Shown here: piece after piece, positions 1 through 64,000 of the stretch | Position numbering within the stretch: the stretch's first letter is position 1 | How the letters are laid out: each line of letters opens with the position of its first letter | Assembly: GCA_036244855.1 (NCBI GenBank) | Contig: BQKZ01000355.1 | Span: forward strand, 89,148 to 153,147 | Direction: 5' to 3' | DNA from: Temnopleurus reevesii | Taxonomy: Eukaryota; Echinodermata; Echinoidea; Temnopleuroida; Temnopleuridae | Length of the DNA: 64,000 nt | Made by a program: the position numbers and the translations under genes | The notes under the pieces: model-generated | What the model saw: only the letters and a program-made list of their open reading frames with translations | What the model was told of the DNA's origin: nothing | Databases searched by the model: none

Positions 1-662
1 AAAAAAAAAAAAAAAAAAAAAAACAAGAAAAAGGATTTTTCAGTCTGAACCATGGAATCTTTCGCAAATGTGAATAGGGCGATTTCTAAATCCACCCGTG
101 CTCCCCGGTCTTTCATTCCCATTCTATCCCTCTTTGTTTCTCATTTTTTCTCCTAATCTTTATATGAAGATTTACAATGAATTCGTTTTCTTAATCAGAT
201 AACATTGACACATCAATATTTTGATTCATCCAGAAATCGAAAAATATATTGGGATAATGAATTTCGACCATGTCTCCTGAAAATTTGTGAAAAATGTGAA
301 GGTAACTTGATTAGTAAAATCCACACATGTCGTATTATTTCAGCATGAATCATTGTTAGCTTTATCAGACGAATGAAGTATATTAAATGCTTGAAAAAGA
401 ACACACAAATATACACATCATTGAATACAATAAGTTATACCAAGTTATTTTTTTATTTCACAAATATCATAATATATTTACTATTGCTATCAGGAACACA
501 CATTTTTTTATTATCAAACAAATACATCATTCATAAATAACAAAAGTACTGAGAATCATGATTACAAAAAACTACGCAGCTCATTTTTATCACGATGATT
601 TCAATTATCGGAGTGATACTGGTCAGGAATTATATTATACATTTCATATAATAGTAATAATA
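1..662. other. AT-rich non-coding sequence
   Basis: The window opens with a 23-base run of A. The rest is AT-rich sequence with no coding signal, no RNA gene and no repeat structure that I recognise. The short open frames here look like chance. Confidence 0.5.
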
Positions 663-962
663 ATATTAATAATAATAATAATAATAATAATAGATGCAAC
701 TTATATAGCGCACGTATCCACTCTGCGGAGTGCTCAAGGCGCTTTCCATTATTACCCTGGCTTTAGCCCGGCGTACACCAGTGCACATGGCATTACAAGG
801 AATAACTATTCCTACCAGGTACTCATTCACCTCACCTGGGTTGAGTGCAGCACAATGTGTATGAATTTCTTGCTGAAGGAAATTACCGCCATGGGCGGGA
901 CTCGAACCGCGGCACTCTGATTGAAAGGCGAGAGCCAGGTCCACTACACTACGGCGCCTCCA
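663..962 (-). mobile_element. tRNA-derived SINE, family 1
   Basis: Read on the minus strand this is a SINE. Its tRNA-like head has a box A (GTAGTGTAGTGG, at 941-952) and a box B (GGTTCGAGTCC, near 897-908). The body contains GTGCTGCACTCAACCCAGG, followed by a GTGCGCTATATAA motif and a (TTA)n tail at 663-695. Family members recur at 15117-15416, 16262-16545, 27490-27720 and 53965-54115, which establishes it as a dispersed element. Such SINEs are transcribed by RNA polymerase III and moved by a LINE. This copy is near full length, with head, body and tail all present. Confidence 0.85.
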
Positions 963-1231
963 CCTCATCATGATTTATTATATTCTAAATTCGGAAATTA
1001 AAGAATTTATGTTGATTTCTCGTATAGATTAAAATTCTGATCTCCTGTGAGAATTGATATAGTTCTTGCATATACATCAATATTTCAAAAGGTCAAGATG
1101 AACAAAGTTTTGTAAAAGATAGAACATAATCAGTTTAATCCCTCAACACACATGAGTAGGAAAAACCTGCGTCGACTAATCTTGACCAAAATGGGAACAC
1201 AGTATACATGTAGCTAATGTGCAAAATAATC

Positions 1232-1595
1232 ATGCGCGCACCGTGGGGAATGGCTTTGGGGGCGCTTAGACCCTGGTCAGAGCTAGGGGGCGCCACATTT
1301 GAGATGGAAGGGGCGTCAAAATTGCCGAGAGGGGCGTCAAAGGAGGTGAAAACTTTTTTTGCTTGTCAGCCCAGCTCAGTCCCCTGGGGCGCCAAATTTG
1401 AAGTGAATACCTTTTTTTTGGCTTGTCAGCCCAGCTCGCCCCCCCCCTCCCCCCGGATGCCAAAGAGGGGTGCCAAATCTGATGTGAAGACCTTATTCTT
1501 TTGCACGTCAGCCCAGCTAAGCCCCCGGGCGACAATTTTTCTAAACGCTCGAGCCCCCTAACATGCCTAAGGCTCACAATCTTGGGTGCGCGCAT
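1232..1595. repeat. G/C-rich tandem element with inverted ends
   Basis: A GC-rich island in AT-rich surroundings. It is bounded by an 11-bp inverted repeat (ATGCGCGCACC at one end and its complement at the other), with AATAAT next to both ends, a possible target duplication. Inside are about three imperfect units of roughly 75 bp, each with TTGTCAGCCCAGCTC near a pyrimidine run and GGGCGCCAAAT-like text. Open frames run both ways only because the region is GC-rich. Related fragments lie at 34973-35090 and 35935-36090. Confidence 0.55.
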
Positions 1596-2783
1596 AATAA
1601 TACACCACGTAACTGTTGAAATAGTCTTTCTTAAACTTTAGAAAGATTAAGAAATGAAGTTTTTTCCCGTCCAATTACATCAATATACTAATATACATGT
1701 ACATAAAAAACATACATTATACTTCTATTGTTTATGTTTTGTATTTTAATGAACTTGAACTATCTTATAAGATTCAACAAATGATCATTCATGAACAATT
1801 TGGTAAGAATTTGGTATGTGATTTTATTCAATATCAATTTTGATTTGATATGAATTAATTTACTTGGAATGCAGTAATGAGATTTTTATCACTAACAAGA
1901 ACACAAAGAAGAAAAACACCTATGGCACGAGCTTATTTAGTAAAATTAGCTAAATTATCTCGCAGTAGATGCTGAAATGGTGAGAAAATAACACTTTATA
2001 CTAAAGTTACTATTTCATAGCTTTTTAGGGTAAAATTCGTAACAAGTTTTGTACGTTTGCTGCAAGAGTAATTCGACCACCGGGGTTTTATTCGTGGCTA
2101 TTCGCATGATATGATGGCGCTCTTAAAGATTGTGTAGCAAATCCATTCACTATTATACCTAATGGTCTTGCTTTTGTTGCTAAACTGCCAAATGCTTGCC
2201 ATCAATAGATTTCAGAGGAAATTCAGTGCTGATAATGAGTAATTTAATATTTTTACTAAGGTTTTTTAACATCTTTTAAATAGATCAATTAGTTTACTAA
2301 AAGCCTTCTGCTCGATCTTTCGTAAAAAGAACCTGCGACAAGTAAATACCAGCATGAAAGTAAACATCAGTCTCGTTCACTTTAAGGTGTTTAGTCTATG
2401 ATTGAATTGTTCATATTACGAACGATCTTTAATGCCCTCAAAGAATTCATATACAAAAGTATCAAATTATCTTTATGAAAAAAACAAGAACATTGCATGC
2501 AAGCGCTATTTAGTATAAATATTTCTTTTGAACATTTGTGCGAAAGTTATAACGTCTTTACGCTCTTAGAGGCAGTCATCTGTATTTAGAGGAGTTTGGC
2601 CTTATTATTGTAGTATCACACGTTTCAAACAGACATCAACATGTTTTCTTTGTTATTTCTATTAAAAAAAGTAGACAGCTATGATAAGAACACTTGTAAT
2701 CTTGTATAAAGACTATTGACAATTATGATATTATCGAATAAAAGCGATTTGATATCAACGTTTACTTTGAATATAGCGATTGT
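1596..2783. other. No feature recognised
   Basis: AT-rich non-coding sequence. I see no exon with convincing splice sites, no RNA gene and no repeat shared with the rest of the window. Confidence 0.4.
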
Positions 2784-2912
2784 GTGCCTCGTAACATACA
2801 GGTTTGGGATTAATCGCTATTTGATTTTACATGATTTGCCATAGACTTGCGATTGATATCAATCGCTATCAGATGAGCAATTAATCGCAAACCGGTATCT
2901 TACGGGGCCCTG
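2784..2912. mobile_element. Small palindromic MITE (GGGGCC..GTAACATA family)
   Basis: A short inverted-repeat element: the left end reads CTCGTAACATACAGGTTTG and the right end is its approximate complement, closing in GGGGCCCTGG. Near-palindromic ATTGATATCAATCGC text lies in the middle. Copies of the same family occur at 31252-31376 and 31501-31633. There is no coding capacity. Confidence 0.6.
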
Positions 2913-3356
2913 GTGTTTTACATCTCGGCCTTCTAATAAACCTATGCAGCATGTCATGTACATTATTGGTTCTAACGGTTGCATAATTGTATTAATTTCA
3001 ATTTCATTTCATTTTTTCATTTCATTTCATTTCATTTCATTTATTTCTATCAAAATCACAATTAAAAAAACAATTTACAATGTACATATAAAATATAAAA
3101 GAACTCAATAGTGGAGACAACAGGGAAGGCAATAAAGCCTTATAATTAAGTTGCCACCATAAAATGAATTAAATAATGCTACATGTACAAGTATGATATA
3201 GATATATGAAAGCACAATAAATGATAAAATCAAGTTTACAAGGAATCATATTAATTAAAGTGTGAAATTTAACAAAGTATATATAAAAAATCGAATAAAA
3301 CCATGACAAACCCGCACAAAAAAAAAAAAGGGGTGTAATACCAATTTGATTAAGGT

Positions 3357-6300
3357 TTAATATTGTTCTAGTAAGAAAGACTTGTATTTACGCTTCAAAG
3401 AATTAAGAGTTAAACTCGACTTAATATCAGCTTCTAGATTATTCCAAATTTTTGATCCCCGGTAAAATATACTAAGGAGACCAATATTTGTTCTACTAAA
3501 GGGCAGATGGAAATTTGACGCGTTACGTGTGTTGTACGAATGGAATTGGTTATTTAAATTGAATTGATTTGCAATCGTAATTGGAATACAGTTTGCATGA
3601 CACAAATACATGAATATAACTATATTATATTTGTTCAAATCAAAAACATTTAGGAGGCGCAATTCAGCAAAAATTGGAGCAGTGTTGGCAAGATAATGAG
3701 CATGATAAATTATTCTTACAGCTCTTTTTTGGAGTTTAAATAAACGTTGCATAGAGTAATTTGTTGAATTTGCCCAAACAATGTTGCAGTAAAACAAATG
3801 GGGGGTAATTATGGAATTATATATCATGCGTAAAACATTGCTTGGAAAATATTTTAATTGGTAAAGTACCCCAATACATTTGGAAATTTTGTTGCATATG
3901 TTGTTTATATGTTTGTGCCACAGCAATCTAGAGTCAATTTCAATTCCAAGAAACTTCACAGAGTCAACAAAGTCAATTTTCTCATTATTAATGAATATTG
4001 ATAAGTTATTAGTTTCAATTTTTTTGTTTGTAAATAGCATACAATGGGTTTTTTTTACGTTCAAAATTAACTTGTTAGCATGCAACCAGACATTACATTT
4101 TTGAATTTCAGAGTTAAACTCGGCTACTAAATAATTTAGGTTTTCACTTGACATAAACATGCTTGTATCGTCTGCAAATAATATTAATTGCAGTTTCATT
4201 GATGCAAAACATAAATCATTGACGTAGATTAAAAATAACAATGGGCCGAGGATAGAGCCCTGCGGAACTCCACAACCCAAGCTGCCAAGTTCAGAACTAG
4301 TGTTATTAACTACGACATACTGTCTGCGATCCAATAGATAGCTGGTAAACAATTGCTTTGTAACACCTCTTACACCATATTTTTCTAATTTATCTATCAA
4401 TATAGAATGATCTAAAGTATCAAATGCCTTACTGAGATCTATAAATAAACCAAGTAAATATTTGTTAGAGTTAAATGCATTGGAGACTTTAGAAATCAAG
4501 TCAATAGCAGCATGGGATGTGGAGTGTTTTGGTCGAAACCCATATTGGCAATTTGACAGTATATGATGTTTTGTTAAAAATTTTGATAATCTATTATATA
4601 TGCATTTCTCAAGTATTTTAGAAAACAGAGGCAACACTGATATTGGTCTATAGTTGTTTACTTCACTACGACAGCCACTTTTAAAAACTGGTATAACTCT
4701 GGCAATCTTTAGTTTAGAAGGAAATTTGCCTATTGTAAAAACAGAATTAAATATATCAGAAAGTGGATAACATAATATGTGGATTACTTGCTTGACTACT
4801 TTCATGCTAATCTCATCATAGCCAGGGCTTGACTCAGTATCTAGAGATTTGACAACTTCAATAATTTCTCCAGGTGTTACCGGATTAAAAAATAATGTTT
4901 CAGAGTTTGGCCTTAGATACTGTAAATAACTTTTATCTGAAACATTATTTTGAAATCTACTTTTCAATGTCAAACCAATACTTCTAAAATGTTCATTAAG
5001 TGTTTGTGATATTTCAAGTTTGTCACAAATCACATTGTCATTAGTTCTAATACTTTCAATTTTTGTGTTTTTCTTTTTTTTGCCAAGAGCTGTGTTGATA
5101 ACGTTCCAGGTTTTTGTTAGATTAGACTTGCATTTAGAAAAAAGGTTCATGAAATAATCATTTTTTGTACGCTTAATCTCATTATTGACTTTGTTACGAA
5201 AACTTTTATAAGTTTGTTCTCTGTAGGTTGTTGGATTTTTAACAAATTTTTTATACAGTAAATATCTTTTATTACACAATTTACGCAAGTGTCCATTGAA
5301 CCACGGCTTATCATTTTTTCTTTTTGAGTGACTCTGTACTTTAGGAAAATGAAGATCATAAAGATTCAGAAACTGAAATAAAAAGTTGTTATAATTCATA
5401 TCTACGTTGTCAGTATTAACATGCCAATTAACATCGGCTAAATCTAATGCAAAACTATGGATGTTGTTAACATTGATAATGCGTCTTTCATAAAGTCTAT
5501 CTTGTGGTTCAAAAGAAGTATTACTTATACAATAAATTGGAAAATGATCTGACACATCTACTAAAAAGACTCCTGACGATAAAGAACCAGTATCATTCGT
5601 GAAAACGTTATCAATGAGAGTGGCAGAGTGTTCACTGACGACACGAGTAGGAAGTTGTACAGATGGATACATAGATTTGGTCATAAATACATCAAGAAAT
5701 TCAGTGACCTGATAACTATTATCTGAATTCAGTAAATTAACATTGAAATCTCCAATAAAATATAAAAGTTTGTTCTCTTGTTTCAGTGTAATTAGTAGAG
5801 CATTGAGAGTTTCAACAAAAGATTCGTAGTTAGAATTAGGTGGCCTATACGTAACAGCAAAAATAATGTTTTTAGGCTTCAGCTTAATTTCAAGAACAAT
5901 ACATTCAATATAATCACGATAAATATCTAGTTCCTCTCGATGTTGAAGAGTGATATCATCACGGATAAAAGCACCCACTCCACCTCCTCTACGTTCAGGA
6001 CGTGAATTACCAATAAAATTATAACCCTCTAGATAATGAGGTGTCTCACCAATCCTTAGCCAAGTTTCAGTTAATCCAATTATGCTAAATTTCAAGTCAA
6101 TAGTTTTTAAAAAAGAATACAAGTTGTGAAAGTTCTTTTTAATACTCCTGCAATTGACATGTGAACATGTAAATTTCTTATCAAAATCTTTCCGAGGGAA
6201 AATTTGATTGAAATCTGTTGGAAGTAAGTATCTCTGAATAGGAGTATTCACACTGTCTTCATTTTCAATCGGGGATAAAAGATCATTTATTTTCTGTAAA

Positions 6301-6362
6301 TCAAAGTCTTTCAGTATATTTTCGTAAGAGTCTCGATCTGGCATTACACAAAACAAAAACAA
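3357..6362 (-). CDS. LINE ORF2: AP endonuclease plus reverse transcriptase
   Basis: A 1001-residue polyprotein that nicks target DNA and reverse-transcribes the element RNA in the nucleus. The N-terminal exonuclease-endonuclease-phosphatase domain (about residues 65-280) shows GLTETWL with the catalytic Glu, GDFNVNLL, and SDHFPI with the terminal Asp-His. The reverse transcriptase (about residues 530-800) shows NNYRPISVLP, the IDLSKAFDT block, GVPQGSILGPLLF, and LILFADDT, the variant of the catalytic YADD box. The C-terminus (FYRGSKIWNNL and the following basic stretch) matches CR1/L2-group ORF2 tails. The length fits the family. A second Met (MPDRD) seven residues in is an equally good start. 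No stop or frameshift is visible. It belongs with ORF1 at 7717-8634. Confidence 0.93.
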   Translation of the reverse strand: MFLFCVMPDRDSYENILKDFDLQKINDLLSPIENEDSVNTPIQRYLLPTDFNQIFPRKDFDKKFTCSHVNCRSIKKNFHNLYSFLKTIDLKFSIIGLTETWLRIGETPHYLEGYNFIGNSRPERRGGGVGAFIRDDITLQHREELDIYRDYIECIVLEIKLKPKNIIFAVTYRPPNSNYESFVETLNALLITLKQENKLLYFIGDFNVNLLNSDNSYQVTEFLDVFMTKSMYPSVQLPTRVVSEHSATLIDNVFTNDTGSLSSGVFLVDVSDHFPIYCISNTSFEPQDRLYERRIINVNNIHSFALDLADVNWHVNTDNVDMNYNNFLFQFLNLYDLHFPKVQSHSKRKNDKPWFNGHLRKLCNKRYLLYKKFVKNPTTYREQTYKSFRNKVNNEIKRTKNDYFMNLFSKCKSNLTKTWNVINTALGKKKKNTKIESIRTNDNVICDKLEISQTLNEHFRSIGLTLKSRFQNNVSDKSYLQYLRPNSETLFFNPVTPGEIIEVVKSLDTESSPGYDEISMKVVKQVIHILCYPLSDIFNSVFTIGKFPSKLKIARVIPVFKSGCRSEVNNYRPISVLPLFSKILEKCIYNRLSKFLTKHHILSNCQYGFRPKHSTSHAAIDLISKVSNAFNSNKYLLGLFIDLSKAFDTLDHSILIDKLEKYGVRGVTKQLFTSYLLDRRQYVVVNNTSSELGSLGCGVPQGSILGPLLFLIYVNDLCFASMKLQLILFADDTSMFMSSENLNYLVAEFNSEIQKCNVWLHANKLILNVKKTHCMLFTNKKIETNNLSIFINNEKIDFVDSVKFLGIEIDSRLLWHKHINNICNKISKCIGVLYQLKYFPSNVLRMIYNSIITPHLFYCNIVWANSTNYSMQRLFKLQKRAVRIIYHAHYLANTAPIFAELRLLNVFDLNKYNIVIFMYLCHANCIPITIANQFNLNNQFHSYNTRNASNFHLPFSRTNIGLLSIFYRGSKIWNNLEADIKSSLTLNSLKRKYKSFLLEQY

Positions 6363-7716
6363 AATTGATTAGAACACAAAGATATCAAGAAAAAAAGAAA
6401 TTACTTTATAAAAACCGTACGAGAGAAAAGAGGTAGAATCCACCGGGAATGATTTGCAGTATAAATTACAACATTACAGTAATCAGTAGAGAAAAAAAAA
6501 AAAAAAAAGAACCCCAAAACATGGTACAAACAGTTTAAAATACGGTCATTCATCATGTTCATTACTAAATATTTGACAGCAAAATGTGTATGATCAAGAA
6601 GAAGATCAAACATACAATAGAAAAATAGTTTCATTGTCAATATACACCATGAAAACCTCTAAATCAGCCATGATTAGCAAATTTAAGCTAAAATATGAAT
6701 AGTTAAAATGTGGCTGAACTAGATACAAGATTCATGTCAAATGTTCATGGACTAATACCTGGCAGTGGATGGATTGAATAAGGATCAATCATCTGCAAAT
6801 TATTTACATGATCACAGGGTGGTAATTTTGAAAAAAGCCATCAGAGCTGAATGTATGATGTAACATAACATGGAGTATCAAAATACAAACTGTATTGCAA
6901 TACAATAGGTAAACAATGTGAGAAATAGATACCTGGCAATTTGTGGGAGTAAAAAATGAAACTCAGTCAAGTGTCAGATATCTATTCATAAATTGTTACT
7001 GAATTTCAGGTCATGACAGCCCAGTAATAATATGAATCATGAATTTGATCACTGATGTGCAATTATCATTGCTGTTTAACATTGCTGTTTACAAAAAAAC
7101 AAAACAGTCATGGGGGGTGTTGCTCAAAGGTTGCAATTGATCGCAAGTTGCAGTTGATTTTGAGCAACACCCCCTAAGACTACCAGGTCATGAGTACATG
7201 TAACTCATACTGAAAAAATGAAAGACAGTATTACATGATATAGATATAGTCAAAAGAAAACAACTACCAAATACCAAATACCTTGCATCCAAAAATGAGT
7301 AGGAGGAGGATTTTTAAAATGCAAGACATAACTTCACTCCTAAAAATATACATGTATATCAAGGTAGGTCATCTGTACATTAAGCAAAAGCTGAAGTAAA
7401 AATGTGCAATGCACACAATTCTAATTTCAACGGAACTGTTCACCAGCTACATGTATATGTAGCTTGAGTTACCGATCCAAATAGGTAACCAAAGTGGGAA
7501 GTAAATACCTTTCAATTTCAAATAGTTAAACACCAAAAACTAACTAGCTGACTCCTTAGATTACATACATGTCTGGTAGGACATGTGGAAATGTCAAAAC
7601 TGTAAATGGAAGAGTACATGTATACAATAGGTAAAATTTGAGTATCGATAAACTACCGATACAACCGAGTTCAGAGAAATCAGCATAGTGGCAAGATATT
7701 AGGCCATCTCAAGCAA
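6363..7716. other. Long spacer between LINE ORFs, with a hairpin
   Basis: This 1.35 kb separates the two LINE ORFs and has no coding signal. It contains a perfect-arm hairpin at 7112-7176, in which GGGGGTGTTGCTCAAA pairs with its complement about 30 bp later, and a poly(A)-like run near 6492-6508. It may be an inserted sequence or a decayed extension of an ORF. Confidence 0.5.
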
Positions 7717-8634
7717 TCACTTGATGGAAGTAAGGTCCTGAGTATCTTTAATGAGTTTCTTTGTAATAGTACCATCTTTCTGCTCTATGGATGCAAAAAT
7801 ACGACCATCATATGACCAAGAGTTCTTCACTTTCGGGTGCTTAGAAGTGTGATACAAGAGTTCTGCTTGTTTCTTGGAGAGGTCTTCTGCGATAACAATA
7901 CCAGATTTTTTCAATTTTCTACGATTCTGCATCATTTTAAGCTTTGATTTGTGAGAAACAAATTTAACTATGATCGCAGGTGGCTTCATTTTCTTAGGTT
8001 TAGAAGTACTATTTTCAGCTGCATTTGCGTATGTGGGTGGATCAGCAATAAGACGAGACGGTAAGCGATGTGAGCGATCAATGTCATCCGGGGTAAGTGT
8101 AACACCTATTCTATCTGCAAGATTGCATACAATAGCGTCGGTGTCTTCCTTGTCTTCAATCTTGATTCCTTGTACACGGATACTGTTACGTCGTGAATAA
8201 GATTCATGATGCTCAAGTCTGGCGGCAATGTTGGTGATAATTGATGTATTGGATTCCACCTTCTTCTCTAGAACTGGGAGCTCATGAAGTTTCGAGTCGA
8301 TGCTAACTTCCAGATCGTGGAGTGCAGCTAGCTTCTCATCCAGGACATCCGAAATCTTCTGGCGTTCTCTCTGGATAGCCTCCTCTAGTTTGACATCAAG
8401 TGTCTGGGAGAATTTCTGCCGCTCCTTTTCCATAGCTGAGGATACTGCCTGCTCTACCACATCTTTCAGAGAGCGGAGATAACTTGGAGAAATTAACTCA
8501 TCCTGAACTTTTCGAGATAGTGGAGTATGAGGGCTGCTAGATCTGCCTTTGGCTTTAGAATCAGAATTCAATCTGGGACGGAGATCTTTACAGTTACTTT
8601 TTCCGGTATTAGCTGGTGTATTTTCGCTAGCCAT
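7717..8634 (-). CDS. LINE ORF1: coiled-coil RNA-binding protein
   Basis: A 305-residue protein expected to coat element RNA in a ribonucleoprotein particle. Residues 1-45 are Ser/Pro-rich and low in complexity. About residues 55-145 form a heptad-patterned, Glu/Lys/Leu-rich coiled coil. The following block contains HHESYSRRNSIRVQGI and DIDRSHRLP, then PPAIIVKFVSHKSKLKMM, which matches the RRM-like and C-terminal modules of L1-type ORF1 proteins (Transposase_22 type). The start is the first Met after a stop; the frame is open throughout. No zinc knuckle is visible. Confidence 0.82.
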   Translation of the reverse strand: MASENTPANTGKSNCKDLRPRLNSDSKAKGRSSSPHTPLSRKVQDELISPSYLRSLKDVVEQAVSSAMEKERQKFSQTLDVKLEEAIQRERQKISDVLDEKLAALHDLEVSIDSKLHELPVLEKKVESNTSIITNIAARLEHHESYSRRNSIRVQGIKIEDKEDTDAIVCNLADRIGVTLTPDDIDRSHRLPSRLIADPPTYANAAENSTSKPKKMKPPAIIVKFVSHKSKLKMMQNRRKLKKSGIVIAEDLSKKQAELLYHTSKHPKVKNSWSYDGRIFASIEQKDGTITKKLIKDTQDLTSIK

Positions 8635-8699
8635 GATAACAAATACTTGTGGTAGTGAGGCAAGGTGAACGGCAATCTACAGATATCAACGCAACGCAA

Positions 8700-10219
8700 C
8701 ACAGCCACGTATTTGATTGAATGTTTAAAAATACAGCATAAAAACAAACGTCTGGGACCGTAGTCGTAAAAACGTACCAGTTTACTGCAGAAATGTCAGT
8801 CAAACATCATATTAAATACAAGACATCATTTCCCGGTGGAGTCGGAGAAATCAAAGAAGTTCAAAATCACATTCTATATAATACAGTTCCTTTGTGCGAA
8901 GTTAAAAATAATGAAAATTATAACTAAAATGACGAAGATTTTCGGATGAGAATATTGCCAGTGGCGCGCCCTCTAATTTTCAATCTTTCAAGATAACTCA
9001 CAGTCGTGTTAAGAAACATTCAAATCGGCATATGAATGCCTTACATTATCTGAAAATTCGTCCACACAATTTATAACGATACTTATCAAGTCCTGCTACA
9101 ATGAGAACAGACGATTGCCGCTGAACATAATCAGGTTAACTTTGCGCAAAATTTGACGGTTAATTTTGCAAAACTTTGCGCAACATTTGACGATCACCTT
9201 TGTAAATATTTCAATTCCATTTTAGACTTGGTGTTTTTGTCAATCTTTGTATATCCTGAAAGCCATTTATAAGCAGGATGTACATAACTGAGATGAACAC
9301 TTATGTCATGAGACATCAATATGTGCATTTACGGTTGTTTCTAATGCTAAGCACGTTGTGTAGTCTTTTTAGTACACCAAGTGATTTTGCGTTGTATACA
9401 CACAATTACTTCCGTACTAGATTGAATACACATCATGCTTTATGAAAGAACAACCATAAACGCATGAATATTGGATATGCCTAATCTAACTTTTGTGATT
9501 AAAGATTCGTTTTGTATCGATTTCTCGGTTTTTAATAAATACATAGTTTTAGAAAGATTCAAAACAAAATATGACACACACACACTTTGAGGTCTCATGA
9601 CTGTGAATATATTTTTTTCAGTCAATTCCCCACTGTTTTCAAGCGAGTCAATTAATTGATCATTCGATTATACAAAAGTCACGTACACACCCTCAATTTC
9701 TGTTTGCCAGCTAAAGTTGTGTTTTTTTAAGTCTTCATCTTTAAATTACTTTTTTTAAACATGGTATAAAAAATCTTTGGTAATACACCCATCTGGAAAG
9801 AAACTAGAAACGGCGCTAATATATTATTGACAGTAAATGAGTGATACATCGAAATATCGATTTACCCAGCTTCGAACGTCGTAACATTTTAAACCGATTT
9901 ACTAATTTCTCTTTATTCCATATAGAAAATAGTCCCTCTTTTGGGTGTAAAAAGAAACTAAATGTTTGGAATGATAAAACTCGATATATTACAAAATGAA
10001 AATTAGACACATTCAAGGAGGTGTTATCAAATATTAGGGATGTTTAGATTTGGAAATCGATGTTCCCGTGGACGAGTTTATGAGTAGTTTTGCGCAACTA
10101 TGCTCCATTACGTCATCTGTGACGAACCTCTCGTCCACTGACTACTCCAATTTGTTACACACATTTCCCAATTTTCACGTCTGCTTACTCATCCTAGACG
10201 AGCCCACTTCTTCTCTACA
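8700..10219. other. LINE upstream flank and non-coding sequence
   Basis: No gene is recognised. The first few hundred bases may still be LINE 5' untranslated sequence. Near 9130-9190 the phrase GCGCAAAATTTGACG and close variants recur, a minor local repeat. Confidence 0.4.
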
Positions 10220-10537
10220 TTATGGAGTTTTCGATTTCAGTCAACTGTGACGAAGAGTAGTACATCACAGTTTTGCGCGTCTTCTACTTGTTACGTCACA
10301 GCGAGTTGCACACGTAACAACGAGCAGACGTGCAAAACTATAACGCGCCACTTCCGGTCGACGTGCCCTTCGTCAAATTTGACTGAAATCGAAAACACCA
10401 TATTATGAAGTCATCATACGGCATCTGTAACGAGTTGATTCAAATCGAATTTGATTTTTGAACGAAAGCAACTGACGTGTTGACTTGTACTTTCGGTGGA
10501 CTATGACACGCCGACTAAAATCGAAATCTCCATATTA
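10220..10537. repeat. Inverted repeat with a third partial arm
   Basis: The text TTTTCGATTTCAGTCAA at 10228-10244 reappears inverted at 10375-10396; the arms run about 35 bp (10220-10254 and 10368-10405). A third, weaker arm in the second orientation lies at 10515-10537. The body is rich in CGT and ACG. This looks like a MITE pair or a nested insertion. It has no coding potential. Confidence 0.5.
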
Positions 10538-10734
10538 CAGACCGTTTGTAAAAATAAATGTCAAACTACTTGTTTGGTTGTCATACTAATAAGTTATTAA
10601 ACACAATTATGCCTCGATTCAGCAGATGCTGCAATATTTGAATCAAATAGTTGAAAATCAAATAAACATGATATGAGCTGGGCGAGCTGATGCCCAGTTG
10701 TGCTTGCCGAGCTCCTTGTTGTACAGTTGCTCCG

Positions 10735-11671
10735 GGGAATTTGTCTACCAATCCGGTGACATCCCGTTCCTTTCGCCAAACTTTTGTTGCTGCCCGGTGT
10801 TCCACAAGAAGCACTTTAAGCTCTCAGCCGTCCGAGAAGAGTGAATTTGTCAGCCAGTCTAAGAACATCAGCTTCGTCTTATTTTTTAGTTACTAAGTTT
10901 CGTCTTATTTCGTCAATTTTCTTCATGGTACGCAGGAACCAGGCAGGATCTAAGCCTTAACTAGCCCTTAGAGGTCTGTGAGGAGGGAATCGGTCCGCCA
11001 GTGTCGAGCACGGTCATAATTATACTGAAGCCGAAGAGTACCAAAGACTGCCGAAGACTAGATATTCGGCACTCTTCGGCCTTTTGTAAGACCCGTCCAG
11101 GAACATCACGTTTTTTTCTTTCCTTCCTCTATCTTTCGTTGCAGCTTAATGCTCCACATGGAAAAGAGGGAACTAATTATAAATAGGTCCAAGCTCTTAT
11201 CAGTCCGTGAAGTTTCAACGGTCCGTGAAGAGGGAATTTGTCGGCCCGTCTAGGAACATCACGTTACTCAGTTTCTTCTTATTTGCGCGCCTTTTCTGTT
11301 ACAGTTCATTTTTCGATCTGGTAAGTAGGCAACTTGCAGGAACTAAGTCTACATAGGTTTAAGCTCTCAGCGGTTTGTGTTTGTGGAGAGAGACCAGTAC
11401 AGCAGTCCACGAATATCACGCTTCTCTGTTTCCTCCACAGACCTTTTGTTGCAGCTGAATGTTCCACATGGAAAAGGAGGGAACTAATTCTATATAGGTC
11501 CTAGCTCTCCACACCCTATGTAGACTTCAGCGATCTGTGAACAGTGAATTTGTCCGCCCATCTAGGGACATCTTGTTTCTCTGTTCCTTTCAATGATCTT
11601 TCGTTGCAGCCGAATGTTCCACATGAAAAAAGAGGGAATTAATTCTATATAGGTCCTAGCTTTCAACAGCC
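10735..11671 (-). repeat. Tandem copies of the channel C-terminal tail and 3' region
   Basis: About seven imperfect units of 150-230 bp lie directly downstream of the channel stop codon. Read on the minus strand, several still encode the last residues and the stop of the upstream gene. The gene ends SNVMALDGRTNSLFTDR-stop. The unit with its stop at 11215 reads SNVMFLDGPTNSLFTDR-stop, the one at 11527 NKMSLDGRTNSLFTDR-stop, and the one at 10824 LMFLDWLTNSLFSDG-stop. Units near 10735, 10970 and 11370 are decayed. The spacers share a TTCCACATGGAAA-like block. They probably lie in the 3' untranslated region; use as alternative terminal exons is not excluded. Confidence 0.8.
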
Positions 11672-11896
11672 TCACCGGTCTGTGAACAGTGAATTCGTCC
11701 GCCCGTCGAGGGCCATAACATTACTCTGTTTCGTCTTATTTTGCGCGCTTTTCTTCTTCATATGCGGGTCCATTATTTTGAGGCAGATGAGCTTGATGAG
11801 GTCGTATATGAGTTCAATGAACTCGAAGATCGTGAGGATGGAGACACCGATCCACAGTCCGATTTGGCCGCCGAGGTCACTGATCAGGGAGTATAC
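11672..11896 (-). CDS. DEG/ENaC channel, terminal exon (TM2, pore and tail)
   Basis: Encodes the pre-TM2 loop, the second membrane helix and the cytosolic tail. The exon opens in phase 0 with VYSLISDLGGQIGLWIGVS. This holds the conserved D-x-GGQ-x-GLW block and the G-x-S selectivity-filter position (GVS here), followed by a hydrophobic helix (ILTIFEFIELIYDLI) with the acidic residues usual in TM2. The basic tail ends LDGRTNSLFTDR before TGA. The acceptor (GATTCAG/GTATAC) is good and joins in frame to the exon at 12755-12830. The family is metazoan trimeric Na+ channels of the plasma membrane. The gating stimulus (peptide, acid or force) cannot be read from this exon. The tail is tandemly copied just downstream. 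Confidence 0.93.
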   Translation of the reverse strand, partial: VYSLISDLGGQIGLWIGVSILTIFEFIELIYDLIKLICLKIMDPHMKKKSAQNKTKQSNVMALDGRTNSLFTDR

Positions 11897-12754
11897 CTGA
11901 ATCATGAAAGACAGAGAATGTGACATCATTAAATTGATTCAAACCAGCGATCTGATAGAAAATGGTCTTCCATCTCTTTTTGTTTCAATAAAATGTCAAA
12001 TCCTGTAATAGTCGCTTTTATCAAGAACAAATTAGCAACTAAGCCGACCATGATTTAAATCTCATCAATGTCATTTAATGCATTGTTAATTATCAAGTAC
12101 CTTGCTGTAAAAAATGGTGTGTTTCAGTATTTTTGCGAAATTTGTCGTAAGGTCGTACGACTAAAAATCGTGAAATGAGCACATCCGCTGGCCTTAGGGA
12201 ATGTGGTCTGCTGAAGGGCTCGGACCAGAGAGTATTAACATACTGGCGCGGACCGGTTGGATAGAGAGTCAATGGCCGGTATTCCGATAGCGAGGTTGAA
12301 GTTAACCCTGGTCTAAACCTGTGGTTTAAGTATGGAAAGCCAAAAGAGGCTTGAATGGGAAAAGAGAGCAGTTAACATAACAATTATTCATTGTGAATGA
12401 AGGTTTGGCACTTTTGGCTACCCATACTTAAACCACAGATTTAGACCAGGGTTAACTTAAACCTCGCTATCGGAATACCGGCCAATATGTTTATATATGT
12501 GACAATACGGCAATAATTCCTTGATGACTCGGTTAGAAAGTCTACCGTGTGTGATTTTGGTATAAACTCTTCAAAGCCATTAAGAATGCTTTCTTGGCTT
12601 TCAGTGACCCTTTTGAGCCATTGCACATAGACAACACTTATCACCAATTTTGGAGATTGCTGAAACGTCTTGCCAGTTTCATCTTTCCCCATTCCGGGTT
12701 ATACTTTATAAAGAACAATACGGTTGGCCATCCCTCCCATTTGAGAATACTTAC
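11897..12754 (-). other. Intron before the TM2 exon
   Basis: An 858-bp GT-AG intron of the channel gene. Apart from the palindromic MITE at 12273-12484 I see no feature. Confidence 0.8.
12273..12484. mobile_element. Palindromic MITE
   Basis: A 212-bp element inside the last channel intron, with inverted arms of about 85 bp at more than 90 percent identity. The left arm begins TGGCCGGTATTCCGATAGCG and the right arm ends in its complement; both arms contain GTTAACCCTGGTCTAAA. The loop is about 40 bp. There is no coding capacity, so it depends on a transposase elsewhere. I could not identify a clear target duplication. Confidence 0.8.
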
Positions 12755-12830
12755 GTCATAGGCTGCTGTTTGGTAAATGTGTTCGTATTGGAGATTCTCG
12801 TAGAAAACAGTCACTTTCACCACATTCCCA
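12755..12830 (-). CDS. DEG/ENaC channel, post-finger beta-strand exon
   Basis: A 76-nt exon encoding GNVVKVTVFYENLQYEHIYQ and then TAAYD. The N-x-x-KV-x-V-x-YE-x-L-x-YE pattern is the conserved strand that leads from the extracellular domain back to TM2 in DEG/ENaC proteins. The acceptor (TTTTTTTCAG/T) and donor (GAC/GTAAGT) are strong. Phase 2 in and phase 0 out fit the neighbours at 13367-13449 and 11672-11896 exactly. Confidence 0.9.
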
Positions 12831-13366
12831 CTGAAAAAAAGTAAAGAACGAAACAAAAGATAAACGAATCACGATGATCACAAGGTAAAACCGCATCATT
12901 TTGTTCATATTCTATTCAAATTGAACAGTGTTTGGTTAAATTTTGTAGCTATGAGTGCAATTTAATAATTTATGCAAAAGCGTACGCTTACTAGTAATCC
13001 TTAAAATAAACGTTATGAATGTTCAATTCATCAGAAATGGTTCTTGCGAACTTTCGTCACCGACTCAGAGTGATCTAAACTATTGTATATCATGGATACT
13101 TTTCATATTCTAAAACCATTCTGACTAATGAAGAGGGCAACAGGATTAATGCCTCAGTACACCAAACACGGCATGGCATAACGGCACGGTATTTACACAG
13201 TAGTTTGGTTATTATTTGCCAGCGCGCTCCTTCGTCATTCAAAGGGGAGAGATCACGTAAATACCGTGCATTGAAGCATTGCCGTGTTTGATGTGCCCGT
13301 AGCTTTAGACCTTGGGTCATGGCGCTTCCATTTCTAACCTACATGTATATATTCACAAGTGCTCAC

Positions 13367-13449
13367 CTGATGAAATTATCGGCACCGTCATCCTGAACTC
13401 TTTGCATCAAGTCGTCCGATATTGATTCGATGTTTTTCTGGACAGTTTC
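13367..13449 (-). CDS. DEG/ENaC channel, late ectodomain exon
   Basis: An 83-nt exon encoding ETVQKNIESISDDLMQRVQD and then DGADNFI. It opens in phase 0 after TTTTGCAG and leaves in phase 2 at CAG/GTGAGC. The AG left over plus T from the next exon makes Ser, giving an unbroken join into NVVKVTVFYEN. It matches the poorly conserved helical segment just before the post-finger strand. The exon that should precede it must end in phase 0 and is not found: the exon at 14735-14838 ends in phase 1 and would give a stop if joined directly. Confidence 0.75.
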
Positions 13450-13589
13450 CTGCAAAATGAAGAATACACCATGAAATTAAAACATATACAGTAATGATGT
13501 TTTGATAATTCTCATGCTAATATCTTTATTTTTTTGCACTTTCTATTATTTTGATATATATGTATTATGTACATCGTACAAGGATTGGA

Positions 13590-13925
13590 TGCATCATTAT
13601 GTAAAGTGTTTTGAACCTGTTTGAAATTAAGCGCTTTGTAAATCTTATGTATGTATCATGATTATCATTATTATTATTACTACAATTTTTGTTATAATTT
13701 ATTATTACTATTAGTATCACTGTTATGACTAATATTATTATCAGTTCCATTACTATTATTATTATTATTATTATTATTATCATTATTTTCAAGAAACACC
13801 TCAAAACCCATTTTTATCATTCCTAATGTAGCCGAATGTATAGGTCTTTCAAGCAAAGCTTTGTATCCTCTGGAAAAGGCGCTATATAAATACAATTATT
13901 ATTATTATTATTATTATTATGAAAA
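13590..13925. repeat. SINE tail remnants and ATT microsatellites
   Basis: Two stretches, each with a GCGCTTTGTAAAT or GCGCTATATAAAT motif followed by (ATT)n: one near 13630-13790 and one near 13875-13920. This is the typical 3' end of invertebrate tRNA-derived SINEs. Heads are not recognisable. Confidence 0.6.
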
Positions 13926-14025
13926 ACCGGAAATCTTATTTTGGTCCTTTTAAGGTTCACAGGGAGATATCAAGATGGAAAAACGCAAATAAATCAACAG
14001 TGCAGAGCCGTGATGAAAAGAATTT

Positions 14026-14620
14026 CCTTTAAGGGAAACTTCATCCAGACGTTGATGTGCTTTCAGTGGGTGGGGAAGAATACAATGATCAAACTGAAAA
14101 CTGAAATTTTGGAGCAAAATCGGACACTCCATTAAAAAGTTTTGGATTTTCAAAGTTTTGATATCCACCTCTCACGGGTTCCTCAAATTGGCAACCTATA
14201 TGCACAAAATATCTTCCAACATGGGGAACGCTCCATTCACTTCGTACACAGAATTTCACATGCTTTTGTACAAAGTATACGCAATATTACTTCTCTATTC
14301 AAGTAGAATATCGACATATTGGTTCTGCAAGCATTTTAGGATGAATCTTGCTGATATCTTATGTACTTTTCTGTAAAAGGAACAAAATTATTAAATTTTG
14401 TGTACAAAATAAATGGAGAGTTCTCCATGTTGGCAGCCATTCTGAGCCTGTACGTTGCCAATTTATGGAGTCCATTAGGGGTGAGATAAAAACTTCGAAA
14501 ATTCATGACATTCGAATGGATTGTTAGATTTTGCTCAAATTTTCACAGTTTTATCATTATATTTTTCTTCATCCACTGAGAGCACATCTATGTATGTGGG
14601 TGAAGTTCCCCTTTAAGGTT
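14026..14620. mobile_element. Large palindromic MITE (arms over 200 bp)
   Basis: The text from CTTTAAGGGAAACTTCATCC through TTGGCAACCTATATG and the AACGCTCCATTCACTT block returns inverted, ending at GTGAAGTTCCCCTTTAAG. The arms are about 220 bp with many substitutions, so the copy is old. It fills most of the intron where the missing ectodomain exons of the channel would be expected. Confidence 0.75.
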
Positions 14621-14707
14621 GGAAGTGGGGTATTATTGGGCAAAAACACGCATTCTTATTTGATGTGCCATAATTAAGTAAATATAGGGTGTACCCCTAC
14701 ATATTAT

Positions 14708-14708
14708 N
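14708..14708. other. Single-N assembly join in the channel intron
   Basis: One undetermined base, 27 bases from the palm exon. Because expected exons are missing from this intron, the N may mark a collapsed gap and not a miscalled base. Confidence 0.5.
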
Positions 14709-14734
14709 AAGAGTGTTCCGTCGATAAAACTTAC

Positions 14735-14838
14735 CATATAAAGGTCCTACTGTAGAAACAGTCAGAAGTTTCCCGAATTCACCGGAGTTGAACGTGTAGC
14801 AGTTACCGTACATGTAGTTGTAGAAATGTGAAAAATTG
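14735..14838 (-). CDS. DEG/ENaC channel, palm-domain exon
   Basis: A 104-nt exon encoding NFSHFYNYMYGNCYTFNSG and then EFGKLLTVSTVGPLY. The F-x-x-FYN-x-x-YGNCYTFNSG block is one of the most diagnostic signatures of DEG/ENaC ectodomains. It joins exon 2 (either copy) in frame: GA left over plus C makes Asp before NFSHF. The acceptor is TATTTGCAG/C and the donor TATG/GTAAGT-like (GTAAG), leaving phase 1. A partial copy lies at 15922-15998. Confidence 0.93.
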
Positions 14839-15116
14839 CTGCAAATAGAAAGGAGAAATCAAAATGTTAAAAATTAGCTCATCAAAAAATGAAATAGTGC
14901 TGAATTATAGCTAGACTTCTAAATATATTTGTCGACTTTTGGATTTCAAGTGAACTGAAAAATTCAACACATAAACAAACATACATATTTGGCTCGTGTT
15001 ACCGATAGCTATTGTATTTGAATATATATCTTGACCGCACGGACCCATTGAAAAACATTGTGTGCTGAACTGGGGTTTTAACCGTATTTGAATAAATGTA
15101 TCAAATCAAATCAAAT

Positions 15117-15416
15117 CAATGATAATATTAATAATAATAGATGCATTTTATATAGCGCACGTATCCACTCTGCTGAGTGCTCAAGGCGCTTTACATTATT
15201 ATGAATGTAAAGGCTTTAGCCCGGCAGCCATTCACGGCGCACTTGGTATTTCAAAGAATAAGTATTCCTGCCAGGTACCCATTCACCTCACCTGGGTTGA
15301 GTGCAGCACAATGTGGATGAATTTCTTGCTGAAGGAAATGGACACCATGGGTAGGATTCGAGCCTACGACACTCTAGTTGAAGGCGGGAGTCACGACCAC
15401 TACACCACGGCGCCTC
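15117..15416 (-). mobile_element. tRNA-derived SINE, family 1, full-length copy
   Basis: The same structure as the copy at 663-962: box A complement at 15397-15408, the GTGCTGCACTCAACCCAGG body, and an ATA-rich (TTA)n tail near 15119. It lies in the intron between the palm exon and the first exon-2 copy. Confidence 0.85.
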
Positions 15417-15577
15417 CAAATCAAACTTAACTTAGGTCAAAGTCATTGTCATTTAGACCAATGGTCTAACTTTCAAATAACAATGGCCCTGTCCCGGGTT
15501 ATTTTTTAGTAAATCTCCTGTTATTACTCTACCATAATTCTTCTTACAGTAGAAATATATTATTGTCCTTTCCTTAC

Positions 15578-15753
15578 TCTGGTGTACAGGGGTAGTTCTC
15601 GAAATCGCAGTCCAGCAGCATATCATCCAGTTCGTGTCCGGTTTCACTCCGGTTTTCGTACGGCGCACTACCGATAATCTCTTGGGCGAGCTCCAACTGA
15701 CTAACACGGCTGTCCAATTGCCCATAGTCTACGTTGCTCCAGTCTTGATAGCC
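15578..15753 (-). CDS. DEG/ENaC channel, exon 2, copy 1
   Basis: A 176-nt exon encoding GYQDWSNVDYGQLDSRVSQL, then a helical stretch, ENRSETGHELDDMLLDCDF, and ENYPCTP. The GH-x-x-DDMLLDC-x-F block is the conserved first-cysteine motif of the DEG/ENaC extracellular domain. It opens in phase 0 (TTTGTTCAG/GGC) and leaves in phase 2 (CCAGA/GTAAGG), so it accepts any of the three first exons and joins the palm exon at 14735-14838. The protein sequence is identical to copy 2 at 16608-16783, with about nine differences, all synonymous. Confidence 0.9.
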
Positions 15754-15839
15754 CTGAACAAAGGGAATTGAAAAATATGAAAAATGATTGATATTTCGTC
15801 TAATTGTTTTCACACACCGGTTTGGCCCTTTGTAGATAT

Positions 15840-15920
15840 TATCAATACGTCCGGTTTCACTCTAGTTTTCGTACGGTTCACTCCCGATAATCTCCTGGGC
15901 AATCGTCAGTTGACTGAGGC
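15840..15920 (-). pseudogene. Broken exon-2 copy ending at an N
   Basis: A fragment of an exon-2-like sequence with the in-frame TAG that is also present in the copy at 16874-16996. It stops abruptly at the single N at 15921, next to a palm-exon fragment. The order of the two fragments is the reverse of their order in the gene, which suggests a duplication or assembly joint. Confidence 0.7.
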
Positions 15921-15921
15921 N

Positions 15922-15998
15922 AGAAGTTTCCCGAATTCACCGGAGTTGAACGTGTAGCAGTTACCGTACATGTAATTGTAGAAATGAGAAAAATTGCT
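15922..15998 (-). pseudogene. Partial palm-exon copy next to an N
   Basis: A copy of the 5' two-thirds of the palm exon, encoding FSHFYNYMYGNCYTFNSG, with an intact acceptor (TTTCCAG/C). It breaks off at the N at 15921 before the donor. It starts exactly at the N, at the base corresponding to 14764, so it may continue in unassembled sequence. Confidence 0.7.
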
Positions 15999-16261
15999 GG
16001 AAATAGAGATAAGAAATCAAAATATTGTAAATGAGATTTAAAAAAAAGATACACCAATGCAAATTTATTTCTAGTCTATATATACTCCAAAATAAGATGA
16101 CTTTTGGATCTATAAACTATCTTCATGATCTTCAAGAACATGAAGTTCATGATCTTAAAAACTCAGCACAGAAAAAGACAAATGTAAGAATAGACACCCT
16201 CGTTTTGTTTACATTTTGTTTACCGGCAAGACAGACAGAATGATGGATTGGATTTCTCAAT

Positions 16262-16545
16262 TGTATTTAATAATAATATTGCATAGCATTTATATCGCAC
16301 TTTTTATGCGCTGTGCATTATTAACCGGCCATAGCAGGGTTACAATCACTGCATTCAAATAATTCAAGGATTTTTTTCCTACCGGTACCCATTCATTTCA
16401 ACTGGGTTGAGTGCAGCACAATGTGGATGAATTTCCTGGTGAGGAAAATACACGCCATGAGCAGGTTTCTAACCTACGACCTGACGAGCTTATTGTACGA
16501 AGGGCGTGAGTCAGAATCACTTCACCACGACACCTCCACAAAGTT
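16262..16545 (-). mobile_element. tRNA-derived SINE, family 1, degenerate
   Basis: Shares the AACTGGGTTGAGTGCAGCAC segment and the head region with the other family members, but the middle and tail have diverged strongly. It occupies the same relative position as the SINE at 15117-15416 within the duplicated block. Confidence 0.7.
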
Positions 16546-16607
16546 TGCAAATTCTCGACTATTATTACCCTACCAATCGAGATACTCATTTAGTTGTCTC
16601 TTCTTAC

Positions 16608-16783
16608 TCTGGGGTACAGGGGTAATTCTCAAAATCACAGTCCAGCAGCATATCATCCAGTTCGTGTCCGGTTTCACTCCGGTTTTCGTACGGCGCACTA
16701 CCGATAATCTCTTGGGCGAGCTCCAACTGACTGACGCGGCTGTCCAACTGCCCATAGTCAACGTTGCTCCAGTCTTGGTAGCC
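16608..16783 (-). CDS. DEG/ENaC channel, exon 2, copy 2
   Basis: A 176-nt exon with the same protein as copy 1, including GHELDDMLLDC and the final ENYPCTP, and equally good splice sites (TCGTCCAG/GGC and CCAGA/GTAAGA). If both copies were in one transcript, the joint would shift frame (176 is not divisible by three), so they can only be mutually exclusive or belong to separate genes. Conservation of the protein with only silent changes argues that both have been under selection, unless they are two alleles of a very polymorphic locus. Confidence 0.88.
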
Positions 16784-16873
16784 CTGGACGAAGAGAATTG
16801 AACAAGATGAAAAATGATTGATATTTTTTCTAATTGTTTTCACACACCGGTTTGGCCCTGTGTAGATATTATC

Positions 16874-16996
16874 AATATGTCTGGTTTCACTCTAGTTTTC
16901 GTACGGCTCACTCCCGATAATCTCCTGGGCAATCTCCAGTTGACTGAGGCGGCTGTCCAACTGCCCAAAGTCTACGTTGCCCCAGCCTTGGTAGCA
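16874..16996 (-). pseudogene. Exon-2-like pseudoexon with stop
   Basis: Encodes CYQGWGNVDFGQLDSRLSQL and then EIAQEIIGSEPYEN followed by TAG. The acceptor is preserved, but the DDMLLDC half is lost. It is clearly an old tandem copy of exon 2. Confidence 0.75.
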
Positions 16997-17079
16997 CTGG
17001 ACAAAGAGAAAGATTTTAAAAAGGAATTGAGATGTTGTTTAATAGTTTTGTCATGTCGATTTGTCCCTTTCTAAATCAT

Positions 17080-17397
17080 TGTCGTGTCCGGTTTCATTCC
17101 GGTTTTTAAACGGCTCATTCCCGGTTTTTAAACGGCGCAATTCCGCTGTTCAGTTGGCGATAGTCGACGTTGACCAATTAATGACTGAATTTAGTGAAAT
17201 AATAAAGGGAAAAACAGTAATAATTCATTTGTTGACCAATCATAAATCTGATATCGCTTCTGGGCTTCCGGTATCACCCGGGTTCGATCCGGTTTCCATA
17301 CGGTGCACATCCGATAATCTCTTGCGCGAGCTCCAACTGACATACTGACACGATTATCCAGCTGCCCATAGTTGACGTTGCTCCAGTCCTGGTAGCC
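17080..17397 (-). pseudogene. Two further decayed exon-2 copies
   Basis: The copy ending at 17397 starts GYQDWSNVNYGQLDNRVS after ATCCAG, then has a 4-nt insertion that shifts frame, and loses its 3' half. Remnants of another copy (CCGGTTTTTAAACGG, repeated, with a GTCGACGTTGACC end) lie at 17080-17175. With the neighbours this makes at least six exon-2-like sequences within 1.8 kb. Confidence 0.65.
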
Positions 17398-19396
17398 CTG
17401 GATGAAGGGAATTGAACACCCTAAGCATTAAAAGAAACTTTGGGGGACATTTTCACGGGTCCCTAATAAAAACCATCACATTTTCACATTTTTTCTAAGA
17501 GTGCAATGCTATACTTTATGTTCGGAGATGCACATAACATTGCTGTCTATATATCCTCTTTTTAAAATGGGATTTTTAATAACCAATTGATACCATTCAA
17601 AAACCAACTTGATCAGCCACTTTCATTCTATTGAGATCCTTATAAATGTACCGCATGTGTGCAGTAAACAAGAACATCAGGCAGAGTTAACATGCAATGA
17701 ATTCAAGCGTTGCTATTTCAATTCATGAATTCACGTCTTATTCCATAAGCTGTTATGAGGGAAAGATTCCAAAATATATATTCTTTCAATTTCAACCCAC
17801 GCCCCGGCTTTGTGCGATATGCCCAGGGCTGAATGATGACGTTAGAAATCGCGTACAATGCATGCTATGCTACATGGTTCATAAGAATTGGAAATCTGCT
17901 TAAAATTATTCAATCAAACTTGTGACATTTCGTTAATGAATAAAACAAAATTTCATTATAACCATAACACGCAGGTCCGTAGCTGAGAATTTTTAGTGGA
18001 ATGGTACAGAGGGATATGGATGCAAACTTGGACAAAGCGGACTCTTTTGTGACTACACTGCCCACACTCACACACTGCAGAGCTATCAGTGTACCCCACT
18101 ACAGTATGTTTCTATTGCACCTCGCCATCTGCGATCTTCCTCTCTTCAAACGACGTCAATATACTCAATGTATGTACTTTCAATGTGAAGAATAATCCTT
18201 GTTGCATTTCTCACCCCCCCCCTTCCCCATGTGGTTGTGCATTTTTTCTTCAAGTCTTTAGATATGTCATATTTGTGTACTGATATTCTTTTTTTTAATG
18301 TATTTAGTGTATTTTTCCATGTAAATATCATGTTTGCTTATAAATGTTGCTGTTTATGTATTTCTAATGTGGTCTGGACGCGTTTGAAAATCAGCCGATT
18401 GCTGAATAGGGCAATCTAACCCGTAAGCGCGATGGAGAAAAGAATAAAATAAATAAAATTCATATAAAAATGTATGCCTGTTTGGAACTTGCATGCAGGG
18501 ACTGACTCAGTAGGATTTATTTGCATGTGAGTGTATAAATGTAATTCCCCCCCCCAAAAAAAAAAAAAGTTCGCCGGGAAGCTCTATCTAAGCGTAATGA
18601 TTGAATGATCATAGAGTGACACGACCCATTAGAAAAAAAACATACTTATTCCCCATTCACCCCTGTTTCACGTTTGTACCAACAATAAATTCGTCCGCCT
18701 ACTTAAAATCGCTCGTAAATGTTTGATCCATAAACTTCTAAAATAGCATTTCATAATGAAAATCGGAAAATGCTCAAATTATTGGAAATGGGATAGGCGA
18801 ACAGACTTCCGAAAAATAGGCTAGGCCTATGTAATTAAAAAACAGCCCCCTACTTTCATTAATGAGACTGTTACTCAATTTACGTTTTTGTCATCTTATT
18901 CATCTTATTCGACCTTGGGAGATTTAACATATCCTTTTCATTCCAGAATAAATATGTAATGAGAATGTCATTCAAGTCATTCATTAATAGTCATCATCAA
19001 CGAGGGCTTGTCCGTGGCTTCACATTTCCATGGCAACATGAAACAAACAACATTCCCAGCGTTCCATCAGCGTCCAATTAAAAAAATATAACTATTGCAC
19101 CACCATCCATGATGTCAAGGTTGGATCAAAAATTAAACAGTGAAGTAAACAAAAAATCAATTTGAGGCTCCTGAGCACATTTTTTCTCAATGGAACCCTT
19201 TTACAGGGACTGTAAGATAGGGGGGGGGGGATGGGCTCCATCCCCCAATTTTTTTTTGTCCAGTTAATCCTTGCAAGCCGGTGGGAGTGTATACAAATGG
19301 TGATAAAAATCCCCACCTGTGACGCCCCCTTTTTAAAAACGTTTTGCGGTTGTCGTTTTACTCGATCATTAAAAATACGGGACCAAAAGACTTAAC
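17398..19396. other. Intron sequence, no recognised feature
   Basis: Part of the roughly 8 kb interval between the exon-2 array and the first TM1 exon. Short homopolymer runs (C/A near 18547-18568) are the only notable items. No exon signal is seen. Confidence 0.5.
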
Positions 19397-19558
19397 ACGG
19401 AGTTTAAGCAATGAGTACGGAAGGGCCGATCAGGACGTTATTTCTAAAGCGCGTTGAAATCTAGCGGGTGTTCTCAACCTTAGCGGACCGCTAGATTTCC
19501 CCGCGCTTGAGAAATAACGTCCTGTTCGGCCCTTCCGTACTCATTGCTTAAACTCCGT
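19397..19558. mobile_element. Palindromic MITE
   Basis: A 162-bp palindrome with arms of nearly 60 bp that are almost identical. The left arm is ACGGAGTTTAAGCAATGAGT, continuing with ACGGAAGGGCCGATCAGGAC; the right arm is its complement. The loop centres on GCTAGATTTCCCC-like text. It is non-coding. Confidence 0.8.
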
Positions 19559-20630
19559 AACATTACGCAAAAGACGGGGATACGGCTCAATGTGAAATTT
19601 CACAGCCCTTTGATCCGCCCCACCCCAGCCCCCTCCCATCGGATCCCTCTATATTGCCTGCATGGTCAGAAAAGTTGATTGCGTGTGCGTTTGATCGATC
19701 CATCACCTCACATGGATATTAAATCTATATGAAGAGTCCGGAACCATGTTTAATTATCTTCATTATTTCGCTAAAACATATATGGATAACGTTTTGATGA
19801 GTGCGTGATGGAGGCAACGAAATCGCAATAATTGTCTGATGCCGCGGTTCAGGGCTATATCACTGTTCGGTATTAAAGGTATAGATTCGTTATGGTCGGG
19901 ATGCAGAAATTGATGTGAAACGAGCTGATGTATTCACAAGTTGCTTTACATGTCTAAATATAACTGTGTACTAAATTTAGGAGAAGATTTTCGCACGTAT
20001 TCTGGCGTATTTTACTAGTACTTCGAAAATGCCTATCAGCCGTTATTCCTATACGGTGCGCTAAATGAAATCTAATTTCACATATTCTAATAAACATAGC
20101 ACAGGAGTGCACATTTGAAAATGAATTGAATAGTTGGTCAATTTTTATATATCATTTAATATGAAGCAGAAAAAACTATGCAGAATATGACAGAAATAAT
20201 TTACTATTGACATTAAATGTAAATCAGCATAAAATTTTATGTCGCCCATTAAACCTCGGATATATGACTCGAATGCAAATGATAGGCTCCCAAAAAAATT
20301 TCATTTCGTCGTTTTCAAGTAATGAAGTTACACTTTATGCTCTATATAAAAAACGGAAGCTACATGAAAGTGAAATTGCGAAAAATGTTATTCCCGATAT
20401 CCCTTTTCGTCAATTTTAATCTTCACCCTCGTAAATAAATTCCCATTGGTTTGTTGAAACTGAACCGTGGATAAAAAAAAGAGGTTTACAGACAATTTAA
20501 ATGTAGTTCACGAAAAATAGGGGATTACAGAATACTTATTCCGAATTTTAATTAAATGCGCTTGGTTATTCGGCTCACAGTAAAGTGATGGATACGACAA
20601 AAAATTCGATATCTAAAAGAGTCGTGTAGC
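19559..20630. other. No feature recognised
   Basis: AT-rich intronic or intergenic sequence without exon, RNA gene or shared repeat that I can identify. Confidence 0.4.
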
Positions 20631-20631
20631 T

Positions 20632-21150
20632 CTAGAGCACCATAATTGCGTTTGAATTTGTATGCATTAAACTCTTTGTTGAAAGGCTAGCTCTGTAGTA
20701 TGAATAAAGTAATTTTGAATATTAGATTCGAACTAAAGGTAATTTCCTATTGACAAAACAAAAACTAAATAGCAAATGAAAAATATTCACATCCAGAGTA
20801 TCATAATTGCGTTTGGATTTTTATGCATTAAACTCCTTGTTGAAAGGCTAGCTCTTTATCATGAATAAAGTAGTTTTGAATTTTAGATTCGAACTAAAAG
20901 TAATTTCCTATTGACAAAATAAAAACTAAATAGCAAATGTAAAATGTTCACATCCAGAGTATCATAATAGCGTTTAGATATTTATGTAGTAAACTCTTTG
21001 TTGAAAGGCTAGCTCGTTAGCATGAATAAAAACATTTGGTATGGTATGGTATGGTACTTTATTCCCAATTCGAATCCTTGATTCGTACTAAAGGTAATCT
21101 CCTATATTGACAAAATGATATCGAAATAGCAAAATAATAATGTTCACACC
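20632..21150. repeat. Tandem repeat, about 160-bp unit, three copies
   Basis: Units carry GTTGAAAGGCTAGCTC, ATTAGATTCGAACTAAA and TTCACATCCAGAGTATCATA at a spacing of about 160 bp. The third copy is interrupted near 21033-21056 by a (TATGG)n expansion before its end resumes. Confidence 0.8.
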
Positions 21151-21309
21151 TTCATCAATAGAAGATTCAAAACTTTGGAATCGCCTGCAAATGCACTTAA
21201 GGAAAAATAATCGGACAATTGACAAGCCAAACCGGCAACATCTATAAGTGTGCTATTTCTGTACATAGGCGAGCGCATGTTGAAATATGCAATAAATACA
21301 TAAAGTTTC

Positions 21310-21815
21310 GCCCTAAATTGACTATTATAAAAGCCTAGTTTTGGTCAACTTAGGCATGGCTGTGCGCATTCTATATCACACGAATAATAATGAGACTTGT
21401 TGTGACCAAATGGTTTTATGACATGCTGAATCGAATACTGCACTTATCTTATTGGGGGGGGGGGGGGGGGGGGGAGGGGCTAAGAGGTTACCATGAAGGT
21501 GAGTGGTATTAACGCATGTTTGAATGAAAATTAATGCGCTAATCAGAACCAACACTGCGTTTATCATAAATATCTTATAGAAAAGCCAAGTTTTGGTGAA
21601 CTTTTGTATACCTGGCCGCACTCTATATCACACAAATGATAATGAGATATGTAAATGTATTATGACCAAATGGTTTTATGGCATGCTGATGCGAATGGTA
21701 CACTTATCTTCCTTTTTTGTTGCTATACGAGGGTGCGGTGACGGTAAATTATATTAATGCATGTTTGAGTGAAAATTAATGGGCTAATTAGAACCAACAC
21801 TGCTTTTATGATGTT
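21310..21815. repeat. Tandem duplication, about 265-bp unit
   Basis: Two copies sharing CTATATCACAC, ACCAAATGGTTTTATG and GAAAATTAATG-x-GCTAAT. The first copy contains a poly-G run at about 21453-21478. Confidence 0.75.
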
Positions 21816-21932
21816 TAACTAATTAACGTGCTTTACCATTCACCATAATTAGGCACTCTATAGAAGTCTGGTTCTACCACTTTCAACCTTACATCCTACA
21901 CCTCCTCTGGCGCCGGTTTCATTTTAAAGTAT

Positions 21933-22541
21933 GTTAAAGACTGGGTCTGCCCAAGAAAACAAAACTTCATTGATTAAAAGCGGAAAAATAAGACGAACAG
22001 GTAGAATAGAATTTGAAGCAGATCAAACAATAGATAAGGAAGTAATGAATAATTCAACGATATAACACAACAGTTTTTATCACGCAAATTGGCATAGTTG
22101 GGTCACGTGATATGACGTGTATCATGCACTTCTCTGCAAGCAGTTTATTACATCTAATACCTTCCCCCTTTTTTCAATGTCTAACGGAAAAAGCGAAGTT
22201 TACATATACATTTATTCATTTAATCTTTTGACAAATTGAAAAAGTAAGTATTTATGGATTAAAAAGGATTCTTAAAAGCAATAACTTATAATGAGTTTAC
22301 TGCCAGGAAGTGCATAATATACGTCACGACAAGTGACCAAATGCCGTACAGTGACAGTGAATGCCGTAAAGTAAATTATGAAAACCACTGGTCGCACATA
22401 TCCTTGAAATATTCATAACTTTCTTATTTCTTGTCAGAATCGCTTCAAATTGTTTTTAATCTGTTCGACTGACATTTCTGCTTTAATCAAAGCAAGACTT
22501 TTTTTTTTGGGGGGGGGGGGGGGGCAGACCCAGTCTTTAAC
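21933..22541. mobile_element. Non-autonomous DNA transposon, 609 bp
   Basis: Termini GTTAAAGACTGGGTCTGCC and the exact complement at the other end. Subterminal text (TTGATTAAAGC, GACGAACAG, GTGCATAATATACGTCACG-like) is also mirrored, so the whole element is a decayed long palindrome. A T/G homopolymer run has expanded inside the right end. There is no ORF of note. Confidence 0.8.
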
Positions 22542-22624
22542 TTCATGAGCGTACTTTCTCATAAGAATAATAAGCATTTAGTGTAATACCATTTAGTTCA
22601 TGGCCTTAGAAATATGCCGTACCG

Positions 22625-22817
22625 TATTCAGGAGCAAATTTCACGAAATGGTCTTAACTGTCATCTTCTTGCCAAGACGTCATAACTTTTTGTGTCTTCC
22701 TCATAACATCGACACACACTTTGATACTTCTTTAGTAAGATGGTGGCGCAAGAAATTAAGACGTCTTAGCAAGAAGAGGACAGCTAAGACCATCTGGTTC
22801 ACATTGGCCCCTGAATT
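22625..22817. mobile_element. Palindromic MITE
   Basis: Inverted arms of about 60 bp: ATTCAGGAGCAAATTTCACG and ATGGTCTTAACTGTCATC on the left return as complements on the right, ending GGCCCCTGAAT. The two arms create a plus-strand open frame that has no other support. Confidence 0.7.
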
Positions 22818-23270
22818 TTAAATCTTTATCGCGCTTAAAGTTCACATTGAATTATTAACGACTTTAAATCCATCGACTTATGCAGGGCATTAATCACGGT
22901 GGCGATACAATCGGTCAAGATACACACTAAGATCTGCAGTCATCCACATATTTCATGGTTTTGTTTGCTTTTTTTCATGACGTAACGTTAGTATATTTTA
23001 ATTAAATTGAGAGGGCTACACTAGGGCCATCAAACATCCACAGCAAACCATCAAATTGGGCAAACACGCTTGCGAGAATATCAATACTTGCCTTCTGTTT
23101 GCGCTCAGGTCATAAATATGGCACTATTCTAGATGAAAGTTTTATAGATTATTTAATTGCCATCTTCAAAATCTTCACCCAAAGCTAATTTTCATGACAG
23201 TAATAATATGACGTAGAGTTGTAGCCCGAGATGAGAAGATGACTTTGTTCTGAGTATTTATGAATACCGG

Positions 23271-23525
23271 TCATGTGTGGCTCAGTGGTAGAGCGTCCGT
23301 CCCATGAACGGAAGGTCGTGGATTCGATCCCCGGCCGAGTCATACCAAAGACTTATAAAAATGGGACCATCTGCCTTCTTGCCAGGCGTTCGGCATTTAT
23401 AAAAAAGAGAAGGGTAATAATAACTTTATGTTATGCAGGGCCCGCTGGAAGAGCAGCTAGTTTACAGCTGAATGTGGCTACCCTGGGTAAATAAGACATT
23501 ATTATTATCATTATTATTATTATAT
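23271..23525 (+). mobile_element. tRNA-derived SINE, family 2
   Basis: The head folds like a tRNA: a D-arm box A region (TGGCTCAGTGGTAGAGCG), an anticodon-like arm TCCGT/ACGGA around a loop containing CAT, and box B (GGATTCGATCCCC). The acceptor stem is poor and the T-stem has a mismatch, so it is not a functional tRNA. The body includes CAGGGCCCGCTGGAAGAGC and GTGGCTACCCTGGGTAAATA, and it ends in (ATT)n. This is a different family from the element at 663-962. Confidence 0.85.
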
Positions 23526-24550
23526 TATGAATACCTTTATGCTGATTTGAGTATCTCCTTCTCAAATGGAGTCACTTATTTTACAATGCTCAAAGGTGTA
23601 GATTAGTAATGGTCAGGATGCAAAAATTTATATAAAATGAGCCGATTCATTCAAAAATTGCTTTACGTGGATGAGTATAAATTTGTACAAAATCAGGAGA
23701 AGGCTTTCACACGTTTTCTGGCTTCTTTTGATTTGCATAGTATGCTAATTTGCATTCATTTTGCACGTGATGCGGTGTGCTGTTCAAGAAAGCGAGGCAC
23801 GGCATTATTTTTGTTTCACGATAATTAAGCCATTATTGGGTCGATTTTACAGAGACAAATCAAGAGCATGTTTTAATTTGCCTTGGAAAAGATTGTATTA
23901 TGTTAATTTTTTTTTTACTGCAGCTTACAAAAAAATATGAATATTCATAGCCCTTCCCTCCCAAAGGTGACTTGAAGTTTAAAATCCAGATGTCCACTCT
24001 GGGACTCAAACCCACAACCTTCCCATTACCAGACTGACATTCCACCCCTTTTTGAGAAAATTTCCCGTTTCTATCGCATACATTGCTTAGAAAGACAGTC
24101 ATTCATTAGATTGAAATGACTTGTTCCTTTTGGGTTTTGATTATATCAATACTTATATTAAAATTATATTTTAGAATACTATGTTTTTGCTTGGGTTTGC
24201 CATTTTGAGTTTGCAAAGTCTGTGAACGAATTTTTTGTAGCTAACTGCACTGAATTGCCTGTGTGTTGCCGATTTTGCGCCTGAGAAAGGATCACCAGTT
24301 GTGCGTAGAGTAGTGTGTACCTCTACAAACACGCATGTGGTAGTAAGCTTGAAACACTCTGACTTGCCCTGTAGTTTAGTGTACTGGTGTCTTTTAAAGA
24401 ATCTTCATATCTTCGGTCATTCAAATTACTTTTGAATCTGTTACACATATGATATAATCAAACAAATCATTGCCAATGTTTGGGGTTTGTCGGTTACAAC
24501 TGTATAGGTGAGAATATAAGCCAAATTATCTCTTAACATGGTGAACTAAA
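23526..24550. other. No feature recognised
   Basis: Non-coding AT-rich sequence in the channel intron. The only suggestive text is a box-B-like GGGACTCAAACCC on the minus side near 24000-24012, perhaps the remnant of another tRNA-derived repeat. Confidence 0.35.
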
Positions 24551-24552
24551 TA

Positions 24553-24865
24553 CCGCAATGCAAAAAGCCCATAGTTAAATTAGCAGATTCAAGAACTTCC
24601 AGTTCCACTACCAGTATAAACCTGTGAATCTTCATTTCGTTTTGGTTAATAGAAATAAAACTTCTTCCGCAAGTGGCAAAACACAACATGTAAGTAAAAA
24701 AAAAAATAGAATGAAAAAAAAACCCTCTAAACATGGTAAACTTATTCCACAATACCAAAAGCCCATATTCAAATTTGCCGATATAGAACCTGTCAGTTTC
24801 AATATAAACCCTCGTTGAAATTTTTGAAACGTCTCCCGCAAGTGAACAAAAGGCGCCAGTAAAAA
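24553..24865. repeat. Two-copy direct repeat beside first exon C
   Basis: Two diverged units of about 195 bp share AAAAGCCCATA, AGTATAAACC or CAATATAAACCC, and TTCCGCAAGTG or TCCCGCAAGTG. They end about 35 bp downstream of the donor of the first exon at 24901-25314. Confidence 0.6.
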
Positions 24866-24900
24866 TAAACCCAGATAAAAATAAAATACAAATTATTCAC

Positions 24901-25314
24901 CGTCGTAGAATTTGAAGTTATGTTATATCTCTCCGGCACAACATATTCCATCAGCGCTTCCAAATGTTCCTCATCATTCGTAAACTGTAACAGATCATCC
25001 ACCTTCGACACCGGCAAGGGATTCAAATTACAGATGGTGATCGCGGGAAGATTTATGGAACGATGTTGGACGTATTCGACGTTGACGTTGACGCCGTATA
25101 GCGCGTAAGTTTTGATGATGGTGGTCAACTGCCAGACGACAACGCCCAGGCCTGCGGTGAAGAGCGCGGCCCAGATCAGTCGGCGATAGAGGTTCGAAGC
25201 TCGTTGGATGTTGGGGATACCGTGCGCTCCTGTACTCGCCATCCGGCTCCCCACTAGGAATAGGATACTGTCTTCCTCATCTTTTGACATTTTGAAATCA
25301 AGTTTGTTCTCCAT
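24901..25314 (-). CDS. DEG/ENaC channel, alternative first exon C (TM1)
   Basis: Encodes about 138 residues from MENKLDFKMS. In order: a short cytosolic N-terminus with the gating HG motif (STGAHGIPNI); TM1 (LIWAALFTAGLGVVVWQL); and the post-TM1 signature LPAITICNLNPLPVSK. The start of the ectodomain follows, with two N-x-S/T sites (NIT, NST). The donor ACG/GTGAAT leaves in phase 0, which fits exon 2 at 16608-16783 or 15578-15753. It is close to first exon B (most residues identical through TM1). A homologous upstream stretch in the same frame ends in a stop just before this Met, so I chose MENK as the start. Confidence 0.88.
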
Positions 25315-25404
25315 TTACCCCTCATTTTCCAGAGATTGAAAGGCTCTGCCGTGGTTGTTTTTACTTGAAGTGTCATTCCAAGCGTCATGCCCTCGTGTTC
25401 CCAT
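25315..25404 (-). other. Short upstream ORF, relic of the N-terminus of first exon C
   Basis: A 29-codon reading frame, MGTRGHDAWNDTSS, then RAFQSLENEG, then TAA. It aligns with MDDSRKEAWYDASS and RAFQSFDNEG in first exon B. In exon B the frame continues through four more residues to MEK. Here TAA falls directly before ATG of MENK. The original N-terminus has therefore been cut into an upstream ORF plus a shorter channel start. Confidence 0.75.
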
Positions 25405-25756
25405 GATTTCGTCACGAAATCACTCAATTCGCAAGACAAAAGTTGCAATGTAGAGATGGTTCGTAACCCCAATATTAATAAATGATGACTAGTTCTCCAA
25501 ACTGAATAACGAAGCAAAGACTCCCCGCTTTCATCTCTCATTAATCTGTTTTATATCTTTCGCCATCAGGGGTTGAAGCTTTTACATTAGGTAGTCAAAT
25601 TGATGAAAACCCGCCCATGTAATTTGAGCAAAACACCCCTAGAACTCAATACCGTCCAATAATCTAGATTTCTTTCGAAATATATCAAGAGCAGAGTGTA
25701 ATTTTGATGACGTCCAAACACCGCAAGAGATGTAATACGGCGCACTATGAAAACAA

Positions 25757-26270
25757 TCCACTTATGAGTGTAAGATGATATCAAATGATGATATCAACGA
25801 GCTATATAATTACATCCAATCATATCAAATGCAAGTTGAGCCGCGATACAGTAACAGCACCATGTCTACAAAACCAGTTCCACTTGAAAGTGTGAAGATA
25901 GCATCGGTGTACATTTAAATCCACTTTATGAGAACAAGATGATATCAAATGTACTTCGAAGAGAGATGTATAAATTTACATCTAATCATGTCGAATTCAA
26001 GTTGAGCTTCAATAGAGTAACATCACCCAGTCTATAAAACAAGTTCCGTTTATCTTGAAAGTGTGAAGACAGCCTCGATGTACATTTAAATCCACTTCAT
26101 GAGAACAAGATGATATCAAATGTACTTCAAGAAGATCTGTATAGAATTACATCTAATCATGTCGAATTCAAGTTGAGCCTCAATACAATAATAGCACCCT
26201 GTCTACAAAACCAGTTCCATTTATCATTATAGCATGAAGAAATCATCGAGATACCTTTAAATATAAAACA
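25757..26270. repeat. Tandem repeat upstream of first exon C, about 168-bp unit
   Basis: Three units share AAGATGATATCAAATG, TACATCTAATCATGTCGAA and GTACATTTAAATCCACTT. The array lies a few hundred bases 5' of the first exon, where a promoter would be expected. A TATATAG text occurs at its inner edge on the minus strand, but I would not call a promoter from it. Confidence 0.75.
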
Positions 26271-27480
26271 CAATTAGCAGCGAGCTTGACATAGATACGC
26301 GTACGGAACTTATGGCAATTTAACACCTTCGCAAATTTACAAAGAGTTTATTAATGCCCAATGCTTAATGGTTCCTCGACGAATCGATTCTCAGTTAAAC
26401 AAAATTGTTCACCGTCGTTACCGTCAACACCCTAATGTGAGTGTCTCCAAATTCTCGCTCTTAATTTGTCGAATGTATTTGCACACAAATTTAATAATGT
26501 GAAAGCGATCATCATGTAGATAGCATCGTTGGGTAGAGGATTATGATTGGACGTGTTAATTAAGGCGCCAATTTGAGTCGTTCAGTAATCTCCCCTACCT
26601 TCTCCATTTCTCTTCCGCATTCCCTTTTATTCGTGCCTTATCTATTTGTTTAAATTGATTTGGTTCTTCTTTGTCCTCTAGATCCTCTGAAAGCTATCTG
26701 TCTCTATATTTGTCTCTAGCTATTTCACGCCCCCATTATTTTCACGTTTGGATTCATCTATCCATTTACACACTCACAAACTTGCATGAATACCCAACCT
26801 ATATGTATTTAAACATTTCCTTATTCATTCAATATGGTAATTGTTTATATTTTAATACGGCGCGCGGCTCACAGCCAAATAGACATAGATATATGTATAT
26901 ATATTTATACATTGAGATTTGGTCCAAACATATTATATTAAGTTATATTATATTATATTATATTATATTATATATTATATATTGTATATCATATTATATT
27001 ATATATTATTTATTATATTATATCATATTAAGTTATATTATACATTGTGTATAATACGCTATTCTTCTCAGAGGTCAGCCTTTTCAACAAGTTGTGTTTC
27101 TTTGATGGCCCCTCTTTTTCATTTTTTAAAAATTTGTACCCAAAACTTGAGTTGAAATATTGATTTATATAGATCACCTTATACTATTACTTTTGTTATC
27201 CGTATATAGTCTTCTTATTAGAATAAATTATAAAATGTATGTTATATTATTTTCATTAATTATGTAAGTATATGTTTGCATTTTCGTAAGGAATTTTACA
27301 TCAATGATTTTATTTTATTTGATCTTAAGTTTTATTTTCAGTAGGGTGTTTTTGTCTAAGTAGATTGAATTGAATTCATTCTACAGTCCCAGCAGGGTAG
27401 ACGTCTGCCCTACGTTGGCAGCGTAAAATACACTCAATTCATCCTGAGCATGAGTAGGCTATTATGACAAATGAGGAACT
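26271..27480. repeat. Spacer with a TATAT-rich microsatellite
   Basis: Mostly non-coding. A run of about 120 bp near 26933-27050 is built from TATAT and TATATTA units. I see no other feature. Confidence 0.5.
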
Positions 27481-27489
27481 GACCATTAA

Positions 27490-27722
27490 CATCCTAACCA
27501 TGGCGTCAATTTCCTTCAGCAAGAAATTTATCCACACTGTGCTGCACTCAACCCAGGTGAGGTGAATGGGTACCTGGCAGAATATTTATTCCTTGAAATG
27601 CAAAGTGCGCTGGTGGCTGCCGGGCTAAAGCCAGGGTAATAATAATGTAAGGCGCCTTGGGCACTCAGCAATGAGAGTGGATACGTGCGCTATATAAATT
27701 GAATATATTATTATCATTATTC
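27490..27722 (+). mobile_element. tRNA-derived SINE, family 1, plus orientation
   Basis: Contains TTCCTTCAGCAAGAAATTTA, GTGCTGCACTCAACCCAGG, CGGGCTAAAGCCAGGG, GAGTGGATACGTGCGCTAT and a short (ATT)n end. The tRNA head is mostly lost or unrecognisable. It lies between first exons C and B. Confidence 0.8.
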
Positions 27723-27835
27723 TTATTAACATGTGTACAATGGGGAAAATGTGTGCAAAAGAATATATCATCTACAGCTTTACGAGACTATCTGCTTGTT
27801 TCTATCGATCTGAAACATCACTTCATTTAAGCCTG

Positions 27836-28062
27836 CGTTACACCTTTGCGTTTTTAGCCTGCGTCGGCCGATCATTTTTTAGAAATTAAAAACGCTCCCT
27901 TGACGCTGTCATGCGGTGGACTGACGCCCGTCGTACGCTCGATGAGCGCAAGCCGAACGTCAGTCCACCGTCTGATCTGCGTATGCTGTCCGTCAAGGGA
28001 GCGTTTTTAATTTCCAAACGCTGGGCCGACCCAAGCTGAAAGCGCGATGGTGTGAGTCGGCC
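27836..28062. mobile_element. Palindromic MITE, CACACCTTTGCGTT family
   Basis: An inverted-repeat element with GCCTGCGTCGGCC, AATTAAAAACGCTCCCTTGA and GGTGGACTGACG in the left arm and complements in the right arm; the outer ends resemble CACACC-TTTGCGTTT. Relatives lie at 41991-42112, 45939-46186 and, decayed, 48845-49030. Confidence 0.75.
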
Positions 28063-29147
28063 GAAACGCGTGAGAGTGTAAAACGAGCGGGAGAAGAAAA
28101 AAAATCACCATAACTTCGGAGTGAGCTGCTCCGATTGGCTTACCTGCAAAAAGCACGGTCAATATTGATAGTGATTATATGGCTCATCGGATAATTACCA
28201 CTCACAATCCCTCACCCGCACTTGGCTCCATAAGCCCGCATGTCACCATGGTAACCATCAAAACAGAATTATTTACTACCCTCTTCACACACGGACGTTT
28301 TGATTTAAAAAGTCAATACGTTGATTTATAATGTCTGATATATTTCATTTGATATAAAGTACGCAGTAAATTTCTTCTTTGTTATTCCTATCCAGAGGGG
28401 AAATGTGTTTGGGACCTTACGATTCTGAGTAAAGTTTCCTGACTCTATTTTGTACAGGTATTTGGTATTAGGTAAAAAAAAATTACACTTATAAACGCGA
28501 TTAGCCACTTCGTCTATAATACATGTCATTAGCCGCTCACCCCACCCCACTTCCTGTAAATGAGTATTTCTTGGTTTTTATGGGCTTTCCTGTCATGGAA
28601 TATGCAATCGACAAATCCCTGCAAACGTACACTGCACAAAAACATGGGTGTACAAATTTGAGCATATTGGTCCCATTTTTTAAAAACCTTCTACACGTGC
28701 TCAAAAGGTTAATGAATGGCTCTCTGAAAAGGCATGAAATGGCTGTTTAAGGGAACGAGTGCAAACAAGACCTTCAAAACTAACTTTATGAGAAAAGAGC
28801 TGGGGGAAAAAAACGCAGAGAGTCGCAACAAGAGCCGGGCACAAAAGCAGGGGCAAGAACCACTCCTCCACCCCCCCCCCCGTGATAAGTCCATACATGC
28901 GATTTCATTAGAACCGCAATCTCAGCCGCTCAAAGCCCCTTGTACACGTAATGTCCAAATCCCCCCCCCCAAAAAAAAAATGCCCCCCGTAGTGTGTAGT
29001 GATCGAAAAAGGCCCCACCATAAGGGGTGGGGATTCAGTAAGGTTGCTCCTCATTGTAAGAGGGAGGGGGGGNTCTTCTGGTTGCCCATACTCACTCGCT
29101 CACGACTTCTTTGAAGACGGCACTCACCAATTTCACAATACGGTTAG
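28063..29147. other. Non-coding spacer with homopolymer runs and one N
   Basis: No gene is seen. C- and A-rich runs occur near 28870-28880 and 28964-28980, with a single N at 29073 inside a G-run. The open frames in this stretch pass through these runs and are not credible. Confidence 0.45.
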
Positions 29148-29582
29148 GCCTATTTACCATGTACAAAGTATTAGGGTACAAAGTTGTACCCCAAGGGGTA
29201 AAATTGATTTGAACATTAGCTGAGCATTATACTAGAGATCAAAGTTTTAACCCCTCCCCACCCGAAAATTCAAATTTGTAACCAAAGATTCAAAATTGTA
29301 CCTCATGGCTGTGAAACAATTTTTTTAACCGAGGGGAACAGCAGTATACCCGAGGCTGGAGACGATTCAAGGATTCAAAGTTGTACCCCCCAAAATAAAT
29401 TCATAGTTGTAACAAAAAGGTTCAAAAGTGCACTCCATGCTGAGGCACAAAGTTGAACGTGGTGGATCCATGCTGGGCTCAAAATATCAAATCGTAGAAT
29501 ATCACACGTTTGGGGCAAAAGTTTGAACCCTCTAAGGGTCAACTGGTGTCACGCCCAAGGGTACACATGTATACCCTAATCT
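29148..29582. mobile_element. GGGTACAA-type repeat element with inverted ends
   Basis: Begins TATTAGGGTACAAAGTTGTA and ends GTATACCCTAATCTA. Within it, TTCAAAGTTGTACCCC and close variants recur in many short units. Related sequence lies at 37255-37450 and 62030-62200. It abuts the 3' side of first exon B. Confidence 0.55.
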
Positions 29583-29751
29583 ATCTGTGTGAACAGTGTG
29601 TCCAGCTCGGACACATCCGCCACGGTTGTCTCAGCGTTGTGACGTATAGTCTGTCTTGGGGCGACGTCTGTCCATGATTTGGCTTTCAGGAAAGATGTTG
29701 GCCCAAGACAGACTATGTCACAAATATAGAAAATAGACAAGAATCTGTTAC

Positions 29752-30327
29752 CCTAGCCGCATGTTTCATCGCTGTCATGTTGTAATCGGGGAAGTGTAGC
29801 GGTACAACCTCCCTCAACATCGTCGCCTCCTCTCCGGTCCGCGCAAGGAGTGCCAACTCGGCGATCTTCGACACAGGAATCGGGTTCAAGTTGCAGATGG
29901 TGATCGCGGGCAGGTCTATGGCACGATGTCGGATGTACTCGACGTTGACATTCACACCGTACCCAAAGAATGTGTTCAAGATGGTGGTCAACTGCCAGAT
30001 GACCACGCCCAGGCCTGCGGTGAAAAGCGTCGCCCAGATGAGACGGCGGTAGAGGTTCGAAGCACGTTGGATGTTGGGGATACCGTGCGCTCCTGTACTC
30101 GCCATACGGCTCCCCACAAGGAATAAGATACTGTCCTCCTCGCTCTTGGATATCTTGAAGTCTGGGGTTTTCTCCATGACCTTGGTTGATCCTTCGTTGT
30201 CGAATGATTGGAATGCTCTAACGGGTGTGCTAGAGGCATCGTACCACGCTTCTTTACGGCTGTCGTCCATTGTATCGTCACGAACTAATGCAATTGGAAC
30301 AGGAATTGCACTCTGAAAGTTGTTCAC
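29752..30327 (-). CDS. DEG/ENaC channel, alternative first exon B (TM1)
   Basis: Encodes up to 192 residues, with Met at MNNFQSAIPV or, 19 residues later, at MDDSRKEAW. The second is favoured because exon C has a homologous Met there. The cytosolic part includes RAFQSFDNEG and the HG motif (GAHGIPNI). TM1 is LIWATLFTAGLGVVIWQL; the signature is LPAITICNLNPIPVSK; the ectodomain begin carries an NMT glycosylation site. The donor AGG/GTAACA leaves in phase 0, so it could splice to either exon-2 copy. On the minus strand two CCAAT boxes lie about 20-40 bp upstream of the first Met, a weak promoter hint. A CAG acceptor-like site within the exon (AACTTTCAG) leaves open an upstream leader. Confidence 0.88.
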
Positions 30328-31250
30328 ATCAGGCAGTTGTTGTCAAACGTTGATTGGTTTCATTGGGCTCGAGAAAGGCCTTCTTCAGAGTAGGGTAAAA
30401 GTGTAACGTCACAAACTCGTGTATTTATGACAGGAAAGCCACTCACATAATGTTGTTTCTGTTAATCGTTGATAAGCTTTAACAGGCTTGAATGAGGACT
30501 TTGGGTGAGCTAGCTGGCTAAATCGGAGGGCTTGGTAGAACCCTGAATCATAATTTTTTATCGCTGATTTATCACATCGTCCACATTTCATCCTCCATTT
30601 CTTTGCGCCATTGGTATAATTGCACTGGATGAACAGTTAATTTTTTTCTCGGTCCAATGTGTTATTGACTAACAAATCTGAGAAGGGATAAAATCATTGA
30701 CTGGTAATTTCATGGCACTTCGAAGTTTCTCCACTCCAGGAAGGGTCAAAGAATTTTTTTGAAAAAAAGTTCAAGAAAGAAAAGCAGCATCATTATTCTT
30801 GATATGCACGACCAGTAGGCAGGTAGGGGCATCCATCAGATGCATTAGTCTTTGGCATTTTCAATTACCACATCTAAAAACTTTCCTTGGAACAGTTCAA
30901 ACAACATTTTTACTTCAATAAAAAATCTTAAGATATGACGATCCCGTCATCTGCTATTAAAACCTGGGCACCAAAAGGCTCAAGCCTGGAGATGTAATCG
31001 TAATGGTGCTCGAATGACAATATAAATCAACACTTCTGTTAAGAGGACTCTGTCGAACAACCGAATACAGCTTATCGGTTTACACCCAATCAAAAGCAAA
31101 TTTATTCTGAACTTGTTGATCGCTTTCTGCTCAACCATTCAACTGATCGAGCAGACAAGTGACGTATACTCCAAGCGTGAAACAGAAATAGCATCAATTT
31201 TATATCATCATGAAATCATAATGCCCTTAATTGAAGCAGTCGTTATTGTG
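30328..31250. other. No feature recognised
   Basis: Non-coding sequence 5' of first exon B. It should contain the promoter if the exon has its own, but I see no reliable core element apart from the CCAAT pair. Confidence 0.4.
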
Positions 31251-31251
31251 N

Positions 31252-31376
31252 TAACATAAAGCTTTCCTATCGATCGTACGATTGATATCAATCGCTAGTC
31301 TATGGGAAATCATGTACTAAATACTTGCGATTGATCGCAATCTGTTTATGTTACAGGCCTCTGTTACAGGACACTG
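31252..31376. mobile_element. Small palindromic MITE (GTAACATA family)
   Basis: Starts at an N (31251) with TAACATAAAG and ends with TTATGTTACAGGCC. The centre carries GATTGATATCAATCGC and CTATGG text, as in the copy at 2784-2912. Confidence 0.55.
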
Positions 31377-31500
31377 TAAATGTAAAAATGGAACTTTTCG
31401 CATTTGTGCATTTTCTTTATTTTGTTATTTACAGTGATAACAGTCACAATATGAGGCAAGTCAGTTCCGATTTCAATTGCAATATACATATATACCACAC

Positions 31501-31633
31501 CAGGGGCCTGCAACATAAAAGATACAATAGAACTTACAATAAATATTAATCGTAAGTCTATGGCAAAGTGTGTACCATAGAGATACGATACATTTTGAAT
31601 TAATTGTACCTCTTTTGTGTTACATGCCCTTGA
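31501..31633. mobile_element. Small palindromic MITE (GTAACATA family), second nearby copy
   Basis: Ends CAGGGGCCTGCAACATAAAA and TTTTGTGTTACATGCCCTTG. The central TCTATGGCAAAG and ACCATAGAGA are mirrored. Confidence 0.6.
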
Positions 31634-32189
31634 CCGTGGCGTGTGCCTAAAAATCCAAGCTCTTTAAAACAGTCACAAATTGACATGGGTTGATTTCTGC
31701 GCTGCCGAAAATGTTCCACTAAATATTTATAAGATAAACGAAGCTATGATATGGTTGCGAATTAGAAATTGAACTAATTTACTAATAAAAAATATGTAAA
31801 GAAGATATTAAATAAAATCCTCAAAATGAATGAGGAGATAACAATAAAGTAGCTTCATTTCGTTTTCACACCTTCATCTTCCGTTTGGAGTTGCATAACT
31901 CGCATCTTTTTCGCGCCTGGTGCCAAATGGCAGATATTAAAAATCATACATGTTTGCACAAAAAAAAGTAATGTCAAGCAACATTATAGAGAATAGATCT
32001 GAGCTCCCAGCTCTGATTGCAAAAGTTGTTTGCTAGGAAGCTCTTCATTAATTAGCAGAACCATAATTAAACTCGAGCGTTATTGCCGTGGGCGTATTTG
32101 TCAAAGTTTGTTTAAATATGTGGAGCCTGGTGCCTGGCGTCATTACCAGATCACGTGACCGCAATGTGTGGACCAATCGGCGGTCAGTA

Positions 32190-32451
32190 CACTGCAAAAA
32201 CGCTGGTGTTAAATTTAACACCAACCGGAATCTATATATGACAACACCAGAAAAGTGTTAAAATAACACCAGTTTGGAATCCATTTGATATATTTCAATA
32301 CCAACTGGTGTTGTTTAAGGCCTTGAACAACACCAGTCGGTGTTTAAATACATTGATTTGATTCCAAACTGGTGTTATTTTTACACTTTTCTGGTGTTGT
32401 ACGATATAGATTCCGGTTGGTGTTGAATTTAACACCAGCGTTTTTGCAGGG
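32190..32451. mobile_element. Palindromic MITE with CACTGCAAAAA ends
   Basis: A 262-bp palindrome with arms of about 105 bp. The left end CACTGCAAAAACGCTGGTGT is mirrored at the right end as AACACCAGCGTTTTTGCAG. GTGTTA/TAACAC units are themselves repeated inside each arm, so it is a palindrome built from small palindromes. GTA-like bases flank both sides. It is non-coding. Confidence 0.8.
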
Positions 32452-33041
32452 TATACTGTGAGTGACATGTTTGCTTTTATATAGCCTTGTTTGGCCGATT
32501 ATGTGATTGGGTCATCATCACTGAGAGAAAAAAATGACCAGTAAAAACAGTAATATTAATATATGATGTGTGTAAAGCAACATCGCCCTTTTGTTGAAAT
32601 GCTCAAGGTGCTTAAATGTGAAGTTATACATTAAAATCGATATATCTGAAGCCTTTAAATGTTTTCTAGAATGTTCAACAGCTCTTTATACATTTGTTAT
32701 CGATCCAATGAATGTGTTATTGCACCTTAAGAATAAATTTTGAGGCTTTTAAATATGGACAAATAGGTTCCAATTGTTGAATTGCCCTTTTCTATGACTA
32801 TATGTCTTTATAACTGTAGTTTAGGATCATATTGATATTGATAATATCTTTCTGTTTGAATTCAAACGTAGCATTTTAAATGCTTTACAAACAAACATTG
32901 ACAACCTTGATCGACAAAGTACAAATGATCTAGGTATATGTAGTTGTAAAAACTGCAATAAAGGACGGATGAGGCAGCAGAAAAAAACCCTAACTCTATG
33001 CATAGAACGCGAAACGTCAGAGAGGGAGGGGGGGGGGGGGG
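32452..33041. other. No feature recognised, ends in a G-run
   Basis: AT-rich non-coding sequence ending in a purine and G-run that borders the assembly gap. Confidence 0.4.
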
Positions 33042-33181
33042 NNNNNNNNNNNNNNNNNNNNNNNNNNNNNNNNNNNNNNNNNNNNNNNNNNNNNNNNNNN
33101 NNNNNNNNNNNNNNNNNNNNNNNNNNNNNNNNNNNNNNNNNNNNNNNNNNNNNNNNNNNNNNNNNNNNNNNNNNNNNNNNN
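33042..33181. other. Assembly gap, 140 N
   Basis: A run of N bordered by poly-G, so sequencing or assembly probably failed in low-complexity DNA. Confidence 0.95.
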
Positions 33182-33674
33182 CAGAAAGGTTGAGAATTAC
33201 GGATCTACGGGTAATTTATACACTTCATCATGATCATCTCAAGGTCAAGAAATATCAAATTAATACCTTCATTGTTGAATTCTATCAAACATTCACTTTT
33301 ATTACGTCAAAGTAGAAGAATGCAACTCTTATGAACGGTTATTCATTTCGAAAAAGTTGATACAGTTCCATGAAGTGTAAGTGTGATTGATCGAAAGTCC
33401 GCGCGTAATAGAAACTATATACGAGTACGAACGAAAAAAGGGTGAACACACCACGCTTTCCCCTATATTTAAAAGGCTGAATATTGATAGTTTCTGCTTA
33501 ATATGTTTTATTTTGTTATTGGGTGTTTGTATATCATAACTATATGCCATTACGATTCATGCCTGTCCTTATAACTCCGTTGCGCACCTGACTTAAAAAT
33601 GCTCAGCTTTCACTGTCATAAAACTATTTTTGTCACAAAACACGATATAACCTACTTTCGATAAATTAAGTGGA

Positions 33675-33905
33675 AAACCAGTTCAATGGTCCTTTGTAAT
33701 GCTATTCAAATCGGAACCGGCTTACAATTGTTGTGTCCGCACAAAATACACGGCGTACGGTTCTATTGTCTGTGACCAACTTAACTTTTCGGAAATAGTT
33801 TATATCGTGTTAAAACTTCTACGACTGATGGTCTGTAAAACACATTTTGGTGAGGTTTCTCGGCTTGAGCGAACAAAACTTGTCACGCCCGTTCGGAAAA
33901 TATTT
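33675..33905 (+). repeat. Dispersed repeat, also in an acyl-CoA synthetase intron
   Basis: Contains TCCTTTGTAATGCTATTC, CGGAACCGGCTTA, GTGTCCGCA and GGAAATAGTTTATA. The same series occurs in the opposite orientation at about 56545-56855, so it is a dispersed element of unknown type. The short open frame is not supported as a gene. Confidence 0.65.
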
Positions 33906-33968
33906 TGACCATTTGAAAATTAGTAAAGTTTGTCGGAGGCGTACTGTCTGAGCTGAAATTATGTGAGT

Positions 33969-34972
33969 TTCGACACCCATCGTCAAAATACACGATGAGT
34001 CTCTACACCCATTTCGAGAACTCACAATGAGTCTCGAGAACAAACAGTGAGTTTCGAGACCCATCTTGAGAACACACGATGAGTCTCCAGACCCATTTCG
34101 AGAACTCACAATGAATCTCGAGAACACACGATGAGTCTCGAGACCCATTTTGAAAACTCACAATGAGTCTCGAGAACAAACAGTGAGTCTCGAGGCCCAT
34201 CTTGAGAACAAACAATGAGTCTCGAGACCCATCTTGAGAACACACGATGAGTCTTGAAACCCATCGTAAGAACACACGATGAGTCCAGACCCATCGTGAG
34301 AACACACGTCAGATGTATCCTAAAACATTATCACATGATTTCAGGACATTCCTCCTAAATATTTTTACGTACGCCAAAATTTCAGTCGAAATGCAAGCTT
34401 TTCACACGATGGGTCTGGAGACTCATCGTGTGTTCTCAAGATGGGTCTCGAGACTCACTGTTTGTTCTCAAGATGCATCGTGAGCTCTTGAAATGGGTCT
34501 CGAGACTCATTGTTTGTTCTCACGATGGGTCTCCAGACCCATCGTGTGAAAAGCGTGCATTTCGACTGAAATTTTGGCGTACGTAAAAATATTTAGGAGG
34601 AATGTCCTGAAATCATGTGAAAATGTTTTAGGATACATCTGACGTGTGTTCTCACGATGGGTCTGGACTCATCGTGTGTTCTTACGATGGGTTTCAAGAC
34701 TCATCGTGTGTTCTCAAGATGGGTCTTGAGACTCACTGTTTGTTCTCGAGACTCATTGTGAATTCTCAAAATGGGTCTCGAAACTCATTGTTCGTTCTAA
34801 CGATGAGTCTCGAGACCCATCTTGAGAACACACGATGTGTCTGGAGACCCCTCTTGAGAACACACGTTGATTCTCATGACACATCTAGAGAACGCTCTCA
34901 CATAAGAGTCTGGAGATCCATCTTGAGAGCACACGATAAGTCTCAAGACCCATCGTGAGAACACGCGATGAG
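33969..34972. mobile_element. Fold-back element made of 32-bp repeats
   Basis: A 1-kb symmetric structure. Outer arrays (33969-34307 and 34649-34972) are tandem copies of a 32-bp unit with GAGTCTCGAGACCCATCTTG followed by AGAACACACGAT; the right array is mostly inverted relative to the left. Between them lie two inverted unique arms (34308-34403 and 34549-34648, sharing ATTTCGACTGAAATTTTGGC and TACGTAAAAATATTTAGGAG) around a central array. This is the architecture of fold-back transposons such as the TU elements of sea urchins. The many short open frames are read-through of the 32-bp unit and not proteins. Confidence 0.85.
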
Positions 34973-35364
34973 GGGTTGAGCTCGAATTTAGCGACCCTTT
35001 TCGCCGAATTTGGCGCCCCCTTAGATGTAACCCGGAGGGAGGGGGGAGGGGCTTGTTCCCCCAAAGCCGCCCCACGGTGCGCACATGGATTTAAAATGGC
35101 CCTTTCGTAGCGACAAACGTCATAATTGCACGACACCATTTTTTGGTTCCGAAGAGTGGCCAAGGTAGCATCTTCCATTGAAATTGGACCCTCCCTCACA
35201 TGCCGTGCGACATATCTCTCCGCGCTACTCGTTCCGGCAAGAGATTCTGCACTCTTTGGGCAGTTTGTACTTTTTAACACGGCCTGTTCGGCAGTAAAAA
35301 CATTATCCATGACCCCATCTCATGGCTATAACGGGCAACTTAAAAGCAACAGTTTCTGACTTAC
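34973..35364. other. G/C-rich repeat fragment and intron next to first exon A
   Basis: At 34973-35090 there is a fragment related to the G/C-rich element at 1232-1595 (GGCGCC, CCGGAGGGAGG and GGTGCGCAC texts). The rest is the start of the intron after first exon A. An open minus-strand frame here matches no family that I know. Confidence 0.4.
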
Positions 35365-35873
35365 CCTCTCCGTGGACGACGAAACTGTTGTCGGACTACT
35401 CGTAGAATTGACCCCCGGTGTCGTCACATTATCGCCATCATACGGCACACCCACGGCATCGGCAAACTCTTTGGAATACGCACTCGCCCTCGAGCTCGAA
35501 TACGGGTTCAAATTGCACATGGTGATCGCTGGAAATCGTAAAGTCTTAGCGTGGTTGTACTCGACGTGGACGATGACGTTGAAGTCGGTGTAGCTGTCGA
35601 TGATCTGGACCATCTGCCAGAAGAAGACGGAGATGCCTCCGACGAAGAGGAACGACCACGCGAGACGTCTGGTCAGCGAGTGCGCGCGGGCGATGTTGGG
35701 TATGCCATGCGCGCCAGTGTTCTGGACCGCGGAGCTTATCAGAAGGTACGCGTTCAGGTCCTTCCGGTCCTGGTCGTCTCCGATGGACCTGGATCTCCTC
35801 CGGCCGGGTCCCTGGGAGTCCATGTCATCGTTTCGGTATTTGTCGTGGCGTAAACCTTTCCTCCCGTCCATCT
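35365..35873 (-). CDS. DEG/ENaC channel, alternative first or second exon A (TM1)
   Basis: Encodes about 169 residues. From a possible start MDGRKGLRHDKY it has a basic cytosolic region (GPGRRRSRS), the HG motif (NTGAHGIPNI) and TM1 (LAWSFLFVGGISVFFWQM). The signature LRFPAITMCNLNPYSSS follows, then a Ser/Thr-rich ectodomain start with N-x-S/T sites. It is more distant from exons B and C than they are from each other. The donor GAGAGG/GTAAGT leaves in phase 0, like the others. The acceptor TATCTTACAG/AG lies two bases before the ATG; a phase-1 leader exon ending in G would read through as Glu-Met-Asp. Three such leaders lie at 39198-40839. Confidence 0.88.
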
Positions 35874-35934
35874 CTGTAAGATACAATAAAGTGATAAGGT
35901 GAGTCGCTGTTACATGTAAGCATTCCAGGCGCGT

Positions 35935-36090
35935 AGCCAAGGGCGGGGCGAGGGAAAAGCACCCCCGTTATTTCTATTTTTTTTTGGGGGGGGGGGAGGA
36001 AGGGAAAAGGGCGAAATAAAATGAGTATTTTTTGCTTGTCAGCACACCGCCGGCAAAAGAAGACCTTTTTTTTAGCTTGTCAGAACATTT
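35935..36090. repeat. G/C-rich repeat fragment upstream of first exon A
   Basis: Contains GGCGCGTAGCCAAGGGCGGG, a G-run and two TTGTCAG units near pyrimidine runs, related to the element at 1232-1595. Together with the fragment at 34973-35090 it brackets the exon. Confidence 0.5.
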
Positions 36091-37254
36091 TTAAACACAT
36101 TCCGCCCCAGTTCAAATGCAAATCTGGCAAACGTCTGCATTCGACGAACGCATAGAATATCATGAGCTAAAACATTAGATTATACTTGATTACTGATAGT
36201 GAAGAATTCACAATTTGTGAAACGAATTTAATGATGGAATGTAGGAGCAATGAGCAAAGAAGCGTTAATACAAAGGCATACTAAACAAAAAAGATATCAA
36301 TCAGCTCATCAATCTTTCGAATCGCAGGTAGAAAAAATTCGAAATAATCAAACAAATTAATCAATTTCTCAATTGATTAGGAGTATGATAATTCAACAAA
36401 TAGATAAATGAAACAGTGATGAATGAATAGATAGATATGTAGTTCAACTAATAATTTGATAATTAGGCAAACGAAAATGCCTACTGTAAGAAAAAAGAAA
36501 ACAGACGACAGTAAATCCAAGTTGTACAAATAGCGAAATCTGACACTTGCGCTGTCAAAATGCAAAGTAAAGAACAAGTTGCGGAAAAACATCGCAAGGA
36601 TTCGTAACAAACACCTCATGCTGCATGTTGAGACAAATATATGCATTGTTCCAAACGCATCACAGTCACAATAAGGAACGAACAACTATAAAGCCGACAA
36701 AAATCGTCTCAAAATGAGAAATTCTGTTAATTATTGGTTGGCTTGAAGTCATAGTGAGACTTGGTGTTAAGTGGGCGGACATCGTGAAGCAGGTTTGGAG
36801 TGGTTGATTAAGGAAAAGTTAATGATTTAACATTCATGATAATAATTGAGACATTTGACAACAACGCACAGGCAGTGTAAAATGTATCCATCATCCATTG
36901 CCCTACACTGGGGAGGAACTGTAAAGGACACAATTAAAAATATCGTCTAATTTCTAGTTTCACAATGATCTACAAGCACGTCAAAAGAAAAAAAAAGGGG
37001 AGGACAAAATATCATAAACCTCAAAAAGGTAACACACATGGGGATTTTGCTTTACAGATTTTAGAGTGTTTTTTTTTTGGTTTAATATTCCTACTAGTAG
37101 GAATAAGAATAGCTAAGCATTATAAAAAAATCGGAGGTTAAATGGAAACCAATGACCCATAAATTAAAAAAAAGCATTGTTTTTTTCCCCGTTGATGTAT
37201 CACGAGCAGAACAGACTAAGGTTCAAATATGGACTCCAAAGGTTATAATGCGAT
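36091..37254. other. No feature recognised
   Basis: AT-rich intron or intergenic sequence. A 16-bp perfect palindrome (ATTCCTACTAGTAGGAAT, with flanks) at about 37088-37105 is the only local structure noted. Confidence 0.4.
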
Positions 37255-37450
37255 TTAACACAAAATATACCCCCAGAATTAAAAATGTTATCCCCTGATT
37301 GGGTACAAGTTTGTGTGCCAGCCTTGGTTACAACTTTGGACCCCTCGGATTAAACGTTGTACAGCTAGGGTAAAATGCAGTTTCTTTCTGGTACATTTGT
37401 GTCCTGAGGGGTACAAATTTTTACTCTATGCTCCATGAGTATTGATCAAA
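37255..37450. repeat. GGGTACAA-type repeat, partial
   Basis: Several short units (GGTACAAGTTTGTG, GTTACAACTTTGGACCCC, GGGGTACAAATTTTTAC) as in the element at 29148-29582. Confidence 0.45.
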
Positions 37451-37522
37451 TGTATGTTCCTCTTAAATCTGCCTTTTACAACAGTTTTTAAACACTGTAT
37501 TGAATCATGATGCCTTGGAATA

Positions 37523-37649
37523 CCCAGTCATATAGAAGCCCGGAAACAACACGATTCAACACGACTCTTTGTCCAGTTCACATTTAGTTGCCTGCGAACA
37601 AAGAGTCGAGTTGAATCTAGTTGCTTCCGGCGGCCCGATGTGATTGGGA
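37523..37649. mobile_element. Palindromic MITE, CACATAGAAGCCC family
   Basis: An approximately 127-bp inverted repeat with CAACACGATTCAACACGACT, CTTTGT and the complements; the ends are like CCCAGTCACATAG. Family members are at 43690-43773, 43774-43886, 43903-44027, 44826-44958 and 55993-56128. Confidence 0.75.
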
Positions 37650-37727
37650 CTGTACACATGTTGCTACAAGAATATGGGTTCATGACGTCAAGGCTCGGCA
37701 CCAAGGGCTCGAAGTCAGCTTTTCAAG

Positions 37728-38130
37728 CTGATAGTGGTGGTGTTGGTGGTGTTGGTTGTAATGGTGGTGGTGATGATGGTGGTTCTGGTAGTGGTGGTGA
37801 TTGTGGTGGTGGTGGTATTGGTGGTGGTGATGATGGTGGTTCTGGTAGTGGTGGTGGTGGTGGTGATGGTAATGGTGATGGTGATGATGGTGGTTCTGGT
37901 AGTGGTAGTGGTGGTAACGGCAATGGTGTTGGTGATGATGGTGGTGGTGGTAACGGTGGTGATGGTGGTGGTAACGGTGGTGGTGGTATCAGTGTTGATG
38001 GTGGTGGTAACGGTGGTGTTGGCGATGATGATGGTGGTGGTAACGGTGGTGATGGTGGTGGCAATGGTGGTGTTGGCGGTGGTGGTGGTGGTGGTAATAG
38101 TGGTAATGGTGATTGTGGTGGTGGGTATGA
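37728..38130. repeat. (TGG)n-type microsatellite, about 400 bp
   Basis: Degenerate GGT/GAT/GGC triplets over 400 bp. All three frames are open on both strands, giving glycine-, valine- or proline-rich readings. This is a property of the repeat and not evidence for a gene. The strand is strongly G-rich. Confidence 0.9.
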
Positions 38131-38970
38131 CGCAGAAGTACATCACGAGGGCATGCGCTGGTGCGACAAGATAAGGAGCATTGTCCTGAAAAAGATCGGC
38201 ATGTGTAATTTTCCCCGTAACATAAGGGATTACTAATTAAAATGGCTAATCAAGATCTTTGCTGAATACGCATTTTGCTCAATCGACTGACCAATAGCCA
38301 ATCATAATAGCTCATTCAAATTAGCGATTAATTGCAAACCTTTTTCATTGATCCCTTGTACGTCACGTAAATAGGTATGGAGATGTAGGTCTATACAGGT
38401 ATATCATTAACATTTACCATGCAAATATTTTGATATTTTTTGTGAGTAAATCGGTTATTGTGCTGACATATATATTTCACTAGTCTTGTGTATAATTTAA
38501 AAATGCAGAAACATCATTAATTTCATAAGATTTAGCGAAATTACAAAATTCCTGGCTCATCGCAATCAAACTTATTGGTAAAATCTGCACTTAGATTCAT
38601 TTTTAGCAATTTTTTGTAAAAACGTACCGGACTAGTAAGGAACCCCTTAAAACGGTGCGATTTTTTTTTCCATCTTCCACTACCTCTTCTTCTCATTCTC
38701 CCCCTCCTCCTCCTCCTCCTTCTCCGCCATCTTCTCCTCCTCCTCCTCCTCCTCCTTCTCCTCCTCCTCCTCCTTCTCTTTCTCTTCCTGATTCTCCTCC
38801 TCCTTTTCCTCCTCCTTTTCCTCCTCCTTCTCCTCCTCCTCCTCCTTATTTTAGTCATCGTTATCCCCCATCTTCATGATCATCAACAAAAGCAGGAAGA
38901 ACATAGTATCACTACCATCATCGTCATCATCGTCATCATCTTCATCATCGTCTTCATCATCATCACCACC
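38131..38970. repeat. Non-coding stretch with CTC/CTT and ATC microsatellites
   Basis: A pyrimidine-only tract of about 180 bp at 38680-38858 is followed by (ATC)n at 38905-38985. The open frames on both strands come from these repeats. Confidence 0.8.
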
Positions 38971-39197
38971 ATCATCAATCTTATTTTATTCAATTCTACA
39001 TTTTGTTCATTGTTTACACGAGTAACATTTATCTTTGATATATCTTAATATATATGTCCTAGCATAATTTAAGCAGTGTTAAGGGAGATATTCAATCAAA
39101 CGAACTTACAAAATATAGCGGCAGCAATAACGATTTAGTCCAAACATTCCACCGAGCAAATATATAAACGATTTGTTATCACATTTTCCTTTCTCAC

Positions 39198-39270
39198 CTT
39201 CTTCCTCTCCCCTCCCATCGCCCAGGTCTGGCGAGACCTTCCCAGCTCCGCGAGCTGCAACCAAAGCCAT
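39198..39270 (-). CDS. Candidate leader exon 1 for channel exon A
   Basis: A 73-nt coding piece, MALVAARGAGKVSPDLGDGR and then GEEE, ending in phase 1 at GAAG/GTGAGA. The leftover G plus AG of the acceptor at 35873 makes Glu, followed by MDGRKG, so it is in frame with the channel exon. It has no recognised domain; it would extend the cytosolic N-terminus. Support is the donor, the phase match and the preserved length in three copies. The start context (AAAATGG) is good. Confidence 0.5.
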
Positions 39271-39964
39271 TTTGAAAATCCGTCGATAACCGAATCACAT
39301 CAAGTAATGAGTTCCTGACAACATTCACACATTCGATATCAACGGAAATTTTCTCTCTCTTCCCTTGGTCAAATACAACATTATCAGGAATGATCAAAAT
39401 GAATCGTTAGCGCAAATTTTGGTGATGTTTATCCTTTAGTGTAAATTGATAACAAGATGATGAATAGTGGTCATCGTCCTAATCATCATCAATTTCATCA
39501 TCATCATCACCACCACCACCATCATCATCATCATTATCAATATCGTCATTGTCGTCATCATCACCATCATCATCATCATCATCATCGTCGTCATTATCAA
39601 TATCATTATCATTATAATCATCACCATCATCATCATTATCATCGTCATCGTCATCCCTTTTATCATTGTTATCATCATCACCACCATCAGCATCGTCGTC
39701 GTCGTCCTCATCATCATTGCCATCATCATCATCGTCGTCGTCGTAATAAATCCTAGTTTACTCAAGCCTCGATTTTTATTGTCTATGTCACGAATAATAA
39801 TTATGTAACTTATTTAGGTTTTTGCATATTTAGCACATTTAACAAATTCAATTAAACGAGCTTACAAAAATATACCGGCAGCAATACTGATTCCGAGCAA
39901 AAGTCCAAAACATTTATCGGAGCAAATGCATATAAATGATTTGTATTCACAGTTTCGTTCTCAC

Positions 39965-40037
39965 CTTCATCCTCTCCTCTCCCATCGCCCAGGTCTGGCG
40001 AGACCTTCCCGGCTCCGCAAGCTGCAACCAAAGCCAT
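39965..40037 (-). CDS. Candidate leader exon 2 for channel exon A
   Basis: A copy of the 73-nt leader, MALVAACGAGKVSPDLGDGR and then GEDE, with donor GAAG/GTGAGA and the same phase. It differs from copy 1 by Arg to Cys and Glu to Asp. It lies in the middle unit of the triplication. Confidence 0.5.
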
Positions 40038-40285
40038 TTTGAAAAAAAATCCGTCGATATCCGAATCAAATCTAGTAATGAGTTCCCGGCAACATTCACA
40101 CATTCGATATCAACGGAAATTTTCTCTCTCTTCCCTTGGTCAAATACAACATTATCAGGAATGATCAAAATGAATCGTTAGCGCAAATTTTGGTGATGTT
40201 TATCCTTTAGTATAAATTGATGACAAGGTGAGAAGAGTGGTCATTGTCATCATCATAATCATTATCATCATCACATCATTATCAC

Positions 40286-40329
<44 letters not shown>

Positions 40330-40766
40330 ATAATATCATCATCATCTTCATCATCGTCATCATCATCATAATCGTCATCGTCGTCATCGTCATCATCCCC
40401 ACCATCATCGTTGTCGTCATCATCATCGTTAAGATCGTCATCATTGTCATCATCGTCACTACCATCATCATCGTCGTCGTCGTCATCCTCATCATCATCG
40501 TCATCATCGACATCATAACAATTATTATCATCGTCGTCGTCTTCATAAATCTTAGTTTATTCAATTCTCCATTTTTTTAATTGTCTACACCAATAATATG
40601 TATCTTTTATTTAAGTTTTTGCATATTTAATACATTTAATAAATTCAATCAAATCAAACGCACTTACAGAATATACCGACAGCAATAACGATTTATAGAA
40701 TAAAAGTACAAAAACATTTATTGGAACAAGGGTGTAAATTATTCATAAGAACAGTTTCGTTCTCAC

Positions 40767-40839
40767 CTTCATCCTCTCCTCTCCCATCGCCCAGGTCTGG
40801 CGAGACCTTCCCAGCTCCGCGAGCTGCAACCAAAGCCAT
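40767..40839 (-). CDS. Candidate leader exon 3 for channel exon A
   Basis: A copy of the 73-nt leader, MALVAARGAGKVSPDLGDGR and then GEDE, with the same donor and phase. It is the most upstream unit. If each unit also carries a promoter, these are alternative transcription starts; if not, only one would be used. Confidence 0.5.
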
Positions 40840-41107
40840 TTTGAAAATCCGTCAATATCCGAATCAAATCAAGTAATGAGTTCCCGGGAACATTCACACA
40901 TTCGACATCAATACAAATTCTCATCCTCTTCCATTGGTCAAATACAACATTATCAGGAGTGATCAAGATGAAATTTGATGGCAAATTTTGGAGATGTTTA
41001 CCCATTAGTGTAAATTGATGACATGGTGATGAATCGTGGTCCCGCTCTGATGGGGTGACCAATTTTATTTATTCGTGTGAAGCAGGGGCACGCCTGGTGT
41101 TTAATCA

Positions 41108-41712
41108 TTAAAGGGAAAATCTACCCCAGAGACTTAACTCTTTCTATCAAAAAATGAATTCATTTATTCAACTATTCTTTAATAGACAGGACGACCTCGT
41201 TCAAGCCATTTTGCTTCAAACTATTTCTTAGACATCTCGCTAATTTACTTTTTTTTAAAGGCGTATGTAAAACATGCTTCACTCTGCAACTATATAGGCA
41301 ACAGTTTACGACATCATGTATGACCAGCTATATACTTTAAATGTCCCTGAAATTTCACATTTTCTAAATGTTATAAAAAAGTTACATATGTCCTTTATTC
41401 ATTTGCATGTAAATTACGAAGGAAGGTATTTCACAATATTTGTTTAAGAGTATAGGAAAATCTTAAATTCGGAGAAAATTGAGAGAACGGGGAAATGCCA
41501 GAATAGTATGAAAAGAGCGCTGATCATCATGATCATGATGTCATCATAAATTGCCAATTTGTAGAGCGAAGAGCGGTTTACTATAACATGTAAAATAATT
41601 TCATAGACTTATTCTTGGATCAATTTTCAATATTTCCACCTCATGCTGTTCAAACCATTCTCCTTTTATTGATATAGCAAAATGTCTGTGGTACATGGAC
41701 TTTCCCTTTAAA
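41108..41712. mobile_element. Probable decayed MITE with AAAGGGAAA ends
   Basis: Begins TTAAAGGGAAAATCTACCCC and ends TGGACTTTCCCTTTAA; CAGAGACTT near one end matches CAGACATTTT near the other. The interior is AT-rich, with a short palindrome (ATGATCATGAT) at about 41530. The arms are poorly preserved. Confidence 0.45.
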
Positions 41713-41990
41713 ATAGAAATCATATCCTGTTTAAATATGAGTACAATGGCACGCTGCGTAGACGGGACGATAGCCTTAATCAAATTTTCAAATTTTTGTG
41801 TTGCTAATGATAGCATTATTTGCGACGATGAACAAAAATGAGTAAACGAATCTAATTTGTAATTAAAAAAAAATTGAAAACGATGGCCGAGCCCGAACAG
41901 CGGCGACCGGAAATCGAACAATAATATTTTTTTTTTTTTAGATAACGGCAATGGACGGGATAAATATATCTAACTGCTGACTGACACTAG
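41713..41990. other. No feature recognised
   Basis: AT-rich sequence with no exon or shared repeat that I recognise. Confidence 0.35.
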
Positions 41991-42112
41991 TGTTTTAGCA
42001 TGCGTCAGCCTACCATTTTTTGGAAAATTAAAAATGCTCCTTGGGCGCACAAATACACGGACCATACGGTGGGCTGACGAAGGCTAAAATGCAAAGGTGT
42101 GACCGTGTGAGT
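41991..42112. mobile_element. MITE, CACACCTTTGCGTT family, short copy
   Basis: TTTAGCATGCGTCAGCCTAC and AATTAAAAATGCTCCTTGG on the left, GGGCTGACGAAGGCTAAAAT and CAAAGGTGTGAC on the right. The middle is deleted relative to 27836-28062. Confidence 0.6.
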
Positions 42113-43689
42113 GAGGTTTAATGTCAAATAAAAATAAGATAATTGCACTAAAAGAGATAGATTAACTCGTTAATGCAGCCAGGCTTATATCAGTGTCCAA
42201 TGATTGGTCAGTGTTATCCCGGATTTACGATGATTTTCGCGGCCTGATGGTCCTTGAAAATAGCAAATTAAAAAAATTGTGGGTTTTGGTTAACTTAATC
42301 AATCATTTCTACGACGTGTTAGCAATCTAAATTGGAAGTAATAATATGAAATCTGTCCATATATTCATCTCTGTACCTTTATACTTCTTTGATGTATATG
42401 CAATTGTCGGCGAGAGTGTGATAATTACCAATCAATCATAATAAACTACTTTTTAAAGATCAGCGTTAAAGAAAATTATTTGATCACGGATTCATGATAA
42501 TTCCATGGTTGAGTACAAGATTAACAGTTTTTTTGTAAATGTATTAGGAGCTAAAGAGCACTTTAAACGCGGGTCGTTTTTTTTCTCTCAATAGATAGGA
42601 GCTCGAGAGAGAGGATGGTTAATTACTTTCTTCAGCATGGGTAATTAACTTTGGCACGTTACAACCACTTTAGGATCATGAGCATTTAAAAAATGAATCA
42701 ATAATGATTACATCATATCTAATGTATTTAATGAGCATTGATTTTTTTGTTGGCACTGCAAGAATAAGCCGTGATAATGGCGACTTTTGTTACACCTTTG
42801 TTTGGTTCTGTTTCTGCTTTTTGTGTTTCTTTTCGTATGTAAACGAATTTCATATAAATAAAAAAAAATCTCAATGACATTATGTAAATTCATTTCAATG
42901 TAATCTCTTTTTTATTACTATTCTTTGACTGTTTTTTATATTCTGATTAATGATATGGTTTATTTTTCTTTCTTTGATTTTTTTGTTGCTAATCCAGTAC
43001 AATCTTCAAACGTTCCATCAACTTATGATGGAATTGCAAACTTCAACCACGTGTTGGGCATTTTCAACCAATAATTGCGAGGAAAGTATGTTGCTAAATG
43101 CTGGGCAAACTGTAGCAAAAAGATGTAAGAGTTTAGGGTGGGTTCCATTGAAGGATATCGTGATCGAAACTTTTATTAATTGAAAATTCTTAATTTTTGA
43201 AAGGATTACCAGAGAATGCTCAAACCACGGACCCTTTGATTCATTTATTAATTTATTGAAAGCTGCCTTAAACGACGCTAGACCAGGGAGTCACAACTCC
43301 CTGGCTAGACCAATCAACATTTGCTCCGTTGCATGAAATTCGCCATTTTAATCAGTATGACAGCAGCCAATGACCATAAACAATTCAACAGAAGCTATGC
43401 TGAATGATATTAACGCTATCTTGACATTTGGAGTGTATTTATTAATGCCCCTGGCCTCTTTATATGACAAAAATGAATGATTGAGTTTTCATGAAAGATG
43501 TGTGTTTTATACTCAAAATCCCTGCATTATAATTTCCATCGTAGAAATCACCAATAAGTGTATGTAATTACATCTGTCTGCTTTATCAAGTGCTAGACAA
43601 ACAAAGACCTCAGGAGGCAATTGTTATCTTATTATTTATTGTGAATGCACCACACCCCCTTTCTACAATTTTGACTAATATTTGTTAGT
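42113..43689. other. No gene recognised; one short hairpin
   Basis: AT-rich intergenic sequence. A hairpin at 43277-43310 pairs CCAGGGAGT with ACTCCCTGG around a CACA loop, extended by CTAG on both sides. Confidence 0.45.
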
Positions 43690-44027
43690 GTCCCAGTCAC
43701 ATAGAAGTCCCGACTGAACACGATTAAACTCGACTCTTTGGTAGGAGGCAATTGACTTCTATGTGATTGGGGCCTACATAGAGCCCCGATTCAACACGAC
43801 TCAACACAATTCTTTGTCATTGTTTACCCAGTAGAGTCCTGGGCAAAGAGCAGTGTTGAGTCGTGTTGAATCGGGCCTTCTATATATGACGACTGAGGTC
43901 TTATGCCCCATTCACATAGGGCCCCCGAAATCAACACAATTCAACACGACTCTTTGTTCGGAGGCAGCTAACTGTGAACCGACCAAAGAGTCGTGTTGCT
44001 TCCGGACTTCTATGTGACTATATGGGC
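43690..44027. mobile_element. Cluster of three CACATAGAAGCCC-family MITEs
   Basis: Three palindromic copies stand head to tail (43690-43773, 43774-43886, 43903-44027). Each has GATTCAACACGACTC-type text, CTTTGT and its complement, and ends close to CACATAG. The first copy has lost part of one arm. Clustering suggests insertion into one another or local duplication. Confidence 0.75.
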
Positions 44028-44825
44028 TTCGGAACGAAAGTAGATTATCGTTGGATTCGGGAAATCGAACACATTTCGCTGTTATTCAGAAAGTCGCTTC
44101 TAATATTCGGCAATGTCGTAGGCCTGTGTTGGGTCTCATTATATAAATTGTCATGAATTATGACTTAACTCATAGATTGCTCCGGGTCACAGAGAGAACT
44201 TGAAACTGCCATACCCAAAATCTGTATGCATGACAAAAAGCGACATATTGTGCATGAACCATTTTTTCAAACATCCATTTGATATCAGTTGTCAATAGTC
44301 ATTCATGACTCTGGGCTGAAAAAAATCTTCCAAACTTCTGTAGCATTATACAATGGACTGATATATTCAGGCATTTGTTGAATTCTCCCTTAGCTCATTA
44401 TTGATACACACATAGCTTTAGTAGAGGGCTTTGATTTTCACTTTGATTTGACTCCTAATAACATATTCAAAGCATTGTTTTAGGAGAGATCATTGACTAA
44501 AAAATTGTAATACGTATTGCCAAAATAATGTACTGTATTTGAATTGAAGTTGTGTGAATTCCAGCATCATTCCACTAATGTTAACATAACAAATAAAGGT
44601 CAAAGTAAACTACGTTTTGTGGGGGAATTTATTGCATCAAGAAAATTGTTCAGCAGTTTAAGCATTAAACGCGTGAGTTGCAAATATTGTATTTCGCATG
44701 ACGTAACGTGAGTAAGGAATTGTCGGGAGCCTGTTAGCAACACCATTCAGGGGGCAGAGTCACTGCACTATGATCGGTCTCTGAATCCGCCTGTGGTCTT
44801 CGATGCTAAATTTCCACTGGTACTA
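44028..44825. other. No feature recognised
   Basis: AT-rich intergenic sequence with no exon, RNA gene or shared repeat seen. Confidence 0.4.
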
Positions 44826-44958
44826 AAGCCCTGGTCACATATAGGACCCCGGAGGCAACACGATTCACCCCGACTCGTTGTTAATTCACAGTTAACTGCC
44901 TCAGGATAACAAGTCGGGGTGAATCGTGTTGCTTTCGGGGTCCTATGTGACCGGGGCA
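44826..44958. mobile_element. MITE, CACATAGAAGCCC family, well-preserved copy
   Basis: Near-perfect palindrome: TAAAGCCCTGGTCACATATA and AGGACCCCGGAGGCAACACG return inverted at the right end (GGGTCCTATGTGACCGGGGC). Very similar to the copy at 55993-56128. Confidence 0.8.
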
Positions 44959-45159
44959 TAAGGAATTAATTCCCTTGAATGTCCACTTAACGAGTTTTTA
45001 GTTTGTTTGATTGACTGTGGATGAATAGCATCTAGTCAGTTATATGTTTTTAGAATGGCCCCTGCACATAGAAGAAATTGTAAACAAAGTTTTGATTATC
45101 TTGACCAATTGAGCATTGTTTTTTTTTCTTGTCGAAAACGTGGATTTAAATCCATACAA

Positions 45160-45227
45160 GTAGTATGCTATCATTATTATTATTACTATTATTATTATTA
45201 TCATTATTATTATTATCATTATTATTA

Positions 45228-45276
<49 letters not shown>

Positions 45277-45395
45277 CATTATTATTATTATCATTATTAT
45301 TATTATTATTATCATTATCATTAGTATTATTACTATTATTAGTAGTATTATTGTTAGTATTATTACTAATAGCATTATCATTATTACCAATTGAA
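45160..45395. repeat. (ATT)n microsatellite
   Basis: About 220 bp of ATT/ATC triplets. Open frames on both strands are repeat artefacts. Confidence 0.9.
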
Positions 45396-45542
45396 AGTAG
45401 AAACGAAGGTCACGCTGGGAATATCTACATCAATGAATGACATACCACAACTACGTATTTAATTGTTCAGCTGGATTAGTAAACAAAGATTGGATAATGG
45501 AGCTGACATACATTTGCACTTATTACAAATGAAGGTTAAGTA

Positions 45543-45779
45543 CAATAGGTAGGTTTACTTTTAAATGGAAATGTATGCGTTCACTTCACCTACAGGTTGT
45601 TCTTGACAATCAGAAAGCATGTCCCATGCTTCCCCAACATAGCAAAAAAAAGATAATGTATGCAAAAATGGTAACCAAGTAACGCAGTTCAATTATTACA
45701 GTTTAAGGAATACCACGTAACTAATTTTGTCGTTAAGAAACGTGCACAAACTTGGATCTTTTAGTAAACAGGCCTATTG
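45543..45779. mobile_element. MITE-like element, CAATAGG ends, copy 1
   Basis: Ends CAATAGGTAGGTTTACTT and AGTAAACAGGCCTATTG. The body has GGTTGTTCTTGACAA and TAATGTATGCAAAAATGG, shared with 46553-46779 and 63780-63970. Confidence 0.65.
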
Positions 45780-45938
45780 AATTTTGTATCGACAGGATTT
45801 TTATTAATATCACTTTATTATGATTGAAATCTCATGTTTGATAGATCATTTTGAAAATCGATCTTGCAGATGTGACTGCCCTATTAACGCTCTGCATAAG
45901 TTGGCTATGAACGCAATGGTATGAGTTGGCCTTATAGA

Positions 45939-46186
45939 GGGCGACTCACACCTTTGCGTTCTTACCCTGCGTCGGCCCAGCATTTTTTCTACATTAAAAC
46001 GCTCTCTTGACGCACAAAGACTAGACGCATGTGTCATACGGTAGAATGACGTTCGGCTCCTTCAGCGCTAGCGGAACGTCAGTCCTTCGTCTGGTCCGAG
46101 TATACTGCGCGCTCGGGGAGCGTTTTTAATTAAAAAAAAAACGCTGGGCAGACGCAGGCTATAAACACAAAGATGTGACTCGCCCT
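45939..46186. mobile_element. MITE, CACACCTTTGCGTT family, long copy
   Basis: Ends GGGCGACTCACACCTTTGCG and its complement (AAAGATGTGACTCGCCC); internal CGGCCCAGCATTTTTT, AAAACGCTC, and CGGAACGTCAG mirror each other. This is the best-defined termini of the family. Confidence 0.78.
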
Positions 46187-46552
46187 TAAGATGGATGATA
46201 CAATGTATATGTAAACATATGAGGGTAGGCCTATCATCTTTCAGTTTGATATTTACACTGATTGCAAGGTGAATGGAAAAAGGTACACCGATATCTTATG
46301 CACCGATACGCATGATAATATTGACCCTTACTCGTGATAATGCATAGAAGAAAGTACAACGTAGATTGTAGGACCAGTGAAGTTATACATGTACTTATCG
46401 ACAATGAATTGCTTTTAACACATGCAGGGCTATTTCACCAAGATATCAAAGACTTTCAAGATAAGAAAGACTATAAGAACGACAGGTATCCGTTCCTGTG
46501 CGCAATGATTCATTGATACCAATCTGGTGAAACACTGCCCAGAGCATTATAT

Positions 46553-46779
46553 CAATAGGCGGTTTATTAATAGATGCACATTTTATCCATACATCTAACA
46601 CAAAGGTTGTTCTTGACAACCCGAAAGCTTGCCCGAGGCTTGCCCGTCATAGCAACAAGTAATGTATGCAAACTGGATTCCAAGTATTGTAGCCTTATCG
46701 TTATCAACCGGTCTATGGAATACCGCGTAACGACGTTAAACGCACATAAATTTGAATATATAAGTAAACCCGCCTATTA
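46553..46779. mobile_element. MITE-like element, CAATAGG ends, copy 2
   Basis: Ends CAATAGGCGGTTTATTAATA and AAGTAAACCCGCCTATT. The body has GGTTGTTCTTGACAACCCG, AGCTTGCCCGAGGCTTGCCC and AGTAATGTATGCAAACTGG. Confidence 0.65.
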
Positions 46780-46894
46780 CTGTAGCAAGGTCTGATACTG
46801 ATCTGAATAGTGTGTACATATTCGGAAAATTACAAATGTTTAGGTACCCCCAAAACTAGAAGTGGCTGAAGGAAAACATACAAGTTTTCCAGGC

Positions 46895-47340
46895 TAAATA
46901 AAATATTCTAGCCTTGAGCACTAAATCTCTGTGGATTTGGTGCTTTATAAGTCATATGTATCATTGTTATTATTATTATTATTTTTATTATCATTGCCTT
47001 AGCACATTATAGGAAACGTAATAAATAGTTCCAAAAGGGGACTACAGAGGAGGATAAGGAGAAAACAAATGGGGGAGGAGTAAGAAGAAGGACGGAGAAG
47101 AAGAAGAAGATGATGATGATGATGATGAAGAAGACGAAGAAGATGAAGATGAAGATGAAGATGAAGATGAAGATGAAGATGAAGATGAAGATGAAGAAAA
47201 AGAATAAGAAGAGGAAAGAGGAAGAAGAAGATGAAGAATGAGAAAAGGAAGAAGAAGAAGAAGGTGGTGAAGAGGAAGAACTTGGAGAAGCACGGAACCG
47301 GGGGGGGGGGGGGGGGGGGGGAAAAAAAATTGACAAAAAA
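46895..47340. repeat. SINE-like end, purine triplet repeats and G-run
   Basis: A GGTGCTTTATAAGT motif with (ATT)n at 46935-46990 is a SINE-type end. A GAA/GAT/AAG repeat (47090-47280) follows, then a 21-base G-run and an A-rich run. Open frames here are repeat artefacts. Confidence 0.75.
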
Positions 47341-48469
47341 AAACAAAAAAAAAGGCGCTGCAAGCTTAAAGTCCATGGATGACGAATATTTTAAATTTAC
47401 TTTAATATACAAGATCAATATTTCCGAATAAACATTGAGAATGAACATGGATACGTCGCAGAATTTAGAGTCAGCTTTCTTAAATCTGCCATAAGTTTAT
47501 GATTATTTCCTCATGAAATTTTTGAGAAAGTTAAAATTAAGACTTACCAAATTGACGCTCAGATATTCGTTCGTTCAACTGATACATAGTTCATCACTTT
47601 ACGTCACGTATGATTCTGACAACTCCACATAATCATGAATTGTTTAGTCCCATTTAATTCCTTTAAGTGCCGAGAAAATTGAACCTTAAAAGCGTTCTAG
47701 ACAGAGATACATATTAGGATTATGCGTGGTCACTCCTAAATTGCAAACAACGAATGTCGTTGTAATATGTTTGTACAGTCAGACCAAATTCAAACAAATC
47801 TTTATACGTTCGTGATTGAAGCTGATCACAGAAAAGTAATGAAGATTTTGAGTTCATGATTCTTCAGATTAGAGAAAAAAAAGGCGTAATATTAAGTCAT
47901 GTTTGCTGTGCCGGGGTATCATCATGATATGAATGCGGTAGCAAGGGCAAACAATTGTTACATAATACTATATATTTACTTTATCCATTGCTTTAGAGGT
48001 GAAAAGAATTCAACTTCAGATGCTAATTATATTCAGAAAAATAATTACTGGCTTTAGCGGTCTAGACTTCATCCAAAATATTTTGTGTTTTGAGCATTAC
48101 AATTTATGTGGAACGCATTTGACGTTGAAGTTATTTTGACGAAATTAAATGATAAAATTTGATCAAGCAAAATGCTCGATTGCCCAGGGAAACGTATAAA
48201 ACTTGTTGATAGAAGGCTTGTTTCTCCTCCGTATGAAGAAATGAGTGGGGGAGCGAACAAAGTAGAACATTTTCCGACAGGTACAAAAATAAAGGTTGTA
48301 TGTTTCATGTATTCTACCGGCGAGCTGGCGCCCCCCCCCCTAAAAAAAAATCGCCCTCACTTTTCTTTCATCACCTTTTCTCCTAGTTCTTACAATGTCC
48401 TTACAATGTTCTGAATGTACTAATATGATTTGAACAAAAGAGTATCTATATCATGTTTATGAAGTAATA
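47341..48469. other. No convincing gene
   Basis: AT-rich sequence. A plus-strand stretch at about 48190-48280 is flanked by plausible splice sites (TTGCCCAG and CGACAG/GTACAA) and reads weakly like part of a sushi domain. Without its cysteine partners I do not call it. Confidence 0.3.
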
Positions 48470-48620
48470 ATAATAAACATAAGAATGGCATCATCGATAA
48501 TAATAATACTAATACTAATACTACTAATAATAATACTAAGAATAAAAATACTAACAAAAGTAATAGTAATGATGATGATGATAATGATAATAATAATGAT
48601 ACCGTAACAATAATGGTAGC
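48470..48620. repeat. AAT/ACT/GAT microsatellite
   Basis: About 150 bp of mixed ATA, ACT and GAT triplets with no coding meaning. Confidence 0.8.
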
Positions 48621-48844
48621 AATAAAACAATCAAATCTGTCGTGTACACAATTCCGTATAAAGTTAAAGAATATTTAGAGTGTATGTTTCTTTTTTATTT
48701 CAAATATCATATTAGATAAAGGTCAGTTTGAACAGCCACTTTGGAACGTTAAACATATAACATTTTTAGCGTTTTGGAACCCTTTTTTTTATTAAAAATA
48801 ATTCGACAGCATCTGTATTTGATCATTGGCCATTTGAAAGATGC

Positions 48845-49030
48845 TCCGCAGACTCAAATCAGGACGTCTAGCTTATTCTTATGACCTGCGAATCGCAAGC
48901 GCGAGCCGGAGGCCTTAAATATCGGTCAAGTGTTTTCCCTCCGTATAGTTTTGCATTCACGGAGCGTCGTTCACTTTTGAACGCTGATCATCGGGGGTTG
49001 GCTATAAACGTATAAAGCTGTGATTAGGCC
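48845..49030. mobile_element. Decayed MITE, CACACCTTTGCGTT family
   Basis: Retains GATGCTCCGCAGAC, CACGGAGCGT and GGCTATAAACGTATAAAGCT near the right end, like the end of the copy at 45939-46186. The arms are badly eroded. Confidence 0.4.
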
Positions 49031-51690
49031 TTTTGATAAATGCATGCATTTTTTTTAAATTCTAGCTTCATCCCAAATGATGTGTCATTACATTCAGCTG
49101 ATGAATAGATGCTGACCACATGGATGTAAGCGGATTACCTTTCTTCTTTATTTCAGCATGATTTTGGACTGGTTACCATAGCAACAGAAAAACTCTTATA
49201 TTTTTAGAATTTAGATCACTGCAGTAGAAGGGTCAAGGCCTGCACTTATTCTGTAATATTTACACGTCAATTGAATGACAATTAAGAATGGCGCTGCCCA
49301 GTGTTTACCACTGCGGTCCTGAATGTTTGATTTAGTAGCTTGGCTGATCAAATATCTGGTTTGTTCGGTTTTAAAGTACCACTGTGAGCAGAAGGAACAA
49401 AGGCCTGGGACAAAATAATCATCCTCAGTGGACACATAGAAATTATCATCCCTTTCATTCTGTGGAAAAAATGTTGAACAAGAATCGCACCTGGGACTTT
49501 ATCTTGTGAACATGAAGCTATATATAGTGAAGGCTTGTAGGAAAATTGTTACTTTGTCCTAGTTCTCCGCCAATTCTGCTCACAGTGTTTTATAGTGAAG
49601 CTTGCATGGGTTATATATTTTACAGAAGGATGAGTAAAATTTACTCGTTTGGTAAAAAATGAAAATGTATGATGAGGATGTAAAATTGTGCACAATACTG
49701 GGTGAAATGCATTATATTTACACGATATTACCCACATCTTCAATAGGTGACAACTTTGGGATTAATGTTAATTCTGTATAACTTTCGATACCGATCTGCT
49801 ATATGACATCATCAATAATTAGGGATCGTGAATTTGGTGGACCGAGCCACGACCATGACTACTGCACATTTTGACAGCTTATAGCATAAAGCATGGCGAT
49901 CAAAATTAAAATGAAGCAAGTTCAATTGAACAGTTTGGAGTAAAATCATTACATCCTCAAAAGGCAAATGTAAAAGTGACATTTCACAAGGTTGCATGAG
50001 TAACAAATTAAGGTGATAAATTTACACTAAATATGCAGGATTCAATTCTTGAAGGGTAAGATCTATTATGTGTGAAATGTATCAGCTAGAAGCTCCTTTT
50101 CTGTGAGGTCGTCAACTATATAAAAGCAAAAAAAAAAAATAAGTACAAAACATAATAATGGAAACTTCAAGCAAGAAAACAATAAAAGATACCAAAATGA
50201 AATGTGAAACTACAATTTTAAAACGTTGTGACTCCTCCAACTTGTCAAAGTTAACTTAACATTTGAGTATTGGGGGTAATCATGGTAATAGGCGCAAAAA
50301 AGTTTCATCCTACGTATTCGGCCTGCACCCGGCATAAAAACGGTGTCAGACAAACCCGTCGGTTCTGAGTGTCCCACTCGTCATTCTAGACGCATTCACG
50401 CACTACATGTTGCATACTTTTAAAATGAATATGAATATTGTACATTGCCGAAAAGTCTACTTACTTTTGGTACATTCGATTTATGATCCAAGCATTCCTA
50501 AACCTCGATGAGAAATCATCTGTTCTGGAACATTTGGGCGCACTTTTGTTTATCTTGAACATGCATTCAGTTGATGCTGGTCAGTCTTTCCTGCTTGTAT
50601 TCCTGCTCTAGTTCCAGTTAACCAATGGCTACTTTGACCTCAACCGATTACTTTTCAGAAAATCACATTTTCTGCCCATTACGTCCTGATAATCCATAGA
50701 AATCCATAAAACACGACTTCGCCATGGTTTCCAATTAACGATATCACCCGTATTTTGCGAGATGAATTAAAAAGCAAAGTGCTTGCTCGCAGTTTAATTC
50801 GCTGTGATTAATAAACGAAATTTCTCAAAAATAATACAACCGCGGCCTCAAAAGGCAACGTGGGATATGATGACCAACAAAAAAAAACTTCCTATTTTTG
50901 TTTTCATGCTCAACTGACCAATTTGCTTTGTTTACCTACTACAATACAAGTATATAAAATTTGCGGTGAGTTGTGAAATTGAATTGTGATCATCAAGTAT
51001 TATTGTGAAGCTATGAAGTTTGGGTGTGCGTTATTATGTATGCCATTCGTTGATATCAAAATGACAAATTGAATGAAAATACGAATGGTTCGTAATCTTA
51101 TATGTTGTCATGTGATTTCTGCTGGTCTTCAGGTCTTCGTTAATGTTCGCTATCTGTATTTAGTGTGTAATATTTACAAGGCCCCAGATTTTACAGTATT
51201 GCTCACTGATGGGACTTCCCTACCATGCCTGCGGTATTAAAAATGTAATAAAGAATATGAGAATGAACAAAATAAGATATTACGCGACAAACGTCTAAAA
51301 ACCCATTCTATGGGAGTCAATAGATTCATATTCAGAATCCTTCCTTGTTTTAGTCAATTTAACTTAAAAAAAAAAAGAAAGACGACACTCAATCGATCCC
51401 ACAATAAAATTCATCCGTGTTTCCTTTTTTTTTGACCCAAAGTTGATGCAATTCAAATGCAAATGGACCTAGGTATAGGCGGAAAAGTGAGCATTTACAT
51501 GTATATTCCTGTGCTTTTCGATATTGTCATAATTTATTATAATTCTTGTGATGTGAAAAACACTCTGAATCCTGAGCTATCTATACTTTGCAAAGTTTAT
51601 CAGCGAGTTTGAAGGTACGAAAGAAAGAAGAAGAGTGTGCTAGCAATGTGTCACACCAATGACTTTGTCCTTCGCAGTTGTGGTTTTGAA
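49031..51690. other. No feature recognised
   Basis: About 2.6 kb of AT-rich non-coding sequence. I see no exon pair, no RNA gene and none of the repeat families listed elsewhere. Confidence 0.4.
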
Positions 51691-51698
51691 TGGTATGC

Positions 51699-51741
<43 letters not shown>

Positions 51742-51963
51742 NNNNNNNNNNNNNNNNNNNNNNNNNNNNNNNNNNNNNNNNNNNNNNNNNNNNNNNNNNN
51801 NNNNNNNNNNNNNNNNNNNNNNNNNNNNNNNNNNNNNNNNNNNNNNNNNNNNNNNNNNNNNNNNNNNNNNNNNNNNNNNNNNNNNNNNNNNNNNNNNNNN
51901 NNNNNNNNNNNNNNNNNNNNNNNNNNNNNNNNNNNNNNNNNNNNNNNNNNNNNNNNNNNNNNN
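51699..51963. other. (GA)n repeat and 222-N assembly gap
   Basis: A (GA)n run leads into N at 51742-51963; a G-rich run follows. The gap sits in low-complexity DNA. Confidence 0.95.
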
Positions 51964-52872
51964 GGGGGAGAGGGGGGGGGGAGGGGTCAATCACAAACAA
52001 AATTTGTCGGTCAATCACAATATTATATGTTTATTATGATAGACGTTTCTCGGAGATAATCATGAAAATCTGACTAATCTATAAAATGAAATATCACCTG
52101 CCGCTGCAATGTGAAAGAATTAAAAAGATTGAATAGATTAAATGATTCAGCTAATTTCAAGAATGAGTTCAATTTAATGTCATACGTTATATATTATGCT
52201 ATTATGCATACCTTTTATGTTTGTACTGAGTATTTCTTTCATCATTTGTCTTTTGTACATTTCGTTTTATTGTTTGGTAATGGTAACCATTCTTTAATAT
52301 ATATTTTCTACTTTTTAATACAATTTTGTCCTGACTCCTATGCATGTAAAAGTTCAATTTGAAATTAAATTCCACTTTGACCTATGCACGAAAGAGTATA
52401 AAGTTCCCTAAGCTCAGATAATGTGTCTGATAAAAAATAGTATTTTGTCTGATCATGTCATATCCTACTTCGTAAAGTCTCAATTTCTCTCGCAAGTATA
52501 CTGTGATGGATTTAAAAAAAAGAAATTGTCTACTTTCATGAGCAATGGTGTCTTCATAAAACGTTGAAGGCGGCAAAAACGGACAACGTAGCCGACTAGC
52601 CGACATCCAATCAAAAGCCAATATAATGTTTAAAATAAATAGCAAGTTCATGGAGTAGACCTGTACACACATGCCTAATCAAAGTTTATTCGTAGTAGAT
52701 TAAGGCATGTTCAAAGGTTGCTCATTAACGCGGTGATTTCCCGGTTGAATCAAAACAATGTTTGTTTCGATTTGCCCAATGCCTAGACGTGTATCAATTT
52801 GATCATTAACACCTCTGTACCGTTCTTGGTATAGTTATGTTGTGATAGAGACCATTCTACAGGACAATAACA
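51964..52872. other. Upstream region of the acyl-CoA synthetase gene
   Basis: Non-coding sequence that should hold the promoter and 5' untranslated region of the gene starting at 52873. I cannot point to a core promoter. The start codon context, ACAATGTCT, is acceptable. Confidence 0.4.
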
Positions 52873-53494
52873 ATGTCTTCTACAACACCTTTAGCAGGGT
52901 TCGGTAGATCTGCTTTTCTCTCAGCATGCCTTTCAATAATCCTGGGATATTGCTGGATCAAATCGAACAAAAATCCCGAAGATGCTTTTGGAGACCCAAG
53001 TTTCACACGGCAGGACGCTGGGGACCTATTGCTGATTAGTGCTTCTGTAACTCTAGTAGCGTGCTACGCATGGCTCCGGGTCTACTACCCTATCTGGTGG
53101 AGCGACCTGCTCTACTTCCAGAAGCTCGTCCGATGGGATATCTCCATCAAACAGAAGATGAGATCGGGGATGACTATCCTGGATGTCTTCGATCGCTTTG
53201 TCTACACGCAGCCCGACCACCCCTGTATCTTCTACGAGGACGAGGTTTACTCCTACGCCGAGGTAGACGGGCACGCGAACCAGGTTGCCCGCTGGGTCAT
53301 AGACGCTGACCCAAGTCTCCAGAAGGGAGACGCCATCGGGATACTGCTTTATAATGGTCCAACGTATGCGTGGACGTGTATGGGGTTGATGAAAGCGGGC
53401 ATTGTGGCGAGCCTTCTTAACACTAACCTCAAACCAGGAGCAATACTGCATTGCTTGAAGATTAGTGAAGCGAGGAAACTCATCTTTGGTGCTG
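52873..53494 (+). CDS. slc27a: SLC27A exon 1 (membrane segments, start of AMP-binding domain)
   Basis: Residues 1-207. The Met is the first in the frame and follows an A-rich leader. Two hydrophobic segments lie at about residues 12-29 (AFLSACLSIILGYCWI) and 52-70 (LLLISASVTLVACYAWL), matching the membrane-anchored N-terminus of FATP proteins. The AMP-binding domain then begins (DHPCIFYEDEVYSYAEVD, and GILLYNGPTYAWTCMGLMKA). The donor GCTG/GTAAAA leaves in phase 1 and runs into an A-run; the sequence past it is intron. Confidence 0.93.
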
Positions 53495-53964
53495 GTAAAA
53501 AAAAAAAAACAAGTTGATTTCCCTACCCCCAGGACAATTGACCTAAAAGTGGAAACCAGAGAGGGATGGTGGGATGGGGTATATCATTGGGATTATTGAA
53601 TTGTCTTATTAAATGAATATGTTTTTAATGTTGTAGTCTCCTAATTGCTGAGGTTTTTGTCGCATGCGTTAACATGGTTAATGTACTTTTTACCATGCAG
53701 GACTCCTCGTGATATATATCACGTCTTTTAAGAATATCCGGCTTTTATTGGTCAATGAATAATAGATAAATATCGGGTCCCAAAATGTGAATCGGTCAAA
53801 AATCCACGGCCTCCCATTGATGAGACAAACGTTGAGCTATATACGTATGCCAAGTATTGCCTACAGGCTGATCCCATCTGTAAATGATAAATTCGTACTA
53901 TTAACTACAAAGTAATGTTTTGTTTAACCGATGAGTTTGTAGAATTTAGATTGAGAAAATAATC

Positions 53965-54115
53965 AATACTGTGCTGCACTCAACCCAGGTGAGGTGAATG
54001 GGTACATGGCGGGAATATATATTCCTTTAAATGCAAAGTGCGCTGGTGGCTGCCTTGAGCACTCAGCAATGAGAGTGGATACGTGCGCTATATAAATTGC
54101 ATATACCATAACTAT
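53965..54115 (+). mobile_element. Truncated SINE, family 1, in SLC27A intron 1
   Basis: Retains CTGTGCTGCACTCAACCCAG, GCAAAGTGCGCTGGTGGCTG and GAGTGGATACGTGCGCTAT with a weak ATT tail. The tRNA head and a middle segment are missing. Confidence 0.75.
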
Positions 54116-54169
54116 TATTATAAATAAATTGTGTTTCATATATTTTCTATTCTACCATTGAATCAAAAG

Positions 54170-54379
54170 AACTCTGGCCCGTGGTCAAAGACATCCTTCC
54201 CGACCTCGATGACCTTAACATCGAAGCTTGGATGATCACCGATTCCAAGATGGCGGCTCCCGTCGTCCCCTACGAGGTGGTTACCATGGATACCACCAAG
54301 CTCTCAAGTCAGCCGTACGCAAGAGATGCTCATAAACTCACGGATATGGCCATCTATATATTTACATCGGGCACAACAG
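54170..54379 (+). CDS. slc27a: SLC27A exon 2 (ATP-binding P-loop region)
   Basis: Residues 208-277. Encodes ELWPVVKDILPDLDDLNIEA and ends MAIYIFTSGTTG, the start of the AMP signature T-S-G-T-T-G that binds the ATP phosphates. The acceptor CAAAAG/AA and donor ACAG/GTATAG keep frame on both sides. Confidence 0.93.
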
Positions 54380-55024
54380 GTATAGAGATTGAGTCACACA
54401 TTTGAGTAAAAGCCAAAACACTCCCATCATAAGTTAAATAATTGTTACTGTCCATCGTAAGATAAGTCGTAAGACATTTGACTCGATAGCCAACGTATAG
54501 CGTTAATCTAATTAATGTGAATGTCCCTAAGTGCAGGAGGCACGTTTGTCTCACAATTCCATGTAGGAATTTCGCCGAGCGCAAGACGATCGTATTCAAC
54601 AATCTAGTGATAAAAAGTACTGTAAATATGAAGTGAGAATTTGATATCTACAGTAGATGGCTACTGAAGATGAAGATAAATGATTTTCTTTAATTTAAAG
54701 TGTTTGTTTGTGTTTATACTATAGGTAATATAGTAATATTAGTAATATTAATATTAATTATCATTACTTTAATACATAATGAAATAACTTTTCTTGCATG
54801 ACAAAATTAATTCTTCGTAAATATTTCTAGCTTATGAATTTTAAGTCGTATAAAAAGTTTAAGTCAATATCCATTTTAAGTCAAATGAAGAGACAAAGTG
54901 TGTGTCAAAATGTATGAATATCATCATCTTCACTATAATGTGCTTGTATTTTGTTTTAATTTGTCCTTTTTGTTCACCTTTCCCTCCACCTGACGCTATC
55001 ATCTTCCCGATTGACAATAATTAG

Positions 55025-55183
55025 GAATGCCGAAGCCAGTGAACGTTCTTCATCGGAAGATAATCCGGGCGACGTATCTTCATTTCTTCTCCCATCTCAC
55101 ACCAGATGATGTGTACTACATCGCTCTACCAATGTACCACTCCGCAGCTCTCCTACAGGGGCTCTTCTCAATTTGGTATCACG
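55025..55183 (+). CDS. slc27a: SLC27A exon 3
   Basis: Residues 278-330. Completes the P-loop (TSGTTGMPKP with exon 2), then NVLHRKIIRATYLHF and the conserved ALPMYHSAALLQGL, the FATP form of the second AMP-binding motif. The donor CACG/GTAGGT leaves phase 1. Two decayed copies lie in the intron that follows. Confidence 0.93.
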
Positions 55184-55257
55184 GTAGGTTTTTGCAAAAA
55201 GATTATTTAATATAAGTTGTCGATCATACGATAAACTGCCATCTTGCACGTTGGTCA

Positions 55258-55590
55258 TATCGGCCAACATCAGTTATTTTCTCATCTCACACCAGATGGT
55301 GTTTACCATACCACTCTGCAGCTTTTCTTCAGGGGTTATTCTAAATTTGGTATTACGGTAGAATTTGGCAAAAAGATGAATATGCATTTGATTTAAAAAT
55401 GATAATAAGAAAATATTTGTCGATTATACGCTAAACTGCCACCACCTTAAATGCCATCTCGCACGATGGTCATATATCGGCCAACATCGTTTCTTCTCAC
55501 ACCTCAAACCCGATTATGCGTACTACAACAATCTTTCAATGTACCACTACAGGGACTATCCTCAATTTTATATTACGGTAGGTTTTCGAG
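55258..55590 (+). pseudogene. Two decayed tandem copies of SLC27A exon 3
   Basis: 55270-55360 carries TCTCACACCAGATGGTGTTT, CACTCTGCAGCTTTTCTTCA, GGGGTTATTC and TATTACGGTAG. 55490-55590 carries TTCTTCTCACACC, AATGTACCACTACAGGG and TATTACGGTAGGTTTT. Both keep the donor but have deletions and stops, so they are dead exons. Confidence 0.8.
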
Positions 55591-55838
55591 AAAATGGACA
55601 TTTTGGAAGACGCTATTTTAGTATTCCAGATCTTTTTGTGAAATCTGATTCATATTATGGGTGGAAAGGTTGAATTCGGCGTTGGTCAAGCCCCCCCCCC
55701 CTGTGAAAATATGTGCGTATATATGTTGACTATATTTTATAAACAAATATATGAGTGACCCTTTTAACGTTCAATATGTTAAGTGCAATTCTAAATAAAT
55801 CATATCTCTCTTCTGAGTTTCTTTTTCTTAAATTCTAG

Positions 55839-55963
55839 GAGGAACGGTTGCCATAGCAAAGAAGTTTTCAGCGTCACGATTTTGGGATGACATCAGAAAG
55901 CATAGAGCAACGGGTTTTCACTACATCGGTGAACTTTGTCGCTACCTTCTCGCTCAACCCAAG
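55839..55963 (+). CDS. slc27a: SLC27A exon 4
   Basis: Residues 331-372: [20 protein letters not shown] and then [20 protein letters not shown]. The [10 protein letters not shown] block is strongly conserved in FATP proteins. The exon leaves in phase 0 at AAG/GTAAAC. Confidence 0.93.
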
Positions 55964-55992
55964 GTAAACACCATTCCGATTGAATCAAATTT

Positions 55993-56128
55993 AAGCCCCG
56001 CGGTCACATAGGACCCCGGAAGCAACACGATTCACCCCGACTCTTTGTTAATTCACACTTAACTGCCTCAGAACAACGAGTCGGGGTGAATCGTGTTGCT
56101 TCCCGGGTCCTATGTGACCGGGGCTTTA
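55993..56128. mobile_element. MITE, CACATAGAAGCCC family, in SLC27A intron 4
   Basis: A nearly perfect palindrome: TAAGCCCCGCGGTCACATAG and GACCCCGGAAGCAACACGAT are mirrored at the other end (CCGGGGCTTTA). The sequence is close to 44826-44958, so both are recent. It sits 30 bp inside the intron. Confidence 0.85.
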
Positions 56129-56544
56129 GCTTCTTCCAATCAGTGGTGACGTTTGTTTTTGTTACACATTCTCGTTGATAAAAAAAATGTGACTTTTCAT
56201 CCCTGATGCAGAGTAGACGATTGACTAGTGTTTACATATTTGTTCGTCGAGCGTATGCCTACTAAATTCAACAATAGTCAAGTGTCTTCCATGTGTGCCT
56301 CTGCGCCTAAATTCTACAAAAGCTAAGCAAACGTTGGCTATATCGCTGGCATCTTTACCATGGAGGCGACTAAATAAAGTAGACGTCTAAGATGACCAAA
56401 CAATAACAAAAAAATCATGGTCAACTTGTACCATTTGCAAAGTCAACAGGAGAGGAACAAAACTCCTGGCAAAATGTTAAAATTGTCACATTCCATGCAA
56501 GTCTAACATCTTCTGTGTAATTGCGAGGAAATGAAACAACTACA

Positions 56545-56855
56545 CGGAATTTGGTAAACCAAAAAGTCTAGAAGATTTACTTGCGTCAGGAAATCTTGTC
56601 AGGAAAGTTACTCCAGACAATGGCAAATTTTTCTCCATGTATTTACTTATATATTTCGAAATGATATGCAACTTCAAACAAAAACTAATATATTTTTGCT
56701 GAACTATATTATCGAATAAACGTTTTAACAACACGGTATAAACTATTTCCGCAAAATGAAGTGGGTTATGGACGACAGAGCCGTACGTCGTGTATTGAAC
56801 CTTTGCGGACATAACAATCACAAGCCGGTTCCGATTACAAAGGAGCATTGAATAG
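56545..56855 (-). repeat. Dispersed repeat in SLC27A intron 4
   Basis: An inverted-orientation copy of the repeat at 33675-33905 (CGGAACCGGCTTGTGATTG, TGTCCGCAAAGG and GGAAATAGTTTATACCGTG on the minus strand), with a longer 3' part. Confidence 0.65.
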
Positions 56856-56997
56856 GCGTTCGACTTAATCTTACATAAATTCATGCGTTCCAGTTATCAA
56901 TCCTCTGCTTTTAATTATAATTAAACTTCCGACACGGGTGAAAACTGTTTTTGGTATGTTATTTTCATGTCAAATATTCAATGTTTTGTTCTCGCAG

Positions 56998-57198
56998 AAA
57001 CCAGACGACGGAATTTACCATCGCAGAATAAGGATTTCTCAGGGCAACGGTCTCCGCCCAGAAATTTGGCGGGAATTCCAAGATCGGTTTCAAGTTGGTA
57101 ACATTTTCGAAATCTACGCCGCCACCGAGGGAAACTTTGGATTCATCAACATCGATGGCAAAGTCGGCACCGTCGGCAGATATCCATGGTTCATGAAG
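56998..57198 (+). CDS. slc27a: SLC27A exon 5 (YAATEGN motif)
   Basis: Residues 373-439, phase 0 on both sides. Encodes RIRISQGNGLRPEIWREFQD, then FEIYAATEGNFGFINID. YAATEGN is the adenine and AMP-binding motif of the family. KVGTVGRYPW follows. Confidence 0.94.
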
Positions 57199-58619
57199 GT
57201 AATGACTTGTCGTATTTCATAATCTTCTCCCATTCCCTGTTTTCCATTTAACCGCAAATGTAATGAAGAGGAAATGAAATTGGGCTCAAAGCTGGTTTTG
57301 GACGAACAAAATATACGAAAAGCAAAAACGACAATAGGAACACAAAGTATAGCCTAGTCGAGCAAAAACTCATACAAACATCCACATGCACGCATACACT
57401 CACACGGACACATGCACACATACACGCGCCCTCACACACACACACACACACACCTATGCACACACACATTCCACAACTTTCGTAGTCCATTTCGTCCAAA
57501 TGCGCATTCAGACTTAGTCTAGTAAAAGACAGACAAACAAACTTGCAGAGAGAAATGAAGAGACATCACAAAGCACACCTACACCCGCGCACACACACAC
57601 ACACACACCCATACAAACAAACAAGCACACACATATACATACATGTACATACATAAAAAGGGCCTCTTCTTATACATACATGCACCAGGAGAACCTTTCT
57701 AACAAAACTCGTTGTTACGCTCAATATAGACGAGGTTATCATTTTGAAATCAAGCTATGATATCAAAGAAACTATACACTATAATGGCGATAATATCAAT
57801 ATTTTTCCTTGACATATATATTACAATTTGAAATTGTGAAATTGTTTGCTTTCGACGAGTAAAAACTTAATGATGTATATCACATCGTGAATCATATCGA
57901 TAATCATGGTACTCAACAAATTTATACATGTCATATATGACACGCTCGGCAAACATGTGCTCAATTTATCTTCGATATTTTCTTATTGGCTTTAATTTTC
58001 ATGTCAAAACTATAAAATTAATCGAATGAAAAAAAATTATCAACGTGATCAATTACAAAATAAAATTAATATCTTTAATTGAGTACCAAAATAGAACATT
58101 CAATATATTGTAACTAATTTTAAGCCTTTTACCAAAGGCCTGCTTATTATAACACTAGGAAAGGCAAAGGTCTTAAAAATTATTTGTATTGCTATATAGT
58201 TAATCGTGGAAACTCAATGACAACTCATCGCAATTGGTCCGGTGTAGTATTTCTATAACAAATCTTTAACATCTTGTTTAAATACACCATACAATTATTT
58301 TTTTAAATGGCCCTTTCGGCAATTCAGAATTAACTGTAAACTGAGCAAATCTATCACAATTATATCAGTAATTGATAATATTATATCCATGTATTGTTAC
58401 AGATGGAGAAATAAAGAGAAGAGAATCCCACAATGTGGGGAGAAAAAAAATGAAGATAGAAAGTTTAACCGTCAAGAAGATGATCGAGAGCAAGTTCATG
58501 TTTCTAGTTTTGGCGTATTATAAATAGTACCCGTAAATAGCACATCGGATGAAATGATCAATGTTAATGCAATTTGAATTCGTACATATATTTTTATTTC
58601 TCATGATATTTTTTTGCAG
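57199..58619 (+). repeat. SLC27A intron 5 with (CA)n repeats
   Basis: A 1.4 kb intron. CA/ACAC-rich runs lie at 57365-57470 and 57585-57650; the rest is AT-rich without features. Confidence 0.8.
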
Positions 58620-58713
58620 AGGGCAATCGATACTCTTGAGATTGTTGACTATGATTATGCGACCGGAGAACCCAAAAGAGGACCAGATGGATTATGTATT
58701 CAGCTTCTACAAG
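58620..58713 (+). CDS. slc27a: SLC27A exon 6
   Basis: Residues 440-470: RAIDTLEIVDYDYATGEPKR and then GPDGLCIQLLQ. Matches the family segment in which the middle of the protein takes the form D-Y-D-x-x-x-x-EP-x-R. The acceptor is TTTTTTGCAG/A and the donor CAAG/GTATGC. Confidence 0.92.
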
Positions 58714-59276
58714 GTATGCAATAAAAATGAATTAATCATGAAAACTCACCCTTTTCATTATCGTTCACCGCAGTTCAACTTAAGATTTAAATCATTCCTT
58801 ATCACTTATATATCATTTTAGACTGCTCTTCAAAAGGAGAGAAAGGCACCAATGTTCCCATTTGGTTTGATTGATTTTATCATTATGCATCATTAGCAAG
58901 AGTCTTATATCATTTGACATTTTGTGTATGTAACTATGATAACGGTTTCAAATATGTTTTTCTCTTTGAAGCTATATCAGTCTAGGTCTAGCTGATTTCT
59001 ATTTCCAAATTAGTTACAAAAAATTGATAGATTTGTAAAATGAATTCAAATGACTTCTGTCGATGTTTTTGTATTTGTCGCACGTCGGAAATTTCCTCCA
59101 TGGGCTTTGCTTTCGAAGTATAGTTTACACATATCATAAAGTGGTATTAATAACTTCTCAAAGAGAGAGAGAGAAACAAAAGTTAATTTCAATATGGTTT
59201 TGTGCATGGTAAATTTCTGATCAAATGATCTATTTCAGGAATTTAGCTGACATAATCATTTTTTCTGTAATTTCAG

Positions 59277-59475
59277 GTGAAACAGGACTGGCGCTCTGCA
59301 AAATCAACAAATCGAATCCTTATACTGGTTACAAAGGCTCTGAAGAAAAGACGTTGGAAAAGATTGTGAGCAATGTCAAGAAAAGTGGTGACATGTATTT
59401 CAATACTGGCGACCTTCTCATGATGGATGACGATGGTTATGTTTATTTCAAGGATCGTGTCGGGGACACATTTCG
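59277..59475 (+). CDS. slc27a: SLC27A exon 7
   Basis: Residues 471-536: GETGLALCKI, NPYTGYKGSEEKTLEKIV, then MYFNTGDLLMMDDDGYVYF and KDRVGDTFR. The TGDL motif (ribose-binding Asp) and the GDTFR stretch of the FATP signature are both present. The donor leaves in phase 2 within the Arg codon. Confidence 0.94.
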
Positions 59476-60978
59476 GTGAGTTTACCAGCAAACACAGAAC
59501 GTCTGCCACACGCTATCAAAACGTCCTCCATACGCTTTCAAAACGTTATTCGATAATGGACGGCTTTGTTCATTTTGGACATTAGTAAAACGCAAATAAA
59601 ACCGAGGACATCGGACGTACTTTTAAACAGCGTTATAAAGTTCCCTAGTTTACTTGTGGAACATTACGTTTTATTAATGTTTCCTTTTGAACGTAGAAAA
59701 AATAAAATTAGAAATCGTCCATATCACCACCCAAAATGTTTTTGCCTGGTGCACATAACGTCTGAAACGTCTTCTGGTGGTCTGGAAGGGTCTAAAAATA
59801 TCAGTTCTAAATATGATTTCATAAAAATGATACGTTACCGACTTTTGTATATTGTATTTTGTATATTGTATATTGGTTTCTTTTACAGGTGGAAAGGAGA
59901 AAACGTATCAACTTTGGAGGTATCACAGGTCCTCAGTACATTTCCTGCCATCTTGGAAGCAAACGTGTATGGGGTTAACATCCCTGGTAAGCTCAATTAG
60001 AAAAAATAGTGTAACATAATAACATTGCACCCTTTTCGTAATAATATTGGTCATTTTCCTGTGACGGGGCAATATTGCACCTTTCCATAAAGATGCAGTA
60101 TCACACTTCTTCCTTTTAAAGTGCAATAATTTATAGCTTATCAAAAAAAAAAAAAAAAAAAAAAACCCGCAGTAACTTTAGGGTCCGACGCAACGCCATG
60201 AGGGATCGGCATCATTCTAGCCCAAACGCTCTTCCGACTGCGCTGACCGCTGCTTTCAACCGATGAACGGACTTATGAGACCAATTCCACGAAATTATCT
60301 GTTACGCCAATTTCTTGACAACTGCTTGTTGAAATCCATTAAAATTTGAGAAATGTGTAACAGATACCCTTTGTTCCAAATATATTGAATTTCAAGGAAT
60401 TTCAATCAACGTTTGTCAATAAATTGACGTAACAGACATTACAATTTCGTGCAGTTGCCGGCCATAAGCCTTCAAACATAGTGTCCGTATCCACGATCGA
60501 TGGCAATGCATTTCCTGTCCACCCTCAGGAGGATAGGGACTTCAAAATAAAAAAAAAGTTCAAATTATCCACCTGATCGAGACTAACCACAGTTAATACA
60601 ATTTTCATATACATCGTGATAGTACATGCGCAACTTTTTCTTATAATTGAACTTGTTTTCTATATTTGCATTATGATTATATTATGATTAGATAGGACAG
60701 ACAGATTGGTTTTATATCCTTTTAATTGATGTCGTACTAAAAGGAAAACCTACACGATATACATTTGAATAATAGTATTACGAAGAAAACACAACTGTTT
60801 AATGAGAACATTTTTCGGAGTGAGCACACTTCATCATCAGCTAAAGAAACTACATAAAGTTCGGGAAATAAAATTTGGACAATCGTCACCAGTTTGCAAT
60901 AATAAAAAGTATACAAAATGTTACACGTTGTCATTAGATATTATCACCTCCTAATCATCGCTCATCTCTCTTTGTCAG
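59476..60978 (+). other. SLC27A introns 7 and 8
   Basis: Two introns interrupted by exon 8. A 22-base A-run lies near 60143-60164. On the minus strand, AGCGCAGTCGGAAGAGCG near 60228 resembles a tRNA box A and may be an old SINE head. From about 60230 onward the sequence is duplicated at 62200. Confidence 0.6.
59889..59986 (+). CDS. slc27a: SLC27A exon 8 ([12 protein letters not shown] signature)
   Basis: Residues 537-569: [20 protein letters not shown] and then [13 protein letters not shown]. With exon 7 this completes [13 protein letters not shown], the fatty-acid-binding FATP/VLACS signature. The donor CCTG/GTAAGC leaves in phase 1, which fits both copies of the last exon. Confidence 0.94.
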
Positions 60979-61286
60979 ATCAAGACGGACGAGCGGGCAT
61001 GGCAGCCGTGGTCGTCCACGAGGGACACGAGCTTGACTTCCATGACATCTACAGTCACGTGACCAACCATCTCCCCTCCTACGCGTGCCCAAAATTCATC
61101 CGGGTCATGGACGAGATGGACATCACGGGGACTTTCAAACACAAGAAGACCAAACTTGTCAAAGAGGGGTTCGACGTCGAGGTCGTAAAAGACGCGATGT
61201 ACGTCATCGATGTCGGGGAAAAGACTTTTGCGTCGATGACGGGTGATCATGTGAAGGCTATTCAGAAAGGAGAACTGAAATTCTGA
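60979..61286 (+). CDS. slc27a: SLC27A terminal exon, copy A
   Basis: Residues 570-671 and stop. Encodes DQDGRAGMAAVVVHEGHELD, then NHLPSYACPKFIRVMDEMDI, TGTFKHKKTKLVKEGFD and the C-terminus IQKGELKF. DGRAGMAA and the TFK-x-x-K-x-x-LVKEGFD block, with the catalytic Lys region, are typical of the C-terminal domain. The acceptor CTTTGTCAG/AT joins exon 8 in phase. No AATAAA is seen close downstream; the nearest are at about 61912 and 61932, beyond the N at 61688. Confidence 0.94.
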
Positions 61287-62915
61287 TATTTGGATACGAA
61301 TCGGACTAGTCGGCTGTTTCATAGGAAGATCAAAAGGAAGGTTTCTGTCTTGAAATCAACTTGTTTGAAAAAAATATGATACATGATTGAAACGCTGAAA
61401 CGTCGAAACGTCAATTTGCGAAATTGAGTTTCGTTCTAGATTCAGGCTCTTCAAATTTTCCCAGATTCTTGAACGAATCGCTTTGTAGAACTTTAAACGT
61501 ATAGACCAGTTTTTGGAGAGATGGCGCTTCAGGTAATTAATTACTTTGTGAGCCGCAATAGAGACAATATGAGGGAGGAAGTGTGGAACTGGGAAAATGG
61601 TACTTTAATTTGGTCATAGAGGGTAAACTGTCGCCCAAACGCCGTACATGACGATGTATAATGATAAAAATGATTTATTTTTAAGAGNCGCCATGGCGCC
61701 TCAGTCAATATCGACCCTCAATATCGACCCTCGATACCGACCCTCTTTGTTCGTGAAATAGTGCCACCTGATTGGTCAGTCACTGTCGCCTCGCTCGCTC
61801 GCCATTGGTTAAGACGTGTTCCTTTTCTAGTCTGCTATTTATACACTTTATTCAAAACATCGATGTATCAATGTTGTTTTTTTTTCTTCCGAATCTTGTA
61901 AGGATCAGCGGAATAAAAAACATAGTAATAAATTAAATCTATTACGTATGAAAGGTAAAATAAGAACAATATCAGCATTCATTTCCGATCACGTATAGAG
62001 AGTGGGGTCTGCATTCTGCACTAGTTTCAAATCGGGACGGTACAACCAAAGTTGTACCCTTCGTACCAGCTTCCATCACATTGGATTAATTTTGAACCTC
62101 ATAGGGTATAATGATGATGCCGGCGGGATGCCGGGGTCCAAATTAGTGACTTTGCGTGATTTTGGACCCTAACTGTACCCTAATTTCTTAGTGTGTACCG
62201 ACTGCGCTGATCGCTGTTTTCAACCGATGAACGGGTTTATTAGACCAATTCCACGAAATTATTTGTTACGCCAATTTCTTGACAACTGCTTGTTGAAATT
62301 CATTGAAATTTGAGAAATTTGTAACAGATACCCTTTGTTCCAAACATATTGAATTTCAAGGAATTTCAATCAACATTTGTCAATAAATTGACGTTACAGA
62401 AATTACAATTTCGAGCAACTGCCGGCCATAAGCCTTCAAATATAGTCTGCATATCCATGAACGAAGGGTTGGTACCCCAAAATAGAAGAAGATCAAATCA
62501 TCCACCTGAGACTAACCAAAGTTAATACAGTTTTCATAAATATATTGATAGTGCATGTGCAACTTTCTCTTTTTGTCACCCAATATTGAACCTTCTTTTA
62601 TCTGAATATGAATAGATAGGACAGACAGCTTGGCTTGGTGAAGTTTTAATTGCACAAGCCAAATGTTACATGCTGTACTAAAAAACCGACACGATGTAAA
62701 TTTGAATAATAGTAAAACGAAGAAATTATAACTTTTTGATGAGAACATGTTTCGGAGTAAGCACACTTCATCATCAGCTAAAGAAACTACATAAAGTTCG
62801 GGAAATAAAATTTGGACAATCGTCACCAGTTTGCAATAATAAAAAGTATACAAAATGTTACACGTTGTCATTAGATATTATCACCTCCTAATCATCGCTC
62901 ATCTCTCTTTGTCAG
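61287..62915 (+). other. Region between the two terminal exons
   Basis: Holds the 3' flank of copy A up to the N at 61688, then unique sequence with CAATATCGACCCTC repeats (61709-61745). A GGGTACAA-type repeat follows at 62030-62200. The rest is the duplicated intron flank of copy B. From 62763 to the acceptor it is identical to 60823-60978. Confidence 0.7.
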
Positions 62916-63223
62916 ATCAAGACGGACGAGCGGGCATGGCAGCCGTGGTCGTCCGCGAGGGACACGAGCTCGACTTCCGCGACCTCTACAATCACGTGAC
63001 CAACCATCTCCCCTCCTACGCGTGCCCAAAATTCATCCGGGTCATGGACGAGATGGACATCACGGGGACTTTCAAACACAAGAAGACCAAACTTGTCAAA
63101 GAGGGGTTCGACGTCGAGGTCGTAAAAGACGCGATGTACGTCATCGATGTCGGGCAAAAGACTTTTGCAGCGATGACGGGTGATCATGTGAAGGCGATTC
63201 ACAATGAAGAAATGAAATTCTGA
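62916..63223 (+). CDS. slc27a: SLC27A terminal exon, copy B (alternative last exon)
   Basis: A second, fully open version of the last 102 residues with the same acceptor and phase. About ten residues differ from copy A: His to Arg twice, Ile to Leu, Ser to Asn, Glu to Gln, Ser to Ala, and four changes in the last eight residues (IHNEEMKF). Only about two silent changes are seen. The conserved KFIRVMDEMDITGTFK core is unchanged. An AATAAA lies at 63680-63685. It could be an alternative last exon, the end of a partial duplicate gene, or the other haplotype. Confidence 0.8.
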
Positions 63224-63779
63224 TATCTGGATATTCGGAAATTAATCGATTTAGTCGGCTGCCTCATTGGAAGATACGAACGTGGGTTCCTGTTATAAAA
63301 ATTAACTTGTTTGAAAAAAATATGATACATGATTGAAACGCTGAAACGTCGAAACGTCAATTTGCGAAATTGAGTTCCGTTCTAGACTCGGACTTTTCAA
63401 AGATTCTTTAATGATTTCTTCTGCAGAACTTTAAACGTATAGTTGAGTTTTGGGAGAGATGGCGCTTCAGGTATTTAATTACTTTGTGAGCCGCAGTAGA
63501 GACAATATGATGTAGGAAGTGTGGAACTGGGAAAATGGTACTTTAATTTGTTCATGAAGGGTAAACTTTCGCCCAAACGCTGTACATGACGATGTATAAT
63601 GACAAAAATGATTTATTTTTAAGAATATGCATAACTAAAAGAACAGTAATACAAGGTAATTACATAATATATGAAAAATAATAAATTTTGTATAAAAGCA
63701 AAGTCTGAAGAAGAGGAGTTTTCAGCTAAAGATAGTATTTTGTAGAGTGATCACCCATCAAAATCGATAGTGTTCACGA
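63224..63779. other. 3' flank of terminal exon copy B
   Basis: Up to about 63625 this is the counterpart of the copy A 3' flank (GAAACGCTGAAACGTCGAAA and GAGAGATGGCGCTTCAGGTA are shared). The rest is AT-rich. Confidence 0.6.
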
Positions 63780-63970
63780 ATATGCCTGTTTATTAATATA
63801 TTCAAACGTATTCACGCCTTCTCGTTTGTAAAAACAAAAAAATAAAACAATTAACTGCAATACTTGTAATCCAGTTTACATATATTACTTGTAACTACGT
63901 CGGGCAAGCTTCGGGCAAGGTTTCAGGTTGCCAAGAACTATCTTCTTCTATAGGTTTCTCGGCCAATTTT
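63780..63970 (-). mobile_element. MITE-like element, CAATAGG family, copy 3
   Basis: On the minus strand it contains GTTCTTGGCAACCTGAAACC, TTGCCCGAAGCTTGCCCGAC and AAGTAATATATGTAAACTGG, aligning with 46553-46779. The ends are degraded. Confidence 0.55.
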
Positions 63971-64000
63971 ACAAGAGTATACATTCAAACCAACGAATGG

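Follow-up and report, generated by a model that had tools for sequence, protein, structure and literature searches.

The analysed stretch of Temnopleurus reevesii DNA (64,000 nucleotides, referred to as the window) probably contains an echinoid DEG/ENaC gene in which two TM1-coding exons, A and B, are used alternatively, each excluding the other, ahead of a common 3' half. A third TM1-coding exon, C, is probably a further duplicate of B. Judged from sequence comparisons, each TM1 exon would join exon 2 in phase 0 and continue from there into one palm/finger/thumb/TM2 half. What would vary with the exon chosen is the cytoplasmic N-terminus, HG motif included, together with TM1 and the beginning of the ectodomain; TM2 and the GVS filter would stay the same. 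Exons A and B are presumably used in T. reevesii as in other urchins, exon C may be used too, and either promoter use or splicing from a common 5' exon could decide between them. Mixed trimers would be the result.

Exons of the T. reevesii locus

Exon A (35365..35871) comprised 169 codons from its ATG and ended at the donor AGG/gtaagt at 35365; exon B (29752..30270) comprised 173 codons from its ATG, with the donor AGG/gtaaca at 29752; and exon C (24901..25314) comprised 138 codons from an internal ATG, with the donor ACG/gtgaat at 24901. The original prediction of three paralogous exons on one strand, each leaving in phase 0, was borne out: all three were on the minus strand, encoded an HG motif (TGAHGIPN), TM1 and a (F/L)PAIT(M/I)CN signature, and exited in phase 0 at these donors. 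The HG motif, TM1 and FPAxTxCN-type signature placed the N-terminal part in the DEG/ENaC family. Matches to Pfam ASC (PF00858) had E-values of 6.2e-20 for exon A, 9.9e-19 for exon C and 5.8e-49 for a joined query containing exon B; at 9.9e-19 or better, a chance or wrong-frame origin of the TM1 exons was ruled out. Among 3447 GT sites the donors ranked at the 99.7th (A), 97.4th (C), and 92.8th (B) percentiles.

A candidate 3' splice site (tatcttacag/AG, first base 35873) lay immediately 5' of the exon A ATG, so that, next to the originally inferred one transcription unit per first exon, as in UGT1, the locus may have a 5' exon in common. Among 3119 AG sites scored with an approximate matrix, the candidate 3' splice sites ranked at the 91.5th (A), 77.9th (B), and 30.9th (C) percentiles. 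The weak candidate of exon B was at 30312, and the reading frame was open that far. In exon C the ancestral start at 25404 was followed by 29 codons and then by an in-frame TAA abutting the present ATG, which left 30 residues instead of 61 ahead of the HG motif. Compared with exon B, exon C had a dN of 0.225, a dS of 0.79, and a dN/dS of about 0.28 (Fisher p 3e-8 from rounded counts), and it looks to be under constraint though its ancestral start is lost.

All downstream exons were on the minus strand. Exon 2 began in phase 0, as originally noted, and was found as two intact copies, a (16608..16783) and b (15578..15753), encoding the same protein with nine synonymous and no non-synonymous differences. 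Degenerate exon-2-like copies were located at 17397-17278, 17123-17082, and 16995-16878 (span 16878..17397), and a fourth exon-2 fragment at 15920-15849. Exon 3 copy a (15922..15996) was cut by a single-N assembly join at 15921, while copy b (14735..14838), encoding the palm sequence beginning NFSHFYNYMYGNCYTFNSG, ended in phase 1. These exons differed from the original description: exon 2 was intact twice, and exon 3 was present in two copies. Three further exons were compared with Lytechinus variegatus protein P0001: the exon for ETVQKNIESISDDLMQRVQDDGADNFI (13367..13449; starting in phase 0; 63% identical to residues 437-463), the exon for GNVVKVTVFYENLQYEHIYQTAAYD (12755..12830; 72% identical to residues 462-490), and the terminal exon (11672..11896; 79-80% identical to residues 490-563). 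The terminal exon encoded TM2, the GVS filter motif, the C-terminal tail, and the stop; the TM2 and G-x-S filter of a DEG/ENaC channel were read in GLWIGVSILTIFE (11896-11672). This was the single TM2 exon of the window, as had been claimed, and the second TM2 on the contig (C355:36880-36749) belonged to the next tandem gene.

In the 3' flank the terminal-exon tail recurred as three decayed copies, at 11585-11527, 11297-11215, and 10885-10823 (minus strand; span 10823..11585). Single exons, namely exon 2 and the tail of the terminal exon, were often duplicated at this locus, and extra first exons would fit its habit. Tandem Repeats Finder reported two ATT arrays and a 22-base unit with 2.3 copies in window positions 10000-18000, and no tandem repeat there accounted for the exon-2 copies. 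A tblastn search with 12 DEG/ENaC proteins (E<=1) covering 17500-24890, 25420-29740, 30330-35350, and 35900-52000 gave five matches, the best with E of 0.058 and none convincing, and so no convincing palm or TM2 remnants between the TM1 exons.

Isoform models and trees

Predicted database models from other urchins contained the same alternatives. In L. variegatus, P0001 (isoform X2, B type) and P0003 (isoform X3, A type) were identical from the first exon 2 residue through to their C-termini (389 residues), and their records named a contig of equal size. In Strongylocentrotus purpuratus, P0004 (isoform X4, B type) and P0011 (isoform X2, A type) shared 276 identical residues to their ends, beginning one residue before the first residue of exon 2; both ended in a frameshifted tail without TM2, and the shared part was consequently shown only to the thumb. 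P0011 extended upstream past the point matching the exon A ATG. The Diadema models P0005 (A type) and P0058 were on two contigs and had 265 residues in common from the exon 1/exon 2 border; P0058 (805 aa) contained A and B within one model, not as alternatives. At least two TM1 modules on an identical remainder were thus present in the L. variegatus and S. purpuratus models, and in T. reevesii this arrangement is read from exon homology and phase only. The predicted shared 3' end accordingly gained support for A and B, from the isoforms of two urchins and from the Diadema pair; because of the assembly joins, the use of C and a single-copy 3' half are putative in T. reevesii. Four proteins were listed in a search restricted to the B-type first exon of P0001: the B-type P0001, P0002, and P0004, plus a distantly related protein from Amphiura. 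There was no C-type module among the urchin matches listed.

In two trees, exon A clustered with the first-exon parts of P0003 (Lytechinus) and P0011 (Strongylocentrotus), and in one of them exon B clustered with P0001, P0002, and P0004. The B and C types, including that of Diadema, formed one group in both trees (support 100/99 and 100/100), with the Diadema B module on a long branch in each. The A types, again including that of Diadema, were on the other side of the trees; this group was not exclusive, as the first exon of P0008, which represents the neighbouring gene, fell inside it. The A/B pair is, on these trees, old, because the A and B groups were separate and each contained Diadema. 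Exon C appears closest to B (support 81/75 in one tree); the pairing was left open in the smaller tree, so C may predate T. reevesii.

In a tree of 30 proteins, the gene fell outside the ASIC subfamily, within a clade of 14 ambulacrarian proteins (99/97). The ASIC3 pair, the sole vertebrate ASIC included, clustered with Antedon and Lineus (100/100), and orthology of the urchin gene to ASIC was unsupported by this tree.

Assembly joins and alternative readings

The locus as assembled was not intact. The finger and thumb exons (168 residues; P0001 residues about 269-436) were missing at a single-N join at 14708; they were absent from the window, and a search of the assembly gave none with orthologue-level identity. 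This cysteine-rich region was present in the orthologues P0001-P0005. A complete gene within the window was rejected, since joining the exons present broke the frame after exon 3, which ends in phase 1 ahead of an exon (13449) starting in phase 0. The join at 15921 jumped from within exon 3 to within a degenerate exon 2; further joins were located at 29073 and 31251. The exon 2-3 units around it had a synonymous divergence of 0.32 (9/34 sites) and introns only 63% identical, and on these values the duplication resembles a second gene or an exon copy more than it does alleles. With the finger/thumb exons missing at 14708 as well, the locus may include another copy of the gene that is partly hidden.

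Finger, thumb, and TM2 matches at C355:36.7-51.6 kb were considered as the missing exons and rejected, as they were closer to L. pictus P0008 than to P0001. Across seven exons, identity was 45-83% to P0008 and 39-68% to P0001, with P0008 the better match in all seven (by a margin of only 0.6 points in one). The finger exon was 68% identical to P0001, the same value as that of P0008 and lower than those of the S. purpuratus (93%) and Diadema (84%) orthologues. These matches were therefore assigned to the next tandem gene, the 5' half of which falls in a 37.5-kb N run. Elsewhere in the genome, contig C144 had four TM1, three palm, and two TM2 DEG/ENaC matches listed, mostly alternating; the first two TM1 matches adjoined in that list, and a finger-type match lay between them in another search.

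A tandem gene array hidden by the fragmented assembly would give each TM1 exon (or C as against A and B) private exons from exon 2 to TM2, most of them lost in unsized one-N joins. Duplicated exons 2 and 3 at 15921, with identical protein, this level of dS, and poorly alignable introns, point that way, as do the gap at 14708, the arrays on C144, and the next gene on the same contig, itself such a neighbour. However, two other urchins have A and B as isoform models whose 3' parts are identical, no second TM2 at the gene's identity level was found in the assembly (the next best, at 67%, being the neighbouring gene), and the stretches between A, B, and C held no convincing exon remnants; such an array is considered improbable. 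The exon 2-3 duplication could instead be an artefact in which two haplotypes were placed side by side at a scaffold join, which would leave one gene with a single exon 2 and a single exon 3 and be compatible with mutually exclusive exons. The duplicated units are collinear and directly adjacent across the one-N join, and another join in the window, at 61688, also has abutting duplicates (81-92% identity in three stretches). Synonymous divergence is only 0.066 in that pair, however, far from the value at 15921 with its dissimilar introns, and false duplication at 15921 seems rather doubtful. The 61688 pair, in which 10 of 102 residues differ, may itself be paralogous.

Two readings bear on how the TM1 exons are used. 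As a version of the mutually exclusive arrangement, A and B may be internal exons that follow one common untranslated 5' exon, and failure of exclusion would yield an in-frame A+B message with two TM1 modules. The candidate 3' splice site of exon A, the upstream run of P0011 across that point, the open frame of exon B to 30312 in the phase that A would deliver, and the A+B model P0058 are all consistent with this; the candidate 3' splice sites of B and C are weak, and P0058 may be an annotation artefact. This reading is somewhat less likely than not. Exon C may also be a decaying B copy present in no message, a view given somewhat less than even weight. Its in-frame TAA, unconvincing 3' splice site, and absence from the four proteins listed for the P0001 first exon suggest decay, but 138 open codons, an intact HG motif, TM1 and signature, a donor at the 97th percentile, and the dN/dS against B argue for retention.

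For the gene with mutually exclusive TM1 exons, a broader history can be proposed with some reserve: an independent and growing echinoid TM1-exon cassette in a non-ASIC gene with a constant pore half, whose two modules would predate the split of Diadema from the T. reevesii/Lytechinus/Strongylocentrotus lineage and whose third would have arisen by exon duplication. Failed exclusion could then give two TM1 modules in series, as P0058 reads, and trimers could mix TM1s around one kind of filter.

Comparison with known systems

A promoter for each variable exon is the hallmark of UGT1 and the clustered protocadherins. These resemble the urchin gene in placing several homologous variable 5' exons ahead of a constant 3' part; they differ in that another exon may precede exon A and that only two or three variable exons are present here. 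If the proposed arrangement is right, the DEG/ENaC family acquired the ASIC1/ASIC2-type exchange of N-terminus and TM1 over an unchanging pore at least two times, with differing junctions, which would mark the N-terminus plus TM1 as an evolvable module. The isoforms would then be natural chimeras, with the same TM2 and different TM1, for the role of TM1 in gating, trafficking, and selectivity. A caution for automatic annotation would follow as well, since names such as 'degenerin deg-1-like' and 'sodium channel subunit gamma-like' may label opposite ends of a single urchin gene.

Among the closest parallels is the orthologous gene, for which the L. variegatus (P0001/P0003) and S. purpuratus (P0004/P0011) isoform models show matching A/B alternatives that switch at the same junction. 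This urchin gene was not described in the titles and abstract openings of the papers found on sea urchin or echinoderm ENaC, degenerin, ASIC, and alternative or mutually exclusive exons. Contrary to the original remark that no DEG/ENaC gene was known to be described this way, vertebrate ASIC1 and ASIC2 are already known for swapped TM1 modules. For ASIC2 (ACCN1), one gene yields ASIC2a and ASIC2b through alternative 5' coding parts on a common remainder, and the variable part is, as in the urchin gene, the N-terminus, TM1, and ectodomain start (PMC4967927, PMC8410034). The isoform-specific part of ASIC2 is 185 (2a) or 236 (2b) residues long. In an alignment that takes the PDB chain count as native numbering, ASIC2 residue 185 lies some two residues beyond the urchin exon 2/3 border, which would place the urchin switch point one exon earlier. 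ASIC2 has two modules, whereas the urchin gene has two supported and a third possible, and the urchin gene lies outside the ASIC clade in the tree with ASIC3 as sole vertebrate ASIC. ASIC1, the gene of ASIC1a and ASIC1b, likewise belongs to a different DEG/ENaC branch; ASIC1b is described as Ca2+-impermeable (PMC5405051). TM1 swapping apparently evolved separately in urchins from the vertebrate ASICs, and what is new here is the non-ASIC echinoid lineage, the earlier junction, and perhaps the third module.

DEG/ENaC exons and the incomplete locus

Three paralogous exons on the minus strand each carried a TGAHGIPN HG motif, one TM1, the (F/L)PAIT(M/I)CN signature and a phase 0 exit, as the original prediction held: exon A (ATG 35871, end 35365), exon B (ATG 30270, end 29752) and exon C (ATG 25314, end 24901). 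All belonged to the DEG/ENaC (amiloride-sensitive sodium channel) family, supported by Pfam ASC matches (E = 6.2e-20 for A, 9.9e-19 for C and 5.8e-49 for the conceptual protein containing B). The closest protein matches of the conceptual protein were from sea urchins. On the same strand, 3' of A, B and C, were two intact copies of exon 2 (16783-16608 and 15753-15578), exon 3 (14838-14735) with a cut copy (15996-15922), two small exons (13449-13367 and 12830-12755) and a terminal TM2 exon (11896-11672) with the GLWIGVS filter. By eye, a short motif around gggtctcgagactcatcgtgtgttctcaaga was repeated many times (uncounted) between A and B at 33819-34958.

The observation was real and the locus was incomplete. 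Because exon 3 exits in phase 1 and its successor in the assembly begins in phase 0, joining the assembled exons gives no protein. Residues 269-436 of P0001, the 563-aa orthologue from Lytechinus variegatus, had no counterpart in the window. When the 558-Mb assembly was searched in six frames (30 matches; 47 candidates scored), this region returned weaker matches only, the best (64%) on the next tandem gene; in the same search identity was 79-89% for the intact exon 2, exon 3 and TM2 exons, 70% for the small exon at 12830 and 46-61% for the three first exons. The finger exon was conserved between P0001 and proteins of Strongylocentrotus purpuratus (P0004, 93%) and Diadema (P0005, 84%); P0001 and the match on the next gene agreed at 68%. 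A single N at 14708 occupied the expected place of the missing exons. At the single N at 15921 the sequence leaps from mid-exon 3 to the interior of a degenerate exon 2, and this position is therefore an assembly join too. Exon B was isolated on a 2.2-kb piece with single Ns on either side (29073 and 31251). Given the missing residues and these joins, the predicted count of a single TM2 exon and a single intact palm exon reflects an incomplete assembly.

The next tandem DEG/ENaC gene, closest to L. pictus P0008, lay downstream of the window on the same (minus) strand (C355:36749-51576 of G000, in the contig's own coordinates; loci L012-L014). Its 5' half fell inside a 37.5-kb N run (C355 51632-89147) ending at the window start. 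Arrays of a 174-bp unit with decayed tails of the TM2 exon followed this gene's last exon, and several decayed copies of its finger exon were also present.

The common 3' half in predicted models from other urchins

Searches with the conceptual protein (57 proteins) and with L. variegatus P0003 (66 proteins) gave 104 distinct proteins in total, which were compared in pairs for exact common stretches. Stretches of at least 30 residues occurred in 29 pairs and stretches of more than 200 residues in three pairs, all three starting at the exon 1/exon 2 border. In L. variegatus, P0001, a B-type start annotated as gamma-like isoform X2, and P0003, an A-type start annotated as deg-1-like isoform X3, were identical over their last 389 residues. 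In S. purpuratus, the B-type gamma-2 isoform X4 (P0004, XP_011678054.1) and the A-type isoform X2 (P0011, XP_011678046.1) matched exactly over their last 276 residues, starting one residue ahead of the border. Diadema P0005 (A type) and P0058 shared 265 identical residues from the border. The record lists a same-size contig for P0001 and P0003; P0004 and P0011 were under one product name, and P0005 and P0058 were on two different contigs. The isoform records of all three genera are predicted models, and such models are normally RNA-seq-backed. For A and B only, this orthologue evidence supported the proposal that alternative TM1 exons are spliced to one common 3' end.

Two observations stand against this simple reading. 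P0004 and P0011 both finish in a frameshifted tail without TM2, possibly a truncated isoform or an annotation artefact. This tail, LPFNKTSNRYQMT, seems to be the counterpart of the window's exon 13449-13367 read in the +1 frame. Also, P0058 (Diadema antillarum, 805 aa) has an A-type start followed by a B-type one, and only then the common part. Upstream of exon B in the window, the reading frame was open as far as a weak candidate 3' splice site at 30312, in the phase delivered by A, so an A-B fusion of this kind could be readable here too. Alternative use of A and B can be compatible with a false haplotype duplication of exons 2-3, with a shared 5' exon and with C as a decaying copy of B.

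Duplications and the history of the first exons

The units flanking 15921 were collinear. Copies of exon 2 had 9 synonymous and 0 non-synonymous differences (dS 0.32), those of exon 3 had 2 and 0, and the intron aligned at 352 of 557 positions (240-261 of 592-600 in five shuffled controls). The yardstick was the single-N join at 61688, the one other place in the window where duplicates abut such a join; within 3 kb of the joins at 14708, 29073 and 31251 no duplicates were seen at E 1e-10. Either side of 61688, on the plus strand, was an AMP-binding (fatty-acid-transporter-like) last exon (60234-61686 and 62198-63624), its copies differing at 10 of 102 residues (dN/dS near 0.6). These duplicates had 81-92% identity over three stretches including non-coding sequence, and a dS of 0.066. 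Because the exon 2-3 units diverge more than this pair, a real duplication is likelier than two alleles; given the small counts and the gap, both readings stand. If the units are two genes, the second is partly hidden.

The minus strand also had degenerate or partial exon-2 copies (17397-17278, 17123-17082, 16995-16878 and 15920-15849), and the tail of the terminal exon recurred three times in decayed form between 11585 and 10823, so single-exon duplication is frequent at this locus. A non-LTR-type retrotransposon (3357-6368, minus strand) encoded reverse transcriptase and endonuclease domains in a 1003-codon frame; a 319-codon frame immediately upstream (7717-8676) had no match in Pfam.

A tree built from 21 first-exon parts placed the six B/C rows, that of Diadema included, in one group (100/99) and the five A rows on the other side from B/C in 200 of 200 bootstraps. 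In this tree exon A was immediately outside Lytechinus and Strongylocentrotus (fork 88/76), nearer to them than Diadema was. Both sides were at 100/100 in a 10-row tree. The Diadema B module was a long branch; its pairwise identity was 40-55% with B/C types and 31-37% with A types. As Diadema modules fall with both groups, the A/B pair is, by these trees, older than the split of Diadema from the T. reevesii/Lytechinus/Strongylocentrotus lineage. In the 21-row tree the neighbouring gene's first exon (P0008) landed among the A rows (91/95), and it was again next to A in the 10-row tree; B did not group with it. The A and B modules of one gene may have different sources. A search confined to the P0001 B-type first exon gave four proteins: the three known B types and a distant Amphiura protein.

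Exon C was nearest to B (69-70%). The two paired in the 21-row tree (81/75) and were unresolved in the 10-row tree, leaving the age of C uncertain. Between them dN was 0.225 and dS 0.79 (Fisher p 3e-8 on rounded counts), a pairwise value which argues that both were constrained most of the time and is no proof for each. In exon C the ancestral start is followed after 29 codons by an in-frame TAA, immediately ahead of the present ATG; the candidate 3' splice site of this exon is poor.

Proposed working and comparison with ASIC1 and ASIC2

Most likely, a message would open with exon A or exon B, and perhaps with C, before running on into exon 2 and the common half. Either promoters or exclusive splicing after a shared 5' exon could set the choice, and both readings stand. 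A fair candidate 3' splice site directly precedes the ATG of exon A (91.5th percentile of 3119 AG sites, approximate matrix), and P0011 has additional N-terminal residues upstream of the point matching the exon A start. The predicted subunits would differ in N-terminus, TM1 and proximal ectodomain, with TM2 constant.

The statement that no DEG/ENaC gene described this way was known fails against ASIC1 and ASIC2. In passages of the sources concerned, the first third differs among ASIC1 variants as well (PMC11339754), and Ca2+ impermeability is ascribed to ASIC1b (PMC5405051). Chimeras of ASIC2 are reported to show that surface trafficking and the response to protons depend critically on TM1 plus the 17 residues after it (PMC4967927), so the swapped part is one that matters. 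By alignment, ASIC2 residue 185 (chain count taken as native numbering) lies about two residues past the urchin exon 2/3 border; the urchin switch point is one exon earlier than that of ASIC2. In a 30-protein tree with weak deep branches, the urchin gene fell within an ambulacrarian clade of 14 proteins (99/97), and the ASIC3 pair belonged to a separate clade (100/100). This separation suggests that the likeness to ASIC1 and ASIC2 is one of working principle, of independent origin, and not of ASIC membership.
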